This document shows, in pieces, positions 1 to 64,000 of a stretch of DNA of 64,000 bases; within the stretch, counting starts at the first letter, position 1, and every line of letters starts with the position of its first letter. Made by a program: the position numbers and the translations under genes. This DNA is from Campylobacterales bacterium (GTDB taxonomy: Bacteria; Campylobacterota; Campylobacteria; Campylobacterales; Sulfurimonadaceae). The DNA lies in contig JAFGUB010000026.1 of NCBI GenBank assembly GCA_016938735.1, positions 19,591 to 83,590 of the forward strand, in the 5' to 3' direction. Under the pieces are notes generated by a model that was given only the letters and a program-made list of their open reading frames with translations, made no database searches and was not told the origin of the DNA.

Positions 1-611
1 GGCGTAATGATACCGCCTTTACGCATCCAGATCAAATAGCCTACATAAGCGTTTTTGTGTTTGTCATCAAAGAGATAGGGGGCGCTGAATTTGAATTCGC
101 GCTCGAGCAACAGCGCGTAAAAATCGGGATGAGCCTGCAAAAAAGTTTCAAGCGCGCTGTAGGCTTCGGTGGAGATCAGTACGGTACTGATGGTGTGCTT
201 TTGCGAGGAGATGTAGCGTTCGCAGACGTTGAGGCCGTAGCCCACAAAGTTCTCGTGTTCCATGATGTCTTTGAACTTTTGCACCTCTCCGGTGTGTACC
301 GCGATGCGAATTCCCTTAAAGTAGGGATATTTTTCCGTGATCAACTCACTGAGGTGGCTAAAGGAGAGGGCAAGAATAGGTCCGAACCCCTGATAATCGG
401 GATGCAAGATACAGAAAAAACCATCTCCGGTGGGAATGATGCCGGTAAGCAGTTGCTCTAGCGATATGTCGGCATGGCGCAGCATCGCCAGCAGGATTCT
501 GCGATAGCTTTTGGAAACATAGGTGATGATCTCGTGCTGCGCACCGATATCAAGCCGGGAAAAGCCGATAATGTCCACCAGTACGATGTCGCAGAGTTGG
601 GCTTGGGACAC
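1..611 (-). CDS. Class III nucleotide cyclase-like domain protein (partial, C-terminus outside window)
   Basis: The frame is open from a GTG start to the window edge, about 203 codons. The N-terminus reads LVDIIGFSRL, which matches the first metal-binding aspartate motif of class III adenylate/guanylate cyclase domains. A GDGFF motif follows (second metal aspartate), then RIAVHTGEV and GYGLNVCER, which fit the later strands of that fold. The GTG is the only plausible start, because a stop lies in frame 39 bases upstream and no ATG intervenes. No transmembrane segment is seen in the visible part. The gene is divergent from the pilus operon. The purine-specifying residues cannot be assigned, so true cyclase activity against cAMP or cGMP is unproven; a regulatory cyclase-homology domain is the alternative. 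Confidence 0.7.
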   Translation of the reverse strand, partial: MSQAQLCDIVLVDIIGFSRLDIGAQHEIITYVSKSYRRILLAMLRHADISLEQLLTGIIPTGDGFFCILHPDYQGFGPILALSFSHLSELITEKYPYFKGIRIAVHTGEVQKFKDIMEHENFVGYGLNVCERYISSQKHTISTVLISTEAYSALETFLQAHPDFYALLLEREFKFSAPYLFDDKHKNAYVGYLIWMRKGGIIT

Positions 612-712
612 GGTTTTTATAGGGGATTCTTTCGTTTTTGACGAAGTTTAGTCACCTTTTGTTGAAGGGGTGATGAAAGCGCATCCGTTCGTGCGACACA
701 CGCAAACTGTGG

Positions 713-718
713 TATGAT
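713..718 (+). promoter_or_regulatory. Possible -10 box of the pilus operon
   Basis: TATGAT lies 38 bases upstream of the first gene of the long forward run. No good -35 box is at the right distance. The only other feature of the gap is a strong Shine-Dalgarno sequence (AAGGAGG, 744-750). Confidence 0.35.
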
Positions 719-756
719 TGATTTTGTCGATTTTTTGACATTCAAGGAGGTGTGTG

Positions 757-1086
757 ATGCACTCTGAGGAACATAAACTCTTGCGACTGTGCGGTTACGC
801 GCTCAATCCGGCTTCGATCGCGATGGAGAATCAGATTCGCAAAAACTACTCGCAGTTTGACGCCATCGTAACGGCACTTGAAGATCTTGCGCCGATTTTG
901 CAACACAGTGATTTTTACCTCTCGCTGCAAAGCAGCCGCGATCTGATCAAGATCAAAAACGACATGGTAGATCCTGAAGACTTTTTGGTACTCGATGCCG
1001 ACATCATCGTATGGGCCAATGAGCACAATATTGAGCTTGAAGAGGGGCTGGATGCTATCGCTATTTTAGGATTTAGAAAAGAGTAG
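757..1086 (+). CDS. Hypothetical protein, first gene of the pilus run
   Basis: This is a 109-residue soluble, acidic, probably helical protein; I do not recognise a family. The start is the ATG placed 6 bases after a perfect AAGGAGG Shine-Dalgarno sequence; a GTG one codon earlier is too close to it. The protein ends two bases before the start of the giant MshQ-like gene, so it is probably co-transcribed with the pilus genes. Function is unknown; position suggests a regulatory or cytoplasmic accessory role, which is inference only. Confidence 0.7.
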   Translation: MHSEEHKLLRLCGYALNPASIAMENQIRKNYSQFDAIVTALEDLAPILQHSDFYLSLQSSRDLIKIKNDMVDPEDFLVLDADIIVWANEHNIELEEGLDAIAILGFRKE

Positions 1087-1088
1087 AT

Positions 1089-4000
1089 GTGTTACATGTA
1101 AGACTCTTTATCGCGTGGTTGTTGCTTGTCATCTCCCTGGAAGCTGCAAGCTATTTGAGTATTGAAAGTCAGGCGTTCAATATCGACGGTTCCGAAAACG
1201 CGCCGACCTGCGTGGACTTTTCGCAGAGCTATGACCAGCCGCCGATTGTTTATGCGATGATGGACGACAGCGGGAACAACAACGCCGCCATTGAGATTGT
1301 AAGTGTCACTACAACCCGTTTTTGTGCCAAGGTGATGGAGAGCATCTTCGAAGACGGTCCGCACATCAATGTTCCGGCCTTCTACGTTGCTATTCCGCAA
1401 GGAACGTACCGATTGCCCGACGGTACCAAGGTTGAAGCGGGGGTAATGCAGCTTTCGGGATCGGTCAATGATGATAACGATCCCGCCAACGACACATGGC
1501 ACACCCTCAATTTTGCCCATGCCTACGCACAACCGCCCAGCGTCGTAGTGCAGCTTCAGACCAACAACAACAATCTGCCCGAAGGCCACGTCAACAGCGG
1601 CGGCCGCGGCACGACGAATGATGCGATCTCCATTCCGTGGTTTACCGCCACGGTCGATGCCATCACTGCTTCATCCGCGCGGATTGCGCTCGATAAAAGC
1701 TATATTGTCGAGGCGGGACTTTCGTTGACGCAACCCGAGATTGTCGGTTACTTCGTGATTCAGAGCAATAAAGAGATCGCCTTTGACGTCAATGATGGCG
1801 GCACCAATCCGGTGCGGATTCAGACCTTTTTGACCGGGAACGTATTTGGCGGATATGATCAGACGTGTCAGAGCATTCAGCTTAACAATACGCTTTTCCC
1901 GCAAAACGGCTATCTCTTTATTGCTTCGAAAGCAATCAATGACAGTCGCTATGGCGGATGGTTTCGCAAATGTGCGGATACCAACTGGAATATAGGACTT
2001 AACATCGACAGTAAACGAGAGCGCGGTTCTGGAGAGATCTTTGCTCAAGGAGCAAACAACCGGTGGCGTCAAGTGAATAACCCCGATTATGGTCTGCGTA
2101 CCCGCAACCATCCCCCGGCAGCCGGTTCGATCGTAGCCTTTAGCCGCGCCTTTTACTTTACGGAGTTGGTGAATGAAGCCAATTTGACGCTTGATGCTTC
2201 GGTTCACCCTTACACCGTATTCAAGGGCGGTGCTTTTGTGATCGACATGAACTTGACCAACCGCGGCCCCGACGACGCCAACAATACTGCTATCAATATC
2301 GACTTGCCCGCCGATGTACAGTTTTTGGGGATTGCTACGGGTGCGGGGGCATGGAGCTGCGCGCAAAACGGTACCGATCTGGAGTGTCACTACCTTGCCA
2401 ACGGCACGGTGTTACCCAACGGTACGAGTACGCTTCTGTCGGTCTCTCTGAGCGCGCCTGAGGTCACGGGTGTGTATACCAACTACCTCTCGGCCATCTC
2501 CGATGCGCTCGATGATGACGGTGCTCTGGGCAGCGTCAATTTCGAGGTGATCGATCTGGAGGCTTCGATTGTGGCGGATTACCGATTTGATCGTTGCGCA
2601 TACGAGGGGATCAGCGGCGAAGTACGCGATGAGCGCGGTAACCACCACGCCACCGCGCAAGGCGGCGCGGATAGCGCCGATGGAGCGATTAACCGTGCGA
2701 TTACGCTTGAGGGAGGGCGCTATGTGGAGCTTTCAAGCGGGGGGTATATCGATCTGCGTCAGCCCTACAGCATGACGGCATGGGTGAAGTTTCCGCTTGA
2801 AGGGACGGGACATGATCGATATCATGCGCTGGGTTCGTTTGAGGGCGGCGGCGATCTGCTCTATTTCGACAAGACGGCTTCATCGTTTGGCTGGGGGGTG
2901 TGGGATGGTGCGCAAAGCAACGCTCTTGCCATAGTTGAGCCCTCTGCGGGATGGCATTTTGTGGCGGTCATCAATGACGGCGCGCAAACGAAACTGCTCA
3001 TCGACGGTGCCGATCAGGGAAGTGTCAACCGCGCGGCCAACGGTGATCTGCGCTGGATCGGCACTTCGGGAGACAATGTCGGTGCGCAAACGATCGGCGC
3101 CGCCGTCGATGAGGTGAAGTTTTATGCCATCGCGCTGCCCCAGACGGTCGCCGCGTCGATTGAGGCGAATGAGCGGGCCAAAAAGAACTACGACGGTTCG
3201 GCTCGTCTGGCACTTGGATGCAGCTCACTTGCTGAGTGGCGCTTTGACGAGTGCGCATGGAGCGGTGCGGCCGGTGAGGTGATCGATAGTGCGGGGAACC
3301 GTCACGCCACCGCACAAAACGGCGTGAGTACCACGCATGAGGCGTATCGGATCAACCGCGCCGCCTATTTTGACGGGGTTAATGATACGGTGCGACAAGA
3401 TAATCTGTACGACCTTTTAAAAGCGACCGCTTCTTTGAGCTTTTGGATCAAGACGACACAAAGCGGAGGCAGCTCGCCGTGGACTTCTCCGGGCATCGTA
3501 GGTGTGGAGCAGCGCGGCGGAGTCGATGATATCTTTTGGGGCTGGATCGACACTGCGGGGTACATCGGTATTGCCGCAAAAAATCAGTACAACGCCAAAT
3601 CAGCGGCTCCGATCAACGACAACGCTTGGCACCACATTGTATTGACCCGCAACCACTCTTCCGGTGAAGTGCGTGTTTATGTCGATGGTGCGCTTAGCAG
3701 CAGCGTTGTAATGCCTTCGGGGGAGATCGGAACGAGTTTTAACCTTATCGGCGGCATCGTCAACACATACAGCACGGCCTCGTACCAAGGTTATCTCGAT
3801 GAGCTGCTGATTTATGATCGGGTGCTGAGCATGTCGGAGGTGCAGACGCTCTACGTTTATCAAAACAGCGGGAAAAATCCTGACGGTTCGCAGCGCCCTG
3901 CGGTCGATTGTACTCCGGTGCTGGGCAACTGCTGGAGTGAGGATTTCTCAAGCCCGATTACGACGGCTTATTGGCAGATCATCAAGGCTGAGAATTTCAC

Positions 4001-6425
4001 CCCGCAAATGGTAGACGGCAAGCTGATGCTCACGGACAGAAAAACCTATATCGCAACCGGGATGACCTTAAGCGGTGCGTTACCGGCTCGGGATAACTAT
4101 ATTGTCATTACGTTCGAACACAACGCTTATGGCAGTACCGGCGGAGCCGACGGCATGACGCTGGCGCTCTCAGATGCTGCCGTCGCGCCTGTGGCGGGAG
4201 CCAACGGCGGTTCTTTGGGATATGTGCAAAAGAGTGGGATTCCGGGTTTCGCCGGAGGGTGGCTTGGTTTTGGGATCGATGAGTTCGGTAATTTTTCAAA
4301 TCCCAATGAAGGACGTGTCGGCGGCCCCGGGCGCAGACAAGATTCTGTTGCCATACGCGGCTCAAGTGCGAGCAATTACGCTTACATTGCAGGCACCTCC
4401 ACCCTCTCCCCCGGTATCGATGCGGTGAGTGCACCCGGTCATTTTTATAAGCTTTCGATTGATACACGCAACGCTAAGATATGGATCAAAGTCGAACGGG
4501 ATACGGGTTTGGGTTTTGCAACCATCATCGATTGGATCGATGCGACGCAAATTGCGGCTTCGCCCGATGAGTTTCGTTTGAGTCTAACGGGTTCTACGGG
4601 CGGTTCAATCAACTATCACACGGTGGATAATTTCACCCTTGATGCGCTTTTCTGCGGCACCGTCGGGCTGCCCAATCCGGTCACCAACTATCGCTTTGAC
4701 GCATGGGATGTCGATCGCGGATTATCTGATCGCAATATCAGCACCAAAGTGGTCGCACAGCCTTTTTTGGTGACGATCGCTGCTTTAAACGAGAGTAATG
4801 ACGGCTTTTTAGAGTTTAACGGCACCGTCTGCGCTAGGGTGGTCGATGCGGCGCGAGGGGCGCGTAGCGATTGGGTGCAGTCACTTTTTGTCGAGCAAAA
4901 CAGCTCGATAGCGACTTTTAGGGTCGATCGGGCGCTTCAAGAGGCCAGAATGGATCTGAAGTGGCAGCGCAACGCGAATGTCGCGTGTAGTGCGATGGTT
5001 GAAGACAATACGACCCTCTCAAGCGACGACTTCGCGGTGCGTCCGCTGGGATTTACGCTACAGCCTACGGGGCCTTACTACGCGCTTGAGACTTTCAGCG
5101 TGACGGCGCGTGCGAATGATGCAGCGGGTCATGCGGCGAGTGATTACAACGAGTCGCAAAACGTCTCGTTTCGCCTTGATATGAACGAGACGCGCAGCGA
5201 CTGCATCGCGGCCGGTGAGAGCGGGGCCATACAAACCATACAGTTTCAAAACGGCGCTGCGGGGCCGCTTGATGCCAACTACAGCGGCCTCGCGTATGAT
5301 CTGGCGCTGCGCCTGCATGAGATCAACGGCAGCGAGTTTGCCCGCATCGACCGCGACGACACCCCCGATGCCGCGCGCCTTATCAGCGAAGATGAGGTGC
5401 GCATCAGCGTCGCGCCTTATGAGATCAACGTGACGCAGACCGATATCAACGCCTCGACGCAGAGCGATTGGCTCTATATGGCCGATCTGCACGAGATGAA
5501 CGCAACCTTACATGTAAGTGTTCAGGCCAACGACAAAGCGCATCGGGCTCTGCGCGATTTCAATGCGAGCTGCTACGCCCAAAACGTCGAGGTGGCGTTT
5601 GACGTGGATGTGCAAAACGGCGACGCCGCCCTTGAAATGAACTACGGCGCGATCGAGGGGACGCTGATGGATGCGCTCACGACGCTGGGCGATATCGACA
5701 AACGGGTGATGATTGCGGCGTCGCAGTTTTTCGACGGTAACGCTTCGGCCTCCTATGCACTCAACGTCGATCGCAACTTTTCGCTTCCGGTCCCTCCTTT
5801 TAGCGTCAGCGGTCTCGCGGCTTCGATCGTTTCGGCCAATAGCGCCAAGGTGCTCAACCACGATGCCGAAAAAGACGACGGAGTGCTCTCGTTTTACTAC
5901 GGACGGCTCAAGACGCGCGATCTTAAAGCGACGACGCAGGCCCAGCAGAGGCTGGAGATCGAAGTCTATCGGCGCGACGATCTGGGCGCGAGCGGGTGGC
6001 AGCAGAATTCGCTTGATTGGTACCGCAACGAGGCGCATACGGGCGATCTGTTTGGGCGGATTCATGCGCACAGCGTCGAGCAGACGATGCATTTTACGGG
6101 TGTCGATGATACGCAGGTGACGCTGACACTGCCGCAGGCAGACGCCGGAGTGATCGATGCGCACGTTGCAACTACCCGCACCGAACCCTTTAGCCGCGTA
6201 GTGCATCTGAGTGTCGATCCGTGGCTCTGGTATGCGCCCGAGGGCTTTGGCGGGGCGTTTGGCTACGCTGTGGGGAGCAGTTGTCTCAATCACCCCTGCT
6301 TTAACTACAGCTTCTGGCGTATCGCCGCTCCTTCGCAGATCAGCAGCGGCACTTTTAGCGGCAGCGACTTCAATACCTCGCAGCGCAAAGAGGAGCTGCG
6401 TCAGGGCGTGAAGGTGTTTCGCTAG
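1089..6425 (+). CDS. MshQ-like giant pilus-associated multi-lectin adhesin
   Basis: This is a 1778-residue exported protein with a signal peptide at residues 1-20 (hydrophobic LFIAWLLLVISL). Domains by eye: two H-type-lectin-like units (about 25-130 and 140-220, with repeated QPPIV/QPPSV strands); a DUF11-like unit (about 365-495, NLTNRGPDDANNT); two LamG/concanavalin-like repeats (about 500-700 and 715-935, both opening with a RFDxCA...G.RHATAQ-type pattern); a bacterial L-type lectin unit (about 947-1190, DGMTLALSDA and GGWLGFGIDEFGN); and a C-terminal region resembling DUF6701 of MSHA protein MshQ. The start is GTG; the palindrome TTACATGTAA is codons 2-4. Downstream come four pilin-like genes. 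Likely role: surface or pilus-tip adhesin binding glycans. The combination of several carbohydrate-binding folds is unusual. Confidence 0.75.
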   Translation: MLHVRLFIAWLLLVISLEAASYLSIESQAFNIDGSENAPTCVDFSQSYDQPPIVYAMMDDSGNNNAAIEIVSVTTTRFCAKVMESIFEDGPHINVPAFYVAIPQGTYRLPDGTKVEAGVMQLSGSVNDDNDPANDTWHTLNFAHAYAQPPSVVVQLQTNNNNLPEGHVNSGGRGTTNDAISIPWFTATVDAITASSARIALDKSYIVEAGLSLTQPEIVGYFVIQSNKEIAFDVNDGGTNPVRIQTFLTGNVFGGYDQTCQSIQLNNTLFPQNGYLFIASKAINDSRYGGWFRKCADTNWNIGLNIDSKRERGSGEIFAQGANNRWRQVNNPDYGLRTRNHPPAAGSIVAFSRAFYFTELVNEANLTLDASVHPYTVFKGGAFVIDMNLTNRGPDDANNTAINIDLPADVQFLGIATGAGAWSCAQNGTDLECHYLANGTVLPNGTSTLLSVSLSAPEVTGVYTNYLSAISDALDDDGALGSVNFEVIDLEASIVADYRFDRCAYEGISGEVRDERGNHHATAQGGADSADGAINRAITLEGGRYVELSSGGYIDLRQPYSMTAWVKFPLEGTGHDRYHALGSFEGGGDLLYFDKTASSFGWGVWDGAQSNALAIVEPSAGWHFVAVINDGAQTKLLIDGADQGSVNRAANGDLRWIGTSGDNVGAQTIGAAVDEVKFYAIALPQTVAASIEANERAKKNYDGSARLALGCSSLAEWRFDECAWSGAAGEVIDSAGNRHATAQNGVSTTHEAYRINRAAYFDGVNDTVRQDNLYDLLKATASLSFWIKTTQSGGSSPWTSPGIVGVEQRGGVDDIFWGWIDTAGYIGIAAKNQYNAKSAAPINDNAWHHIVLTRNHSSGEVRVYVDGALSSSVVMPSGEIGTSFNLIGGIVNTYSTASYQGYLDELLIYDRVLSMSEVQTLYVYQNSGKNPDGSQRPAVDCTPVLGNCWSEDFSSPITTAYWQIIKAENFTPQMVDGKLMLTDRKTYIATGMTLSGALPARDNYIVITFEHNAYGSTGGADGMTLALSDAAVAPVAGANGGSLGYVQKSGIPGFAGGWLGFGIDEFGNFSNPNEGRVGGPGRRQDSVAIRGSSASNYAYIAGTSTLSPGIDAVSAPGHFYKLSIDTRNAKIWIKVERDTGLGFATIIDWIDATQIAASPDEFRLSLTGSTGGSINYHTVDNFTLDALFCGTVGLPNPVTNYRFDAWDVDRGLSDRNISTKVVAQPFLVTIAALNESNDGFLEFNGTVCARVVDAARGARSDWVQSLFVEQNSSIATFRVDRALQEARMDLKWQRNANVACSAMVEDNTTLSSDDFAVRPLGFTLQPTGPYYALETFSVTARANDAAGHAASDYNESQNVSFRLDMNETRSDCIAAGESGAIQTIQFQNGAAGPLDANYSGLAYDLALRLHEINGSEFARIDRDDTPDAARLISEDEVRISVAPYEINVTQTDINASTQSDWLYMADLHEMNATLHVSVQANDKAHRALRDFNASCYAQNVEVAFDVDVQNGDAALEMNYGAIEGTLMDALTTLGDIDKRVMIAASQFFDGNASASYALNVDRNFSLPVPPFSVSGLAASIVSANSAKVLNHDAEKDDGVLSFYYGRLKTRDLKATTQAQQRLEIEVYRRDDLGASGWQQNSLDWYRNEAHTGDLFGRIHAHSVEQTMHFTGVDDTQVTLTLPQADAGVIDAHVATTRTEPFSRVVHLSVDPWLWYAPEGFGGAFGYAVGSSCLNHPCFNYSFWRIAAPSQISSGTFSGSDFNTSQRKEELRQGVKVFR
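1092..1101. repeat. TTACATGTAA palindrome, codons 2-4 of the mshQ-like gene
   Basis: Exact copy immediately after the GTG start; read LHV. Confidence 0.9.
5508..5517. repeat. TTACATGTAA palindrome in mshQ-like gene
   Basis: Exact copy, flanked C and G; read LHV. Confidence 0.9.
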
Positions 6426-6974
6426 ATGCGCAGCGGCGTCACCCTCATTGAGCTGATCGTGTCGATGGTGATCATCGCCGTCGTCTTTACGGTGGTGCCC
6501 AAAATCATCTTCGCCTCCAATAAATCGATGCAGCTTGGGATGAAAGAGGATGCGCTCTTTAACGCGCTGAGCCTTGTTTATGAGATCGCGGCTTTGCCCT
6601 GGGATGAAGCGACGCGCACGTCACACGGGAAAATTGTCAACGCCGGAGGGCTTACATGTAACGATCTCACGGGGTATCGCGTCGGCGGATTTGTGGGGTC
6701 GCGTCACTGTCTGGGCGGCGCACCGATCGCATCGTTTGGGATGGAAGATACGTCTTACAACGATGTGGATGATTTTGACGGTTACAGCATCAGCACCGAC
6801 GGCTCCAGGGTGCTTTATACGCTTAGTACTGAGGTGGCGGCGGCGGGGGATCTTAAAACCGTCAGCGTGCGCGTCGATACGACCGACAAGCGCACGGGCG
6901 GCAGCTTCGCGGCAAGCTTTCTCTACCCTACCGCCAATATCGGCGAGATCGACATCAAAAGGCGGTACTGGTGA
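6426..6974 (+). CDS. Type IV minor prepilin (MshD-like)
   Basis: This is a 182-residue protein with a class III prepilin leader, MRSG followed by VTLIEL and a hydrophobic helix to about residue 30. The glycine before the cut and Glu5 of the mature protein are both present. It starts directly at the stop of the MshQ-like gene and overlaps the next pilin gene by four bases, so the genes are translationally coupled. It is expected to be processed by a prepilin peptidase, which is not encoded in the window, and to join the pilus tip or priming complex. The assignment to MshD rather than MshB or MshC rests on position and size only. Confidence 0.75.
   Translation: MRSGVTLIELIVSMVIIAVVFTVVPKIIFASNKSMQLGMKEDALFNALSLVYEIAALPWDEATRTSHGKIVNAGGLTCNDLTGYRVGGFVGSRHCLGGAPIASFGMEDTSYNDVDDFDGYSISTDGSRVLYTLSTEVAAAGDLKTVSVRVDTTDKRTGGSFAASFLYPTANIGEIDIKRRYW
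6652..6661. repeat. TTACATGTAA palindrome in minor pilin gene
   Basis: Exact copy read in a different frame, giving L-T-C-N. Confidence 0.9.
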
Positions 6975-7837
6975 TGCGCGGCGCGTTTAGCCTGATCGAG
7001 ATGATCTTTACGGTGGTGGTGGCCTCCATCTTGGCGCTGGGCAGCTTCAAGGCGCTTGAGGCGCTCTACACCCGATCCGCCAAAGCCAAAGCGATCACCG
7101 AACTCTCTCTAAGATCGCAGATCGTGCTCGATCAGCTTAGCGTGCTGCTGTATAACCGTATCGCCAACAGCGTGATCGGATACAACCCCTTCAGCGGCGC
7201 TTGCGAAGCGATTGCCGACATCGATGAGACGCAGTCGCTGCAGGTTCTGGCGTGGCTTTCGCTCGATGAGGAGCAGTTGATGTTGCGGCGTTATGACGGC
7301 TTTGTCGATATGAACGAGAGTGCGCGGCCTGTATTGTCTACGCCCGCTACCGCTGCCGATTTGAACGTCACGGGGCGCAATCTTATCTTTGCGGGCGCAT
7401 TTGATAAGGGGGAATCGACGCTTGGTGCGTGCAACGGTGCGTACGGTTGGCCCCATGCCGACAGCAATTTAAGCTTTCCGATCAGTGCCGCTGCGGGATC
7501 GATCACGTTTACCGCCGAGCAGCCCGAGGCGATTTTCGAGAAGTTCTATCTTACCGACGGCGGCTACGCCGTAGCGCGGGGTGCGGATGTGCAGACGCTG
7601 TGTGCGTTGAGTCCGCACGACTACAGGGATCTCAACAACACCTTGCTGCTCTTTTACGGTTTTCGGCCCTATGAGGGCGAGCGTTTTTGCGACGGGTCGG
7701 TTGCTATTCTCGCCGAGGAGGTGATTGCCTTTCGCGCCACCTACGTTAACAACGCCATCCGTCTGGCTATCGATCTCAACCGCTCCGTACGCGGTTCAAG
7801 CGCCGTACATGTAAGCAAACAAAAGGCGGTCTTTTAA
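6971..7837 (+). CDS. Type IV minor prepilin (MshO-like)
   Basis: This is a 288-residue protein beginning MMRG then AFSLIEM, a class III prepilin cleavage site followed by a hydrophobic segment. It is long for a pilin, as MshO and PilW proteins are. The globular part carries scattered cysteines (SGACEA, LGACNG, TLCAL, RFCDG) that could form disulfides. It overlaps its neighbours by four and one bases. A frame-internal GTACATGTAA near the C-terminus encodes VHVSK. A role as a minor pilin in pilus initiation or tip display of the MshQ-like protein is inferred from family and context. Confidence 0.75.
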   Translation: MMRGAFSLIEMIFTVVVASILALGSFKALEALYTRSAKAKAITELSLRSQIVLDQLSVLLYNRIANSVIGYNPFSGACEAIADIDETQSLQVLAWLSLDEEQLMLRRYDGFVDMNESARPVLSTPATAADLNVTGRNLIFAGAFDKGESTLGACNGAYGWPHADSNLSFPISAAAGSITFTAEQPEAIFEKFYLTDGGYAVARGADVQTLCALSPHDYRDLNNTLLLFYGFRPYEGERFCDGSVAILAEEVIAFRATYVNNAIRLAIDLNRSVRGSSAVHVSKQKAVF

Positions 7838-8277
7838 TGCGTCGCGCTGTAGGGCTTTGGCAGGCGATCGGGATGATTTTACTCGTGAGCGGCATGATGA
7901 TCGTGGTGCTGCGTTACGCTTCGGTAGGGGCCAAACATACGGCGGATAGTTATGTGTGGGAGCAGGCGGAGTTGTTGGTGCAAAGCGCAGTGGAGCAGAC
8001 TTTACTCAAAATAAGCGAGCACAACCGAACGGTTGATGGATGCTTGCGCTTTCCTGATATCATCCAGCCGCCCGAAGAGCGTGGGAAAAAATATACGGTT
8101 TTCGTGGAGATAGAGCGTTATTACATGTACGGCGAAACGTGTGCTGATCCTAATCTTTACACGCCAATTCAATCCCCCGAAAGCCACGGCTACGTCCTCT
8201 TACATGTAGAGCTCAACGCCACGATAGACGGCACCCAAAAAGTGCGCATTTTACGAAAGACCTTGCAACGCGCATGA
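7837..8277 (+). CDS. MshP/PilX-like minor pilus protein
   Basis: This is a 146-residue protein with an N-terminal hydrophobic helix (IGMILLVSGMMIVVL) but without a canonical GFTLIE leader, as is usual for MshP, PilX and GspK-like components. A cysteine pair in the second half (GCLRF, GETCAD) may form a disulfide. It overlaps the following prepilin gene by four bases. Two one-mismatch copies of the TTACATGTAA word lie in the gene, read as YYMY and LLHVE. The order Q, D, O, P mirrors in reverse the D-O-P-Q end of the Vibrio msh locus. Confidence 0.6.
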   Translation: MRRAVGLWQAIGMILLVSGMMIVVLRYASVGAKHTADSYVWEQAELLVQSAVEQTLLKISEHNRTVDGCLRFPDIIQPPEERGKKYTVFVEIERYYMYGETCADPNLYTPIQSPESHGYVLLHVELNATIDGTQKVRILRKTLQRA

Positions 8278-8711
8278 GAGCCGCCTTTTCACTTTTGGAG
8301 CTGATCTTTGTGGTGGTGCTCATCGGCACGCTCACGGGTCTGGGAGTTTCGGCGCTTAGGCAGGACTACCTGCTGCACGACAGCCACTATATCGCCTCGA
8401 AGATCATGCAGGCGCAGTATGAGGCGATCGGGTATGACAGTCGCGGTTTAATCGGGCAATCTGTTGGGTGTCTAGTACTGAGCAAAGAGGGGCTAGAGGG
8501 GAATGTGAGCAAAAATGAGGAGCGATACGCTTTGCATGTAACCGATAAGGATGACAAAAAAGACTTTAACTTTGGAAGACTCTGTTTTGATCATAGAGGT
8601 GTGCCGGATTTTTCCAACATGGCACAAAACGTGCTAACACTCAAATATCAGGGAATTGAGCGAAACATCACCATCGCCCCAATGACGGGCTATGTTATAA
8701 TCAATCCTTAA
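8274..8711 (+). CDS. GspH/MshC-like type IV minor prepilin
   Basis: This is a 145-residue prepilin with leader MRAA then FSLLELIF and a hydrophobic helix; the residue before the predicted cut is alanine rather than glycine, which is tolerated less well by prepilin peptidases. The middle holds QYEAIGYDSRG and the C-terminal half GRLCFDHRGVPDF, the latter typical of GspH-type pseudopilins and also seen in the prepilin at 63 kb. It overlaps the MshP-like gene by four bases. Predicted to be a minor pilin of the MSHA-type machine. Confidence 0.7.
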   Translation: MRAAFSLLELIFVVVLIGTLTGLGVSALRQDYLLHDSHYIASKIMQAQYEAIGYDSRGLIGQSVGCLVLSKEGLEGNVSKNEERYALHVTDKDDKKDFNFGRLCFDHRGVPDFSNMAQNVLTLKYQGIERNITIAPMTGYVIINP

Positions 8712-8730
8712 AACGGTCATCAGGCAGGGC

Positions 8731-10209
8731 ATGAGAGCAAACGCCATCCACTTTATCAACGACGCCGGAACGCTGCTGCGTTTTGACGGCGTGCAACTGA
8801 CGCCGCTCAAATCGATCAAGGAGCGCGACGCGGCGTGTTGCGCCGTGGTTCCTTTGGCTGCTTTGCGCACCCACGGCGTGCGCATCGACAAAGAGATATC
8901 CCCTGAAAAGCTCGAAATCCAGACCGAAATGAGCATGTACGAAGAGGCGGGGCTTAATGCCGAAGTCGCTTACAAGATCGCCTCGTTGCCCATTGATCTG
9001 CCTGCTGCGGGGGAGCGCTACATCGAGTCGTACGCGGTTGAGAGCGGCTACTTGCGGGAGCGCTTTGGCAAAACCGTCTCCAAAATTTCCCATCTTGATT
9101 GGATCGTTCCCGCGTTTTTGCGCTACGAAGCGCTCTATGCCTTTGAGAAGATCGAGCGGCGCAACGACCTTTTTATCTATCTGGGTGAGACGGAGTCCTA
9201 CGCCGTGATGTTCAAAGATGGGCACTATATCTCGCACCGCAGCATCATGAACCTTACCGAACTGGCGCAAAAAGTCGATGTCGATCTGCCCACCTTGCGC
9301 ACGATGCTGGTGCAAAAAGGGCTAGAGAGCGAGCGCTACGAACCGGCCGATTTTTTAAAGATGAGTACGCTGCAGCAGGAGCTCTCAAAGGTAGCCGAAC
9401 GCATCGCTCATGCCATCAGCCACAAGCGCGGTATTTTCGGTTTTGATCATGTGGATCGTTTTTATCTCGATTTTGACGGATCGGCCATTCCGGGTTTTTT
9501 GGAGATCTTCGCCAATTACGGCTTTGACGCCGCGAAGTATCTCACGCTGCCTCAGTTAGAGGGGATCGAGCGCGCGCAACATGATGACGCGCTCTGCGCG
9601 CTCTACCTTTTGGGAATCGTGCAGGGGCGCTGCCATGGGGCCAACTTAAGCATCTTCGAGCGTCGGCCGCCGTTTTACCAAACGCACGGAGGACTCTTTT
9701 TTGCGACCCTTGCCGCATCGGCACTGCTGGCGCTGGCCTATCCGCTTTATGCCCTCTATACGCTAGAGGGGCTTGAGGAGCGCTCGATGCAGCTTGAAGC
9801 GCAGGTAAGCACGATGGAGTCGATGGGCAAGAAGCTCCAGGAGAAGCTCAAAAGCGTACGCGAAGAGCGCGACGCGCTGGTGCTTGAGGAGCGCCGGATT
9901 CACGAGCAGATCGAAAGCTTCGCGCTGCTCGTCGATGCACTCAGCGCTCAGCGCGTCACAACCCGGCAGCGGCAGGTGATGATGGAAGATATCAACGCCG
10001 CCTTAGCGCGCTATAAGCTCTCTTCAAAGCTGATGGAGTGCAATGCCACGCAGAGCTGCCGCGTGCAGCTCATCAGCGAGTATCAAAAACGTGACGATAT
10101 CGCCAAGTTTATGAAGCAGCTGCTGGAGCGCGGATACCGCCATGTCGCCACACGCGAGATCCGCCGCGACGAGCACATTTACGAGAGTATGATCGAGGTG
10201 GCGCGATGA
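8731..10209 (+). CDS. mshI: MshI-like PilM-PilN fusion, pilus alignment subcomplex
   Basis: This is a 492-residue protein with a cytoplasmic N-terminal region of about 310 residues resembling the actin-like PilM/MshI fold. One transmembrane helix follows (near 318-338, FFATLAASALLALAYPLYAL), then a coiled coil rich in Glu, Lys and Leu and a PilN-like periplasmic domain. PilM and PilN are separate proteins in most type IVa systems, so this is a natural fusion. It overlaps the PilO-like gene by four bases. It would link the motor to the secretin-side complex. The symbol is assigned by locus order and architecture; sequence identity to Vibrio MshI could not be checked. Confidence 0.65.
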   Translation: MRANAIHFINDAGTLLRFDGVQLTPLKSIKERDAACCAVVPLAALRTHGVRIDKEISPEKLEIQTEMSMYEEAGLNAEVAYKIASLPIDLPAAGERYIESYAVESGYLRERFGKTVSKISHLDWIVPAFLRYEALYAFEKIERRNDLFIYLGETESYAVMFKDGHYISHRSIMNLTELAQKVDVDLPTLRTMLVQKGLESERYEPADFLKMSTLQQELSKVAERIAHAISHKRGIFGFDHVDRFYLDFDGSAIPGFLEIFANYGFDAAKYLTLPQLEGIERAQHDDALCALYLLGIVQGRCHGANLSIFERRPPFYQTHGGLFFATLAASALLALAYPLYALYTLEGLEERSMQLEAQVSTMESMGKKLQEKLKSVREERDALVLEERRIHEQIESFALLVDALSAQRVTTRQRQVMMEDINAALARYKLSSKLMECNATQSCRVQLISEYQKRDDIAKFMKQLLERGYRHVATREIRRDEHIYESMIEVAR

Positions 10210-10832
10210 AACAGCAGCTTGCCGAGCTTGAGACCCAGCTAGAACAGATGGGGCGCACCAAGCGTCTTGCGGTGCATCTGGTGCTGCTCGCATCGGCGCT
10301 CTATATGAGCTGGGTGCTCTTTGGCGAGGCGCTCAGCGAAGAGATCGTAACACAGGAGGATCGGATCGCATCGCTCGAGATGAAGCTGCTCAAAAATAAC
10401 AACCGCTCGCTCGAAGCGGCGATTCTCAAAAGTAAAAAAGAGGCGTTGGCGCTTGAAGACAGCATCAACCATCTGCACTTTCAAAAGCAGTTTTTGCAGA
10501 CCAAGCTTCAGTCGATCGACTTTATCCACTTTAGCAATCAAGGGAGCGCGGAGCTTTTAGACGATATCCTCAGGCACTCCGTCGAGCACTCTATCGTGCT
10601 GGAGCAGATCGTCGCTACCCCCATCGAGCCGCAGCAAGAAGGGGTGGGGCTAAAGCCCAAAAACCGTCTCATCGTCACGGGCACGGGGAGCTTTGCCGAT
10701 ATCACGAGCCTGCAGTACTATATCGACAGCCTCAGCGCCGTATTGGTGAGCGACGCCTTACATGTAAGCATCGATGAGAACAACGCTACCCGGTTTGAGC
10801 TTGTTTTGGTGCATTACGGAGTCGATCTATGA
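10206..10832 (+). CDS. mshJ: MshJ-like (PilO family) pilus assembly protein
   Basis: This is a 208-residue bitopic inner-membrane protein. A short cytoplasmic tail is followed by a transmembrane helix (about residues 20-40, LAVHLVLLASALYMSWVLF), a long coiled coil and a small ferredoxin-like periplasmic domain, the PilO/MshJ layout. It overlaps both neighbours by four bases. An exact TTACATGTAA lies near the 3' end and is read in frame as LHV. It is expected to pair with the PilN part of the preceding protein and with the MshK-like protein. Confidence 0.65.
   Translation: MKQQLAELETQLEQMGRTKRLAVHLVLLASALYMSWVLFGEALSEEIVTQEDRIASLEMKLLKNNNRSLEAAILKSKKEALALEDSINHLHFQKQFLQTKLQSIDFIHFSNQGSAELLDDILRHSVEHSIVLEQIVATPIEPQQEGVGLKPKNRLIVTGTGSFADITSLQYYIDSLSAVLVSDALHVSIDENNATRFELVLVHYGVDL
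10758..10767. repeat. TTACATGTAA palindrome in mshJ
   Basis: Exact copy, 12-bp form CTTACATGTAAG; read LHV. Confidence 0.9.
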
Positions 10833-11224
10833 AGATGCTGCCGTTGTGGTTGTTGGCGCTTGCGGCGTGGGGTACGGAGGTGAGCGAGATCGCGCAGCGC
10901 ATCGAGACCCTCTCGCAAGAGTTGCTGCTGCAACCCAGGCCCGACTACCGCGTCTATGATCCTTTTGCGCGCAGCAAACCGCTGTTGCAGCAAAAGAGCG
11001 CGCCGGTGGTTACCGCGACGCCCAAAGCGCTGCGCGTCGAGACCGTCTTGGCGGGTCGCGCGTGGGTTGAGGGGCGTTGGGTCGGCAAAGGCGACGCCCT
11101 TGCGGGTGGAACGGTCGTGTCGGTCAGCCCGCACGGTATCGTCATCGCCTATGCGCATGAGCAGATCGCCGTTGCGCGGGTCAAAGCGGCAGCGATATCT
11201 ATGACAAAGGATCCGATAGAATGA
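10829..11224 (+). CDS. mshK: MshK-like (PilP family) periplasmic pilus assembly protein
   Basis: This is a 131-residue exported protein. A hydrophobic N-terminus (LPLWLLALAAWG) looks like a signal peptide. A proline-rich stretch follows (QPRPDYRVYDPFARSKPLL), then a short beta domain with VETVLAGRAWVEG and GDALAGGTVVSVSPHG, the pattern of MshK/GspC homology-region proteins that contact the secretin. No lipobox cysteine is present, unlike PilP. It overlaps mshJ and mshL by four bases. Confidence 0.6.
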   Translation: MKMLPLWLLALAAWGTEVSEIAQRIETLSQELLLQPRPDYRVYDPFARSKPLLQQKSAPVVTATPKALRVETVLAGRAWVEGRWVGKGDALAGGTVVSVSPHGIVIAYAHEQIAVARVKAAAISMTKDPIE

Positions 11225-12765
11225 GACGGTTTTTGGCACTTTTAAGCCTGTGGATCGGGGTGGCTCTCCCCTCTAGTGCCTGCGATGATATGCTCTTCTC
11301 GTTTGATCTATCGCAGAGCAAAGGGAGTGTACGCATCGTCGATATTGTCGAAAATGTTGCCCAGAGCTGTCATTTTTCGGTCATTGTCGTCGATAAAGAA
11401 GCGCGTAAGATGCTTGAATCGAAGCTCTTTTTGGTGCATATTAAAGACTATACACTGGATCATCTTTTTGATTTTCTCTTTTCGCAGAACAACCTCTTTT
11501 ATCGCTATGACGCGGAGCGAAAAGTGTTGACTTTATCCTATCTGGAGACCCGCTCATTCGTGATCGATTATGTCAACCTCAGCGAACAGACCACCGAATC
11601 AACCAAAACCATCACGGTCGGCGCGGCATCAAACAATAACGGAACCAACGGAACCGGCGGCACATCGGGTTATGGCGGCGGCACTACGGGCGGCGACGCT
11701 ATGGGAACCAACGGCGCCATGCAAGGCGGAGGGCTCAACGCCGACTCCACCACCATCCGCTCGAACACCAAATTCGAGTTTTGGGAGAAGCTTACCCATG
11801 AGATCGATGCGATTCTCTCCCGTGATGAGGATGCACGTCAGATCAGCAGCAAATCGATCATCAACCGCGAAGCAGGGATTGTGACCATCACCGGCACCAA
11901 ATCCCAGATCGAGCGGGTGGAACAGTATCTTGAGAAACTGCGCGAGCGGCTGCACAAGCAGGTGATGCTGGAGACCAAGATCTTCGAGCTGCGCTACGCG
12001 GATCGTAACAACTCCGGCGTGGATTGGTCGAAGTTTCAGCTCTCTCTAGGTGGCAAGGCGGGCAACATGATCGCCGGAGATCAGTACGGTTCACTCAATG
12101 CGCCGAGCTTTTCGTTTAACTATCAGTTTTCCATGGAGGGTTTGTTGCAGTTTTTGCACCGCTACGGCGATGTTAACACCCTCTCGACACCCAAGATTTT
12201 GACGCTCAACAATCAACCCGCCGTCATCAACGTCGGCAATCAGATCAACTACCGCTACCAAAGCGGCAGCGTCAGCGCCACCAATGTGGGTGCTTCGACC
12301 ACCAATACCTACATCATGAGCTCCGTATTCGTAGGGCTGACGCTCAACATCGTCCCCGAGATTACCGATGACGGCTTTGTGATCTTGCGGATCAATCCGG
12401 TGCTCAGTGAAGAGCTTGATGCCGACAACGCTCTCTCGATGGGCAGTACCGCGCAGAGTGTGAACGACGATGGGGTGCGCACCATGCCGCCGGATATCAA
12501 GATAAAACAGCTCTCCTCCATCGTCAAGGCCAAAGACGGTAGCCGCGTCGTGATCGGCGGTCTGGTCTCTACCCGTAGCGTTGAATCCAAAACCTCCGTG
12601 CCGCTGCTGGGTGCCATCCCCGTGGTGGGCGGACTCTTTCGCTCCAGCGGTGTTGAGAGTGAAAAGGTGGAGCTGATCATCGTCGTGACGCCCAAGATCG
12701 TAACGCACGACAATTTTCCCACCATCGGTGACGCTGAACGCCACATTACGGAGCGCTTTGAATGA
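11221..12765 (+). CDS. mshL: MshL/PilQ-family outer-membrane secretin
   Basis: This is a 514-residue protein with a signal peptide (residues 1-20), an N-terminal secretin/TonB-short domain (about 30-115) and a Gly/Asn/Thr-rich low-complexity linker (about 138-175, starting ASNNNGTNGTGGTSG). An N1-type domain follows, then the secretin core ending in PLLGAIPVVGGLFRS and VELIIVVTPKIV, the diagnostic C-terminal motif. It forms the outer-membrane ring through which the pilus emerges. It overlaps mshK and mshM by four bases. No pilotin-binding tail is evident; the lipoprotein at the end of the operon could serve as pilotin, which is speculation. Confidence 0.88.
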   Translation: MRRFLALLSLWIGVALPSSACDDMLFSFDLSQSKGSVRIVDIVENVAQSCHFSVIVVDKEARKMLESKLFLVHIKDYTLDHLFDFLFSQNNLFYRYDAERKVLTLSYLETRSFVIDYVNLSEQTTESTKTITVGAASNNNGTNGTGGTSGYGGGTTGGDAMGTNGAMQGGGLNADSTTIRSNTKFEFWEKLTHEIDAILSRDEDARQISSKSIINREAGIVTITGTKSQIERVEQYLEKLRERLHKQVMLETKIFELRYADRNNSGVDWSKFQLSLGGKAGNMIAGDQYGSLNAPSFSFNYQFSMEGLLQFLHRYGDVNTLSTPKILTLNNQPAVINVGNQINYRYQSGSVSATNVGASTTNTYIMSSVFVGLTLNIVPEITDDGFVILRINPVLSEELDADNALSMGSTAQSVNDDGVRTMPPDIKIKQLSSIVKAKDGSRVVIGGLVSTRSVESKTSVPLLGAIPVVGGLFRSSGVESEKVELIIVVTPKIVTHDNFPTIGDAERHITERFE

Positions 12766-13556
12766 GCAGCTATGCTTCCGCCGCCGCACTCTTTGAGAGC
12801 AGCTTTGATCAGGCGGAGTACTTTGAGAGTATGAGCGCCGAGTTTGCCAAAAATAGCCTCTTTTCATTGGTAGAGGCTAATGAGGTGGCCTTGCTTTTTT
12901 TGCTGGGCGAGCCGGGCGTGGGCAAGACCTATCTGCTGCATCTGCTGTGTGAGGCTTTTAAGGAGCGCCGCCGCATCGTGATGGCCAGCGAACCGTTTGG
13001 GTCGCCCGAGAGTCTGATGCACTTTTTGCTGCAAGAGGATGAGGCCTCTGTAGCGGTGATGACCTTACCGCAGATGAAAGAGCGCGCCCTTGCACTCTAC
13101 GCGCCAACGCCGCATCTGATCATCCTCGATGAGGCGCAGCTACTCGATGAGCGCGTCTATGAGTATATCCGCATTCTGGCCGATACCAAATCGTTTCGCT
13201 TTTTGCTTTCGATGCATGCGCACGAGGGCAAAGCGATCGTCAAAAAACCCCACTTCGCTACCCGTGACCACCGCGTGATCACTCTGGGCCTGCTGCAAGG
13301 CAGCGAGCTGCGCCATTATCTCGAATCCACGCTGCTGCGCCACAACATGGGGATGCTCGCCGAGGGGCTGGGGAACAAGGAGTTCAAGATGATCGAGCGC
13401 TTCACCCAGGGGAACTTCCGTCTGCTCAAACAGATGTTCCGGCGCATCTTCGCGCTGAGTGACCACGCCAAAACGAACGGCATCGCGCTGCACTCCAAGC
13501 CTAACGGCTGCATTGTGACGATGGCGGCGATTGATCTGGGGTGTCTGGATGCATAA
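12762..13556 (+). CDS. mshM: MshM/ExeA-family AAA ATPase
   Basis: This is a 264-residue cytoplasmic AAA ATPase with Walker A GEPGVGKT (about residues 46-53) and Walker B LIILDEAQ. It has the length of MshM without the C-terminal peptidoglycan-binding region found in ExeA. In MSHA systems this ATPase is thought to act in assembly or placement of the machine, separate from the extension motor. It overlaps the MshN-like gene by eight bases. Confidence 0.75.
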   Translation: MSSYASAAALFESSFDQAEYFESMSAEFAKNSLFSLVEANEVALLFLLGEPGVGKTYLLHLLCEAFKERRRIVMASEPFGSPESLMHFLLQEDEASVAVMTLPQMKERALALYAPTPHLIILDEAQLLDERVYEYIRILADTKSFRFLLSMHAHEGKAIVKKPHFATRDHRVITLGLLQGSELRHYLESTLLRHNMGMLAEGLGNKEFKMIERFTQGNFRLLKQMFRRIFALSDHAKTNGIALHSKPNGCIVTMAAIDLGCLDA

Positions 13557-14247
13557 CAGTTTTGACGCGCTCTTGCAGCGCTGCATCCTCTACCGAAAAC
13601 GCGCCCAACTAAGGGTGCTTAAAATCGCGCTCCTTTCAAGCGCGTTGATAGCCGCTTTGGTGTGGGGCGCTTGGACGCTGATGCATCAAGAGGAGCCGTC
13701 CGCTGCGCCCTTAGCGGCACATGCGTCCTCGCTGCATTATGTCGCCGCCTCATCGCTCGCATCCCAGGCCAAAGATGCCAACTACAGCGTGGTTGTCGAT
13801 GAAGCCTACCTGCTGCGCTATGCGCAAAGCAAGCAGACGCAAAGCCGCACCGCCTCCTCCGAACCCGCTAAAGCAGAGGTGGTTGCACCTTTACATGTAA
13901 GCAGCGCCTCTTTGTCGTCCGTGCCTTCAAGGGTGGTGATGAGCACCAAAAAGGTGTCGGGTGCTCAGGAGCTCATCGCTCTACATGAGCGCGAGCCGCG
14001 CTACGAAACCGCGCTCAAAATCGCGCTGCACTACTTTGAACAGCAGGAGTATCTGCTCGCTTCATCGTGGGCGAAGCGTGCCAATATTTTGGATAAAGAG
14101 TCCGAAGGGGCGTGGATTATCTATGCCAAATCCGAATACGCGCGGGGCAATCAGGAGCGTGCCAAAGAGATTTTGCAGCTCTATCTCTCCAACAAGTCTT
14201 CAAACGAAGCGCAGACGCTCTTGATGACTTGGAGTCAGGGTTCCTAG
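13549..14247 (+). CDS. mshN: MshN-like TPR membrane protein
   Basis: This is a 232-residue bitopic protein: a cytoplasmic N-terminus of about 25 residues, a transmembrane helix (LLSSALIAALVWGAWTLM), a linker rich in Ala and Ser, and a C-terminal TPR-like array (EPRYETALKIALHYFEQQEY and ILDKESEGAWIIYAKSEYA). I chose the ATG that overlaps mshM by eight bases; an in-frame ATG six codons earlier lies deeper in mshM. An exact TTACATGTAA in the linker is read LHV. The TPR part is expected in the periplasm, as in MshN. Confidence 0.6.
   Translation: MHNSFDALLQRCILYRKRAQLRVLKIALLSSALIAALVWGAWTLMHQEEPSAAPLAAHASSLHYVAASSLASQAKDANYSVVVDEAYLLRYAQSKQTQSRTASSEPAKAEVVAPLHVSSASLSSVPSRVVMSTKKVSGAQELIALHEREPRYETALKIALHYFEQQEYLLASSWAKRANILDKESEGAWIIYAKSEYARGNQERAKEILQLYLSNKSSNEAQTLLMTWSQGS
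13891..13900. repeat. TTACATGTAA palindrome in mshN
   Basis: Exact copy in the low-constraint linker; read LHV. Confidence 0.9.
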
Positions 14248-14790
14248 ATGCGCCGTCTGTTGGGCATACTGCTTTGCCTTGCGCCGCTATGGGCGACGCC
14301 GCATGAGCAGTTGGCACAGAAGCTCTCAGAGGGGGCTTATGAGGAGGCGTGCATCATCGGCAAGCAGATCGTAGGGGCCAACGAACGCGACGAAAAGGTG
14401 CTCTCGCTTATCGGCATGGCTTGTATGAAAGCGGACTATATCGATGCGCTTTCCGTGATTCAAAGCCGACTCTACGCTACAAGCGAAGCGCGCTCCAACG
14501 CGACCCTTTTTGCCGCGCTGCTCTTGCAAAAGCGGCTGATTTACGAGTTTATCTATGACGGCGTAGATCTCTCCGTATTCTCCTTGCCGGTCTCGGATCA
14601 TCCGCTCTCCGTCGCCTTTCGCTCCTTGCGTGATGGGCGCTATAAAGTGTTAGGCGGCAACGCAAAGCAGATTACCTTTGCAGAAAAAGGCCTGCACTAT
14701 CTGCTCTACATCGATGATGCCAAGAAGGGTAAAATAGCGATTGACGTCATTCACGCTGATGGCAGCGTAGATCAACACAGGTACCGATAA
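14248..14790 (+). CDS. Exported TPR-like protein of the pilus operon
   Basis: This is a 180-residue protein with a signal peptide (RLLGILLCLAPLWA). Helical repeats follow (KLSEGAYEEACIIGKQIV and VLSLIGMACMKADYIDAL) that resemble Sel1/TPR units, then a small beta-rich C-terminus. It starts at the stop of mshN and its stop overlaps the start of mshE by one base. I find no counterpart in the canonical msh order, where mshN is followed directly by mshE; it may be a lineage-specific periplasmic partner of the pilus. Function unknown. Confidence 0.65.
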   Translation: MRRLLGILLCLAPLWATPHEQLAQKLSEGAYEEACIIGKQIVGANERDEKVLSLIGMACMKADYIDALSVIQSRLYATSEARSNATLFAALLLQKRLIYEFIYDGVDLSVFSLPVSDHPLSVAFRSLRDGRYKVLGGNAKQITFAEKGLHYLLYIDDAKKGKIAIDVIHADGSVDQHRYR

Positions 14791-16460
14791 TGATCAAACA
14801 GGTTGTACGTTTAGGCGATTTGCTGGTAGATAAGAGGCTCATCACCCAAGAGCAGCTGATGCATGCCCTTGCCCTTCAAAAGGAGTCCAACTTTACCAAA
14901 AAGCTGGGTGAGGTGCTGATCATCGAGGGGTATGTGACGGCCAGAGAGATTGCCAGAGAGCTCTCCAACCAGCTTGGGATCGAGTTTGTGGACATCTACG
15001 GCGTTGAACTTGATTTCAAGCTGATCGGGCGTTATCCGGGGCATGTGCTTGAAAATGCCGAGGCGATTCCCATCCGCGAAGATGACGAGTACGTCTATAT
15101 CGCCACCTCTAATCCGCTAGGCTACGACGCACTTGAGGCGGTGGAGCGGGTGGTGATCTCCAAGCCCATCAAGCTCTTTTTGGCGCTGGATGAGGATATG
15201 CGTAACATCTTCGCGCGTATCGCCATCATCCGCAATACCAAAACTATCGCCGAAGAGGTGAAGCGCGAAATCTCCCAAGAGGGCTACAAGAGCGACAGCG
15301 ACGAAAGCGCCGTGATGCGCCTGATTCGCCTCATTGTCCAAGACGCGATCAACCGCAAAGCCAGTGACATTCACATTGAACCCGATGCGCATGAGGTTTC
15401 GGTGCGCGTGCGCGTGGACGGGGTGCTGCATGAGATTTTTGTTTTTGAACTGACCATCTACAACGCGCTGGCATCACGGATCAAGATTTTGGGCAATCTC
15501 GACATCTCCGAGCGGCGTAAAGCGCAAGACGGGCGTTTTGATATGGAGATCAATAAAGGCAAATACGATTTTCGTCTCTCCACGACCCCGACGCTTTTTG
15601 GCGAGTCGATCGTCATGCGTATCCTTGATCAGCAAAAAATTCTGCTCAAACTGGGCGATTTGGGGTTGGAAAATGAAAATCTCGAAGCCTTTGAGTCGAT
15701 CATCCGTTCGCCGCATGGCATTATCCTCATTACGGGCCCTACCGGAAGCGGTAAGACCACCACCCTCTACGCCGCGCTCAATGAGATCAAAAGCCTTGAA
15801 AACAAGGTGCTCACCGTTGAAGACCCCATCGAGTATCAGTTGCCGCTGGTGCAGCAGGTGCAGGTGAATGAGAAGGTAGGCTTTAGCTTTTTTGCGGCGC
15901 TCAAATCGTTTCTGCGCCAAGACCCCGATGTGATCATGGTGGGCGAGATCCGCGATATGGAGACGCTCAGCGCGGCCGCGCAGGCATCCTTGACGGGACA
16001 TCTGGTTTTTTCAACCCTGCATACCAACGACGCGCCCAGCGCTATCAGCCGTATGGTGCAGATGGGGCTTGAGCCTTATTTGATCGCCGATTCGCTGCTG
16101 GCGGTAGTGGCGCAACGGCTGGTACGCCGCAACTGCGACTACTGCAAGATCGAGTACAAACCGCACCACAACCTCTTGCGTCAGGTACATGAATATCTGC
16201 CTGAAAATCCCATATTTTTCAAAGGACGCGGCTGCCCTAAATGCGGTATGAGCGGCTTTTCGGGGCGGATTATGATCGTTGAGATTTTGCAGATCAACCA
16301 CGCCATCTCTCAGCTCATCTCCTCCAATGCCAACAAATTTGAGATCGCTTCCAAAGCCAAAGAGATCGGGCTATTTACGCCGATGATCCGCGACGGTTTG
16401 CAAAAAGCGCTCAAGGGGATCATTCCGCTTGAAGAGATCATGCGCGTGACGCGCGGCTAG
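14790..16460 (+). CDS. mshE: MshE/PilB-type pilus extension ATPase with MshEN domain
   Basis: This is a 556-residue hexameric motor ATPase. The N-terminus carries two tandem MshEN-like motifs, RLGDLLVDKRLITQEQLMHA and KLGEVLIIEGYVTAREIARE, the repeat that binds cyclic di-GMP in Vibrio MshE. The first copy has Lys where the consensus has Gly and the second has Lys for the first Arg. The core has Walker A GPTGSGKT (about residue 315), an Asp box and Walker B IMVGEIRD. A four-cysteine zinc site follows (CDYC and CPKC). It powers pilus polymerisation with MshG. No PilT-type retraction ATPase is in the window. Control by cyclic di-GMP is likely but must be tested because of the two substitutions. 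Confidence 0.85.
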   Translation: MIKQVVRLGDLLVDKRLITQEQLMHALALQKESNFTKKLGEVLIIEGYVTAREIARELSNQLGIEFVDIYGVELDFKLIGRYPGHVLENAEAIPIREDDEYVYIATSNPLGYDALEAVERVVISKPIKLFLALDEDMRNIFARIAIIRNTKTIAEEVKREISQEGYKSDSDESAVMRLIRLIVQDAINRKASDIHIEPDAHEVSVRVRVDGVLHEIFVFELTIYNALASRIKILGNLDISERRKAQDGRFDMEINKGKYDFRLSTTPTLFGESIVMRILDQQKILLKLGDLGLENENLEAFESIIRSPHGIILITGPTGSGKTTTLYAALNEIKSLENKVLTVEDPIEYQLPLVQQVQVNEKVGFSFFAALKSFLRQDPDVIMVGEIRDMETLSAAAQASLTGHLVFSTLHTNDAPSAISRMVQMGLEPYLIADSLLAVVAQRLVRRNCDYCKIEYKPHHNLLRQVHEYLPENPIFFKGRGCPKCGMSGFSGRIMIVEILQINHAISQLISSNANKFEIASKAKEIGLFTPMIRDGLQKALKGIIPLEEIMRVTRG

Positions 16461-16463
16461 AGC

Positions 16464-17705
16464 ATGAAGTATTTCGAGGTACGCTACCGTCGGGGACAGA
16501 CCAGCAAAAGCGTCGTCGTGGAGGCCGAAAACCGGCTGGACGCGATGAAGCGGTTTTTAAAGCTTGAAATAGGCGTGCCGATAGAGTTGAGCGAAGTGGG
16601 TGAGCCCTTTTCGATCAAGGTGCGCAAGTTTATCGAGAAGCAGCGCGATCCGATCAAGGCCAAGCGGGTCAATAACGAGCACTACATCTCCGTGCTGCGC
16701 CAGCTATCGGTGATGCTTGATGCCGGAATGCCCATTAACGTCTGTCTTGAAGAGACGGTGCGCTCGACGCAAGATCCGATGCTGCGCGCCATTATGCAGA
16801 CGGTGCATGAGGATATCGAAGGGGGGCAGGGCTTTACCAATGCTATCAAGCCCTTTCGTACCCAACTGGGCAACCTTTCGGTCTCGATGATCTATCTGGG
16901 TGAGCAGACGGGAACGCTGGCTGAATCGATCGAAAAATTGGCGGATATTTTGCAGACGATCCATGAAAACCGCATCAAGCTCAAAAAGGCAACCCGCTAT
17001 CCGATGATCACGATCTTTGCGATGGCAATTGCTTTTGGGGTGGTGATTACCTTTGTTGTACCTCAGTTTAAAGATATTTTCGCGCAAAGCGGCGCGGAGC
17101 TGCCGTTTCCGACCAAGCTGCTGCTGTGGATCGAATATGCGCTTACGACTTATGGCCCCTTTATCGCGCTGGGAGCTGGTGTGTTGCTGGCGGGTTATCT
17201 TTACATGTATCGGCGCAATCCGACGTGGGCGCTGGTTTCTGATCGGCTGCTGCTGCGCGTCTACATCGTCGGTGCGGTGACCAAATATGCGATGCTGGGG
17301 CGTTTTGTCTATATTTTCAACGTCCTCATTCATGCCGGTATCCCCATTGTCGATGCGCTCAAAGCGGCGGTAGGGGTGGTGGACAACCGCTACATGAAAC
17401 AGCAGTTCGGGCGCATCGTGGAGGATATCGAGGGAGGGCAGTCGCTCTACAGCGGTTTTGTCGATGCAAAGATGTTTGAGAGCATGATCTTGCAGATGCT
17501 CAAAGCGGGTGAGGATTCGGGCGCGCTCAACTCCATGCTCTCAAAGATCACCAAGTACTATAATGACAAATATGATAACATCATCGACAATGTCTCATCC
17601 ATGATCGAGCCGATCTTGATCGCGGCGATTGCGGGGTTTGTGCTGGTGCTGGCACTGGGCATTTTTTTGCCGATGTGGTCGATGGCCGAAGCGATGGGGA
17701 TGTAA
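16464..17705 (+). CDS. mshG: MshG/PilC-family inner-membrane platform protein
   Basis: This is a 413-residue polytopic protein with two GspF domains. The first contains LRQLSVMLDAGMPI and the second FVYIFNVLIHAGIPIVDAL, the repeated cytoplasmic helical-bundle signature. Three hydrophobic segments are seen (near 170-195, 220-245 and 380-405). It starts three bases after mshE with an ATG. It is the membrane base on which the motor ATPase acts. A TTACATGTAT copy is read YMY, the frame in which the exact palindrome would give a stop. Confidence 0.85.
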   Translation: MKYFEVRYRRGQTSKSVVVEAENRLDAMKRFLKLEIGVPIELSEVGEPFSIKVRKFIEKQRDPIKAKRVNNEHYISVLRQLSVMLDAGMPINVCLEETVRSTQDPMLRAIMQTVHEDIEGGQGFTNAIKPFRTQLGNLSVSMIYLGEQTGTLAESIEKLADILQTIHENRIKLKKATRYPMITIFAMAIAFGVVITFVVPQFKDIFAQSGAELPFPTKLLLWIEYALTTYGPFIALGAGVLLAGYLYMYRRNPTWALVSDRLLLRVYIVGAVTKYAMLGRFVYIFNVLIHAGIPIVDALKAAVGVVDNRYMKQQFGRIVEDIEGGQSLYSGFVDAKMFESMILQMLKAGEDSGALNSMLSKITKYYNDKYDNIIDNVSSMIEPILIAAIAGFVLVLALGIFLPMWSMAEAMGM

Positions 17706-17715
17706 GGACGCAAAG

Positions 17716-17811
17716 ATGGAGCATGAAGCCGGTACGATTACGGTGGCTATTATTTCAACGCTGGTTCTGGGCTTTGGCCTCTGGATCATACATAAAATCA
17801 ACGAGATTTGA
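17716..17811 (+). CDS. 31-residue single-span membrane peptide
   Basis: This small gene lies between mshG and the lipoprotein gene. An AAGGA Shine-Dalgarno sequence precedes its ATG. The product is a short polar head (MEHEAGTIT), one hydrophobic helix (VAIISTLVLGFGLWII) and a basic tail (HKINEI). The stop codon TGA overlaps or abuts the next start. It is easily missed because of its size. Its place at the end of the pilus run suggests a small subunit of the inner-membrane platform, but no family is recognised. Confidence 0.6.
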   Translation: MEHEAGTITVAIISTLVLGFGLWIIHKINEI

Positions 17812-17812
17812 G

Positions 17813-18238
17813 ATGATGAAAACAGGTATCGCTTTTTTTGCTGCTGCGCTGCTGATGGCGGGTTGCGGTACGCAAGAGCGCGAGGGAAGTTATGTTTCGG
17901 TTCCTTCGATAACGCTCTATCCGTATAACGTGGCGCAGATGCGGCTCACCTTTGGCGCGGGGGCCACGCTGGCGCATGACCAAGGTGATTTTGCTTACCA
18001 TCGAGCCGATGAGGCTTACACAGGAACCTATACGCTCACGCAGCAAGATCAGCTCATGGACGGCCAAACGCGCAGCGTCGTGACCGCCATCGAGTACCAA
18101 ACCAAAGAGGGGTATGCACTAAGCGCCGATCTCTCTGCATACAACGGAACGCTCAATGTCGGGGAGACGCTTTTGATAAGTGGAGATCTATTGCTTGGCG
18201 GCGTGGTGAGCAAGATTGAGATTGAGCGGCTTGAGTGA
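17813..18238 (+). CDS. Lipoprotein of unknown function at the end of the pilus run
   Basis: This is a protein of about 141 residues with a lipoprotein signal: FFAAALLMAGC with the lipobox cysteine near residue 18. Two adjacent ATG codons are possible starts. The mature part is small and polar (SITLYPYNVAQMRL, TYTLTQQDQLMDG) without a recognised domain. The MSHA machine needs an outer-membrane partner for secretin assembly, and a small lipoprotein at the end of the operon could fill that role; this is inference. Its 3' end faces that of the pilin gene, three bases away. Confidence 0.65.
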   Translation: MMKTGIAFFAAALLMAGCGTQEREGSYVSVPSITLYPYNVAQMRLTFGAGATLAHDQGDFAYHRADEAYTGTYTLTQQDQLMDGQTRSVVTAIEYQTKEGYALSADLSAYNGTLNVGETLLISGDLLLGGVVSKIEIERLE

Positions 18239-18241
18239 CGC

Positions 18242-18688
18242 TTAGGATTGAAGGGTAAAGGTCCCTTTTTGGGGATCGTATTTCCAATAGCGACCGATGC
18301 AGGGTTTGTTCTCTTTGCATTTTGATGCGCCTTTGGAGGGATGGCTGGCCGGTCCGTAGTACTCAAGCGCGGTGGCATCTTTGAAGCTCCAATCTAAAGG
18401 GGCGGGTTTGAGGATTGCATCGAGCGGATTTCCTAAAGTGCTTGGATAGCCGTCGCTGTTGAGCGCAGAGGCGTCGATCGAGGCACCGCAGGTAAAGCCC
18501 CCCTCATTGATGATCCACTCCCCATGACACGCATCAATCGCAACCTGTACCGAAGCGGCGGTGGAGAGCTCTGCAGAGATTTTGGCGTTGTCGCTAAGGC
18601 CGGTAAATTTGGGAATGGCCACCGCGGAGAGCACCCCGATGATCACGATGGCCATGATCAATTCGAGGAGGGTGAAGGCTTTGGGCAT
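18242..18688 (-). CDS. MshA-like type IV prepilin (second copy)
   Basis: This is a 148-residue prepilin: leader MPKA then FTLLELIMAIVIIGVLSAVA, mature Glu5 present; the residue before the cut is Ala. Four cysteines (DACHG, FTCGAS, SKCKEN, PCIGR) could make two disulfides. It follows the other pilin gene by four bases, on the strand opposite the machinery genes, and is probably transcribed from the same promoter. The two proteins share the N-terminal helix and the ATAIPKFxxL / AVAIPKFxxL region but differ in the globular part. Confidence 0.8.
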   Translation of the reverse strand: MPKAFTLLELIMAIVIIGVLSAVAIPKFTGLSDNAKISAELSTAASVQVAIDACHGEWIINEGGFTCGASIDASALNSDGYPSTLGNPLDAILKPAPLDWSFKDATALEYYGPASHPSKGASKCKENKPCIGRYWKYDPQKGTFTLQS

Positions 18689-18692
18689 TATG

Positions 18693-19133
18693 TTAGTAGG
18701 TTAGTGTTACGGCAGTTGTAGAGTTAGTTTCCGTCCAAACATTGGAGCATTTAGCTTGAGATTTACTGTCGTTGAAATTACCACAGTTGACACCGTAAAT
18801 CACAGTTCTGTCGGTTGTATTCAAGGCGATTGCAGCTACCAAATCACCATCGGCTGGGTCATTGTAAGAGTAAGTATTCCCGGTGTAGGTCCATCCCTTT
18901 CCGCTGATTTTGAGGATGTCTGCTAGTGTAAACGTAGTGTTGTTTTCAAGATCTTGATAATTCACTGCAGCGTTCACGGCTGAAGTAGCGCTGTCAGTTA
19001 CTAGTTTTACAACGCTGTTTGCTTCCGCATTCTGCTTTAGATCTTTAAACTTCGGAATCGCCGTAGCCGCTAAAACTCCAATGATGACAATGACGAAAAT
19101 CAACTCGATCAGAGTGAAACCGTTTCTACGCAT
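18693..19133 (-). CDS. mshA: MshA-like major type IV prepilin
   Basis: This is a 146-residue prepilin with leader MRRNG then FTLIELIFVIVIIGVLAATA, the canonical class III site with Gly before the cut and Glu5. The globular half ends in a disulfide-loop candidate (GVNCGN...AKCSN). It has its own strong promoter and a good AAGGGG Shine-Dalgarno sequence, as expected for the abundant structural subunit. Convergent with the machinery genes. The symbol is assigned by context; which of the two pilins is the major subunit is inferred from promoter proximity. Confidence 0.75.
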   Translation of the reverse strand: MRRNGFTLIELIFVIVIIGVLAATAIPKFKDLKQNAEANSVVKLVTDSATSAVNAAVNYQDLENNTTFTLADILKISGKGWTYTGNTYSYNDPADGDLVAAIALNTTDRTVIYGVNCGNFNDSKSQAKCSNVWTETNSTTAVTLTY

Positions 19134-19166
19134 AAGAACCCCTTTTAGGTCGAAAATAGTGGACTC

Positions 19167-19195
19167 AGTATAGTCTAAATTGCTTTACATGTAAA
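19167..19195 (-). promoter_or_regulatory. Near-consensus sigma-70 promoter of the pilin genes with palindrome over -35
   Basis: On the reverse strand TTTACA, a 17-base spacer and TATACT form an almost perfect promoter. The predicted transcript start is about 27 bases upstream of the pilin ATG. The -35 hexamer is part of the palindrome TTACATGTAA (19185-19194), so a protein bound to it would block or alter polymerase binding. Confidence 0.8.
19185..19194. repeat. TTACATGTAA palindrome over the mshA -35 box
   Basis: Exact intergenic copy in the 12-bp form TTTACATGTAAA; contains the -35 hexamer of the pilin promoter. Confidence 0.9.
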
Positions 19196-19215
19196 GAAAC
19201 ATGGCCCAAAAAAGG

Positions 19216-21744
19216 CTATTCCGATGCAATGCGCATCTTCAAGAAACGCTTCAGGGCATTATAGAGGCGCTCCTCTTCAATTGGCTTGGCGATAAAACCG
19301 TCCATACCGGCTTTGATGAAGCGCTCCTGATCGCTCTCGAGTACGCTTGCGGTCAAAACAACAATGGGGATAGGGGTGCGTGCGTGCTCCCGTTCAAATT
19401 GGCGGATGGCTTTGAGGGCGCCGATACCGCTGAGTTTGGGCATATTTTCATCGGTCAAAAAGAGATCGAAGCGTGCCGGGTCGGCTTGAAAGGTTTCTAC
19501 GGCTTCTAGGCCGTTGGTGACGAGGGTGTAGGTAATGCCGACCCCCTCAAGCAAGGAGGTGATGAGCATTTGATTGGTACTATTGTCCTCGGCGACCAGA
19601 AGATGTGCGTCAAAATGCGGCGCCTCTGTCGGCACGGATCGCTCCTCTTCGCTACGTCTTAGCTTCTCTACGGTAGCCTCATCCAAAACACGCATCAGCT
19701 CCAGCGGAGCAAAAGGGGCGCTGAGCATATGCATGTGGGGGTAGTCGTCAAAGCGTCCCGAAGGTGTCATTTCCAATAAAATGGCTTCCACTTCATGTGC
19801 GATCAAATAGGTTACATGGGGTGTATGCGCATAAGTGACGACAAGATCGGCATCCATTTCGTCGATAGAGGTACACTCTTGATAGGAAACGCCAAAATCG
19901 CGAAAATATTTTCCGATCAGTTTGATGGCAGATGCGTCTTGTGCTTCTGCATTGATGAGCGCAATGCGAAGATTGCGTATTTTTTCTGTTTCAAAAACGG
20001 GACGCTTGAGCGAGGCGCAGGAGGGGAGGGGGATCTCTACGGTAAATACGGAACCCTTTTTCGGTTCGCTTTTGAGACTGATGGTGCCGCGCATAAGCTG
20101 GGCCAGCTTGAGACTGATCGAGAGACCCAATCCGGTACCGCCGTACTCCCTTGTGGTGGAGGTGTCGGCTTGTTCAAAGGGCTTGAAAATGCGTTGCTGT
20201 TGTTCACTTGTCATCCCGATGCCGCTGTCTTGCACGGCGATATGTAGACGTTGATCTTCATAGTGGATCTTGATTTTGATCTGTCCGGCTGTGTCGGTGA
20301 ACTTGATCGCGTTGGCGATGAGGTTGGAGAGAATCTGGGCGATTCTGGTGTAGTCGCCCTCAAGGCACTGAGGCATGTGCGGATCGATATAGAGATAGTA
20401 CATCAATCCCTTTTCTTGGGCTTTAGACGCAAAGAGCAAGACCGTTTGACTCAGCTCCGTCATCGGTTCAAACGGCGCAGCAGAGATCGTGAAGGTGCCG
20501 CTTTGAATTTTGGAGAAATCCAAAATATCGTTGATGATACGTAGCAGGGATTCACCGCTTTTGTTGACGATATCGAGATAGTGTAAGCTTTTTTCATCAC
20601 TGATGCGTTTGCGCACAATCGTGACGAATCCCATGATCGCATTGAGCGGAGTGCGTATCTCATGGCTCATGTTGGAGAGAAAATCGTCTTTGGTCTGTTC
20701 CGCCGCAATCGCTTCGTCGCGGGCGCGGATGATGGGGGTGATATCGTGATGCAGTCCCAAAACGGAGACAAGGGTACCATAGGGGTCAAGCATTGGAATA
20801 ATGGTAGCATTGGTGTAAAAGAGGCTTTGATCTTCACGCTGTAGCGTCAATACCCCTTTGTAGACTTTGTGAGCTTGAAGTGCGGATGCGATCTCAAAGA
20901 GTTTACTCTCCCTACTGTCTGTGGCAAGCAGCAGGGATGCGTCACGGTCCAAGACGGTTTGCGGATCGAATTTTGCCGTTTTGATAAAGAGGTCATTAAT
21001 TCTTGAAAGGCTGCCATCAGGGCGTATATGGGTGACCATCATACTTTCATCGATGGCGAATTTGAATTGGGTTAGCTCTTGAAGCTGGTTTTGCAGGGCG
21101 ATGGTCTGCGTATAGACCTGATCGCTGAGGGTCGAATTGATCGATTCTAGTTCTCGCGTCTGAACGCGTATTTTATCTTGAATGATGACGATAAGGTCAT
21201 TAAAAACTTTGTGCAGCGCTTTGAGCGATGGGTTATAGGGCTCATAATAGGGGTGTTCGCCAAAGTAGCCCTCCCGCATCATGGTGACGATTTGGGTGAT
21301 TTCGTCGATAAAAGCCTCATCCTGCTCGCGACGTAGGCGGATCAATTCTACTTGGGCGTTGATCTGGGCAGCCATCTCGCTTAGTTCATCGTTGGAAGCA
21401 GAGAGCACGATCTCCTGGGGTCTGTCGGATTGAAAATTGAGATAGTCGAAAAAGCGTTCCAGTCCGGACTGCAGCGCAGCCAGACGATGCAGGATATGGC
21501 GCGCAAGCAGCGTTGCCAAAATGGCCATGAGTAGCAAGTTGAAGAGGTTAAAGGCGAGTTGCTTCATAAAGGTGTCTTGAAAATGGCGCTCGGCTTCAGC
21601 GCTGTGCTCTTGGTGTGCCGTTGTTTGTGCTTCGCGATAAGTGTGCAGCGCTTCAAGGACATTTTGACTGCTTAGGTAAAGGGCAAAGAGGATAGGAAGC
21701 AGTGTCAGAAGAAAAATCTTATGGGTGATTTTGAGCCGAGGCAT
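19216..21744 (-). CDS. Membrane hybrid sensor histidine kinase (PAS, HisKA, HATPase, receiver)
   Basis: This is an 842-residue protein. Two transmembrane helices near 10-27 and 63-85 enclose a small periplasmic loop. A HAMP-like linker follows, then a coiled coil (about 190-225), a PAS domain (about 225-340), HisKA with SHEIRTPLNAIMGF (phospho-acceptor His near 361), and HATPase with N box ANAIKF and G box DSGIGM. A pseudo-receiver-like stretch comes before a C-terminal receiver with Asp in LFLTDENMP. I prefer the ATG to the TTG two codons upstream; an AAGG element precedes it. The input signal is unknown. No partner regulator is adjacent. Confidence 0.85.
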   Translation of the reverse strand: MPRLKITHKIFLLTLLPILFALYLSSQNVLEALHTYREAQTTAHQEHSAEAERHFQDTFMKQLAFNLFNLLLMAILATLLARHILHRLAALQSGLERFFDYLNFQSDRPQEIVLSASNDELSEMAAQINAQVELIRLRREQDEAFIDEITQIVTMMREGYFGEHPYYEPYNPSLKALHKVFNDLIVIIQDKIRVQTRELESINSTLSDQVYTQTIALQNQLQELTQFKFAIDESMMVTHIRPDGSLSRINDLFIKTAKFDPQTVLDRDASLLLATDSRESKLFEIASALQAHKVYKGVLTLQREDQSLFYTNATIIPMLDPYGTLVSVLGLHHDITPIIRARDEAIAAEQTKDDFLSNMSHEIRTPLNAIMGFVTIVRKRISDEKSLHYLDIVNKSGESLLRIINDILDFSKIQSGTFTISAAPFEPMTELSQTVLLFASKAQEKGLMYYLYIDPHMPQCLEGDYTRIAQILSNLIANAIKFTDTAGQIKIKIHYEDQRLHIAVQDSGIGMTSEQQQRIFKPFEQADTSTTREYGGTGLGLSISLKLAQLMRGTISLKSEPKKGSVFTVEIPLPSCASLKRPVFETEKIRNLRIALINAEAQDASAIKLIGKYFRDFGVSYQECTSIDEMDADLVVTYAHTPHVTYLIAHEVEAILLEMTPSGRFDDYPHMHMLSAPFAPLELMRVLDEATVEKLRRSEEERSVPTEAPHFDAHLLVAEDNSTNQMLITSLLEGVGITYTLVTNGLEAVETFQADPARFDLFLTDENMPKLSGIGALKAIRQFEREHARTPIPIVVLTASVLESDQERFIKAGMDGFIAKPIEEERLYNALKRFLKMRIASE

Positions 21745-21790
21745 TGCCAAGAGACCTTTTTTGAGAATGAAGCATGATAGTAGATTGCGC

Positions 21791-21796
21791 TACAAT
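21791..21796 (+). promoter_or_regulatory. -10 box of cmoA, leaderless arrangement
   Basis: TACAAT ends six bases before the cmoA ATG, and no Shine-Dalgarno sequence is visible. The expected transcript start coincides with the ATG. Confidence 0.5.
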
Positions 21797-21802
21797 TGCG
21801 CT

Positions 21803-22510
21803 ATGAAAGACAGAGTTTTTGAAAAACCGATCGCCAAGCAATTTGAGTTTGATGCCGACGTCGCAGCTGTTTTTGACGATATGCTGGTGCGCTCAGTTCC
21901 ATTTTATACGACCGCGATGGAGATCACGAAGACGCTTGCTCTGGCCTACTTAGCGGAGGGGGGGAGAGTCTACGATCTGGGCTGCTCTACTGCGTCGCTC
22001 TTGCTTGAAATCGAGCGATCGGCCCCTTTTTCTTTAGAGCTTGTCGGCATTGATAACGCCGAAGCGATGCTCTCTCAGGCGCGCAAAAAGATTGAAGCGT
22101 TTGGCTCTTCGGTCACGTTGTGTCATGCCGATGTACTGCATTTTGACTACCTTGCTTGTGATGTTGTGGTGAGCAACTATACGCTTCAGTTCATCCGTCC
22201 GTTGATGCGTGAGTCACTACTACAGCGGATCGCCGATGCACTCAAAGAAGGCGGTGTTTTTCTCTTTAGCGAAAAGATCATCAGTGATAACAAAGGGTTG
22301 AGTAAGAAACTGATCGACATCTATCATCAATTCAAAAAAACACAGGGCTACAGCGAGTACGAGATTATGCAAAAGCGCGAAGCACTTGAAAACGTGCTGG
22401 TGCCTTACACCGAAGCCGAGAATATTGCCATGGCCAAACGGTGCGGCTTTCGCCATTGCGAGAGTGTCTTTCGCTGGGGAAATTTTGCGACGTTTATCGC
22501 GCTGAGGTAG
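21803..22510 (+). CDS. cmoA: Carboxy-S-adenosyl-L-methionine synthase
   Basis: This is a 235-residue SAM-dependent enzyme of the Rossmann methyltransferase fold. The SAM motif is VYDLGCSTASLLLEI, followed by LVGIDNAEAML and VVVSNYTLQFI. The opening VFEKPIAKQFEFDADVAAVFDDM and the PFY motif are typical of CmoA, which makes carboxy-SAM from SAM and prephenate for wobble-uridine modification of tRNA by CmoB. cmoB is not in the window. Start chosen at the ATG that gives the family N-terminus. Divergent from the hybrid kinase. Confidence 0.88.
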   Translation: MKDRVFEKPIAKQFEFDADVAAVFDDMLVRSVPFYTTAMEITKTLALAYLAEGGRVYDLGCSTASLLLEIERSAPFSLELVGIDNAEAMLSQARKKIEAFGSSVTLCHADVLHFDYLACDVVVSNYTLQFIRPLMRESLLQRIADALKEGGVFLFSEKIISDNKGLSKKLIDIYHQFKKTQGYSEYEIMQKREALENVLVPYTEAENIAMAKRCGFRHCESVFRWGNFATFIALR

Positions 22511-22511
22511 C

Positions 22512-22673
22512 TTACTGGAATTCGATCAGGTTATCGTCGCAGACTTTGTGATAATAGCCTTGATAGTCGTAGAGCTCTTCGCAGTCGTTGTAGTAGCGCG
22601 CGGAGACGCCTCGTTTGTTGACGCAGCCGGCAAGCAGCAGAAGAATGATGCATGAAAGGATAAGACGGAACAT
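22512..22673 (-). CDS. Small lipoprotein
   Basis: This is a 53-residue protein with a lipoprotein signal (RLILSCIILLLLAGC); the lipobox cysteine is followed by a short polar tail with two further cysteines (NDCEELY, KVCDDN). The start at MFRL gives a normal signal peptide. A TACAAT -10 box ends only seven bases upstream and no Shine-Dalgarno sequence is visible. Its ATG and that of the peptidase on the other strand share the bases CATG, head to head. Function unknown. Confidence 0.6.
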   Translation of the reverse strand: MFRLILSCIILLLLAGCVNKRGVSARYYNDCEELYDYQGYYHKVCDDNLIEFQ

Positions 22674-23922
22674 GGCGGTGATTGTATCCAAAGCAGACAA
22701 AAGCGCGCAAGTGATCGAGATTTTTCAGATGCTCTGTACTATTGCACACTGCTCGGGTGAGGCGTCGGCGATGTTGGCTTTTTTGCAAGCTGAAGCGCTT
22801 CGATGCGGCTATAAGACGCAAAGCGACTCGGCGCGCAATCTGCTTTGTTCGCGCGCTGGAAGCCGTGTGACCTTGCAGGCGCACTACGATATGGTCTGCA
22901 TCGGCGATGCGCCAAAGATTGAATGCTATGAGCAAGAGGGGTGGCTACGCGCCAAAGAGAGCTCACTGGGTGCCGATAACGGCATTGCGGTAGCGATGAT
23001 GATTGCGCTGATGCGCGAAGGCGCCGCGGTCGATCTGCTCTTTACAGCCGATGAAGAGATCGGACTTTTGGGTGCTAGGGCCTTACATGTAAGGCTCAAA
23101 ACCCCTTATATGCTCAATCTTGACAGTGAGAGTGAAGGGGTCGTGACGGTCGGATGTGCGGGCGGCGTCGATATCATTGCCGAGTTGCCTATCAGCTACA
23201 CCTCCTCTTGCGTCCCCACACAAACCTTACATGTAAGCGATCTGCCCGGCGGTCACTCGGGGATCGATATCGACAAGCAGATCCCAAATGCCCTGCAAGA
23301 GCTGTTACGCCAACCGTTTGAAGGCGCTTTGATCGAACTTCGCGGCGGCGAGCGGCGCAATGCCATCCCCAGATCGGCGTTCGCACGGCTTGCATGTACA
23401 CAAGGCGACGCGCAGATGTGTCGCCGTATCGATCAGAGCGATACGATTCTAGCGATGCTGCGCGGCGCGGCGCACGGGGTGATCGCCTATGCACCTGATG
23501 GCAGCGTCGAGACCAGTATTAATCTGGCGATGGTCGAAACGCTTGAAGCCTCTTTAAGGGTTCATCTCAGTGCCAGATCAATGCGCCGCGATGCCCTTTT
23601 GGAGCTACTGGAGCGAACACGTGCCTATTACGGCGCTTATGGTTGTACGGTGCATGATGAGGGATGGTACGATCCTTGGGAGGTCGAAGCGGGAGCGTGG
23701 CGCGATCACGTCGCGGCTTGCGTGGCGGCAGAGCTGGGATCGGTACATGTAGAGACGATTCATGCGGGACTGGAGTGTGGCGTGATCAAAACGCGCTATC
23801 CTCATATTCAGATGGCCTCCATCGGCCCCGACATCGTTGCGCCGCATTCGATCCGCGAAAAGGTCAATATCGCCTCAATTGGGCGCGTTTTTGCGTGCGT
23901 GCGGCGCATTATCGCGCTTTGA
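22672..23922 (+). CDS. pepD: PepD-like aminoacyl-histidine dipeptidase (M20 family)
   Basis: This is a 416-residue metallopeptidase with the M20 motifs HYDMVC (first metal His and catalytic Asp), SLGADNGIAVA (bridging Asp) and TADEEIGLLGA (catalytic Glu pair). PGGHSGIDI in the lid domain is typical of PepD. It is shorter than E. coli PepD (485 residues), with a reduced lid. Predicted to cleave Xaa-His or other dipeptides in the cytoplasm. The start overlaps head to head with the lipoprotein gene; a GTG two codons downstream is the alternative. The 3' end overlaps nth by 14 bases. Contains two exact TTACATGTAA copies, both read LHV. Confidence 0.78.
   Translation: MAVIVSKADKSAQVIEIFQMLCTIAHCSGEASAMLAFLQAEALRCGYKTQSDSARNLLCSRAGSRVTLQAHYDMVCIGDAPKIECYEQEGWLRAKESSLGADNGIAVAMMIALMREGAAVDLLFTADEEIGLLGARALHVRLKTPYMLNLDSESEGVVTVGCAGGVDIIAELPISYTSSCVPTQTLHVSDLPGGHSGIDIDKQIPNALQELLRQPFEGALIELRGGERRNAIPRSAFARLACTQGDAQMCRRIDQSDTILAMLRGAAHGVIAYAPDGSVETSINLAMVETLEASLRVHLSARSMRRDALLELLERTRAYYGAYGCTVHDEGWYDPWEVEAGAWRDHVAACVAAELGSVHVETIHAGLECGVIKTRYPHIQMASIGPDIVAPHSIREKVNIASIGRVFACVRRIIAL
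23083..23092. repeat. TTACATGTAA palindrome in pepD-like gene, first copy
   Basis: Exact; extended palindrome GCCTTACATGTAAGGC of 16 bases; read LHV. Confidence 0.9.
23227..23236. repeat. TTACATGTAA palindrome in pepD-like gene, second copy
   Basis: Exact; read LHV, 144 bases after the first copy. Confidence 0.9.
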
Positions 23923-24556
23923 AGCTCTCTTTGCTTTTGCAGTAGGACTGCAAGAAGCATTCGCTCTCGCATTTAGGATTTTTCGCGGTGCAGATGTAGC
24001 GCCCAAAGAGTACCATTCCCTGATGCAGACGGTGTAGATCGGTTTTGAAGACTTTGGTAAGGGTCGCTTCGGTCTTTAAGGCACTCTCGTCTTGACTAAG
24101 CCCCAGTCGGTGTGCGACGCGGAAAACATGGGTATCAACCGCCATAACATTGGCGCCGGTGTATTCAATCAACACGACATGCGCCGTCTTTTGCCCTACG
24201 CCCGGCAGGGTAATGAGCGCCTCCTCATCCAAAGGAATCTCTCCGCCGTAAACCTCCACCACACGCTTGGCCATTGCCAGCAAGTTTTTGGCTTTGTTGT
24301 TGAAAAAGGAGCAGCTCTGAATGAGGCTCTTGATCGATTCAAGATCGGCGCACGCGAGCGTTTGAACGTTCGGGTAGGCTTTAAAAAGCGCCGGAGTGAT
24401 CAGATTGACCCTTTTGTCGGTGCACTGCGCGGAGAGGGCGACGGCTATGATCAGTTCGTAGAGGTTGGTATAATGTAGTTCGCTCACGGCCTCGCCGTAG
24501 CGCTCAAGCAAAAGGGTGCGTATCGCTTCGACGTCACGTTTGGTCGCTTTTTTCAT
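23909..24556 (-). CDS. nth: Endonuclease III (base-excision DNA glycosylase/AP lyase)
   Basis: This is a 215-residue HhH-GPD enzyme. The hairpin-helix-hairpin and catalytic lysine are in LPGVGQKTAHVVL, and the catalytic aspartate in AVDTHVFRVAHRLGL. The C-terminal iron-sulfur cysteines are spaced C-x6-C-x3-C-x5-C (CTAKNPKC, ESEC, FLQSYC), one residue longer in the middle than the C-x6-C-x2-C-x5-C of E. coli Nth. It removes oxidised pyrimidines. Convergent and overlapping with the pepD-like gene. Confidence 0.92.
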   Translation of the reverse strand: MKKATKRDVEAIRTLLLERYGEAVSELHYTNLYELIIAVALSAQCTDKRVNLITPALFKAYPNVQTLACADLESIKSLIQSCSFFNNKAKNLLAMAKRVVEVYGGEIPLDEEALITLPGVGQKTAHVVLIEYTGANVMAVDTHVFRVAHRLGLSQDESALKTEATLTKVFKTDLHRLHQGMVLFGRYICTAKNPKCESECFLQSYCKSKESFKAR

Positions 24557-24593
24557 TCCGGTCCCTTTTGACCTTAAAGATAGTTAACTGTGC

Positions 24594-24599
24594 TACAAT
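24594..24599 (+). promoter_or_regulatory. -10 box upstream of the degenerate kinase gene
   Basis: TACAAT lies 30 bases before the ATG, in the divergent gap with nth. A TTGACC element lies 20 bases further upstream, too far for a standard -35. Confidence 0.4.
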
Positions 24600-24628
24600 G
24601 AGCCACAAAAAAATGTAGGATCAGCGTT

Positions 24629-26116
24629 ATGTTTGTTGATTGGTTGCGCAAATGGTTCTCTCTTGGTTCAAACGATGAAGAGGAGTGTATCGACAAAGCG
24701 CTTTACTATCAATTGCTTGACCTCAACTGCGACGCCATCGCTTTTTATCTGCAAGAGGGTGGACTTGTCGGTGCCAACAGCCGTTTTTTGAGCTGTTTCG
24801 GACTTGACTCTTTGGATGCTTTTAATGCGCGATACGGCTCGCTTCGTGCTTTGTTTGAACGCGAAGAGGATGTGCTGCTGAGCGAAAATGACACAGTTTG
24901 GCTCGAATATGTTCGCCGCAACCATCCCAAAGGATACGGCGTCGAGTTTAAAGGCGTAAACGGCGAGCGTAGACGTTTGCTGATGGTGGTATCAAAGCTT
25001 CCAAAAGAGGAAAAGGAACTTTACTATCTCACCTTCAAAGAGGCAGACGAGATTGATGCGCTTCAATTGCGGCTGATGCAAAGCGATGCCGGCAAGCAGG
25101 CTTTTCTCTCGGAAGTCGGTATGCAGTTTCGTACCCCCATGCAGGGCATTTTGGGTTTTGTGAAGATGCTTGAATCGAGTCCCATGGACGAGACGCAAAG
25201 CAGCTATTTGAGGCAGGTCTCGCAAAGCGCGCGGGAGCTGGTGACCAATATCGAAAACATCCTCGATACGGCAGAACTTGAGACGCTTCAAGAGCCGAAA
25301 CTGATGATCGCTCGGTTTCATCCTCAAGTCGAAATAGAAAATCTACTGAATGTCTTTGTTCCCAAGGCGATGTCTTGCGGGGCGACGCTGAGCGGAGAGG
25401 TTGATCCGCTGCTGCCTTCAGTGCTTCGCGGCGATATTAAACGGCTCAAGCAGCTGCTCTTTTCGGTTTTGACCTATGCGATACAGGTGAGTCGGCCCAG
25501 AAGTGAGCTGATTTTAAGCCTAAAAGTACATGAACGTACTCAGGAACGTGTGTCGGTCGGTTTTGGGATGCTCATCACCCAAACGATCGCTGATCCCGCT
25601 AGAGACGACATGCGCCTCATTTCTACACTGATCTCTCTGCTTGGGGGGTCTTTGACGATCAAAAGCAGTGATGAGGGTAGAGCTGCATTGGCCTTTGAGC
25701 TCTCTTTTGAGATCGAGCAGCCGGTCAAGCTCTCGAGCGAACAGGTTAAACGACGTAGGGCTCTTGTTGTAGAAGACAACCGTATCAATCAAAACCTGAT
25801 GCGGTTGATGCTTGAAGGTTATGAAATTGATGTTACATTGGCCGATAACGGTGAGGAAGCAGTAGAACTTGCAGCCAAAAAAGAGTTCGACATCATCTTT
25901 ATGGATATCGATATGCCGATCAAAAACGGTATCGAGGCGACAAAACAGATCAAAGCCAAGCGCCCTAGAGAAGCTCGTTTTGTTCCTATTGTCGCTGTGA
26001 CGGCGCTTGCAATGCAAGCAGATGAACAGCGGCTGCTTGAGGCGGGACTGGATGACTACATGGCAAAACCGTTGACGCGCGAAATGTTGCGTTTGGTACT
26101 TGAAAAATATCTTTGA
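24629..26116 (+). CDS. Degenerate hybrid histidine kinase with intact receiver domain
   Basis: This is a 495-residue cytoplasmic protein. A PAS-like domain (about 25-140) is followed by a HisKA-like helix pair in which the H box reads FLSEVGMQFRTPM: methionine 165 stands where the phospho-accepting histidine should be. The HATPase part lacks a recognisable N-box asparagine (QLLFSVLTYAIQVS) and lacks the DxGxG box. The C-terminal receiver is complete, with Asp426 in FMDIDMP and the KP lysine (YMAKPL). It therefore looks like a pseudokinase whose receiver could be phosphorylated by another kinase. The next gene, 15 bases downstream, encodes an intact hybrid kinase of related design. Confidence 0.82.
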   Translation: MFVDWLRKWFSLGSNDEEECIDKALYYQLLDLNCDAIAFYLQEGGLVGANSRFLSCFGLDSLDAFNARYGSLRALFEREEDVLLSENDTVWLEYVRRNHPKGYGVEFKGVNGERRRLLMVVSKLPKEEKELYYLTFKEADEIDALQLRLMQSDAGKQAFLSEVGMQFRTPMQGILGFVKMLESSPMDETQSSYLRQVSQSARELVTNIENILDTAELETLQEPKLMIARFHPQVEIENLLNVFVPKAMSCGATLSGEVDPLLPSVLRGDIKRLKQLLFSVLTYAIQVSRPRSELILSLKVHERTQERVSVGFGMLITQTIADPARDDMRLISTLISLLGGSLTIKSSDEGRAALAFELSFEIEQPVKLSSEQVKRRRALVVEDNRINQNLMRLMLEGYEIDVTLADNGEEAVELAAKKEFDIIFMDIDMPIKNGIEATKQIKAKRPREARFVPIVAVTALAMQADEQRLLEAGLDDYMAKPLTREMLRLVLEKYL

Positions 26117-26131
26117 TACGGAGCCTTTGGA

Positions 26132-28075
26132 ATGCATTACAGCGCAGAGTTTCAAAAACAGACTAAAACCCAATTTTCTCTTCTGTTGGCCATTTCCAAT
26201 CTTGAAAATGAAGCGTTCTTTTGTCTTGGAGTGTCGGGTGCAATTGAGGCGTGTAACGATTCGGCACTAAAACTCTTTGAAGTCTCGAATTTGGCACAAT
26301 TGCATGAGAAAGGCATTGATCTTTGGGACTATTTTGTCGATGAGAGTCCCTACTTCAAAGGAGCACGTGATCAGTGGATTGAAAAAGTGAGCACGCTGGG
26401 TGAGCAAAAAGTAAAGTTAAAGATACCACATGCGGCTTTGAAAATCTTTACCATCGATGTGCAACCAAGTCGTATTGACGGTTACATGTACTATCTTTTG
26501 GTGATGCGTGATACGACGCTGCTGGACCGGGCCAGACAAGCGCAGAGCTATTTTGAAACCTTCAAGCAGAAGTTTTTGCACAGTATCTCGCATGAGTTTC
26601 GCACCCCCATGAACGCCATTATCGGCTACGCCGATCTGCTTGAGCATACGAAACTCAATAGAGAGCAAAACGAATATCTCGATATGATCGAGAAGAGCAC
26701 CTCTTCGATGATGCAAAATATCGCCAATCTGTTGCAGCTCATGGAGATTGAGAACGGTTCCATGCAACTGGTGCATACGGTGTTCGATCCGCTTAAAGAG
26801 TTTGAGCAGCTTAGTGAAGAGTTTGGCGAATATGCGCAGGCCAAACGGATTCAGTTGATGTTTTTGATTGATCCGCATCTGCCCAAGAGCATCAATGCCG
26901 ACAGTGGCAAAATCAAAACCGTTATGCGCGCTTTGATCGACAATGCGCTCAAATTTACCCTTGATGAGGGGAGCGTTTATGTCGAGGTGAAGCTGCGCTC
27001 AAGTGAAGAGAAGTGGGTAGAGATTGAGTGTGCGGTTACTGATAGCGGTCCGGGGATCGCACCGCAACGCCTTAATACGCTTTTGCGCCCCTTCGGTTCT
27101 GCGGTGGAGAACCGTGAACGCGGCATCAACGGACTCGGAATCGGCTTGACGCTGTCGCACAAGATTTTGGGTCTGATGCAATCCAAACTCAGACTCAACA
27201 GTGAGTTGAAAAAAGGAAGCCGCTTTTCATTTGTCCTAAAAGTGCCCGTTGTGGAGGTCGGATCGTTTGAGTTTGTGCAGAATACGACGGCGGCGATCTG
27301 GGCAGAGGAGCCTAGAACGGCGGTGCAAGGAAAGCTCTTGCGCGCGTATCTTGAGCTTTTTGAGGTGAACACGGTTCAGATTGACGGTTTGGCGACACCA
27401 GAACTTGCAAAATTCACAATGCTTTTTATCATTACGGATCAAATCTCTCCTTCAAGACTGAAGATGCTGCGCAGCACGTTTGAGCATCTCAAGGTTATTC
27501 CTGTCTATGCGCCGGAGAATCGTCTCTTTTTTGAGACGAACGAAGAGCTCTATGACGCAACGGTGATGTTGCCGGTACTGCCGCACAGACTACACCGAAC
27601 CCTTTCCGTGTTGTGGGGCAAAATGCCTAGGGAGTACCTCAAGCGGCTGCTCAAAACCCACAAAGAGAAGGTTTTTGAAAATGTCAGGATTCTGGTGGCC
27701 GAAGACAATCTTATCAACCTTAAGTTGATCGAAACCATATTGGCACATGAGCATTATGGTGTAGTGCTGGCCAAAAACGGTCAAGAAGCGGTTGATCATT
27801 ATCTTAAAGAGCCCTTTGACATCGTGCTTATGGACATCGACATGCCGGTAATGGACGGTGTGACCGCCAATCGCTTGATCAAAGAGATCGATCGTCACGA
27901 TAACCGACCCTACACGCCCGTCATTGCACTGACCGCCCATGCACTTTCTGGGGATAGAGAACGGATTTTGGGTGCTGGGCTCGATGCACACCTCTCCAAG
28001 CCGATCGATAAAGAGCTGCTACTGCATACCATCGAACGCTTTTTGGAGAAAAAAGAGCGTTTGGGCCAGCGATAG
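26132..28075 (+). CDS. Cytoplasmic hybrid histidine kinase (PAS, HisKA, HATPase, receiver)
   Basis: This is a 647-residue protein without transmembrane helices. The PAS-like domain (about 15-130) is followed by an intact H box, SISHEFRTPMNAIIGY with His154. HATPase has N box LIDNALKFT and G boxes DSGPGI and GLGIGL. A degenerate receiver-like segment (about 385-500) leads to a C-terminal receiver with Asp568 in LMDIDMPVMDG and a KP lysine. It follows the pseudokinase gene by 15 bases, so the two are probably co-transcribed and may work as a heteromeric pair. A TTACATGTAC copy is read YMY. Confidence 0.85.
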   Translation: MHYSAEFQKQTKTQFSLLLAISNLENEAFFCLGVSGAIEACNDSALKLFEVSNLAQLHEKGIDLWDYFVDESPYFKGARDQWIEKVSTLGEQKVKLKIPHAALKIFTIDVQPSRIDGYMYYLLVMRDTTLLDRARQAQSYFETFKQKFLHSISHEFRTPMNAIIGYADLLEHTKLNREQNEYLDMIEKSTSSMMQNIANLLQLMEIENGSMQLVHTVFDPLKEFEQLSEEFGEYAQAKRIQLMFLIDPHLPKSINADSGKIKTVMRALIDNALKFTLDEGSVYVEVKLRSSEEKWVEIECAVTDSGPGIAPQRLNTLLRPFGSAVENRERGINGLGIGLTLSHKILGLMQSKLRLNSELKKGSRFSFVLKVPVVEVGSFEFVQNTTAAIWAEEPRTAVQGKLLRAYLELFEVNTVQIDGLATPELAKFTMLFIITDQISPSRLKMLRSTFEHLKVIPVYAPENRLFFETNEELYDATVMLPVLPHRLHRTLSVLWGKMPREYLKRLLKTHKEKVFENVRILVAEDNLINLKLIETILAHEHYGVVLAKNGQEAVDHYLKEPFDIVLMDIDMPVMDGVTANRLIKEIDRHDNRPYTPVIALTAHALSGDRERILGAGLDAHLSKPIDKELLLHTIERFLEKKERLGQR

Positions 28076-28081
28076 GGTTTC

Positions 28082-28109
28082 TTGTCTGTTTGACAATCCG
28101 CTTTATAAT
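28082..28109 (+). promoter_or_regulatory. Sigma-70-like promoter of the PpiC gene
   Basis: TTGTCT, a 16-base spacer and TATAAT are followed 31 bases later by the ATG; an AAGGA Shine-Dalgarno sequence is present at 28131-28135. Confidence 0.55.
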
Positions 28110-28140
28110 GCCCGTCCCTAGAAACTACATAAGGATATTA

Positions 28141-28980
28141 ATGAAACTTGCACTTAGATCTTTGGCGGCTTCCGCGCTACTTGCCGCAATCGCTTCGGCT
28201 GCTCCCGTTGTCACAGTGAATAATACGGCTATTGATTCAGAAGAGATTAACCGTGTCTTGATGGAAGGTACGCAGGGACGCTTTAGCACCCTCCCTGAAG
28301 AGAAGCAGCAAGAGTTGCGCAACCGCATCATCGACGGTATGGTCTCGCAAGAGCTGATCTTTGAGGATGCCAAAAAGAGCGGTTTGATGAATACTCCTGA
28401 GTATAAGAGCGAACTTGCCGACGTGATGAGTCGTATCGAAAAGCAGCTTGCCGGTAAAGTGTGGCAGGAGAAGGAGCTTGAGAAAATCACCGTCAGCGAA
28501 GCCGAAATCAAAGAGTATTACAAGCAAAACAGCGCTGAGTTCGTTGAAAAAGAGAAGGTGCATGCACGTCATATTTTGGTGAAAACCGAAGATGAAGCCA
28601 AAGCGGTCATCAATCGTCTAGGTACGCTCAAAGGCGATGCACTTAAAGAGAAATTTATGGAGATTGCTAAAGCAGAGTCAACATGTCCAAGTGCGCCTAA
28701 GGGTGGCGATCTGGGTTATTTCGCCCAAGGACAGATGGTGCCTTCGTTCAATGACGCTGCTTTTGCAATGAAAAAAGCGACCATGACAACAGCTCCGGTT
28801 AAAAGCCAGTTTGGATACCACGTGATCTATCTCGAAGATAAACAAGAGGCCAAAACTCTAGGCTTTGATGAAGTCAAAGAGTTTATTGAGCAGCGCTTGA
28901 AAACACAGAAATTCGAAACTCATTTGCGCGATAAAATGGAAGCGCTCAAAAAAGCTGCCAAAATCACCTACGCCAAATAG
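28141..28980 (+). CDS. PEB4-like periplasmic peptidyl-prolyl cis-trans isomerase
   Basis: This is a 279-residue exported parvulin with a signal peptide to about residue 20 (LAASALLAAIASAA). A SurA-type N-terminal helical domain follows (LPEEKQQELRNRIIDGMV), then a PpiC domain (about 140-240) with ARHILVKTEDEA, CPSAPKGGDLGYF and GYHVIYL. This is the architecture of Campylobacter PEB4 (Cj0596), a chaperone for outer-membrane proteins. In C. jejuni the next gene is fba; here a pyridoxal-enzyme gene lies between, and fba is on the other strand. Start chosen for the signal peptide and the AAGGA site. Confidence 0.88.
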   Translation: MKLALRSLAASALLAAIASAAPVVTVNNTAIDSEEINRVLMEGTQGRFSTLPEEKQQELRNRIIDGMVSQELIFEDAKKSGLMNTPEYKSELADVMSRIEKQLAGKVWQEKELEKITVSEAEIKEYYKQNSAEFVEKEKVHARHILVKTEDEAKAVINRLGTLKGDALKEKFMEIAKAESTCPSAPKGGDLGYFAQGQMVPSFNDAAFAMKKATMTTAPVKSQFGYHVIYLEDKQEAKTLGFDEVKEFIEQRLKTQKFETHLRDKMEALKKAAKITYAK

Positions 28981-28985
28981 AGCGT

Positions 28986-29854
28986 ATGCTCCCCTCTGCC
29001 GTCACGCACTTGCGTCTGGACGGCAGACTCTTTTATATCAAACGCGACGATCTCATCGATCCGCTGCTCAGCGGCAATAAATTTCGAAAACTCTTCACTC
29101 TTATCCAATCTCCCCTTGAACACATTCATACGGTCATCTCTTACGGCGGTATTCAATCGAATGCGATGCTTTCAATGGCTGCTTTGGCACATCAAAAAGG
29201 GTGGCGCTTTGATTATTACACAAAGAGAGCACCTGCACATGTAAAGCAGATGCCAGAGGGCAATTTAAAAGCTGCACTTGAGCTTGGCATGTGTCTACAC
29301 GAGATTGATCATGGTGCTTATGAAGCTACGGTCAGAGCACTATTTAGCCGCATCAATCCGCATGAGTTGCTGCTTCCTCAAGGCGGATCAGACCCAATGG
29401 CAGAGCGTGGGATGGCGATTTTGGCTGATGAGATCAAAGAGTGGCAGCGTGAAGAGGGGATTGACAAGCTAAGCGTCGCCATTCCCTCCGGTACCGGAGC
29501 GTCGGCTTATTTTCTTGCCAAGCATCTTGATCTACCTGTGCTGACAACCCCGCTCATCGGCGACGCGGTCTACCTTAGAGCGCAAATGGACGCATTAGGG
29601 CCGCCTTGTGCGAACCTTCATCTCATCGAGACGAAACAGCGCTATCGATTCGGTACACCCTATCAAGCTTTTTTATCGGTTCATCAAACGTTACGAGAGA
29701 CTGGAGTGGTGTTTGATCTGCTCTACGCACCGAAGATGTGGTTGGCTTTATTGGAGCATCTATCGCAGATTGACGGAGAGATTATGTATATTCACTCAGG
29801 CGGGGTGTACGGCAACGCTACCATGATGGAGCGTTACATGTACGCGAAGATGGT

Positions 29855-29858
<4 letters not shown>
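28986..29858 (+). CDS. Pyridoxal-phosphate enzyme of the D-cysteine desulfhydrase/ACC deaminase family
   Basis: This is a 290-residue fold-type II PLP enzyme. The Schiff-base lysine is in LSGNKFRKL, after YIKRDDLIDPLL. Also seen are SYGGIQSNAM (substrate carboxylate loop), LLPQGGSD and AIPSGTGASA (phosphate-binding glycine loop). The family includes D-cysteine desulfhydrase and 1-aminocyclopropane-1-carboxylate deaminase; sequence alone cannot fix the substrate. It starts five bases after the PpiC gene. Its 3' end overlaps that of fba by four bases. Confidence 0.78.
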
Positions 29859-30934
<1,076 letters not shown>

Positions 30935-30964
30935 GACACCATCCTCAAAATAAAATGTGACGTG

Positions 30965-30970
30965 ATTATA
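30965..30970 (-). promoter_or_regulatory. -10 box of fba
   Basis: TATAAT on the reverse strand lies about 30 bases upstream of the fba ATG, with GAGGA in the leader. No clear -35 element. Confidence 0.5.
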
Positions 30971-31060
30971 AGATGAGCGCGATTAGGTTTTGATTACGTC
31001 GCACCAAATAGAGCACTTGCATGGTAGAATAAGGCATGCTTGCGTGGTGGAGAATTACGC

Positions 31061-31066
31061 TAGAAT
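31061..31066 (+). promoter_or_regulatory. Possible -10 box of the chemoreceptor gene
   Basis: TAGAAT lies 41 bases before the ATG, with an AAGGGG Shine-Dalgarno sequence between. A second TAGAAT lies at 31025-31030. No flagellar sigma-28 pattern was seen. Confidence 0.35.
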
Positions 31067-31107
31067 AGTGAAAAGACCAAAGTAAACAAATTGAGAAGGG
31101 GTTTTAA

Positions 31108-32694
31108 ATGTTTAGAACCGTCAAGGCCCGCATTATCGCGTCGGCGTTAATTATGAGCATCTTCGGAGTAGTCGGTATTAATTACTATCTCTCTTCGACC
31201 TTTCATGAGCTCTCCAATAAAACAGCCAAAGATTCGCTTTCGATGTTGAGTGAATCGATTTTTCAAACACTTAGGCTGAGTATGTTTGCCGGAGATGCGG
31301 CCGTAGTAATGCGTACGGTTGATGATGCGCGTAAAATCGAGGGGATCGATTCGCTGCAGGTGCTTAAATCATCTTCGGTGATCGAGCTCTTCGCACCGCA
31401 AGAACGTTTCACCGAAGATCCGCTCATTCGTCGTATTTTTGAGACCAAGCAGGAGTCGTTGATCGAGAGCAGTGAACCCAAACACGTAGTGCGTCTTTTG
31501 CGTCCGCTTTTGGCGACACAGGAGTGCCTGGTGTGTCATGCCAACGTCACCCAAGGTGACGTACTTGGAGTGATGGATATGGTGATATCGCTTGAAGAGA
31601 ACGACGCCGCTATCGCTTCGACGCAGACAACGTTTCTGTTGATGCTCATTGTTGCGATGGTGCTTTTTATGGTCATAGGCAGCCTCTTCTTTTCAAAAGA
31701 AATTTTGACACCGCTAGAGGAGCTAAGAATCCGTATCGGTGGGCTTGTAGACGGTGACAAAGATTTGACCAAACGACTCGATACCAGCCGTAAAAATGAG
31801 TTTGCCGATGCGGCTGAGGCGGTCAATCAATTTGTAGCTATGGTACAAGAGACGGTCAATGAGGTGAAAAAGCTGGGGACACAAAACGAGAAGATTGCAT
31901 CGGATATCACCAAATCAAGTCAGCACATCAGCAAAAGTATCGATCAAGAGCGTCAAATCGTCTCTGAAACAACCAGTCGGGCTTCTTCGATTCATGCTAT
32001 ATTGAATGAGACATTGCGCATTACGCAGCAGACCCAGCAAAATGTTAGTGTTGCTACATCAGATTTGGATGAGGCTAAAAATTCGTTGGTTGTGCTCATC
32101 GAAGACGTTAACGGTTACATCCAGACGGAACAGCATCTATCTGAGCAGTTACTGCATCTGCGCAGTGATGCTGATCAGGTACGTAATGTTTTAAGTGTGA
32201 TCAAAGATATTGCCGATCAGACCAATCTGCTTGCACTCAATGCTGCGATTGAGGCGGCGCGCGCGGGTGAGCACGGTCGGGGATTTGCGGTGGTGGCCGA
32301 TGAAGTACGAAAGCTTGCCGAACGTACCTCAAAAAGTCTTGTCGAGATAGAGATTAGTGTCAATACAATCGTACAATCAATCAATGATGTTAGTGATCAG
32401 ATGGGTGAAAATGCGAAGCACATGGAGCGCTTAAGTTCGGTTACCTCTGATGTGGAAGACAAAATCGGTACTACGGCCCGTGCGATGTATCAGTCACGTG
32501 ATGTGGCGGAAGCCTCACTCAAAGATACTCAACAGGTGGTTAAGCACACAGAGTGGATCGTTGATCGGATCTCTCAAATCAATGAACACTCACACTCTAA
32601 TCAGCAACGTGTCGAAGCAATTGATTCCGATCTTAACCGTCTGCTTGACGTCGCTAAGTCGCTTCAGGCGAGAATCAATGAATTCAAAAGTTAG
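31108..32694 (+). CDS. Methyl-accepting chemotaxis protein with periplasmic c-type haem motif
   Basis: This is a 528-residue chemoreceptor. TM1 is about residues 9-29, the periplasmic sensor about 30-173 and TM2 about 174-195. A HAMP domain follows, then a signalling coiled coil with the hairpin core [20 protein letters not shown]. The sensor contains Cys140-Leu-Val-Cys143-His144, a CXXCH covalent haem-binding motif, near its C-terminal end on the periplasmic side, where cytochrome c maturation works. This fits the known class of haem-c chemoreceptor sensors in Geobacter. It may sense redox potential, oxygen or nitric oxide. No chemotaxis genes are adjacent. The 3' end overlaps the cupin gene by 11 bases. 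Confidence 0.88.
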
Positions 32695-32998
32695 GCTGGT
32701 GCATATGTACAGCAAGCCATTGGGCGTTTGCTGAGGAGCACAGTACGCGATGTCGTTGATGCGCGGCAATCAACATATAGCTACCTGCATGTAAATGCAT
32801 CATTTGTGCTCCAATCTCTAGGGTCGCTTCTCCTTGAAGCAGCAATACCCACTCATCATGTTCCTGATCGTACCATTCACCCGCATGAGAGAGTCTGGAT
32901 TGAATGTATTCGATGTGGAGCATCTTGTTTTGAAAGAGTGTTGTAAAGTGCTCTGTCTCCTCTTCGAGGCTTATTTGGTCGTCAAAAATATTCTGCAA
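32684..32998 (-). CDS. Small cupin-domain protein
   Basis: This is a 104-residue single-domain cupin. The first motif is [23 protein letters not shown] and the second [18 protein letters not shown], with two or three histidines and a glutamate as possible metal ligands. The start is TTG, preceded by a GGAGGAG Shine-Dalgarno sequence; no ATG gives the full domain. Substrate unknown; proteins of this size act as small-molecule epimerases, dioxygenases or sensors. Convergent with the chemoreceptor. Confidence 0.72.
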
Positions 32999-33038
32999 TG
33001 GCTCCTCCTGCTGCGCTATTTTATTATGTTTTAAATGT

Positions 33039-33044
33039 TAAGAT
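33039..33044 (+). promoter_or_regulatory. -10 box of aroK, leaderless arrangement
   Basis: TAAGAT ends six bases before the aroK ATG and no Shine-Dalgarno sequence is seen; the expected transcript start is at the ATG. Confidence 0.4.
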
Positions 33045-33050
33045 GCGCGC

Positions 33051-33563
33051 ATGAAAAACAAAAATATTGTATTGATCGGTTTTATGGGTGTCGGTAAGGG
33101 CACAACGGCGAGAGAGATTGTCAAGCATTCAGAGATGATTTCTATTGATACGGACGACTTGATCGAGAGTATGGAAAATCGGAAGATCAAAAAGATATTT
33201 GAGGATGAGGGCGAAGCTTATTTTCGGGCGTTAGAACAGCGCGTAGCACACTGGATCCAAAAGAGTGTGACCCACACACTCATCTCCACAGGTGGTGGCT
33301 TTTACAAAGTTGAGAATATCAACAAAGTGGGTACGGTAGTTTTGCTCCATGCTTCATTCGATGCGATTCTTGAGCGGATCAAAGCCCATCCTAATGCTGA
33401 GCGTAAGCTGAAAAAGCGCCCATTGCTGCACGATCTTGACAAGGCTCGCAAGCTCTATGAAGTACGTGAAGCTGCTTACCGTAAAGTAGCCGATTTTGTT
33501 ATTGATGTAGAAGAGAAAAGCCCTACAGAGGTGGCGCTTGAAATTTTAGAAAAGGTGAAGTAG
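33051..33563 (+). CDS. aroK: Shikimate kinase
   Basis: This is a 170-residue P-loop kinase of aromatic amino-acid synthesis. Walker A reads GFMGVGKGTTA. DTDDLIE carries the shikimate-binding aspartate, STGGG is the Walker B-side glycine triplet, and RPLL belongs to the lid. The length fits AroK. It phosphorylates shikimate at O3 in the cytoplasm. The following genes start within a few bases, giving an aroK-thioredoxin-hisD run. Confidence 0.88.
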   Translation: MKNKNIVLIGFMGVGKGTTAREIVKHSEMISIDTDDLIESMENRKIKKIFEDEGEAYFRALEQRVAHWIQKSVTHTLISTGGGFYKVENINKVGTVVLLHASFDAILERIKAHPNAERKLKKRPLLHDLDKARKLYEVREAAYRKVADFVIDVEEKSPTEVALEILEKVK

Positions 33564-33565
33564 CC

Positions 33566-33964
33566 ATGCTTAGGATACTGTGGTTAGCCATTGTTGTGAC
33601 GCTTATGGTACATGCTGAAGGTGTTGTGTGGGAAAAGAGCATTAGTTTGGCAGTTGAAAAAGGTAAGAAAAGTGGAAAACCGGTGATGATTTTAGTGAGC
33701 AAAGACGGATGCCGATGGTGCGATCATCTGCGCGAGAATACGCTGCGCGATCCAGCAGTCGTTAAAGAACTCAATAGCCATTTTGTCAGTGTCGAAGCCT
33801 TTACCAACCGCGGTGAAGTGCCGCCAGAACTGATAACACCGGGAACTCCGGGAACTTGGTTTGTTAAAGATGGAGAGCCGATGTTTCAACCGCTAATGGG
33901 CGCCTTGCCTGTAGAACCCTATTTGGAAGCCTTGGGCGTTGTGCTCAAAACATACAAGCAGTGA
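33566..33964 (+). CDS. Exported thioredoxin-like protein
   Basis: This is a 132-residue protein with a short signal peptide (LRILWLAIVVTLMVHA) and a thioredoxin fold of the DUF255/thioredoxin_7 type. The redox motif is C-R-W-C in KDGCRWCDHL, followed by TPGTPGTWF with the cis-proline region. Likely periplasmic thiol-disulfide reductase or cytochrome-maturation helper; the partner is not known. It starts two bases after aroK and precedes hisD by 31 bases. Confidence 0.78.
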   Translation: MLRILWLAIVVTLMVHAEGVVWEKSISLAVEKGKKSGKPVMILVSKDGCRWCDHLRENTLRDPAVVKELNSHFVSVEAFTNRGEVPPELITPGTPGTWFVKDGEPMFQPLMGALPVEPYLEALGVVLKTYKQ

Positions 33965-33976
33965 GTTTTTAAAGTC

Positions 33977-33986
33977 TTACATGTAA
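33977..33986. repeat. TTACATGTAA palindrome overlapping the hisD Shine-Dalgarno sequence
   Basis: Exact intergenic copy; its last AA begins AAGGA (33985-33989). Confidence 0.9.
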
Positions 33987-33995
33987 GGATAGTAC

Positions 33996-35288
33996 GTGAT
34001 ACACATACATACGAGCGCGAGCGATTTTCAGAGCCGATTTCAAGAGTTACTTGGGCGCGGGGCAATGGATATCGAACGGGTAACGGGAATTGTCGGCACC
34101 ATAATCGCAGAGATCCAAAAAGATCGAAATGCGGCTTTGAAGCACCACATAGCGAAGTTCGACCGATGGGAGCCAAAAGAGGATTGTGAGCTGATGATTG
34201 ATCCTGCCGAAATGAAAAAGGCGTATGAAGAGCTGGATGCACCTTTGCGCGATGCGTTGCATCTGGCACACCGACGTATTTGGGATTATCATGAAAAACA
34301 GATGCCGCGCAGCTGGTTTGATACGGAGTCAAACGGTACTATTTTAGGTCAAAAAGTGACACCGGTGGAGCGCGCCGGATTATACATTCCAGGAGGCAAG
34401 GCAGCTTATCCAAGTTCTCTATTGATGAATGTGATTCCGGCGCAAGTGGCGGGTGTAGCAGAGATCGTTGTGTGTACGCCGACACCCGACAATGAACCCA
34501 ACAGCCTTCTGCTCGCGGCGTGCCACCTCTGCGGCGTCACTAAAGTATTCAAAGTGGGCGGAGCCAGTGCTATCGCAGCGATGGCGTACGGAACGGAGAC
34601 GATTCCAAAGGTTGATGTCATTACCGGCCCCGGCAATATTTTTGTGGCTACGGCTAAAAAGATGGTTTTTGGTGACGTGCATATCGATATGATTGCAGGT
34701 CCGAGTGAAATCGGTATCTTGGCCGACGAAACGGCCAATCCTTCACATGTGGCCATCGACATGCTTTCGCAAGCCGAACATGACGAGATGGCCAGTTCGA
34801 TCTTGATCACACCGTCAGGACTTTTGGCTGAAGCAGTTTCGGATGAAATTGAGCGGTGGCTTCAGCGCCTGCCACGTGAGGCGATTGCACGAAAATCTAT
34901 TGCTGATCGCGGTGCGATGATCATCACCCGAGATATGGAAGAAGCACTCAATTTGATGAATGAGATTGCACCGGAGCATTTAGAGGTGTTGACGCTTAAT
35001 CCATGGGGTCTGCTGCCTTTGATCAAACACGCCGGAGCGATCTTTTTGGGACCTGACACTCCCGAAGCGATCGGCGACTATGTTGCGGGACCCAATCATA
35101 CCCTTCCTACCGGTGGGACGGCACGATTTTACTCACCGCTCGGCGTGGAGAACTTTCTGAAAAAATCATCCGTTATCGCTTTTTCCAATAAAGCGATTAA
35201 CGAGATCGGCGAAGCGTGCGCACTGATTGCCCACACTGAAGGATTGACGGCGCATGAGCACTCCGTGCGTGTGCGTATGAAATCGTAA
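33996..35288 (+). CDS. hisD: Histidinol dehydrogenase
   Basis: This is a 430-residue zinc enzyme catalysing the last two oxidations of histidine synthesis. Signatures are VERAGLYIPGGKAAYPSSLL, ITGPGNIFVATAKK, DMIAGPSEIGILAD and SQAEHDE (zinc ligands and catalytic Glu-His). The start is GTG, set by the AAGGA element that overlaps the palindrome TTACATGTAA just upstream. Other his genes are not nearby. Confidence 0.94.
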   Translation: MIHIHTSASDFQSRFQELLGRGAMDIERVTGIVGTIIAEIQKDRNAALKHHIAKFDRWEPKEDCELMIDPAEMKKAYEELDAPLRDALHLAHRRIWDYHEKQMPRSWFDTESNGTILGQKVTPVERAGLYIPGGKAAYPSSLLMNVIPAQVAGVAEIVVCTPTPDNEPNSLLLAACHLCGVTKVFKVGGASAIAAMAYGTETIPKVDVITGPGNIFVATAKKMVFGDVHIDMIAGPSEIGILADETANPSHVAIDMLSQAEHDEMASSILITPSGLLAEAVSDEIERWLQRLPREAIARKSIADRGAMIITRDMEEALNLMNEIAPEHLEVLTLNPWGLLPLIKHAGAIFLGPDTPEAIGDYVAGPNHTLPTGGTARFYSPLGVENFLKKSSVIAFSNKAINEIGEACALIAHTEGLTAHEHSVRVRMKS

Positions 35289-35313
35289 TTTCTTATAAAA
35301 TAAACAACCTCTA

Positions 35314-35362
35314 TCCTGCATAAAAATTTATCTTAAATATAGTTTTTAGTAATGCAGGATGA
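35314..35362. repeat. Long-loop inverted repeat in the AT-rich gap after hisD
   Basis: ATCCTGCAT and its exact complement ATGCAGGAT flank a 31-base AT-rich loop, about 180 bases upstream of the molybdoenzyme operon. It could be a terminator stem without a close T-run, a regulator pair site or a remnant. The rest of the gap (35289-35542) is AT-rich and holds three TATAAT boxes. Confidence 0.4.
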
Positions 35363-35501
35363 GCCTCTTTCCTTTTTTACACACCCCTTGGAACCAGTGA
35401 TAGAAATATAATTTTTTTTAGTTTGCGTTAATACTCTTTTGGCTAACATCTGCTGAGTTAAGGTGCTCTAAAACGCCTAGTTTAGGGCATCTTCTGAAGA
35501 T

Positions 35502-35520
35502 TATAATGCTCTATTATAAT
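35502..35520 (+). promoter_or_regulatory. Two TATAAT -10 boxes of the molybdoenzyme operon
   Basis: TATAAT occurs at 35502-35507 and again at 35515-35520, upstream of an AAGGAG Shine-Dalgarno sequence (35532-35537). No good -35 elements are seen, which is common in Campylobacterota. Confidence 0.5.
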
Positions 35521-35542
35521 TCAGTCATATCAAGGAGAGTTT

Positions 35543-36184
35543 ATGCAATTGGGTTTCCTCGTTGACCTGCATCTCTGTATGGGATGTAAGGGGTGCGAAA
35601 TCGCGTGCAAGGTGGAGAACGAAGTTCCTCTGAGCACTTAGCGTCTTCGCGTAAAGTATGTTGATGTGGGAACGTTTCCCGAAACCAAGCGAACCTTTAC
35701 GCCGCTTCGCTGTAACCACTGCCAAAATGCACCGTGCGAGCGCATCTGTCCGGTCAGTGCGCTGCACTACATCGAAAATGGAATCGTCAACATCGACAAA
35801 GAGCGCTGTATCGGTTGTGCGGGTTGTGTGATGGCCTGCCCTTACGGAGCCATTTATATCGATCCTGAGACCAATACCGCTGATAAATGTACCTATTGCG
35901 CCCACCGTATTGCCAGTGCCATGATGCCCTCTTGCGTAGTGGCTTGTCCGGTTGAAGCGAATATTTTTGGCGATCTCGATGATCCGACCTCAAACATCAG
36001 TAAGTATATACAGTCGTATCAAGGCGGTGTGCAAGTGCGAAAACCTGAGAAGGGAACCAATCCGCATCACTTCTATGTCGGCGGCGGTAACGTGACGCTC
36101 AATCCACTGGCATCACACCGCGCAGAGGGCCATTCGCTCTTCAATAAACTTACCAGCAAGATGCCGATCGGAGGACACCACTAA
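35543..36184 (+). pseudogene. PsrB/NrfC-like four-cluster ferredoxin subunit, interrupted by in-frame TAG at codon 33
   Basis: The full frame encodes a 213-residue Fe-S electron-transfer subunit with AAGGAG before its ATG. Cysteines of cluster I are in LCMGCKGCEIAC (residues 12-22), then CNHCQNAPCERICP, CIGCAGCVMACP and CTYC. Codon 33 is TAG (35639-35641) between NEVPLST and RLRVKYVDV; relatives have tryptophan (TGG) there, so one base change explains it. Reinitiation at the in-frame GTG at 35666 would lose all four N-terminal cysteines. The rest of the frame and the whole operon are intact, so a recent mutation, a sequencing error or leaky readthrough are the options. TAG ends other genes here, so it is a normal stop in this organism. 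Confidence 0.85.
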
Positions 36185-37086
36185 TGGTACATGAAACACT
36201 ATCGGCTACCAATGCCGTTGTTACACTTGACGTGGGGCTACCGGGGATCGTGTGGCCTTGGTTGGTCACCATCAATATGTGGGCTAAGAGTATCGGAACG
36301 GGCGTGATTTTCATGCTCTTTTTTCTGTTGAGAAAATATCCTCACGACGCCCGCGATCTACGCTTCCCGACAACGGTCGTTTCAATCGTATTCATCCACA
36401 TCTTTTTGCTTTTCACGCTCGCGGATCTGCATCAGCCCTTTAGAATGTGGCACATCTTTTTCTATCCGCACTGGACTTCGGCTATTACCGTGGGCGCATG
36501 GATGGCGACACTCTTTGTCGGCTTACTCTTTTTGCTCGCGTTTTTCAGTTTCATCAAAAAAGACAATGCGGCGTTTGATCGTTTGTTGATGTGGGTCACT
36601 ATTTTGGCTATTCCGGTAACGCTCTATACTGCCGGTTTGATGTCACAATGTACAGCGCGTGAATTGTGGCAGATGCCCACGGAGTCGGCTCAAATGATGC
36701 TTGCTGCGCTGCTTGCCGGTTCCGCTACCATGATTTTGCTTGGCGGTAAACAGCTCTCTTTTGAAGCCAAGAGCACGTTGGGGGTAGTTTTGGGGCTGAG
36801 TGCACTTTTTGCCTTCATCCTCTATATGGCCGAGTTGATTTTTGGTCCGATGAAAGCTGAAGAGGTTGGTGCAGTTTTAGCGTATATCAAAGGTGACGGC
36901 GAGTACGCGACGCTCTTTTGGGTCGGACAATGGGTTGCCTATTTGTTGCCGATGTTGTTTGTGATGCTTAGTCGGGTTGGTAAATCCGAGAGTATTCTAA
37001 AGCTGGCAGCATTGTTGGCGCTTGCCGGTCTTTGGGTAGTCAAGCATGTGTGGCTGATGATTCCTCAGCTACTACCAATGAGTTAA
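36184..37086 (+). CDS. NrfD/PsrC-like membrane anchor of a molybdoenzyme
   Basis: This is a 300-residue polytopic protein with about eight hydrophobic helices, the NrfD/PsrC layout. It starts at the stop of the Fe-S subunit gene (overlap of one base). HQPFRMWHIFFYPHWTSAIT resembles the conserved loop of this family near the quinone site. It would exchange electrons between menaquinone and the periplasmic Fe-S/molybdenum subunits. Whether the complex oxidises or reduces its sulfur substrate cannot be read from sequence. Confidence 0.82.
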   Translation: MVHETLSATNAVVTLDVGLPGIVWPWLVTINMWAKSIGTGVIFMLFFLLRKYPHDARDLRFPTTVVSIVFIHIFLLFTLADLHQPFRMWHIFFYPHWTSAITVGAWMATLFVGLLFLLAFFSFIKKDNAAFDRLLMWVTILAIPVTLYTAGLMSQCTARELWQMPTESAQMMLAALLAGSATMILLGGKQLSFEAKSTLGVVLGLSALFAFILYMAELIFGPMKAEEVGAVLAYIKGDGEYATLFWVGQWVAYLLPMLFVMLSRVGKSESILKLAALLALAGLWVVKHVWLMIPQLLPMS

Positions 37087-37099
37087 GGAAAGGGTTTTT

Positions 37100-40000
37100 A
37101 TGTTTTTGGAAAGTAGAAGATCATTTATGAAAGGCGCCGCCTTTACCGTGGCGGGCGCTGCGATTGCCAAAGGCGTTTTTTCAACGGACGCAGTGGCTGA
37201 ATCGGTCAGCCAGAGTAAATTCACCAATACGCCTGATACCCTCTCATTTTACCCTCCGTTGGAGCAGTGGAGTGATTTTCAAGAGCTAAGCGGCGAAGAT
37301 TGGAAACGTGGAGGCATTAACCGCAAAGGGGTGCAGAGCGCCGATAATCCTAATGGTATCGAAGTGCATGATTATATGATCGTGCCGACTGCCTGTTCCA
37401 ACTGCGAAGCCTCATGCGGCTTGACGGCATGGATCGATAAAAAGAGCTTCACCGTCAAAAAATATATGGGTAACCCTCTACACCCCGGTTCTCGCGGACG
37501 CAACTGTGCCAAAGGTTATGCTGCCCAGTCACAAATGTATGATCCCGATCGTTTGGCGTTTCCGATCAAGCGCGCTCCGGGTTCTGCCCGCGGTGAAGGT
37601 AAATGGATTCGCACGACTTGGGATGAAGCGATGAGCACCATCGGCAAAAAGATGGGCGATATGCTGCGCAAAGGTGATGAGCTTTCGCGCAAATCGGTGA
37701 TGTATCATGTGGGTCGTCCGAATGAAAACGGGTTTGTACCATCGGTGTGGCATTCATTGGGATGCGATGCATACAACTCTCATACCAACATTTGCTCGGC
37801 CAACGGACGCACGCCAACAATTCAATGGGCTAATGACGACCGTACCTCACCTGACTGGGCGAATGCGAAACTGGTCTTTTTGAACTCCTCACATGCTGCG
37901 GATGCAGGACACTACTTTCAGCAGTCGGCAGGATTCATCGCTGATGCGCGTAAAAAAGGGGCAAAGCTGGTGGTTATGGACCCGCGTATGTCTAACTCGG
38001 CCGGTATGGCGGATTTATGGATCGCGGCATGGCCGGGTACGGAGCCTGTGATCTATCTCTATCTGGTCAACCGAATCTTGCAAGAGGGTAAAGTCAACAA
38101 AAAATTCGTACGTCGCTGGATCAACTGGGAAGTGATGATGCGCAATACGAAGTACCTCGAGTTTATGGTGGAAAAAGGCTATATCTCGAAAGTTCCGCAA
38201 GAGCGTGACTTTAATGCCTTTTTGGAGATGCTCAAAGAGCTTTATGCGCCTTATACACTCGATTATGCCGTCAAAGAGACGCATGTTCCCGCCTATAAGC
38301 TTGAGAAGCTTTATGAGATGTTTATCTGGGCCGGTGATGCTATTTCGACCTACTTTTGGCGTGCGACCGCTGCAGGGAATCGCGGTGGATGGGTAAGCGG
38401 TCGAACCGGTTATCTGGCTTTGGCGATGCGTGGTGCCATCGGTACGGTCGGAGGTACCTTCTTTCACCACTGGCATGTTATCTCAGTAGGTGGTAAAGGT
38501 GGAAGCGCGACCGTAGGACAAGGCAAAAGCGGCTCCAACGTGGCACCTGTCGATGTATGGAATGAGTTGACATGGCCACCTGAATGGCCGCTCTCAACCT
38601 ATGAAATGTCTTATCTACTACCACATTTAATGAGCGATACGGAGTGGCAGCAAAAATGGATCAAGCGCGGTTTGAATGTACCGCAAAAACTCTCCGTCTA
38701 TATTCCGCGTATGTATAATCCTGTGTGGATCAATCCAGACGGATTCCGCTGGCTTGAAGTGCTCAAAAACGAGCAAAAAATGGAGCTCACGATGAACCTT
38801 TCGCCGGTTTGGTCGGAGACCAACTGGTATGTGGACTATGTACTGCCCGTAGGACTAGCGGGCGAGCGTCACGATCAGCACTCCGAAGCGACCATGCCGG
38901 CCCGCTGGACGAGTTTTCGCCAGCCGGTTATGCGTGTTGCGCTTGAGAAGATGGGTTGGAAACCCAAAAACCCCAACCGCGCAACGCTTGAAGCACATAT
39001 CAAAGCGGGTCTTGGAGAGGTGTGGGAGGAGAATGAGTTCTGGTTTGAACTCTGCTTTAACTACGTCGATCCTGATGGATCGCTCGGTATCCGTCAGATG
39101 TGGGAGTCCAAACGCCATCCCGGTACGCCTGTGACGATTGCAGAGTGGTATGACGCCGCGTTTGGCGATAATCTGCCCAATCTTAAAAAGACGGCAACCA
39201 ATGATGCACGCTACAAAAACAGTGAATTCCCTGTTTATGAGTATCTGCGCGATCATGGCGTTTGGATGGAAGAGAACAACATATACCATGCGCAAGAGCG
39301 CTTGGTCAAAGATGACGGTGAGCATCTGATTTCACACGGTCACAAGTACCATAAAGAAGAGATCAGCATCGATAAAGAGACCGGAGTGGTTTACGCGACC
39401 GCACACAAAAACGGCTGGAAGTACAAAGACCACAAAGAACCCGTAGCCATCGAAGTCGATGGGGAGATTATGGAGGGCTTTGCGACACTCGATAAGAAGC
39501 TCGACTTTTTCGTTGAATGGTTGGCCGATGAATGGAAATGGCCTGAATACGCGATTCCCTTCTATCCGCGTAATGAAGCGGAGAAAAAGGCGATGCCTCA
39601 GATCGTTTCGCATGTCAACCACATGTACATGACGGAGCCGAACTCCTATGCGCTCAACACGGTGTTTCGTCTGCCCTACAACATTCATACCCGTTCGGCG
39701 AACTCCAAGCATTTGATGGAGATCTCCCAAAACCACGATCCGATCTGGATCAATACCGTAGATGCGAAACGACAGGGCTTCAAGCGCGGCGATGCGATCC
39801 GCGTGCGGATCGTAGACTCTGTTTCGGGTCTTGAGAGCGGTTATTTCGTTGCTATGGCTGTTCCTACTGAGGGGGTGCTTCCGGGTACTTTGGCGTGTTC
39901 GCACCACGGCGGACGCTGGAAGCTTAAAAATGCGGTCACCATTCCCAACGGCGTCAGCGACGGGAAGGTCAACGTACCGATGGCGGGTGCCGATATGAAC

Positions 40001-40516
40001 GATGAAGCATGGCTGAAGAGTTCACCGGAAAATGCCGGACGAGAGGGTGCGCAGATCAAGATCGAAGATTATGACGGTACGGCAGGAATGAACGGTTTTG
40101 GTATTCCTACAGCTGAGATTTCGATGGATGGCAAAGAGGGTAAAATGAAATATGTAGAGGGGATCAAGCCCTTCAAGTCCTCTCGTTTTGCCGCGTACAA
40201 CCGCGATTCGGACAACATTTGGTGGGATGGACTTTCAGGCTCATGGCAAAATGCCGTGGCTCCGGCCCATCCTGACCCGATCTCCGGTATGCACTGCTGG
40301 CATCAAAAGGTGATCTTGGAGCCGGCGCAAAGCGGCGATAAGATCGGCGACATCTACGTCAATTACGAAAACAATTTCAAGACTTATCAAGCGTGGCGCG
40401 ATCAGCTCACGCGCGGACTCGACAGCAATTCAGAGTTCCGTCGTCCGCCGCACATCAAACGCCCATGGGTTCCTCTCTCTGAAAAAGCTTACCGCGTCAC
40501 AATCAAAGACGCGTAA
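37100..40516 (+). CDS. Tat-exported molybdopterin oxidoreductase catalytic subunit (Psr/Phs/Ttr/Soe-like)
   Basis: This is an 1138-residue catalytic subunit of a complex iron-sulfur molybdoenzyme. The twin-arginine signal is SRRSFMK (residues 5-11). The [4Fe-4S] ligands are Cys99, Cys102, Cys106 and Cys136. Cys232 in SHTNICSANGR is the likely molybdenum ligand. The C-terminal molybdopterin-dinucleotide domain contains NSKHLMEISQNHDPIWIN. It is longer than typical PsrA or PhsA (about 750-800 residues) and nearer TtrA or SoeA in size. With an NrfD anchor and four-cluster ferredoxin it would be a respiratory enzyme for a sulfur compound such as polysulfide, thiosulfate, tetrathionate or sulfite; the substrate is open. 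Confidence 0.85.
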   Translation: MFLESRRSFMKGAAFTVAGAAIAKGVFSTDAVAESVSQSKFTNTPDTLSFYPPLEQWSDFQELSGEDWKRGGINRKGVQSADNPNGIEVHDYMIVPTACSNCEASCGLTAWIDKKSFTVKKYMGNPLHPGSRGRNCAKGYAAQSQMYDPDRLAFPIKRAPGSARGEGKWIRTTWDEAMSTIGKKMGDMLRKGDELSRKSVMYHVGRPNENGFVPSVWHSLGCDAYNSHTNICSANGRTPTIQWANDDRTSPDWANAKLVFLNSSHAADAGHYFQQSAGFIADARKKGAKLVVMDPRMSNSAGMADLWIAAWPGTEPVIYLYLVNRILQEGKVNKKFVRRWINWEVMMRNTKYLEFMVEKGYISKVPQERDFNAFLEMLKELYAPYTLDYAVKETHVPAYKLEKLYEMFIWAGDAISTYFWRATAAGNRGGWVSGRTGYLALAMRGAIGTVGGTFFHHWHVISVGGKGGSATVGQGKSGSNVAPVDVWNELTWPPEWPLSTYEMSYLLPHLMSDTEWQQKWIKRGLNVPQKLSVYIPRMYNPVWINPDGFRWLEVLKNEQKMELTMNLSPVWSETNWYVDYVLPVGLAGERHDQHSEATMPARWTSFRQPVMRVALEKMGWKPKNPNRATLEAHIKAGLGEVWEENEFWFELCFNYVDPDGSLGIRQMWESKRHPGTPVTIAEWYDAAFGDNLPNLKKTATNDARYKNSEFPVYEYLRDHGVWMEENNIYHAQERLVKDDGEHLISHGHKYHKEEISIDKETGVVYATAHKNGWKYKDHKEPVAIEVDGEIMEGFATLDKKLDFFVEWLADEWKWPEYAIPFYPRNEAEKKAMPQIVSHVNHMYMTEPNSYALNTVFRLPYNIHTRSANSKHLMEISQNHDPIWINTVDAKRQGFKRGDAIRVRIVDSVSGLESGYFVAMAVPTEGVLPGTLACSHHGGRWKLKNAVTIPNGVSDGKVNVPMAGADMNDEAWLKSSPENAGREGAQIKIEDYDGTAGMNGFGIPTAEISMDGKEGKMKYVEGIKPFKSSRFAAYNRDSDNIWWDGLSGSWQNAVAPAHPDPISGMHCWHQKVILEPAQSGDKIGDIYVNYENNFKTYQAWRDQLTRGLDSNSEFRRPPHIKRPWVPLSEKAYRVTIKDA

Positions 40517-40591
40517 CGCTGCCTACCAAGCGGTCTTTCAGCCGCCTTGGTTACAATCACGCCCATCCACATTACGTACACAAGAGACATT

Positions 40592-41209
40592 ATGCAAAAC
40601 ATTCAAGCCAGAAGCAACCTCTATGCGCTGCTCTCTAGAATCCTTCTCCAAGAGCTCGACGACGAGATGCTCGATATGATCCGCAATGATGACGCGATAC
40701 TAGAGCTGATGCCCAATCTTCAGGCGTGGGAACCGCTTAGAAGCGTGGAGAACCGCGTTTTGCGAGAGGAGTATCTCAACCCTGATTTCGTCAATATCTC
40801 GCTGTTGCATCTGATTCCCTATGAGACCTTTTATGTACGTGACGATCAGATGATCGAAACAGGCGGTGCCAATCCGGTGACGGATATCTACAGTGCTTAT
40901 GACTTTATTGTCGATTATGAGGCTGCGCGTGTTGTATCGACCGATCATATCGGTGTAGAGCTGGAGTTCATGCACCATCTCTGCGAAGCCCAGTTTAAAG
41001 CGATGATGGAAAGTGATGAGGACGCGGTAAGTGAGCTAAAAGAGGTGCAGCACCGCTTTTTGAATACCCATTTGCTACAGTGGGCACCGCTTTATCTGCT
41101 GAGCGTCAAGTATGAGGCGCGCACGCCGCTCTATGCCGATGCGGCGGATATGGCGCTGGAGTTTTTGCTCAGCGACAACGAATACCTTAGCGCCTCGATG
41201 CACGCATGA
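40592..41209 (+). CDS. TorD/DmsD-family molybdoenzyme chaperone
   Basis: This is a 205-residue all-helical cytoplasmic protein. The N-terminus ARSNLYALLSRILLQELDDEM and the core IPYETFYVRDDQ fit the TorD/NarJ-like redox-enzyme maturation family, which binds Tat signal peptides and inserts the molybdenum cofactor. Start chosen at the ATG with AAGAGA before it. A TACAAT box 36 bases upstream could give an extra promoter. It overlaps the polyferredoxin gene by four bases. The client is almost certainly the preceding catalytic subunit. Confidence 0.78.
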   Translation: MQNIQARSNLYALLSRILLQELDDEMLDMIRNDDAILELMPNLQAWEPLRSVENRVLREEYLNPDFVNISLLHLIPYETFYVRDDQMIETGGANPVTDIYSAYDFIVDYEAARVVSTDHIGVELEFMHHLCEAQFKAMMESDEDAVSELKEVQHRFLNTHLLQWAPLYLLSVKYEARTPLYADAADMALEFLLSDNEYLSASMHA

Positions 41210-42309
41210 GCCGTATCGGTGTGACGCTCAGTGCGCCGCAGTGCGTGCGTGCGTTGAGTAAGGCCTCTTCATGCGACGCCTGTATGCACGCCTGTCCGAC
41301 CGGTGCGATCAAAGTGGAAGCAGGCGCACTGCCGTTGATCAATCTCTCGCAGTGTGTGGGGTGCGGTGCGTGTGTCGGTGTCTGTCCGAGTGAAGCGCTG
41401 AAGGTGGACGGATTTGAGAGCGTCGATTTTCTCTTTACGCAGTTGTCGCAGCCTGAGCCGCTGATCTCCTGTCGCGTTTTGGTGCCGTGTTTGAGCATCT
41501 TACATGTAGAGTACATTATTGCGTTGGCACTGCTCAAAAAAGAGGTGATTTTCGATATGGGGCATTGTGACGCTTGTGCTTTGGGGCCTACATGTAAGCC
41601 GCTGATCGAGCGCCATTGCGAAGAGGCGTCGTATCTGCTTGAGGCGCTGCATGTGGGCGCTGTAGTGCGAATGGAGGCTAGAGGATTTGAACCCGAAGAG
41701 AGCTCCGTAGATCGGCGCGCTTTTTTGCAAAACCTCAACGTGGCCAAAGCACTGGAGGCGAGGGCGCGTTTTGAGCGTGAAGTGGAGCTGTGCAGCGACG
41801 AATTGATCACACACAGTGTCGATTCGGATCAGATCGCGCAACTGCGCCGTAAAGAGGTGGGCGAAAAGCGCAAGATGCTGCTGACCGCACTGCGGCGCGC
41901 CGGAGAGCCGAAGGTCTATCATGTGGTTGAGGCTGAGGCGCTGACGTTTACCTCGCAAAAGCGGTTTGATCTCTCTACATGTACCGCCTGCCAGATGTGC
42001 TACCGGCTCTGTCCGACCGGAGCGCTCAGCTCCGATCTGCGCCACTCCAAGATTGATTTCGATCCGATGCTCTGTATCAAGTGTGCCCTGTGTCATGATG
42101 TTTGCGAGAGCGACGCACTGAGCCTTTCGGGGGTGTATGCGTTGACGTCGCTCTATCAATCAAAGCCGCAGCGGCTGGTCGATTTTCGGGTGAAGATGTG
42201 CCATGAGTGCGGTTGCCACTTCGTCTCCCTGCATGGCGAGAATTACTGCCGCCGCTGCGATATCGAAGAAGATGAGGCCAAAGCGTTATGGGGGATAGAA
42301 GATGAATGA
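41206..42309 (+). CDS. Polyferredoxin with four 4Fe-4S motifs and C-terminal CxxC ribbon
   Basis: This is a 367-residue cytoplasmic iron-sulfur protein. N-terminal clusters: CDACMHACP and CVGCGACVGVCP. A middle domain carries CDACALGPTC. C-terminal clusters are CTACQMCYRLCP and CIKCALCHDVC, and the tail has a zinc-ribbon-like CHECGC...CRRC. NapF and related maturation ferredoxins are smaller and simpler. It overlaps the chaperone gene and the next gene by four and eight bases. A role in electron supply or cofactor assembly for the molybdoenzyme is inferred from context only. Confidence 0.75.
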   Translation: MSRIGVTLSAPQCVRALSKASSCDACMHACPTGAIKVEAGALPLINLSQCVGCGACVGVCPSEALKVDGFESVDFLFTQLSQPEPLISCRVLVPCLSILHVEYIIALALLKKEVIFDMGHCDACALGPTCKPLIERHCEEASYLLEALHVGAVVRMEARGFEPEESSVDRRAFLQNLNVAKALEARARFEREVELCSDELITHSVDSDQIAQLRRKEVGEKRKMLLTALRRAGEPKVYHVVEAEALTFTSQKRFDLSTCTACQMCYRLCPTGALSSDLRHSKIDFDPMLCIKCALCHDVCESDALSLSGVYALTSLYQSKPQRLVDFRVKMCHECGCHFVSLHGENYCRRCDIEEDEAKALWGIEDE

Positions 42310-42994
42310 ACACAATGCGATCAGCAAGACAACGAAGCTCTATGGCTTTATTGCCGAAAAGGCGCAAAGCAACCGCTTTAGCGTAACGCTCAACCGTCTT
42401 TTCAAAGCGGGCGGGCACGATGCGATGATGATACCGATGAACATCCGGCATGATGATCTTTACTACACCATCAGCAACATGCGTCACTCGCATCTGTGCG
42501 GCGTCATGATCGGTGCAGAGTATCAAGAAGAGGTCCTTTCGATGCTCGATAACGCTTCGCCGGAGGTGACGCGTAGCGGATTTTGCGACGCGCTGATGAT
42601 TCGAGACGGTCGCCTTGAGGGCTTTTGGGTTTTGCCCGAAGTGCTTTTATCGGAGGCGAGAGGCTTACATGTAAGGCGTATCGCCCTTTTGGGTTCTAAC
42701 GCTTTGGCGGCGGCTTTGGCACTGCGCTTGGGTGAGTTTGAACTCTCGATGTTCGATCCTGAGGTGGAGTCTCTGCTGGAGCTGGGCCGAAAAATTGATC
42801 TGGAGGTGGATATCAACCGCATCACGCCGCAAAGCGATCTGAGCGGTTTTGATCTTGTGATCGACGCTACGCCCCAAAGGGATCTGTACCGTATGGTCGC
42901 GCAGGGCGGCAGGCAGAGCATTGAGGCGTACGGGCTGCTTGAGCCTTATTGTGAGACGATGTATCATATTTTATTGAAGGAGTGGGTGAAATGA
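42302..42994 (+). CDS. Shikimate-dehydrogenase-like protein lacking catalytic residues
   Basis: This is a 230-residue protein with the two-part layout of AroE. The N-terminal part (KLYGFIAEKAQSNRFSVTLN, GGHDAMMIPMN) recalls the shikimate-binding domain. A Rossmann part follows (RRIALLGSNALAAALALRLG and DLVIDATPQ). The catalytic NVTxPxK segment of AroE is replaced by HLCGVMIGAEYQEE, and the glycine-rich loop is atypical. It is thus unlikely to reduce dehydroshikimate. Its stop overlaps the next start (ATGA). Linkage to the molybdoenzyme suggests a maturation or sensing role. Confidence 0.62.
   Translation: MNEHNAISKTTKLYGFIAEKAQSNRFSVTLNRLFKAGGHDAMMIPMNIRHDDLYYTISNMRHSHLCGVMIGAEYQEEVLSMLDNASPEVTRSGFCDALMIRDGRLEGFWVLPEVLLSEARGLHVRRIALLGSNALAAALALRLGEFELSMFDPEVESLLELGRKIDLEVDINRITPQSDLSGFDLVIDATPQRDLYRMVAQGGRQSIEAYGLLEPYCETMYHILLKEWVK
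42665..42674. repeat. TTACATGTAA palindrome in AroE-like gene
   Basis: Exact; read LHV, at the junction of the two domains. Confidence 0.9.
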
Positions 42995-43494
42995 AGCCTG
43001 AAGATATAGCGAGTCTGCGCGCGGAATTTGACAAGTTCGTGCGCGAAGAGTGCAGCGTCAATCCCGAGGAGCAGGCCAAAAACCCCGATGGAGGGGATGC
43101 GGTCGATGAGGAGCCGGTACCGGCGTTTGTAGACGATTTGGCCGACAAGCTGTTGGCGCCGTCCAAAAGCGGCGTCTACCTCTCGCGGCTCGATATTAAA
43201 AGGGTTGCTGAGGCGATTGATGAGTCGCTGCCGGTGAAGGAGCGTAAGAAGATGATCAAAGCGCTTTTTCGTCATACCACTTCCAAAGCCTATCTGCGTA
43301 GCGCATTTGACGAGTTTAACCGCCACCTCGAAGGGCGACGGCTCATCTATCTTGAACTGGCAAAAGAGTTTCCCGCATCCTCCGCGCTCTTTGAGGCATG
43401 GTGCGCCAAGATTGATAAAACACGCAAGATGTTCGATCAGATCGTTCAAGATTTTGAGGAGATTGAGCCGACATCCGATCCGATGATGATCTAG
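42991..43494 (+). CDS. Hypothetical protein, last gene of the molybdoenzyme operon
   Basis: This is a 167-residue soluble, highly charged, helical protein without a recognised domain and without signal peptide. The start is the ATG overlapping the previous stop, with GAAGGAG nine bases upstream. KRVAEAIDESLPVKERKKMIK and the C-terminal acidic tail are the most notable stretches. Its 3' end overlaps the HDOD gene on the other strand by four bases. Tight coupling to the AroE-like gene suggests they work together. Confidence 0.68.
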   Translation: MKPEDIASLRAEFDKFVREECSVNPEEQAKNPDGGDAVDEEPVPAFVDDLADKLLAPSKSGVYLSRLDIKRVAEAIDESLPVKERKKMIKALFRHTTSKAYLRSAFDEFNRHLEGRRLIYLELAKEFPASSALFEAWCAKIDKTRKMFDQIVQDFEEIEPTSDPMMI

Positions 43495-44294
43495 CCTCGG
43501 ATACGCTCCAGCGCGCGCCGATAATCTGCGCCGTAAAGCCCTTCGCGCTCGAGCACTCTGTAGAGCGATTCGATCGCCTCTTCATCCATACTGCCGTCAC
43601 TTTTAAAACTCACACTCATTACATGTAAGGCGACGGCTTGGCGGCGCTCTTTGCCCTCAAGCGTCCACGGATCGCAGCTGTGGCGTATGAGCGCAACCAT
43701 TGCAGGATCGAAACGCCAGCGTTCAAAAAGTAGAGCGCTGACCTCTGCGGCGCTAAAGCCGCAGACCTCACGTTCGGCGTCGTCAAGCAAACGATGGTGT
43801 TCCAGCGCAAGCTGCAAGGCGGAGGGGCAGCCGTTTTCGATGAGCCATTTGGCGATCACGACCCTGCCTAGATGGATCAAAAAGGCGCTTGGCGCGAGCA
43901 GATGCAGCCATGTGGGTTCACGGCGGATGAGCCAGTGGATACAGAGTGCAAGGGTACGTTCGCTGGCAAGTGCGAAGGCGCTTTTGGTGATGGCGTAGGG
44001 TGAGAGATTGATGACAAAAGAGCGGTTGATGGCGTTTTGCAACGCCAGAGTACGCACTACGGCGCGGCCCAGCAGCGAGATCGCCTGATGAATGCTGCTG
44101 ATATGGGCTTTGAGCCCGTACAAAGGGGCATTGACCGCGCGCAGGATGTCGGCGGTGAGCAGCGGGTCTTTTTCGATGACATGCACAAATGCTTCAAAGG
44201 TGCTCTGCTCGTCATGGTAGACCCGTTCGATCTCAAAGACCGACTCGGGCAGCGGTGCGATGGCGTCGATGGCGCTAAGAAGATTTTGGCTCAT
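43491..44294 (-). CDS. HDOD-domain signalling protein
   Basis: This is a 267-residue protein covering one HDOD domain: IAPLPESVFEIERVYHDEQS, EKDPLLTADILRAVNAPLYGL and ISSIHQAISLLGRAVVRTLAL are family signatures. The metal-binding HD pair is absent, as usual for HDOD proteins. Start chosen at the ATG overlapping the pgpA stop by four bases. HDOD proteins act as scaffolds in regulation; the partner is unknown. Confidence 0.8.
   Translation of the reverse strand: MSQNLLSAIDAIAPLPESVFEIERVYHDEQSTFEAFVHVIEKDPLLTADILRAVNAPLYGLKAHISSIHQAISLLGRAVVRTLALQNAINRSFVINLSPYAITKSAFALASERTLALCIHWLIRREPTWLHLLAPSAFLIHLGRVVIAKWLIENGCPSALQLALEHHRLLDDAEREVCGFSAAEVSALLFERWRFDPAMVALIRHSCDPWTLEGKERRQAVALHVMSVSFKSDGSMDEEAIESLYRVLEREGLYGADYRRALERIRG
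43619..43628. repeat. TTACATGTAA palindrome in HDOD gene
   Basis: Exact; read LHV on the reverse strand. Confidence 0.9.
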
Positions 44295-44806
44295 GCGATG
44301 CCCGATAGATGAGCAAGCCACAACCATGCTTGCCACAAAAGAGCGGCGCACACTCCTGCGGCAACACCTGCGAGCAGATCGTCGCCCATGACGCCCAGTC
44401 CTCCTTTGACGTCGCGGTCGATACGCCCGATGTAAGAGGGTTTGGCGATGTCAAAGAGGCGAAAAAATCCAAAAGCGCAGAGAATCATCAAAGCATGGCC
44501 GCTGGAGAGATCCAGAAGTGATTCAGTGCTGATCTGTACTCCGGGTGCGATACCCAGAGCCAGCCACATTCCCGCCAGCTCGTCGATGACGATGCTCTTG
44601 TCATCATGGGTGCCGCTATGCGCCTCATAGGCATCAATCATCTTGATGCCGGCAACCGTAGCCAGCAAGGTAGCCAGAAAAAGGGTCTGTGTTCCGGCAA
44701 AAAGCAGCAGTGCCACACCCATCACCAAAGCGACCAATGAGCCGATGGTGCCGGGTGCGACAGGCGAGAGCCCGCTGTAGCCGACGGTAATGAAAAAACG
44801 GTTCAT
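44291..44806 (-). CDS. pgpA: Phosphatidylglycerophosphatase A
   Basis: This is a 171-residue inner-membrane enzyme with three or four hydrophobic segments. TVGYSGLSPVAPGTIGSLVAL, DDKSIVIDELAGMWLAL, GRIDRDVKGGLGVMGDDLLAG are the PgpA signatures, with the metal-binding acidic residues retained. It dephosphorylates phosphatidylglycerol phosphate. Nine bases separate it from the ATP-sulfurylase-like gene upstream. Confidence 0.9.
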   Translation of the reverse strand: MNRFFITVGYSGLSPVAPGTIGSLVALVMGVALLLFAGTQTLFLATLLATVAGIKMIDAYEAHSGTHDDKSIVIDELAGMWLALGIAPGVQISTESLLDLSSGHALMILCAFGFFRLFDIAKPSYIGRIDRDVKGGLGVMGDDLLAGVAAGVCAALLWQAWLWLAHLSGIA

Positions 44807-44815
44807 GATGCGCCT

Positions 44816-46006
44816 TTAGGTGAGGGAGGTGGTTTGGTGTAGCCGTGTCAGTTCGACATAAAAGTCGCGCTCCGAGTGGCTCTCCAGCAGCCCGCTGTGG
44901 GGCATAAGGTCGTTGTAGAGCTTTTCGATTCCCTCTAGGCGATTGGGATAGAGCGAGCTTAGGATGATCGCGGAGATCTCCTTGCGTACCAGCACCGCAG
45001 GAGGCAAAATTCCCAGTTTGTAGAGCTTTAGGATCGAATCGGAGGCATAAGAGATGTGATGGTGGCGTCCGTGCGGGCAGGTGTGGGTGCTGACCAGCGT
45101 GGTGCAGATGTTGCAGTAGACGTACTCGCTAGCGATATCGATCTGGATGTCGATACCTTGCATCTTTTCAAGGAGCGACTGATCGAGTCTGCGGTCATAG
45201 TAGAGGTTGACTCCGGCGTGGTTTTGGCCGATGGTGAGAATATTACACCCGTAATTTCTGGCAATGATGGCATCAAGGATGATTTCGTTGTAGCCGCCGA
45301 AGATGTAGCTGCTCTCGAGCGGTACCACAATAACACGATTTTTGGGCAGAAAGTGGTGGATGAAGTAATCTAGCACCTTCGCTCGAAGCTCAAAGGTGAG
45401 ATCGGCGTTGTGGTAGGGCTTGAGCAGGAAGATGACCAATAGATCGCTTTTTTCGAGCGTCTGGCGGATGAGGCGCTCATGGGCGCGGTGGAAGGGATTG
45501 GCGGCCATCACGAGGGCGTTGGTGATGTTGGCCCCCGTTGCGGCTTTGAGCTCCGCGATCTGGGCTTTTGTGGCGAGCAGCTCTTCGTGTCTGATCTGAA
45601 GCGGCCCGCTGACCGCGTAGCGGCCGATGCGCTCGAAGTTGGAGAGGATGCCCGGATGATTGATATCATCGGTGCCGTACATGGTCAGTAGGCGCCGTTT
45701 GGGATCGATCTCGAAGACCTCCTCTATGATGATACTGCCCACGCGCTCTTTATTGCAGACGAGATCGAGCGTTTCGCCGACGGCAACACTGGTGAGCACC
45801 TCTTCATTGACCTTGCCGCTGGGGGCGAGCAGAAAGGGAAAAGGGAAGCTGATCCCGTTTACGAGACGGCTTTCGCACATCACCTCCATCTGCGCTTTGT
45901 TCATCAGCTCCGTAACGGGGTAGAGCAGCCCTGCTTTGAGCAGGCCTAAAGCCGAGATGGCCTGTTCATCGATGTAAAGTGCTCTATTTTTTCTTGACGA
46001 TGCCAT
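44816..46006 (-). CDS. ATP-sulfurylase-like protein with altered active site
   Basis: This is a 396-residue protein with the overall ATP sulfurylase layout: a PUA-like N-terminal half, then a nucleotidyltransferase half with HxxH kept (NPFHRAHERL) and a zinc site (YCNICTTLV, HTCPHG). The usual QTRNP motif reads VMAANP and GRDHAG reads GQNHAG, so both catalytic arginines and the aspartate are lost. Start chosen at the ATG that overlaps the regulator gene by 23 bases. In C. jejuni Cj1609 has the same neighbours, as far as I recall. It is probably not a normal sulfate adenylyltransferase; another nucleotidyl-transfer or binding role is possible. Confidence 0.72.
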   Translation of the reverse strand: MASSRKNRALYIDEQAISALGLLKAGLLYPVTELMNKAQMEVMCESRLVNGISFPFPFLLAPSGKVNEEVLTSVAVGETLDLVCNKERVGSIIIEEVFEIDPKRRLLTMYGTDDINHPGILSNFERIGRYAVSGPLQIRHEELLATKAQIAELKAATGANITNALVMAANPFHRAHERLIRQTLEKSDLLVIFLLKPYHNADLTFELRAKVLDYFIHHFLPKNRVIVVPLESSYIFGGYNEIILDAIIARNYGCNILTIGQNHAGVNLYYDRRLDQSLLEKMQGIDIQIDIASEYVYCNICTTLVSTHTCPHGRHHHISYASDSILKLYKLGILPPAVLVRKEISAIILSSLYPNRLEGIEKLYNDLMPHSGLLESHSERDFYVELTRLHQTTSLT

Positions 46007-46871
46007 ATTTCTTTCTCTTTTCCCATAGACTTTTACGAGAGATGCCCAATTTTTTGGAGAGTTCGGTATCCGGAAATTTGTTTTGATAGTGTAAAACAAT
46101 GTATTTGACATAATCCTCAATCGGCATGATGTCGCCTTGATCGAAGAGCTGGTTGTGGCTTTTAAGCTCCACCACGCGGTAGTCGATGTCGTGGATCTTC
46201 TCAGTACCTGCGACGATGATCTGGCGGTTGGCGATCAGGTTGAAAAAGCTGGGGTAATCGCTCTTTTTGAGCAGTTGAAAATCGGTGATGTAGATGATGG
46301 CCGATGGGGCGATCGTCGTGATCTGATGCAGTGCGTCGGGGCTTGAGAGTGAGATAAAGTAGAGGGTTTTTTTGCGCGTGGAGGCGTATTTAAAGGCAAA
46401 AGCGTCGCACTGTTTTTGGTTGGTGCCGGAGATAAAGAGCGGCAGCGATGCGCCGGCGAGTTCGCTGTCGATGGCGACGGTGTGGAAGGTGTAACTGAGG
46501 TAGCGCTCATAAGTGGTGTTGAGCCGTTTGAGTCGTTCGTAGTCCTGAAAGTGATCAATTTTGCGGATCAGATCTTTGATCATGAAGGGCTTTTGGATGT
46601 AGTCTTTGGCGCCGGCTTTGAGCGGCTTAGAGACGGTGTCGTTGGAGATGTAGCTCACCATCAAGATGATGACGGACTCTTTGTAGGCGTCGATGATGGG
46701 GTAAAAATCCTGACCGTTAATATTGGTCGAGAGCAATACGACGTCGTAGGCGGTTCCTTTGAAGGCATCTTTGATGGTACTGTAGTTATCGCACTGGTGG
46801 CCCAGTTCGGTGAGTTTGGCGGAGATACTTTGCGCCAGATAGATTTCGTTTTCCAGTATCAAAATTTTCAT
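45984..46871 (-). CDS. Atypical orphan response regulator, HP1021/Cj1608-like
   Basis: This is a 295-residue DNA-binding regulator. The N-terminal receiver-like domain has Ser48 in VVLLSTN where the phospho-accepting aspartate should be; the conserved lysine is kept (YIQKPF). The middle region has no Walker motifs. The C-terminus is a Fis-type helix-turn-helix (LSKKLGISRKSLWEKRKKYG). Helicobacter HP1021 and Campylobacter Cj1608 share this design; they are known as phosphorylation-independent, redox-responsive regulators of replication initiation and stress genes. Cysteines at about 27 and 162 could be sensors. Its start overlaps the ispDF stop by four bases. Confidence 0.82.
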   Translation of the reverse strand: MKILILENEIYLAQSISAKLTELGHQCDNYSTIKDAFKGTAYDVVLLSTNINGQDFYPIIDAYKESVIILMVSYISNDTVSKPLKAGAKDYIQKPFMIKDLIRKIDHFQDYERLKRLNTTYERYLSYTFHTVAIDSELAGASLPLFISGTNQKQCDAFAFKYASTRKKTLYFISLSSPDALHQITTIAPSAIIYITDFQLLKKSDYPSFFNLIANRQIIVAGTEKIHDIDYRVVELKSHNQLFDQGDIMPIEDYVKYIVLHYQNKFPDTELSKKLGISRKSLWEKRKKYGIVKKK

Positions 46872-47989
46872 GCTTGTGTCCAGTCAAAATAGTTGAGGGT
46901 GGCACCGGCGAGTACGCCTACGCCTTCTTTGCGGCCGATAAAGCCTAGATGTTCGGTGGTGGTCGCCTTGATGTTGACGCGTCCCATGGGGATGTTTAAA
47001 AGCTTGGACATACGCCTGCGCATGGCCTCTTTATAGTTTTGAAGTCGTGGGGTTTGAGCGATGATCGTGAGATCGACGTTGATGAGCTCAAAGCCGAAAT
47101 GGCGCAGTTTTTGGAAGGTTACATTTAAGAGCTCTGCTGAGTCGATATCTTTGTAGCGTGCATCGGTATCGGGAAAGAGCATTCCGATATCGCCAAGACC
47201 CGCAGCGCCCAGTAAGGCGTCGATAAGGGCGTGAATGGCGACGTCGCCGTCGCTGTGGGCTTTGAAGCCAAAGGGGGAATCAATCGTGACGCCGCAGAGC
47301 ACCATGGTGCGCCCCTCTTCAAAGGCGTGGACGTCAAAGCCGTTGCCGCTGAGCGTCGTGCGCGCTGGGGGCTGGAGGCAGGGGATTTTGGCAAGATCCT
47401 CGGCGAAGGTAATTTTGTGTGCCGCTTCGTCGCCTTCGATAAGCAGCCGAGTGCCGCCGCTTGCGACGATGGCGCTGCTCTCGTCGGTGTAGAGGGTATC
47501 GCTTTTTAATGCTTCGCGTAAGAGGGCGGTTTTGGAGAGCTGCGGCGTTTGCAGGCGTTGTACATCGGCACGTTCGATCGTTTCGCCCTGATAAACGATC
47601 GTATCGACGGCACTCAGTGCGGGGACGATGACGTCGGCTGCGCCTTTGTGTTCGATCAGCCGCTCAATCAGCGCCTCATCGACGCAGGCGCGGGCAATAT
47701 CACTGACCATGACAAACTCGGTATCGACCGCTTCGAGCGCATGGCGCAGCGAGGCTTGACGGTTCTCGCCGCCGGTGACAATCTGCTCATTGCTGTAAAG
47801 ACGCATAAAGGCGACTTCGTCGCCATGAGCGGCGATGATGATTTTTTTAAAAAAACCGCTGGCCTTGAGTCTATTGGTAACAAAAAGCCATAACGGATCA
47901 TGTCCGACGCGCAGCCATTGTTTTTTGAGAGGAAGCTTAAAACGGTTCGATTCTCCGGCAGAGAGCAGGATCAGCGTTAAATCGGACAA
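46868..47989 (-). CDS. ispDF: Bifunctional IspD/IspF isoprenoid synthesis enzyme
   Basis: This is a 373-residue fusion. IspD part (1-210): LILLSAGESNRFKLPLKKQWL, VSDIARACVDE and TPQLSKTALL. IspF part (215-373): GFDVHAFEEGR with zinc ligands Asp and His, KAHSDGDVAIHALIDALLGA and DIGMLFPDTDA. It performs steps three and five of the MEP pathway in the cytoplasm; the fusion is typical of Campylobacterota and alpha-proteobacteria. The start is TTG with AGGAG five to eight bases before it. Confidence 0.93.
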   Translation of the reverse strand: MSDLTLILLSAGESNRFKLPLKKQWLRVGHDPLWLFVTNRLKASGFFKKIIIAAHGDEVAFMRLYSNEQIVTGGENRQASLRHALEAVDTEFVMVSDIARACVDEALIERLIEHKGAADVIVPALSAVDTIVYQGETIERADVQRLQTPQLSKTALLREALKSDTLYTDESSAIVASGGTRLLIEGDEAAHKITFAEDLAKIPCLQPPARTTLSGNGFDVHAFEEGRTMVLCGVTIDSPFGFKAHSDGDVAIHALIDALLGAAGLGDIGMLFPDTDARYKDIDSAELLNVTFQKLRHFGFELINVDLTIIAQTPRLQNYKEAMRRRMSKLLNIPMGRVNIKATTTEHLGFIGRKEGVGVLAGATLNYFDWTQA

Positions 47990-48007
47990 AAAAACTCCTG
48001 TTTTTAG

Positions 48008-49588
<1,581 letters not shown>

Positions 49589-49613
49589 ACACTATTACAT
49601 TTAAGGAATAAAT

Positions 49614-50771
49614 ATGACAAGAGAGATTGCCGAAAACGCTCTGCGCAAAGTGACCTATCCCGGATTTACCAAGGATATCGTCACTTTTGGATTTGTAAAG
49701 AATATCGAGATTACCGGTACGAATGTACATGTAAACGTCGATATCACCTCCAGTGCCCCTGAAGTGGCCCACCAGATTACCCTTGAGGCAACCGAGGAGC
49801 TGAAGCGCGCGGGTGCCAAAGAGGTCGTTGTCACGATCAATGCACCTAAAATACCGCGCGAAAGCTCTTCCAAGGGTAAAAACATCGCGCCGCATGTGAA
49901 GAATTTCATTATGGTCAGCTCCGGTAAAGGCGGGGTGGGTAAATCGACCTCTTCGGTCAACCTTGCCGTAGCGCTTGCGATGCAGGGCAAAAAAGTGGGG
50001 TTGCTCGATGCCGATATTTACGGTCCCAATGTACCGCGCATGATGGGTGTAGAGAACATCAAGCCTGAGATTTCTGGCAACAAAGTGCTTCCGATCAAAG
50101 CCTACGGTGTCGAGATGATGTCGATGGGCAGTCTGATGGAAGAGGGACAGTCGCTGATTTGGCGCGGCTCTATGATCATGAAGGCGATCGAGCAGTTCTT
50201 GCGCGATATTTTGTGGTCGGATTTGGATGTGCTGGTGATCGATATGCCTCCGGGTACCGGCGATGCGCAACTCACTCTGGCTCAGAGCGTGCCCGTGACA
50301 CTCGGTGTGACGGTCACCACGCCGCAGCAGGTTTCGCTCGATGACTCCAAACGATCGCTCGATATGTTCAAAAAGCTGCACATCCCCATCGCGGGAATTA
50401 TCGAAAACATGAGCGGCTTTATCGCGCCCGATACCGGCGTGGAGTATGACATCTTCGGCATGGGGACGACCCAGCCGATGGCGGATGCCTTTGGAACCAA
50501 GATCCTAGCACAGATTCCCATCGAACCCGCGATCCGAACGGGTGGCGACACCGGCAAACCGGTCGTCTACTTCGCACCGCAGTCCGAGACGGCCAAGCGC
50601 TATATGAAAGCGGCTGAAGAGATGTGGGCGCAGATCGAGAAGATCAACGCAGAGGGCGGCGTGGACAACCAGGCCATCCAACCTACCACGCCTCCGGGCG
50701 TGAGCGCTTGCTCGACCCCCGCACAACCCGCGCAATCCGCCCATCAGGGCGGAAGTTGCGGCTGCCACTAA
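49614..50771 (+). CDS. mrp: Mrp/ApbC-family iron-sulfur cluster carrier ATPase
   Basis: This is a 385-residue protein. The N-terminal MIP18 (DUF59) domain (1-80) is followed by a deviant Walker A VSSGKGGVGKSTSSVN (near 103) and the motifs DADIYGPNVPRMMG and DMPPGTGDAQLTL. The tail is rich in Cys, Gly and Pro and ends GGSCGCH. It loads Fe-S clusters onto target proteins, in keeping with the many Fe-S enzymes here. The leader carries TTACATTTAA, a one-mismatch form of the palindrome, running into the AAGGA site. Confidence 0.92.
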   Translation: MTREIAENALRKVTYPGFTKDIVTFGFVKNIEITGTNVHVNVDITSSAPEVAHQITLEATEELKRAGAKEVVVTINAPKIPRESSSKGKNIAPHVKNFIMVSSGKGGVGKSTSSVNLAVALAMQGKKVGLLDADIYGPNVPRMMGVENIKPEISGNKVLPIKAYGVEMMSMGSLMEEGQSLIWRGSMIMKAIEQFLRDILWSDLDVLVIDMPPGTGDAQLTLAQSVPVTLGVTVTTPQQVSLDDSKRSLDMFKKLHIPIAGIIENMSGFIAPDTGVEYDIFGMGTTQPMADAFGTKILAQIPIEPAIRTGGDTGKPVVYFAPQSETAKRYMKAAEEMWAQIEKINAEGGVDNQAIQPTTPPGVSACSTPAQPAQSAHQGGSCGCH

Positions 50772-50781
50772 ACCCCTTGGC

Positions 50782-50791
50782 TTACATGTAA
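50782..50791. repeat. TTACATGTAA palindrome, left arm of the mrp/glmS hairpin
   Basis: Exact intergenic copy. Confidence 0.9.
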
Positions 50792-50796
50792 AACCT

Positions 50797-50806
50797 TTAC
50801 ATGTAA
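50797..50806. repeat. TTACATGTAA palindrome, right arm of the mrp/glmS hairpin
   Basis: Exact intergenic copy, five bases after the left arm. Confidence 0.9.
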
Positions 50807-50816
50807 GCGTCTTCTT

Positions 50817-52631
50817 CTACTCTACTGTGACACTTTTGGCCAGATTTCTAGGCATATCCACATCGTTGCCCAAGCGTACCGCAATTTCCATCGAGAGCAG
50901 TTGCAGCGCTACCATCATCTCGAAAAACTCCAGCATATAGTGATTACATGTAGAGATGGGAATAAAGTCATCGGCTTTTTCAAATGGTTCTGAGGAGATG
51001 ACGCAGATAGTGGCGTCGCGGGCGCTGAGCTCTTCAACGTTGCTTTTGGCTTTGTCAAAAAGCATGTGGCGCGGCAGCAAGGCGATGGTGAAGAGTTCGG
51101 GGTCTGCCAGGGCGATGGGGCCGTGTTTCATCTCGCCTGAGGGGTAGCCCTCGGTGTGAAGGTAGCTGATCTCTTTGAGTTTGAGCGCCCCTTCGAGTGC
51201 GAGCGGATAAAAAACGTCGCGGCCGATAAAGAAGAAGCCGTGTCCGTGGAGGTAGCGTTTGGAGAGGCGGCGGGTGCGTTCGTGCAGAGCGTCGCTCACG
51301 GCGGTTTTGGCGGGTACTTCACGCAATGTTGTAATCTCTGCGGCAATCGCCTCGCGGCTCATGGTGCCGCGCGCTTTGGCGAAGTAGAGCGAGAGCATCC
51401 ACAGTACGGCCACCTGTGTAGCGAAGGCTTTGGTCGAGGCGACCCCTTTTTCGATGCCGGCGCGCGCCAAGATGGTGTAGTCGCTTAGGCGTACCATCGA
51501 GGAGTTGTCCACGTTGCAGATGGCCAGCGTGCGCAGTCCGGCGGCTTTGGCCATTTTGAGGCTCTCTAGGGTGTCGGCGGTTTCACCGCTTTGGCTGATG
51601 ACGACAAAAAGGGTGCTTTTGCGCAGCAGCGGTTCGCGGTAGCGAAATTCGCTCGCAAACGCGACGTGCGTTTCGATTTTGGCGAGCCGCTCAAAGAGGT
51701 AGCTGGCGGCGAGTGCTGAGTGGTAACTGGTGCCACAGGAGCAGAAGGTGACGTTCTCTATGCCCTCAAGTATGGCGGAATCAAGCTCTTCAAAGAGAAT
51801 TTCGCCATCACCCAATCGTCCGAGCATCGCATCGCTAAGCACCGTGGACTGCTCGTAGATCTCCTTTTCCATAAAGAAACGGTAGCCCTCTTTTTGGGCA
51901 GAGAGTTTGGATTCGGGCAGGGCGCACAGAGCAGGGGTGATCGGTTTGTGCTCTTTGTTAAATAGGGCGATGGTCTCCGGATCAAGGTAGCCGTATTCGC
52001 CGTCGTTTAGGTAGATCACTTGATCACACTTGCCGATCAGCGCGGCGTCGGAGGAGCCAAAAAACTTCTCATGCTGCGCATTGATGCCGATGATGAGCGG
52101 CGAGCCGTGCTTGGCGAAGAAGATGCGCTCGCTAAGCGAAGTGGTTACGAGCAAAATGGCAAACGCCCCTTCAAGCCGTGCGAGCGTCGCTTGGAACGCC
52201 TCAAACGCCTCCATACCCTGCTCAAAATAGTACTCGAAGAGGTGGACGATCACTTCGGTATCGGTTTGAGAGAGGAAAGTTTTGCCCGCTTCGATCATCT
52301 CGCGTTTGAGCTCTTGGTAGTTTTCGATGATACCGTTGTGGACGACGTACGAAAACTGCCCCATGTGCGGATGTGCATTGAGCTCCGTGGGTTTGCCGTG
52401 GGTCGCCCAGCGGGTGTGGCCGATGCCGACCGCGAACCCCTCGGTAGCGTAATTGGCGCACTTCTCTTCAAGATTGACCAGTTTGCCCAGCGCCTTGAAA
52501 CTTTTAAACGCACCTTGTTGCAGTACCGCGATGCCTGCTGAGTCGTAGCCGCGGTATTCGAGCTCTTTGAGTCCTTCAAGAAGGAGACCTTTGGTTTCAC
52601 GCGCTCCGATGTAGCCTACGATGCCGCACAT
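50817..52631 (-). CDS. glmS: Glutamine-fructose-6-phosphate aminotransferase (isomerising)
   Basis: This is a 604-residue enzyme starting MCGIVGYIG, where Cys2 is the glutaminase nucleophile. TRWATHGKPTELNAHPH belongs to the same domain. Two SIS domains follow (FCSCGTSYHSALAASYLFE, VVISQSGETADTLESL, THSEGYPS-like HTEGYPSGEMKHGPIAL), ending NLAKSVTVE with the catalytic C-terminus. It makes glucosamine-6-phosphate for peptidoglycan and LPS. Its ATG overlaps the glnD stop by one base; no glmS ribozyme was seen. Confidence 0.95.
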   Translation of the reverse strand: MCGIVGYIGARETKGLLLEGLKELEYRGYDSAGIAVLQQGAFKSFKALGKLVNLEEKCANYATEGFAVGIGHTRWATHGKPTELNAHPHMGQFSYVVHNGIIENYQELKREMIEAGKTFLSQTDTEVIVHLFEYYFEQGMEAFEAFQATLARLEGAFAILLVTTSLSERIFFAKHGSPLIIGINAQHEKFFGSSDAALIGKCDQVIYLNDGEYGYLDPETIALFNKEHKPITPALCALPESKLSAQKEGYRFFMEKEIYEQSTVLSDAMLGRLGDGEILFEELDSAILEGIENVTFCSCGTSYHSALAASYLFERLAKIETHVAFASEFRYREPLLRKSTLFVVISQSGETADTLESLKMAKAAGLRTLAICNVDNSSMVRLSDYTILARAGIEKGVASTKAFATQVAVLWMLSLYFAKARGTMSREAIAAEITTLREVPAKTAVSDALHERTRRLSKRYLHGHGFFFIGRDVFYPLALEGALKLKEISYLHTEGYPSGEMKHGPIALADPELFTIALLPRHMLFDKAKSNVEELSARDATICVISSEPFEKADDFIPISTCNHYMLEFFEMMVALQLLSMEIAVRLGNDVDMPRNLAKSVTVE

Positions 52632-55141
52632 TATTTCATTCCTTTGATGAGAAGATCGATCACTTTTTCGGCATTATCGCACATGCCGCTCTCTTTTTCG
52701 ATTAAGAAGTGGTCGTTGGCGCGTGTTTTTGTGGAGTAGATTTTGGCGGTGGCGACGTTGACATGTAGGGCGTCGAAGCAGTTCATGATGTAGGCGAGCA
52801 GCCCTTTTTGGTTGGAGGTATTAACGATCATTTCGGCAAACGTTTTGGAGTGTTCACAGTCGAAGCTGATCTCGCTGCGTTTGATGATGGGCTGTTTTAG
52901 GGCGATGGAGCGGCTCATGTCGAAAGAGTCTTCGATGATCCGCTCGATTTCACCGAGGGTCTCCTCTGCCGGAAGCAGGGCAAATTCGAGCTTGAAGTAC
53001 TTCACTCCGTCAAAGAGGGTGAAGATGTCCATTGCGACCACATCGAGATAGCTGAGGCTGCCGAGCAAAAAGCCCAGGTTGAGTGGGATTTTACGCCAGA
53101 TTTTGATGATAAAGGTCTTCTCAACGGAGATCTCAAAGTAGAAGCGCTCCACATTTTGCGCCTTTTGACAGATGGCGAGCAGTTCGTTTTGGCTCGATTT
53201 GAGAAAAAAGAGGTTCGATTCGACACTGAGAATCTTCTTTTGTAGTGCTTTGGGCAGTTCGGTGAAGGCGTCGGCGTTGGCGAGGCGCTTCTCGATGCGT
53301 AGGCGCTTGCTGGCATCGGTGATGCGTTCGGCGTTTTGGGAGACTTCGAGCGCTTTTTCGTAGAGCTCGCGCAGCAGTCTGGCGTTGAACGAGGTGTAGA
53401 TTCCGCTGCCCACGCCGTTGATGTCGGCGTAGGTGAGAATGTAGAGCAATTTGAGGTTTTGGGCGCTTTGGATGCTTGACATAAAGCGGTACAAGGTCTC
53501 TTCGTTGTAGATGTTCTCTTTAAACGCCACGCCCGACATGCGGATATGGTAGCGCACCAAAAGGGCGCAGAGCTGCTGGTCGGTTTCATTGAAGCCAAGT
53601 TGCCTTGCAAATGGAACGATCAGTTTAGCGCCCACTTCACTGTGGTCTTGTTTACGCCCTTTGCCGGTGTCGTGCAGCAAGACGATCACCTTGAGCAGGG
53701 TCTGCTCTTTGGGGCTTAGGGTGTTGTAGAGCGCGAGAATATACGGATCGCCGATGTGCTCGAGCGCGGCGATACACTTGATGGAGTGCAGATCGACGGG
53801 ATAGTGGTGGTAGCCATCAAACTGCGGCAGGTGGGCGACTTTGCGAAAGGCACCGATGAGGTGCTGCAAGATGCCCGCATGGTAAAAGAGCTCCAAGAAG
53901 CAGTACATATAACGCCGCTCAAAAAGGGCGCGCAGCAGTGTGTAGGTTGCTTTTTTGAGCGGATGACGGATAGCAGCGTAGGTAAAAAGGGCTAAAAAAC
54001 TCGGATCAAACTGCCAGACACGATCTTCCAGCCGTAGCAGCAGCTCCAGCAGCGCTTCGATCTTGAACACCGGGGCAGTGGCCGTGGCGAAGAGACGCGT
54101 GTCAATGCGGTAGATGTGCGGTGCGATACGCCCTGCACGCAAAGCGCTAAAGGGGTACTCGCCGACGAGCAGCGGGCGGATCATCTTTTTGACGTAGATT
54201 TGGGTGAAGTTGTTGATGCGCCACTGCGCTTCGAGTAGTTTGCTCACGAGCTTGCGCTCATCTTCAAAGCCCAGCATCCGCGCCGCTTCGTGCATCTGAT
54301 CGAGTGTGAGCTGGTCTTGCTGTTTTTTGCTCATAAGGTGTAAGGCGCTGCGCACTCTAAAGAGCAGCTCCAGCGCCACGCGGTAGTCGCGGTACTGCTC
54401 ATCGCTAAAGAGCGTGCCTGAGAGCTCCTTGAGGTTGCCGACGCCATAGATCGTATTGGCGATCCAGTAGAGCAGTTGCGAATCGCGCAGCCCCCCCACA
54501 CTCTCTTTGATGTTGGGCTGCATAGATTGGGGGTATTTGCGGCGGCGTTGGTGCGCCTCTTCGATCTTCTCTAAGATAAAGCCTTTGGGGTTGGTGTGGC
54601 GGATGATACCCAGTTGGCGCTGCGTGGCGCTCCAGGTAAAAGGCGAGCCGATGATGAGCCGCGACTCCATCAGCGCCGTGCGGATCGTGATATCTTCGCC
54701 GGCGGCTTTGGGAAGATCGCTTGTCTCATGCACGCGGTGGCCGAGTTTGAGCCCCGTATCCCATACCATATAAAGAAACTTCTCGATGATCTTTTGGGTG
54801 TTGTAGCCTTCACAGGGTTCATAGACGATGAGCAGGTCGATGTCGGAGTGCACACAGAGCTGTTCGCGCCCGTAGCTGCCCAGCGCAATAAGGGCGATGG
54901 GGATGGAGCCGCGCATCGGCAGATAGTTGCCGAAGGTGCGCCGCAATACGGTTTTGTACATGGCGGCAATGAGAGAGTCGAGGGTTTTGGTGTGCTTGAC
55001 CAAAAAATCTTTGCCCTGATTGACCTCAAAAATTTGCTGTAGCGAATCGCGGTAGGCGGCAATTTCGGCTTTGAAAAGCTTGGAAATCGCAAAGTCGGGG
55101 GCGTTTTGTTCGATGAGGTCTTCGATCTTTTCTTCGAGCAT
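52631..55141 (-). CDS. glnD: PII uridylyltransferase/uridylyl-removing enzyme
   Basis: This is an 836-residue nitrogen sensor. The nucleotidyltransferase motif is LGSYGREQLCVHSDIDLLIV (near 90-110), the HD domain has VVLLHDTGKGRKQDHSEVG (near 490), and a C-terminal ACT-like domain covers NQKGLLAYIMNCFDALHVNV. It modifies PII proteins in response to glutamine. It shares a promoter region holding TTACATGTAA with the divergent mqnE and is followed by glmS, so both genes of this operon are glutamine-linked. Confidence 0.9.
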   Translation of the reverse strand: MLEEKIEDLIEQNAPDFAISKLFKAEIAAYRDSLQQIFEVNQGKDFLVKHTKTLDSLIAAMYKTVLRRTFGNYLPMRGSIPIALIALGSYGREQLCVHSDIDLLIVYEPCEGYNTQKIIEKFLYMVWDTGLKLGHRVHETSDLPKAAGEDITIRTALMESRLIIGSPFTWSATQRQLGIIRHTNPKGFILEKIEEAHQRRRKYPQSMQPNIKESVGGLRDSQLLYWIANTIYGVGNLKELSGTLFSDEQYRDYRVALELLFRVRSALHLMSKKQQDQLTLDQMHEAARMLGFEDERKLVSKLLEAQWRINNFTQIYVKKMIRPLLVGEYPFSALRAGRIAPHIYRIDTRLFATATAPVFKIEALLELLLRLEDRVWQFDPSFLALFTYAAIRHPLKKATYTLLRALFERRYMYCFLELFYHAGILQHLIGAFRKVAHLPQFDGYHHYPVDLHSIKCIAALEHIGDPYILALYNTLSPKEQTLLKVIVLLHDTGKGRKQDHSEVGAKLIVPFARQLGFNETDQQLCALLVRYHIRMSGVAFKENIYNEETLYRFMSSIQSAQNLKLLYILTYADINGVGSGIYTSFNARLLRELYEKALEVSQNAERITDASKRLRIEKRLANADAFTELPKALQKKILSVESNLFFLKSSQNELLAICQKAQNVERFYFEISVEKTFIIKIWRKIPLNLGFLLGSLSYLDVVAMDIFTLFDGVKYFKLEFALLPAEETLGEIERIIEDSFDMSRSIALKQPIIKRSEISFDCEHSKTFAEMIVNTSNQKGLLAYIMNCFDALHVNVATAKIYSTKTRANDHFLIEKESGMCDNAEKVIDLLIKGMK

Positions 55142-55164
55142 GTTGGGGCTACTTTTTGGGTGTT

Positions 55165-55170
55165 ATTGTA
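55165..55170 (-). promoter_or_regulatory. -10 box of glnD
   Basis: TACAAT on the reverse strand lies about 24 bases upstream of the glnD ATG. The palindrome at 55173-55182 begins three bases upstream of it, inside the spacer. Confidence 0.5.
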
Positions 55171-55172
55171 GC

Positions 55173-55182
55173 TTACATGTAA
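55173..55182. repeat. TTACATGTAA palindrome in the glnD/mqnE promoter region
   Basis: Exact intergenic copy between the -10 boxes of two divergent genes. Confidence 0.9.
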
Positions 55183-55192
55183 GGGGCTTGGT

Positions 55193-55198
55193 TATAAT
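55193..55198 (+). promoter_or_regulatory. -10 box of mqnE
   Basis: TATAAT lies 22 bases upstream of the mqnE ATG. The palindrome at 55173-55182 sits in the -35 to spacer region. Confidence 0.6.
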
Positions 55199-55220
55199 GG
55201 CGGCAAAAAAAAGAGGCACT

Positions 55221-56285
55221 ATGAGGGATTTGGAAGCGAAGATTCGCGTAGGAGAGCGCATCAATTTTGATGAAGCGCTGAGCTTGTATGACTGGGATCT
55301 CTTTACGCTGGGGCAACTCGCCGACGCCAAGCGCCGAGAGCGCTACGGCAACAAAAGCTTTTTCAACATCAACCGCCACATCAACCCCACCAACGTCTGC
55401 AAGGATGTCTGCAAATTCTGCGCCTACTCCGCCAGCCGCAAAAACCCCAACCCCTACACCATGAGCCATGAGGAGATTTTGGGCATTGTCGATGGGATCG
55501 TGGATCGGGGTATCAAAGAGGTCCACATCGTCTCCGCGCATAACCCTGAGGCGGGTTTGGAGTGGTATCTGCAGGTTTTTGCCAAGATCAAGGCAAAGTA
55601 TCCAAGCGTACATGTAAAGGCGCTCACGGCGGCGGAGGTGCATTTTTTAGCCGAGCAGTACGCCAAGAGCTATGATGAGATTTTGGATCTGATGATCGAA
55701 TACGGCGTCGATTCCATGCCCGGCGGGGGCGCGGAGATCTTCGATGAGACGGTGCGCGATTACATCTGTAAAGGCAAAGTAACGTCGCAGCAGTGGCTGG
55801 AGATTCACCGCAAATGGCATGAGCGCGGGCGCGAGAGCAACGTCACGATGCTCTTTGGGCACGTCGAAAAAAGAGAGCACCGGATTGATCACATGATGCG
55901 CGTGCGCGATTTGCAAGATCAGACCGGTGGCTTCAACGCCTTTATCCCGCTGGTCTATCAGAGCGAAAACAACTTCTTACATGTAAAGGAGTTCATCACC
56001 GCGCACGAGATCCTCAAAACCTACGCCATCGCCCGCATCGTGCTGGACAACGTTGCCCACCTCAAAGCCTACTGGGTCACCTCTACCGTGAGTCTCGCCC
56101 TCGTGGCGCAGGAGTTCGGGGCGGATGATCTTGACGGCACCATCGAGCGCGAATCCATCAACTCCGCCGCCGGAGCCGCGAGTGCACATGGGATCGATCT
56201 GGCGCAGTTTGTGGGCTTGATCAAAAACAGCGGGTTTACGCCGGTAGAACGCGACAGTCTTTATAATGAAATCAAAATCTGGTAA
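55221..56285 (+). CDS. mqnE: Aminodeoxyfutalosine synthase (menaquinone synthesis)
   Basis: This is a 354-residue radical SAM enzyme of the futalosine menaquinone pathway. The cluster motif is CKDVCKFC (C-x3-C-x2-C). VDSMPGGGAEIFDETVRDYIC, NVTMLFGHVEKREHRIDHM and TGGFNAFIPL distinguish MqnE from MqnC. The start is the ATG preceded by AAGAGG; an earlier in-frame ATG overlaps the -10 box and is unlikely. An exact TTACATGTAA in the gene is read LHV. Confidence 0.88.
   Translation: MRDLEAKIRVGERINFDEALSLYDWDLFTLGQLADAKRRERYGNKSFFNINRHINPTNVCKDVCKFCAYSASRKNPNPYTMSHEEILGIVDGIVDRGIKEVHIVSAHNPEAGLEWYLQVFAKIKAKYPSVHVKALTAAEVHFLAEQYAKSYDEILDLMIEYGVDSMPGGGAEIFDETVRDYICKGKVTSQQWLEIHRKWHERGRESNVTMLFGHVEKREHRIDHMMRVRDLQDQTGGFNAFIPLVYQSENNFLHVKEFITAHEILKTYAIARIVLDNVAHLKAYWVTSTVSLALVAQEFGADDLDGTIERESINSAAGAASAHGIDLAQFVGLIKNSGFTPVERDSLYNEIKIW
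55977..55986. repeat. TTACATGTAA palindrome in mqnE
   Basis: Exact; read LHV. Confidence 0.9.
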
Positions 56286-56288
56286 GGT

Positions 56289-56298
56289 TTACATGTAA
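56289..56298. repeat. TTACATGTAA palindrome overlapping the YjbR-like gene's Shine-Dalgarno sequence
   Basis: Exact intergenic copy; AAAGGAG starts within it (56297). Confidence 0.9.
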
Positions 56299-56310
56299 AG
56301 GAGCAAAACA

Positions 56311-56664
56311 ATGAACCTAGAAGCGCTAGAATCCTACCTCGCCGCCAAAAAAGGTGCCTGCAAAGAGTTCCCCTTCGGCGAAGAGGCGATGGTGTACAAG
56401 GTGGCGGGCAAGATGTTTGCGCTCGCGGCGCATCAAGAGACACCGCTGCGCCTCACGCTCAAGGCGACACCCGAAGATGCGCTGGGGTACCGCGCGATCT
56501 ACCCTTGCGTGCGCGAGGGCTACTACATGAACAAAAAGCACTGGAACACCGTTACGCTTGACGGTACGATGGAAGATAGGGTGCTGGAGCGGATGATCGA
56601 TGAGTCGTATGGTCTGGTGGTGGCGGGTTTGAGCAAAAAAGAGCGTGCGGCGTTAGAGGAATAA
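56311..56664 (+). CDS. MmcQ/YjbR-family protein
   Basis: This is a 117-residue protein with the YjbR double-wing fold pattern: KGACKEFPFGEEAMVYKVAGKMFAL near the N-terminus, then GYRAIYPCVREGYYMNKKHWNTV. Members are DNA-binding-like proteins of uncertain function. Its AAAGGAG Shine-Dalgarno sequence overlaps the last bases of TTACATGTAA upstream. It sits between mqnE and the antiporter gene. Confidence 0.85.
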   Translation: MNLEALESYLAAKKGACKEFPFGEEAMVYKVAGKMFALAAHQETPLRLTLKATPEDALGYRAIYPCVREGYYMNKKHWNTVTLDGTMEDRVLERMIDESYGLVVAGLSKKERAALEE

Positions 56665-56686
56665 GCGTTACATGTTAGGAGGGCGG

Positions 56687-57904
56687 ATGGACGCACTGTT
56701 GTATCTGGGGGTGATTTTTGTCGTCGGTGCGCTGATGCAGTGGCTCTCTCCGAAAATCGGCCTTCCTGAGGTGGTGGGGTATCTGCTTGCGGGTATCGTG
56801 ATGGGACCGGAGGTGCTGAGGATCGTGCCGCAGAGCTTTGTAGATGCGTCGCAGATCGTGATCGATATCGCTCTGGCGATCATCGCCGTGTTGGTCGGTG
56901 CAACGCTCAAGTGGGGTTTTTTGTGCGCTCATGCCAAAGAGGTGATCTTGATCACGCTTTTTCAATCGCTCTTTAGCTTTATGGCGGTGTTGCTTGGTTT
57001 TTGGTTTTTGGGCGCGTGGCTGGGCATTGAAGAGGCTTATCGACTCAGCGCGGCTTTGTTGCTTGCAGCGATTGCGACGGCAACCGATACCGCTTCGCCG
57101 ATGGCCATTATCCGTCAGCTTCGCGCCAAGGGGCCTTTTACATCGACCTTTTTGGCGGTGATCGCCCTAGATGACGCACTGAGCCTGATGATGTTCGCGC
57201 TGTGTGTATCGCTGGGCTCACTTTTGACGGGTTCGATCCCTTTTGAGCTCTTTGGGATGGCGGAGAGTCTGGGGCTGATTGCGCTTTCGATGTTGCTTGG
57301 CGTCTGCGGGGCGCTGCTCAATCTCCTCTTTGAACGTCTGTGCGCGAACAACAAGGCGATGGAGACGATTGCTACGTTGGGGTTGGTGCTCATCGTCTAT
57401 CAGCAGAGCCGTGCGTGGGGTTTGGAACCCTTGCTTGCGGCGATGGCGATGGGGGTGGTGATGAGCAACGGCTCTAGGGGCTTCGATCTGATCCATCGTG
57501 AGATCGACGAGCATCTCTTCAACATCATTTTGATCCTCTTTTTTATTCTGAGTGCGATGCATCTCAAGCCTGCGGCGCTTCTGGCTTTACCGTGGATGAT
57601 CGCGGCGTATGTGCTGCTGCGTCTGGCGGGAAAAGTGCTTGGTGCAAACCTTGGGGCGCGTAGTGCGCACAGCCTCCCTTTTACCCGCCGCTATCTGGGC
57701 TGGGCGTTGCTGCCGCAGGCGGGTATCTCGATCGGCTTGGTGCTCTCTTTGCAGCAAAACCCGCTCTTCGCCCCTGTGGCTTCAATGGTGCTTGGGGTGA
57801 TTATTGCGGCTACCTTTATCCATGAACTGCTGGGGCCGTTGGTCGTCAACTATGTGTTGCTGCGCAGTCAAGAGAGCGATGTGCGCCCCGATGGGGAGGA
57901 TTGA
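56687..57904 (+). CDS. CPA2-type cation/proton antiporter
   Basis: This is a 405-residue polytopic protein with about 11-12 hydrophobic helices. GLPEVVGYLLAGIVMGPEVL is the opening signature of Kef/NapA-type antiporters. ATATDTASPMAI and IALDDALSLMMFA carry the acidic residues of the transport site. No C-terminal TrkA-N domain, so the exchanger is not NAD-gated like KefC. Start chosen at the ATG after AGGAGG; the leader contains TTACATGTTA, a one-mismatch palindrome. Substrate Na+ or K+ not decidable. Confidence 0.82.
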   Translation: MDALLYLGVIFVVGALMQWLSPKIGLPEVVGYLLAGIVMGPEVLRIVPQSFVDASQIVIDIALAIIAVLVGATLKWGFLCAHAKEVILITLFQSLFSFMAVLLGFWFLGAWLGIEEAYRLSAALLLAAIATATDTASPMAIIRQLRAKGPFTSTFLAVIALDDALSLMMFALCVSLGSLLTGSIPFELFGMAESLGLIALSMLLGVCGALLNLLFERLCANNKAMETIATLGLVLIVYQQSRAWGLEPLLAAMAMGVVMSNGSRGFDLIHREIDEHLFNIILILFFILSAMHLKPAALLALPWMIAAYVLLRLAGKVLGANLGARSAHSLPFTRRYLGWALLPQAGISIGLVLSLQQNPLFAPVASMVLGVIIAATFIHELLGPLVVNYVLLRSQESDVRPDGED

Positions 57905-57926
57905 TGAAGCCAAGAGGAGTTATTGC

Positions 57927-57932
57927 TATAAT
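57927..57932 (+). promoter_or_regulatory. -10 box upstream of the glutamine amidotransferase gene
   Basis: TATAAT lies 32 bases before the ATG at 57965. No matching -35. Confidence 0.5.
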
Positions 57933-57964
57933 GACAAAAATTTTTCGAAACGAGTGAACGCCTT

Positions 57965-58534
57965 ATGGTTTTGATGATCGACAATTATGACAGTTTTACC
58001 TACAACATCGTGCAGTACTGCCGCGAGCTTGGAGCCGATCTGCGCATTATCCGCAATGACGAGCTGAGTCTTGAAGAGATCATAGCGCTGCGCCCTGAGA
58101 AGATCATCATCTCTCCCGGCCCCGCCACGCCCGATGATGCGGGTGTGACGCTGAGCGTGATTGATTATTTCAAAGATAAGTTGCCGATTTTGGGGATTTG
58201 TCTGGGGCATCAAAGCATCGCGCAGGTCTTTGGGGGCAAGGTGGTGCAGGCCAAAAATATGATGCACGGCAAAACGTCACTGATGCAGCGCAGCGGCGAA
58301 TGCGCTATCTTCGACAAACTCCCCGAACTCTTCACCGCCACGCGCTACCACTCGCTCATCGTGCAACAAGAGGATTTGCCCGGGGTCATCGAACCCAAAG
58401 CCTACAGCAGCGATGATCATGAGATCATGGCGCTCAAGATCAAAGACCTGCCCATCTACGGGGTGCAGTTTCACCCCGAATCGATTATGAGCGAGTTTGG
58501 GCATGAGATTTTGGATAACTTTCTGAAATTATGA
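57965..58534 (+). CDS. Glutamine amidotransferase of anthranilate/aminodeoxychorismate synthase
   Basis: This is a 189-residue class I amidotransferase: MIDNYDSFTYNIVQY, ISPGPATPDDAG, catalytic Cys in GICLGHQSIAQVFGG, and His-Glu in GVQFHPESI. It supplies ammonia to TrpE or PabB. No partner gene is adjacent, so TrpG and PabA cannot be separated; one protein may serve both. Its stop overlaps the next gene by four bases. Confidence 0.88.
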   Translation: MVLMIDNYDSFTYNIVQYCRELGADLRIIRNDELSLEEIIALRPEKIIISPGPATPDDAGVTLSVIDYFKDKLPILGICLGHQSIAQVFGGKVVQAKNMMHGKTSLMQRSGECAIFDKLPELFTATRYHSLIVQQEDLPGVIEPKAYSSDDHEIMALKIKDLPIYGVQFHPESIMSEFGHEILDNFLKL

Positions 58535-59721
58535 AGCTTCGGCTGCTGCTCTTTGCGCTGCTGCTCATCGACGCGGCTGTTTTAGTCCTCAAAATCCCCG
58601 ACCTATCCATCAGCTACCGCGAAGCGGAGCTCTTTTTCCACGGTGAGCACCTGTTACGCCGTTTGATTCTCTTTTCGACGTCGCTTTTCGGGCAAAACGA
58701 CTACGCCCTGCGGCTGCCGATGGTGCTCTTACATGTAGGCACAACCCTATTGCTCTATCTGCTGGCCAAGCCTTATATCCGTTATGAACGCGACCGCATC
58801 TGGCTCGTCGGGATCTTTGTATTGCTGCCGGGGGTGAGCAGTTCGGCGCTGCTGGTCGATGCAGCCGGCTTGGTGCTTTTTGCGCTGATGCTCTTTTTGG
58901 TCCTCTTTGAACGCGCCAGAACCTTTTCGTACGGCGTGCTGGCGCTGCTGTTTCTGGTCGATCAAAGCTTTATGATCCTCTATACGGCACTGCTGCTCTA
59001 TGCGGCCCAGCGGCGCGACGGACTGCTCTTTGGGCTCAGTGCGGTTTTGCTGAGCACGGGTTTTTGGTGGTACGGCGTGGATGTGGGCGGCGTACCTAAA
59101 AGCCGATTTCTCGATACGCTCGGTTTGTATGCGGTCGTATTCTCTCCGATTATCTTTTTTTACCTTTTTTACATCATTTACCGCAGAACCTTTCTGGGTC
59201 CTAGAGAGCACCTCTATTATATTGCCGCCGTTGCGCTTGCCGTCTCTTTGCTGCTGTCGTTTCGGCAGCGGGTCGAGCTTTCCGTATTCGCCCCTTACGT
59301 GATGGCTTCGTTGCCTCTGGCGATGCAGGCTTTTTTCCACTCTTACCGCGTACGTCTGCGTGTACACCGCCGAAAATACCGCATCTGGTTTACGGTGGCG
59401 CTCACACTTTTGCTGCTGCATACCGTCGTGGTCTTTTTTCACAAGACGATCTATCTCTTTTTGGACAAGCCTTCGAGACTCTTTGCCTATCGCTTACATG
59501 TAGCCGGCGATTTGGCTGCAAAGCTTAAATCTCACGGTATTACATGTATCGATGCGGGACATCCACATATGTCGCTTCGACTCAAGTATTACGGTATCGA
59601 GGCTTGTAACGGTTACGTTTTGGCTTCGGATCGGCAGAGTGAAACCGATATAGATGTTACAATAAGATACATGCAAAAGCCAATTTACCCAGCATTTGTT
59701 ACTAATATACCCAAAAACTAG
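58531..59721 (+). CDS. Polytopic membrane protein, GT83/PMT-like glycosyltransferase candidate
   Basis: This is a 396-residue protein with about nine transmembrane helices and a C-terminal soluble part (about 325-396). The first luminal loop has ISYREAELFFHG, close to the acidic loop of ArnT/PMT-type lipid-dependent glycosyltransferases, followed by NDYALRLPMVLLH. The tail DAGHPHMSLRLKYYGIEACNG resembles the C-terminal domain of these enzymes. Acceptor and sugar donor are unknown. It contains three one-mismatch palindromes. Confidence 0.65.
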   Translation: MKLRLLLFALLLIDAAVLVLKIPDLSISYREAELFFHGEHLLRRLILFSTSLFGQNDYALRLPMVLLHVGTTLLLYLLAKPYIRYERDRIWLVGIFVLLPGVSSSALLVDAAGLVLFALMLFLVLFERARTFSYGVLALLFLVDQSFMILYTALLLYAAQRRDGLLFGLSAVLLSTGFWWYGVDVGGVPKSRFLDTLGLYAVVFSPIIFFYLFYIIYRRTFLGPREHLYYIAAVALAVSLLLSFRQRVELSVFAPYVMASLPLAMQAFFHSYRVRLRVHRRKYRIWFTVALTLLLLHTVVVFFHKTIYLFLDKPSRLFAYRLHVAGDLAAKLKSHGITCIDAGHPHMSLRLKYYGIEACNGYVLASDRQSETDIDVTIRYMQKPIYPAFVTNIPKN

Positions 59722-59773
59722 AGTTTAATGTCACATTTCTCCCTTCGATGAAGTCTGCACGGCTACTAGATGC

Positions 59774-59779
59774 TATAAT
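59774..59779 (+). promoter_or_regulatory. -10 box of aclBA
   Basis: TATAAT is 35 bases upstream of the aclB ATG, with AAGGGG as Shine-Dalgarno sequence. Confidence 0.55.
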
Positions 59780-59813
59780 CTTCGTCAAACTTTAATCATA
59801 CGAAGGGGTTGCA

Positions 59814-61133
59814 ATGGCTCAAAGAGCGATACGTGAATACGACGGCAAAGCTATTTTCGCGAAGCACTGGACCAAATATTTCAGTGGATTTCATTACGGT
59901 TTCAAATCGGTTCTGGTTACCAGTGGTGCGGAACTTAAAGCGAAAGCGAAAGAGCACGGGTTTGAGTGGCTCAGTCAGGAGCCCCTGGTTGCGAAGCCGG
60001 ATATGCTCTTCGGAAAGCGCGGCAAGAACAATTTGGTACTCTTTAAAACCAACAAACCGGGCGACGTAACGCTGGATGAGGCGGCGGCATGGATCGATGA
60101 GAAGATCTCCAAAACGACCACGCTGCTCACAGGCCAACACGGTACGCTGAGCCACTTTATCGTCGAGCCGTTCACGCCGCACACCCAAGAGCAGGAGTAT
60201 TACATCTCCGCGACTACCGTCGGCGAAGACGACGTACTCTTCATGTCTGCCGAAGGGGGCATGGAAGTTGAAGAGGGCTGGGATGAGAAGGTCAACGAAG
60301 TGCGCATCCCCATCAACATGAGCGATGCCGATATGGAGCACGCGATCAAAGCCAATGTCCCCTCCGATATTCCGGCTGCAACCCGCCAGAGCTTTACCTC
60401 GTTTGCAATCCAGTTCTTTAAGTTTTACCGCGATATGAATTTCGCTTACCTCGAAATCAACCCTATCGTTATGCTTGCCAACAACGAGATGGCGATTCTT
60501 GACCTGGTTGCGCGTCTTGACGATACGGCAGGCTTTATGATGGGCGAAGCGTGGGGCGAGATCGAGTTCCCAACCGCTTTTGGTATGGAAGATCAGTCAC
60601 CTGAAGAGAAGGCCATTGCCGAAGCCGACGCCAAATCGGGCGCGTCGCTTAAGCTGACCATTCTCAACCCCATGGGGCGCATCTGGACGATGGTCGCCGG
60701 CGGTGGGGCATCGGTCGTGTATGCTGATACTATCGCCGACCTTTCAGGTGACGTTAAAGATTTGGCTAACTACGGCGAATACTCCGGCGGACCGACCACA
60801 GGTGAGACCAAATTTTATGCCGAGACGGTGCTTGATCTTATGACCCGCCACAAAGACCCCAAAGGGCGGAATAAAATTCTCATCATCGGCGGTGCGATCG
60901 CTAACTTTACCGATGTGGCCAAAACCTTTACCGGAATCATTCAAGCGTTTGAAGTGTACGCTGAAAAGATGAAAGCGCACAACACCCGAATCTATGTTCG
61001 TCGCGGCGGACCCAACTTCGAAAAGGGTCTCAAAGACATCAAAGCGGCTGCCGATCGACTCGGCCTTTATATCGAAGTGTACGGGCCTGAAACCCACGTC
61101 ACCGACATCGTGCGTATGGCACTAGCGAAGTAA
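59814..61133 (+). CDS. aclB: ATP-citrate lyase small (beta) subunit
   Basis: This is a 439-residue protein. The N-terminal half is an ATP-grasp domain (REYDGKAIFAKHW, FAYLEINPIVML, LDLVARLDDTAGF). The second half resembles the succinyl-CoA synthetase beta C-terminal domain (MVAGGGASVVYADTIADL, GEYSGGPT, LIIGGAIANFTDV). With AclA it cleaves citrate to acetyl-CoA and oxaloacetate, the key step of the reverse TCA cycle. aclA follows 11 bases later. Confidence 0.94.
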   Translation: MAQRAIREYDGKAIFAKHWTKYFSGFHYGFKSVLVTSGAELKAKAKEHGFEWLSQEPLVAKPDMLFGKRGKNNLVLFKTNKPGDVTLDEAAAWIDEKISKTTTLLTGQHGTLSHFIVEPFTPHTQEQEYYISATTVGEDDVLFMSAEGGMEVEEGWDEKVNEVRIPINMSDADMEHAIKANVPSDIPAATRQSFTSFAIQFFKFYRDMNFAYLEINPIVMLANNEMAILDLVARLDDTAGFMMGEAWGEIEFPTAFGMEDQSPEEKAIAEADAKSGASLKLTILNPMGRIWTMVAGGGASVVYADTIADLSGDVKDLANYGEYSGGPTTGETKFYAETVLDLMTRHKDPKGRNKILIIGGAIANFTDVAKTFTGIIQAFEVYAEKMKAHNTRIYVRRGGPNFEKGLKDIKAAADRLGLYIEVYGPETHVTDIVRMALAK

Positions 61134-61144
61134 GGAGAATATTT

Positions 61145-62962
61145 ATGGGTGCACTATTTACCAAAGAGACACAAGCCATTTTCTGGAACAACAATGCCAG
61201 CGCCATCCAGCGTATGCTCGATTATGACTATGTTATCAACCGTTCAAAGCCTTCGGTAGCCGCGATTGTCGCGCCGACCTCTAACAATCTGTTCGAGAAG
61301 TTTTTCTATGGTCCTGACGAGATCATGATTCCCCTCTACCGAAACACCGCCGATGCCGCAAAAGCGCATCCCAAAGCGGACGTCCTGCTCAACTTCGCAT
61401 CGTTTCGTACCGCTTATGATGTTACCATGGAAGCGATTGCTATCAAAGGACAGTTTAGAACCGTGATGGTGACGGCTGAAGGGATCCCCGAGCGTCTGGC
61501 GCGCAAAATGAACCAAGCGGCGCGCGATGCGGGCGTAATCGTGATCGGTCCGGCTACGGTCGGCGGTATCGCTCCGGGTGCATTCAAAATCGCCAATGTC
61601 GGTGGTACGATTGAAAACATCGTCAGCTCTAAACTCCACCGCGCGGGCTCTTGTGGTCTTGTGACGCGATCCGGTGGTCTTTTTAATGAGCTCTCTAACA
61701 TCATCAGTATCAACGCTGACGGTATCGCGGAAGGTGTGGCCATCGGCGGAGACCGTTTTGTCGGCTCGGTCTTTATCGACAACTTGCTGCGTATGCAAAA
61801 CAACCCTCAGGTGAAGTACATGGTACTGCTGGGTGAAGTGGGTGGTACTGAAGAGTATAAGGTGATCGAAGCCGTCAAATCCGGCAAAATCACCAAACCG
61901 ATCATCGCATGGTGTATCGGTACGATTGCCAAGCATTTTAGCTCGGGTGTACAGTTTGGTCACGCGGGTGCTTCGGCCAATGCCGATGCTGAAACGGCAG
62001 CAGCCAAGAACACAGCGATGGCGGAAGCCGGTATCTATGTTCCTGAGTCATTTAACGACCTGCCGCTCAAGATCAACGAAGTCTATAACAAGCTCAAGGC
62101 AGAAGGCGTGATCGGTGAGATCGAAGAGCCCGAACTGCGCAAAGTACCAAGCGTACGCCGCGCCAAGCAATTTATCTGTACCATTTCCGATGACCGTGGC
62201 GATGAAGCAACCTACGCAGGATATCCGATCAGCTCTGTCGCGACGCCCGATACCGGCTTTGGTATCGGCGACGTAATGTCACTGCTCTGGTTCAAAAAAC
62301 GCTACCCCAAATGGGCAACCGACTATATTGAAACGGTCATCAAAACAGTAGCCGACCACGGCCCTGCCGTATCCGGCGCGCACAATGCGAAAGTAACGGC
62401 GCGTGCAGGCAAAGACGTGATCAGCTCGCTGGTGACGGGCTTGCTTACCATCGGCCCACGCTTTGGCGGTGCGATCGACGACGCGGCGCGATACTTCAAG
62501 TACGCGAACGACAATGGTATGAGTCCCAAAGAGTTCATCGATTATATGAAAAAAGAGGGGATTCCCATTTCAGGTATCGGGCACCGTATCAAATCGGTAC
62601 GTAACCCGGACCTGCGCGTCAGCGGACTGAAAAAATATGCGGCTGAGTTCTTCCCTGCGACTCCGCTACTTGATTATGCGCTGGAAGTTGAAAAATTGAC
62701 CACGTCTAAAAAAGACAACCTGATTCTCAACGTAGACGGCACCATCGGTATCTTGATGGTCGATATGTGGCGTGCTTTGGGCTATTGCGAAAAAGAGATT
62801 GACGGCTTTATCGATGCAGGCGCACTCAATGCCTTCTTCGTAGTAGGTCGCTCAATTGGCTTTATCGGTCATATCCTTGATGAAAAACGTCTGGGTATGC
62901 CGATGTACCGCCACCCCATGGATGACATTCTTTACAATGTCGAAAAAGCGGAAGAGATTTAA
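61145..62962 (+). CDS. aclA: ATP-citrate lyase large (alpha) subunit
   Basis: This is a 605-residue protein. The N-terminal part is a succinyl-CoA synthetase alpha-like CoA-binding and ligase domain, with the phospho-histidine in VQFGHAGASAN. The C-terminal part is a citrate-synthase-like lyase domain with catalytic His in GIGHRIKSVRNPD. Length fits Chlorobium AclA. Together with aclB it marks the organism as a reverse TCA autotroph. A GGAG site precedes the ATG. Confidence 0.95.
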   Translation: MGALFTKETQAIFWNNNASAIQRMLDYDYVINRSKPSVAAIVAPTSNNLFEKFFYGPDEIMIPLYRNTADAAKAHPKADVLLNFASFRTAYDVTMEAIAIKGQFRTVMVTAEGIPERLARKMNQAARDAGVIVIGPATVGGIAPGAFKIANVGGTIENIVSSKLHRAGSCGLVTRSGGLFNELSNIISINADGIAEGVAIGGDRFVGSVFIDNLLRMQNNPQVKYMVLLGEVGGTEEYKVIEAVKSGKITKPIIAWCIGTIAKHFSSGVQFGHAGASANADAETAAAKNTAMAEAGIYVPESFNDLPLKINEVYNKLKAEGVIGEIEEPELRKVPSVRRAKQFICTISDDRGDEATYAGYPISSVATPDTGFGIGDVMSLLWFKKRYPKWATDYIETVIKTVADHGPAVSGAHNAKVTARAGKDVISSLVTGLLTIGPRFGGAIDDAARYFKYANDNGMSPKEFIDYMKKEGIPISGIGHRIKSVRNPDLRVSGLKKYAAEFFPATPLLDYALEVEKLTTSKKDNLILNVDGTIGILMVDMWRALGYCEKEIDGFIDAGALNAFFVVGRSIGFIGHILDEKRLGMPMYRHPMDDILYNVEKAEEI

Positions 62963-62970
62963 TCTCTTCC
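62950..62970 (+). terminator. Hairpin at the end of aclA
   Basis: GGAAGAGA and TCTCTTCC pair around TTTAA, which includes the stop codon TAA. The T-run after it is weak (CTCTCTTT). Likely transcript end of aclBA. Confidence 0.5.
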
Positions 62971-63012
62971 ACCCTCTCTTTAAAAAATTCTCCTTCTTTT
63001 TCTTCTCTGCGT

Positions 63013-63018
63013 TATAAT
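63013..63018 (+). promoter_or_regulatory. -10 box of the isolated prepilin gene
   Basis: TATAAT is followed three bases later by TTACATGTAA, which covers the expected transcript start. The ATG is 28 bases downstream with AAAGGG before it. Confidence 0.6.
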
Positions 63019-63021
63019 CCT

Positions 63022-63031
63022 TTACATGTAA
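63022..63031. repeat. TTACATGTAA palindrome at the transcript start of the isolated prepilin gene
   Basis: Exact intergenic copy, three bases after TATAAT. Confidence 0.9.
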
Positions 63032-63046
63032 CCAAAAGGGTTGTCT

Positions 63047-63862
63047 ATGATACGTCGCGCGTTAACCATGATTGAGTTGGTATTTGTCATCGTTGTGATA
63101 GGGATATTGTCTGCAGTATTGATTCCGAGGATGGAACGTGACTCGCTTCGGGAGGCTGCACTTCAGGTTGCATCACATATACGTTATACGCAACATTTGG
63201 CAATAGTGGATGATAAGTATATACCTGACACATCATTTTCTGATGAACCAGCTGTTAAGATCGCAAACTGTCAAGGCGATCCAACTATTAATACTCGAGA
63301 TGAATGTCATGCTAGATATTGGTATTTGGGTAGATGGACAATACGTTTCTATGAGAACTTGTCTTTTGAATCGGGCAGCTCGGGTTGTTCTGACGATGAT
63401 TATCCAAATGTGTGGTCGTATTCAATTTTTTCAGATCAAGTAGCTTTTACGGGAAATCCAGATCTTAGTGAAATGGCCAGAAATCCAATAAATCCTAATC
63501 AGTTCCTATCTGGTGGTTACAACAATATCTTATGTGTTGATAACAAGGATAAATCAGATGATGCGCAGTCAATGGCTGAGATGAGGCTAGGAATGAAATT
63601 CGATATCAAAGATATAGATTTCTCAGGCGGCTGCCGAAGTAATGTCCGCTACGTAAGCTTTGATCATTTAGGGCGTCCGTTTAACTCATTCCCGAATAAT
63701 GGACTGCCTTATCAAATAGGTACAGGCGGGTGGCATAGGCTAATCTCATCTCAATGTCAAATTACACTTTGCAGTGTAGGTGATTGCAATAGCGCAGGGT
63801 CGGAAGAAAAAGTGACGATTGCAATCGAGCCAGAGACAGGTTACGTCCATATTTTGAACTAA
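63047..63862 (+). CDS. GspH-like type IV prepilin, isolated from the pilus locus
   Basis: This is a 271-residue prepilin with leader MIRRA then LTMIELVFVIVVIGILSAVL. Ala precedes the cut and Thr-Met replaces the usual Thr-Leu; Glu5 is kept. The globular part has eight or more cysteines (NCQGD, DECHARYW, SGCSDDD, SQCQITLCSVGDCNS), much richer than the other pilins. YVSFDHLGRPF matches the GspH-type block in the minor pilin at 8.3 kb. Start chosen at the ATG; a TTG two codons upstream is possible. Codon use is visibly AT-richer than its neighbours, which hints at transfer or relaxed selection. Confidence 0.8.
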   Translation: MIRRALTMIELVFVIVVIGILSAVLIPRMERDSLREAALQVASHIRYTQHLAIVDDKYIPDTSFSDEPAVKIANCQGDPTINTRDECHARYWYLGRWTIRFYENLSFESGSSGCSDDDYPNVWSYSIFSDQVAFTGNPDLSEMARNPINPNQFLSGGYNNILCVDNKDKSDDAQSMAEMRLGMKFDIKDIDFSGGCRSNVRYVSFDHLGRPFNSFPNNGLPYQIGTGGWHRLISSQCQITLCSVGDCNSAGSEEKVTIAIEPETGYVHILN

Positions 63863-63897
63863 ATGACAAATTTATTGCACTTTCTCTCAAAACCCTC

Positions 63898-63926
63898 TTG
63901 ACATTCCCTTCTTATTCTCCTATAAT
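63898..63926 (+). promoter_or_regulatory. Perfect consensus sigma-70 promoter at the right edge
   Basis: TTGACA, exactly 17 bases, TATAAT. No coding start follows inside the window; the leader carries a 6-bp hairpin. This strength suits an rRNA or other stable-RNA operon beginning beyond the edge. Confidence 0.8.
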
Positions 63927-63954
63927 TCCCGTCCACAAACGATGAGACCTCGAA

Positions 63955-63973
63955 AGAGCGTCTAGGTCGCTCT
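63955..63973 (+). other. Leader hairpin downstream of the consensus promoter
   Basis: AGAGCG and CGCTCT flank TCTAGGT, starting about 22 bases after the expected transcript start. Could be part of an rRNA leader; no boxA was recognised. Confidence 0.4.
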
Positions 63974-64000
63974 AAGTAGAGGGACTGAGTAAGCGTTTGA

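What the first reader, a model, noticed from the sequence alone, without database searches (positions are those of the whole stretch)
1092..63031. TTACATGTAA, a massively over-represented 10-bp palindrome spread over the whole window
Read directly: 17 exact copies, at 1092, 5508, 6652, 10758, 13891, 19185, 23083, 23227, 33977, 42665, 43619, 50782, 50797, 55173, 55977, 56289 and 63022. At equal base frequencies one expects 64000/4^10, about 0.06. At least a dozen one-mismatch copies exist too. Most copies extend to the 12-mer YTTACATGTAAR. Seven of 17 lie in the few per cent of sequence that is intergenic. I know of no described element of this sequence in Campylobacterota. Options: binding site of a global regulator or nucleoid protein, a methylation or mismatch-repair target comparable to cyanobacterial HIP1, an uptake or segregation signal, or a palindromic mini-repeat that has seeded genes.
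Basis: seen in the sequence. Interest (0 to 1): 0.88.

Follow-up and report, generated by a model that had tools for sequence, protein, structure and literature searches.

The report
Thousandfold palindrome tied to a methylase
One ten-letter DNA palindrome occurs about a thousand times in this bacterium's genome; in related bacteria its number goes with one DNA-methylating enzyme, and it is likely a tag by which cells would recognise DNA of their own kind when taking it up.

Summary
All 17 TTACATGTAA copies are where stated, against 0.02-0.22 expected under Markov models of order 1-4. The genome has 1061 copies in 2.85 Mb and none of the reversed word. TACATGTA is the tighter core: 34 copies, 0.73 expected at order 3. 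The palindrome is patchy in Campylobacterota. Of 24 Sulfurospirillum genomes, 15 with one D12 adenine methyltransferase have 869-1496 copies; six lacking it at an intact locus have 49-605; in three the locus is not readable. Family members elsewhere sit beside ICEA/NlaIII-type nucleases; the CATG target of that family is the palindrome's centre. MutL was over cut-off in 0 of 32 genomes, so a HIP1-type mismatch-repair origin is unlikely. Sites are conserved far beyond their flanks, close pairs form intergenic stem-loops as uptake sequences do, and the enzyme is distantly homologous to the Campylobacter methylase taken to be CtsM, whose mark gates uptake. Best reading: a methyl-marked self-recognition palindrome for transformation. 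The enzyme link is supported by association; uptake is inferred. Six genomes with 194-567 copies show no such enzyme.

The parts
1092..1101 (.). TTACATGTAA
   Evidence: exact match
5508..5517 (.). TTACATGTAA
   Evidence: exact match
6652..6661 (.). TTACATGTAA
   Evidence: exact match
7806..7813 (.). TACATGTA core
8122..8129 (.). TACATGTA core
8201..8208 (.). TACATGTA core
10758..10767 (.). TTACATGTAA
   Evidence: exact match
13891..13900 (.). TTACATGTAA
   Evidence: exact match
17202..17209 (.). TACATGTA core
19185..19194 (.). TTACATGTAA
   Evidence: exact match
23083..23092 (.). TTACATGTAA
   Evidence: exact match
23227..23236 (.). TTACATGTAA
   Evidence: exact match
23744..23751 (.). TACATGTA core
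26483..26490 (.). TACATGTA core
29835..29842 (.). TACATGTA core
30460..30467 (.). TACATGTA core
33977..33986 (.). TTACATGTAA
   Evidence: exact match
41501..41508 (.). TACATGTA core
41589..41596 (.). TACATGTA core
41976..41983 (.). TACATGTA core
42665..42674 (.). TTACATGTAA
   Evidence: exact match
43619..43628 (.). TTACATGTAA
   Evidence: exact match
49726..49733 (.). TACATGTA core
50782..50806 (.). close pair of TTACATGTAA (50782 and 50797) in the 45-bp gap between two convergent ORFs (49614-50771 + and 50817-52631 -); the two copies are each other's inverted repeat, so they could pair as a stem
   Evidence: folding not computed
50945..50952 (.). TACATGTA core
55173..55182 (.). TTACATGTAA
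   Evidence: exact match
55609..55616 (.). TACATGTA core
55977..55986 (.). TTACATGTAA
   Evidence: exact match
56289..56298 (.). TTACATGTAA between a stop codon (56285) and an ATG at 56311, followed by AGGAG
58730..58737 (.). TACATGTA core
59495..59502 (.). TACATGTA core
59541..59548 (.). TACATGTA core
63022..63031 (.). TTACATGTAA
   Evidence: exact match

Best explanation
TTACATGTAA is a highly iterated palindrome whose copy number in Sulfurospirillum goes with presence of a CATG-family adenine methyltransferase that has no partner nuclease; it is likely methylated by that enzyme and likely serves as a self mark for DNA uptake. Proposed working (inferred): the orphan enzyme (in this genome at G000:C43:32606-33604, its start overlapping the end of recO by 4 bases) methylates the palindrome; a still unknown reader in the competence machinery prefers DNA carrying the methylated palindrome; recombination with taken-up DNA then replaces site-less alleles by site-bearing ones, so that sites accumulate and are kept. 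Shown: the copy numbers, the association at one locus, the lack of an ICEA nuclease, the family relation to ICEA-paired methylases, the conservation of sites. Not shown: methylation of the site, the enzyme's own specificity, competence of these bacteria, a reader, uptake bias.
For: 1) Sulfurospirillum (24 genomes): 15 with the orthologous methyltransferase (62-100% identity; one of them split in a draft) have 869-1496 copies (362-520 per Mb). Six in which the same locus is intact but lacks the gene have 49, 168, 238, 411, 412 and 605 (19-233 per Mb). One-sided Mann-Whitney p = 0.00026, or 0.00005 if the three undetermined genomes are counted as lacking it; not corrected for kinship. Those three (608, 840, 934 copies, no hit) have the locus missing or cut by a contig end. 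On a tree of the neighbour gene each trait changes 4 times; 4 independent pairs (2 on supported branches), all concordant, too few for a test. 2) Phylum draw, 397 genomes: CATG-type enzyme (E<=1e-100, counted by me from the table) in 19 of 26 genomes with 100 or more copies and 80 of 371 others, Fisher p 1e-7, not corrected for kinship. 3) Target: 8 of 59 family loci have an adjacent ICEA-like gene (two tested, 266 and 392 bits to Pfam ICEA); homologues bear the names NlaIII methylase and ulcer-associated methylase, and PMC4687069 (passages) calls that H. pylori methylase CATG-specific. CATG is the centre of the palindrome. 4) No nuclease: ICEA in 1 of 44 panel genomes with 31 or more copies and in 8 of 24 with fewer. 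5) G106, with a family enzyme, has instead 685 copies of another CATG palindrome, ATCATGAT; the other 43 genomes of its family have 25-112. 6) Sites fully intact between species: 27 of 29, 30 of 32, 28 of 30 at about 0.90 flank identity (0.33 expected per site), 12 of 12 at 0.78 (0.08 expected). 7) One-mismatch core variants are near expectation in enzyme-bearing genomes (18 vs 13, 20 vs 26, 20 vs 25, 7 vs 17), as an all-or-none mark predicts. 8) Uptake: the enzyme is a distant homologue of P0162, a C. jejuni adenine methylase (27% identity, E 2e-31; hhalign probability 100), whose relatives are named EcoRI methylase and which I take to be CtsM. CtsM methylation of RAATTY is required for uptake (PMC8468864 and PMC10046745, passages). 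ComEC in 58 of 58. Close pairs are mostly intergenic stem-loops, as in DUS/USS genomes (PMC12616744, passages).
Against: No methylation or uptake data. The wider family is no predictor: at E<=1e-30 it is in 19 of 26 enriched and 211 of 371 other genomes (p 0.15), and the CATG type is present in 80 genomes without 100 copies, so it is not sufficient. It is not strictly necessary: G170 (340), G340 (194), G400 (380), G204 (567), G220 (238) and G384 (412) show none at that cut-off, and G275 (934) is undetermined. If those lost the enzyme, no cloud of one-mismatch relics is clear in the sampled ones (39 vs 32, 32 vs 26, 31 vs 39). G445 (168) has an ICEA gene but no family enzyme. ComEC is in every genome tested, enriched or not, so it does not discriminate. 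Sites are not spaced more evenly than chance in 4 of 6 samples. DUS/USS are not palindromic. No reader was found.
Confidence: 0.45

Rival explanations
1. The orphan methyltransferase marks the palindrome for an epigenetic housekeeping task such as replication timing, segregation or gene control (working like Dam or CcrM), and selection for that task keeps the sites.
For: Enzyme without nuclease in ordinary chromosomal contexts (after recO in G000, G001, G003, G020; before a transglutaminase-like gene in Sulfurospirillum); strong site conservation.
Against: 213 of 303 sampled sites lie inside called genes; intergenic density is highest in convergent, lowest in divergent gaps, not what promoter control predicts. 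The gene is absent from its locus in six congeners.
Confidence: 0.2
2. A DNA-binding protein unrelated to methylation (nucleoid, segregation or global regulator) recognises the palindrome; the methylase association is incidental.
For: Consensus extends about 3 bases beyond the 8-mer on each side; palindromy fits a dimer; six enriched genomes lack the enzyme family.
Against: Presence of the methylase at one locus separates high and low Sulfurospirillum genomes without overlap where the locus can be read; G106 has a different palindrome with the same CATG centre.
Confidence: 0.2
3. By-product of methyl-directed mismatch repair, as proposed for HIP1 in cyanobacteria.
For: Same anatomy as HIP: palindrome, orphan methylase, deviations at the outermost base (15 of 19 in the window).
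Against: MutL (TIGR00585, cut-off 180 bits) over cut-off in 0 of 32 genomes, against 11 of 14 controls; 17 of 32 had only weak matches of 18-37 bits. The published model (PMC4390886, section 3.4, part 1 read) needs MutS/MutL and a methylated cytosine in a GC step.
Confidence: 0.08
4. A palindromic mini-repeat or mobile element seeded the sites.
For: Close pairs occur in intergenic DNA.
Against: No shared flanks beyond about 4 bases; sites lie in reading frames of called genes; sites keep their positions between species.
Confidence: 0.03

Closest known systems
HIP1 and alternate HIPs of cyanobacteria (Elhai 2015, PMC4390886; sections 2.3, 2.5 and part 1 of 3.4 read)
   Same: Short palindrome at hundreds of copies per Mb, genome-wide, with an orphan methyltransferase whose core target lies inside it; replaced by another palindrome in some species; deviations at outer positions.
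   Different: Other phylum; AT-rich 10-mer around CATG instead of a GC-rich word; adenine methylase of the NlaIII/HpyI family; no MutL found, so the mismatch-repair model cannot apply as published.
CtsM (M.CjeNI, Cj0208) and RAATTY in Campylobacter transformation
   Same: Same phylum; a D12 adenine methylase taken to be CtsM is distantly homologous; AAATTT, the main RAATTY form, is the most over-represented hexamer palindrome in 7 of 9 Campylobacter-family genomes sampled.
   Different: RAATTY is short and degenerate, 27,280 detected motif strands in C. jejuni NCTC 11168 (PMC4889913, passages); here a long sharp palindrome; here uptake is untested.
DUS of Neisseriaceae and USS of Pasteurellaceae
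   Same: Hundreds to thousands of copies, inverted pairs that look like terminators, dialects between lineages (PMC12616744, passages).
   Different: DUS/USS are not palindromic; DUS is read by the pilin ComP (USS receptor predicted in that paper), without methylation as far as I recall.
HpyI / NlaIII (ICEA) CATG restriction-modification
   Same: Same methyltransferase family.
   Different: No ICEA nuclease found in this genome, and the site is enriched, not avoided.

Membership tests
Highly iterated palindrome (HIP) | Palindrome with gross over-representation across the genome | tested here: met
   1061 copies, 372 per Mb, reversed control 0; window 17 vs 0.04 at order 3. Core 8-mer 34 per 64 kb, about 530 per Mb; PMC4390886 gives about 500-2500 per Mb.
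Highly iterated palindrome (HIP) | Genome holds a methyltransferase whose target lies inside the palindrome | tested here: inconclusive
   CATG-family enzyme present in G000; specificity inferred from family, not measured; 19 of 26 genomes with 100 or more copies have it.
Highly iterated palindrome (HIP) | One-base deviations concentrated at the outer positions | tested here: met
   15 of 19 in the window; core variants near background, except GACATGTA in G246 (12 vs 0.9).
Highly iterated palindrome (HIP) | MutS/MutL mismatch repair as generator (model of Elhai) | tested here: not met
   MutL 0 of 32 over cut-off, 17 weak sub-cut-off matches, controls 11 of 14 over cut-off; MutS not searched.
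DNA uptake sequence (DUS/USS) | Hundreds to thousands of copies, often as inverted pairs at gene ends | tested here: met
   56 of 72 close pairs in DNA without an open frame, 53 of 72 with at least one further pairing base inward; termination itself not tested.
DNA uptake sequence (DUS/USS) | Presence raises uptake of DNA by competent cells | not testable with these tools
   needs a bench assay
DNA uptake sequence (DUS/USS) | Non-palindromic motif | tested here: not met
   the word equals its reverse complement
CtsM-type methylation-gated uptake | Orphan D12 adenine methylase homologous to CtsM | tested here: inconclusive
   27% identity to P0162 of C. jejuni, E 2e-31, hhalign probability 100; but closer to the CATG family. 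That P0162 is CtsM is inferred from names.
CtsM-type methylation-gated uptake | Uptake only of DNA methylated at the motif | not testable with these tools
   needs a bench assay
CATG restriction-modification (HpyI/NlaIII) | ICEA nuclease with the methylase | tested here: not met
   none in G000; 1 of 44 panel genomes with 31 or more sites; 0 of 35 family loci with 31 or more sites

The most novel reading that the evidence does not exclude
A third way of telling self DNA from foreign: a sequence amplified about a thousandfold in the chromosome like an uptake sequence, but read as a methyl mark written by a domesticated CATG methylase that lost its nuclease. The same logic, orphan methylase plus methyl-reading uptake, would explain RAATTY in Campylobacter and HIP1 in cyanobacteria, and each lineage's enzyme would set its own palindrome dialect.
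Probability: 0.33. Interest if true: 0.92.

Novelty: new variant of a known kind. Interest (0 to 1): 0.74.

Why it matters
HIP1 has no settled function, and the model I read for it rests on mismatch repair. Here is a HIP-type palindrome in a group where no MutL was found, in cultured Sulfurospirillum species (harmless as far as I recall) that differ naturally in the methylase gene and in site number. That makes the question testable: does the enzyme methylate the word, does the word steer DNA uptake, and do sites decay without the enzyme? If uptake is right, it joins two separately known phenomena (uptake sequences and methylation-gated transformation) in one mechanism.

Tried and rejected
Chance or composition: rejected. 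Mini-repeat: rejected by flanks. Restriction avoidance: the site is enriched and G000 has no ICEA. Mismatch-repair origin: MutL not found over cut-off; MutS was not searched. ComEC as discriminator: uninformative, 58 of 58. Even spacing: significant in 2 of 6 samples only, not used. Relics of lost sites in methylase-less genomes: not clear, told as evidence against. Phage link: 47 viral stretches with close pairs; site density counted, not pursued, no conclusion. A window protein gave no viral relatives and only distant plasmid hits. No solved structure matches the enzyme by sequence. Pair spacing: the peak at 21 is inflated by 21-bp tandem arrays in unrelated bacteria; I use the Campylobacterota subset instead. 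Literature: nothing found on the word among the papers listed (titles and abstract starts only; one search listed 10 of 26). The key CtsM paper is not held and is known to me only through papers citing it. No structure prediction was run.

Full report
Observation. The 17 copies of TTACATGTAA are all present. Markov expectations of order 1-4 are 0.02-0.22. The genome holding the window (G000, 2.85 Mb, 62 contigs) has 1061 copies and none of the reversed word. The stricter unit is TACATGTA: 34 copies in the window, which take up 34 of 40 ACATGT. Outside it the preference fades: T 72%, C 50%, C 50% at the next three positions in the window; beyond the 10-mer in Sulfurospirillum T 77%, then C 56%. 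GCATGC is depleted in the window (5 against 30.6).

Distribution. In 60 relatives, 38 have any copy and only a few lineages have hundreds. In 397 genomes drawn from the phylum, 26 have 100 or more. In the family that holds Sulfurospirillum (44 genomes) counts run from 6 to 1496. By those titles 60 are Campylobacterota, 18 are other groups and 2 are unnamed bacteria. In the 18 the only sites in the held DNA are the pair itself, or a local tandem array in 2 of them. Contig lengths identify G243 as S. diekertiae JPD-1, G246 as S. cavolei UCH003 and G275 as Sulfurospirillum sp. UBA2217; the second contig of G055 matches plasmid pSDCE1 of S. diekertiae ACSDCE.

The enzyme. A search for D12 methylases (PF02086) in a 60-genome panel hit 45 genomes; among them is a family of about 330 aa with YIGSK near its start, found in most enriched genomes. 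In G000 it lies on contig 43 directly after recO, overlapping it by 4 bases; the same neighbour is seen in G001, G003 and G020. In Sulfurospirillum it lies before a transglutaminase-like gene. A tree groups the G000-type and Sulfurospirillum-type enzymes, support 85/57, so only moderately. Using the neighbour gene as anchor, the enzyme is there in 12 loci (869-1496 sites) and missing without remnant in 6 (49, 168, 238, 411, 412, 605); two of these six, G246 and G439, carry a different family member elsewhere. Three more enzyme-bearing genomes have incomplete loci, giving 15 against 6 (one-sided Mann-Whitney p 0.00026). G275, G442 and G443 (934, 840, 608) had no hit, but their locus is unassembled or cut at a contig end. 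The gene tree of the neighbour needs 4 changes for either trait, and all independent pairs agree, but only 2 rest on supported branches, too few for a test. Across the phylum draw the CATG type (E<=1e-100, my count from the printed table) is in 19 of 26 genomes with 100 or more copies and in 80 of 371 others; at the looser 1e-30 the family, now including Campylobacter EcoRI-type enzymes, is in 19 of 26 and 211 of 371, no difference (p 0.15).

Target. Of 59 family loci looked at, 8 have an adjacent ICEA-like gene, all with 0-29 sites; none of the 35 loci with 31 or more sites has it. Two of these genes score 266 and 392 bits to Pfam ICEA. Homologues are named NlaIII methylase and ulcer-associated adenine methylase, which PMC4687069 (passages) links to the CATG-specific methylase of H. 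pylori. That NlaIII cuts CATG is recalled. CATG is the exact centre. Whether the enzyme here sees CATG, ACATGT or the whole 8-mer is unknown. Genome-wide, ICEA is present in 1 of 44 panel genomes with 31 or more sites (G445, 168) and in 8 of 24 with fewer. But family enzymes without ICEA and with few sites also exist, so something more is needed.

Dialects. G106 alone among 44 genomes has 685 ATCATGAT (others 25-112). S. cavolei (G246) has a looser GACATGTA/TACATGTC excess, 12 against 0.9. Plasmid pSDCE1 of S. diekertiae carries its own family enzyme and 14 TACATGTA, only 4 of them in the 10-mer form, while a chromosome sample of the same strain has 36 of 39.

Evolution of sites. Between species at about 0.90 flank identity 27 of 29, 30 of 32 and 28 of 30 alignable sites are intact; at 0.95, 31 of 32; at 0.78, 12 of 12; at 0.77, 21 of 26. 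Three distant pairs with few alignable sites gave 4 of 5, 2 of 4 and 2 of 4. Sites that could not be aligned (4-12 per pair in the first six, 31-35 in the distant three) were set aside, and the pairs share species, so they are not independent. One-mismatch variants of the core, both strands, are near expectation in enzyme-bearing genomes (G000 18 vs 13, G055 20 vs 26, G283 20 vs 25, G165 7 vs 17) and not clearly raised in those without (G384 39 vs 32, G220 32 vs 26, G275 22 vs 23, G186 22 vs 22, G170 31 vs 39). Density per kb in Sulfurospirillum samples: convergent gaps 4.6, tandem 2.7, divergent 1.5, coding 0.42 (gene calls are simple ORF picks). In tandem gaps 18 of 53 sites end 8-13 bases before the called start. 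Of 72 close pairs in the titled loci left after dropping 19 (the 18 other groups and one unnamed), 56 have no open frame through them and 28 are 20-22 bases apart.

Mechanism. A mismatch-repair origin as modelled for HIP1 (PMC4390886) needs MutL; its model passes the cut-off in 0 of 32 genomes, with 17 weak matches of 18-37 bits, and in 11 of 14 controls. The enzyme is a distant relative of P0162 of C. jejuni, which was found together with proteins named EcoRI methylase; M.CjeNI, Cj0208, was first reported as GAATTC-specific and then RAATTY (PMC3526280, passages). CtsM-methylated DNA is what C. jejuni takes up (PMC8468864, PMC10046745, passages). [quoted passage not shown]), the class of machine used for uptake in Campylobacter, but its best secretin name is MSHA-type (just under cut-off) and I did not test whether it is the uptake machine. 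ComEC is in all 58 genomes of the panel. I therefore commit to methyl-marked self-recognition in DNA uptake at 0.45, and to the weaker claim that the palindrome is tied to the orphan methylase at about 0.75.

Noticed in passing
window 6426-17705: Type II secretion / type IV (MSHA-like) pilus operon: pseudopilin-like 6426-6974, secretin 11221-12765, AAA protein 12762-13556, ATPase 14790-16460, inner-membrane protein 16464-17705. The order resembles the Campylobacter cts operon (recalled, not tested).
   Followed up: partly
L200-L202 (G106), whole genome: 685 copies of ATCATGAT in one species, against 25-112 in the other 43 genomes of its family: an alternate CATG palindrome.
   Followed up: partly
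L203, L204, L340-L344, L346-L350, L352, L359: AAATTT, the main form of RAATTY, is 1.7-4.5 times over-represented in 7 of 9 Campylobacter-family genomes sampled.
   Followed up: partly
L360 (plasmid pSDCE1): A Sulfurospirillum plasmid carries its own enzyme of this family, with four TACATGTA inside that gene; 10 of its 14 sites lack the outer T/A of the chromosomal dialect.
   Followed up: no
G170, G204, G220, G340, G384, G400: Genomes with 194-567 copies but no family methylase found: loss, another enzyme, or a flaw in the model.
   Followed up: no
window, all GCATGC: GCATGC is strongly depleted (5 seen, 30.6 expected) although CATG is not among the three most avoided 4-mers.
   Followed up: no
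window 56289 and Sulfurospirillum tandem gaps: Sites in tandem gaps often end 8-13 bases before a called start (3 of 4 in the window, 18 of 53 in Sulfurospirillum samples) and may blend into the ribosome-binding site.
   Followed up: no
L131, L135, L316, L317, L319: A 200-375 aa protein with a weak NucS_C match lies near some family methylases in genomes with 0-2 sites; function not worked out.
   Followed up: no
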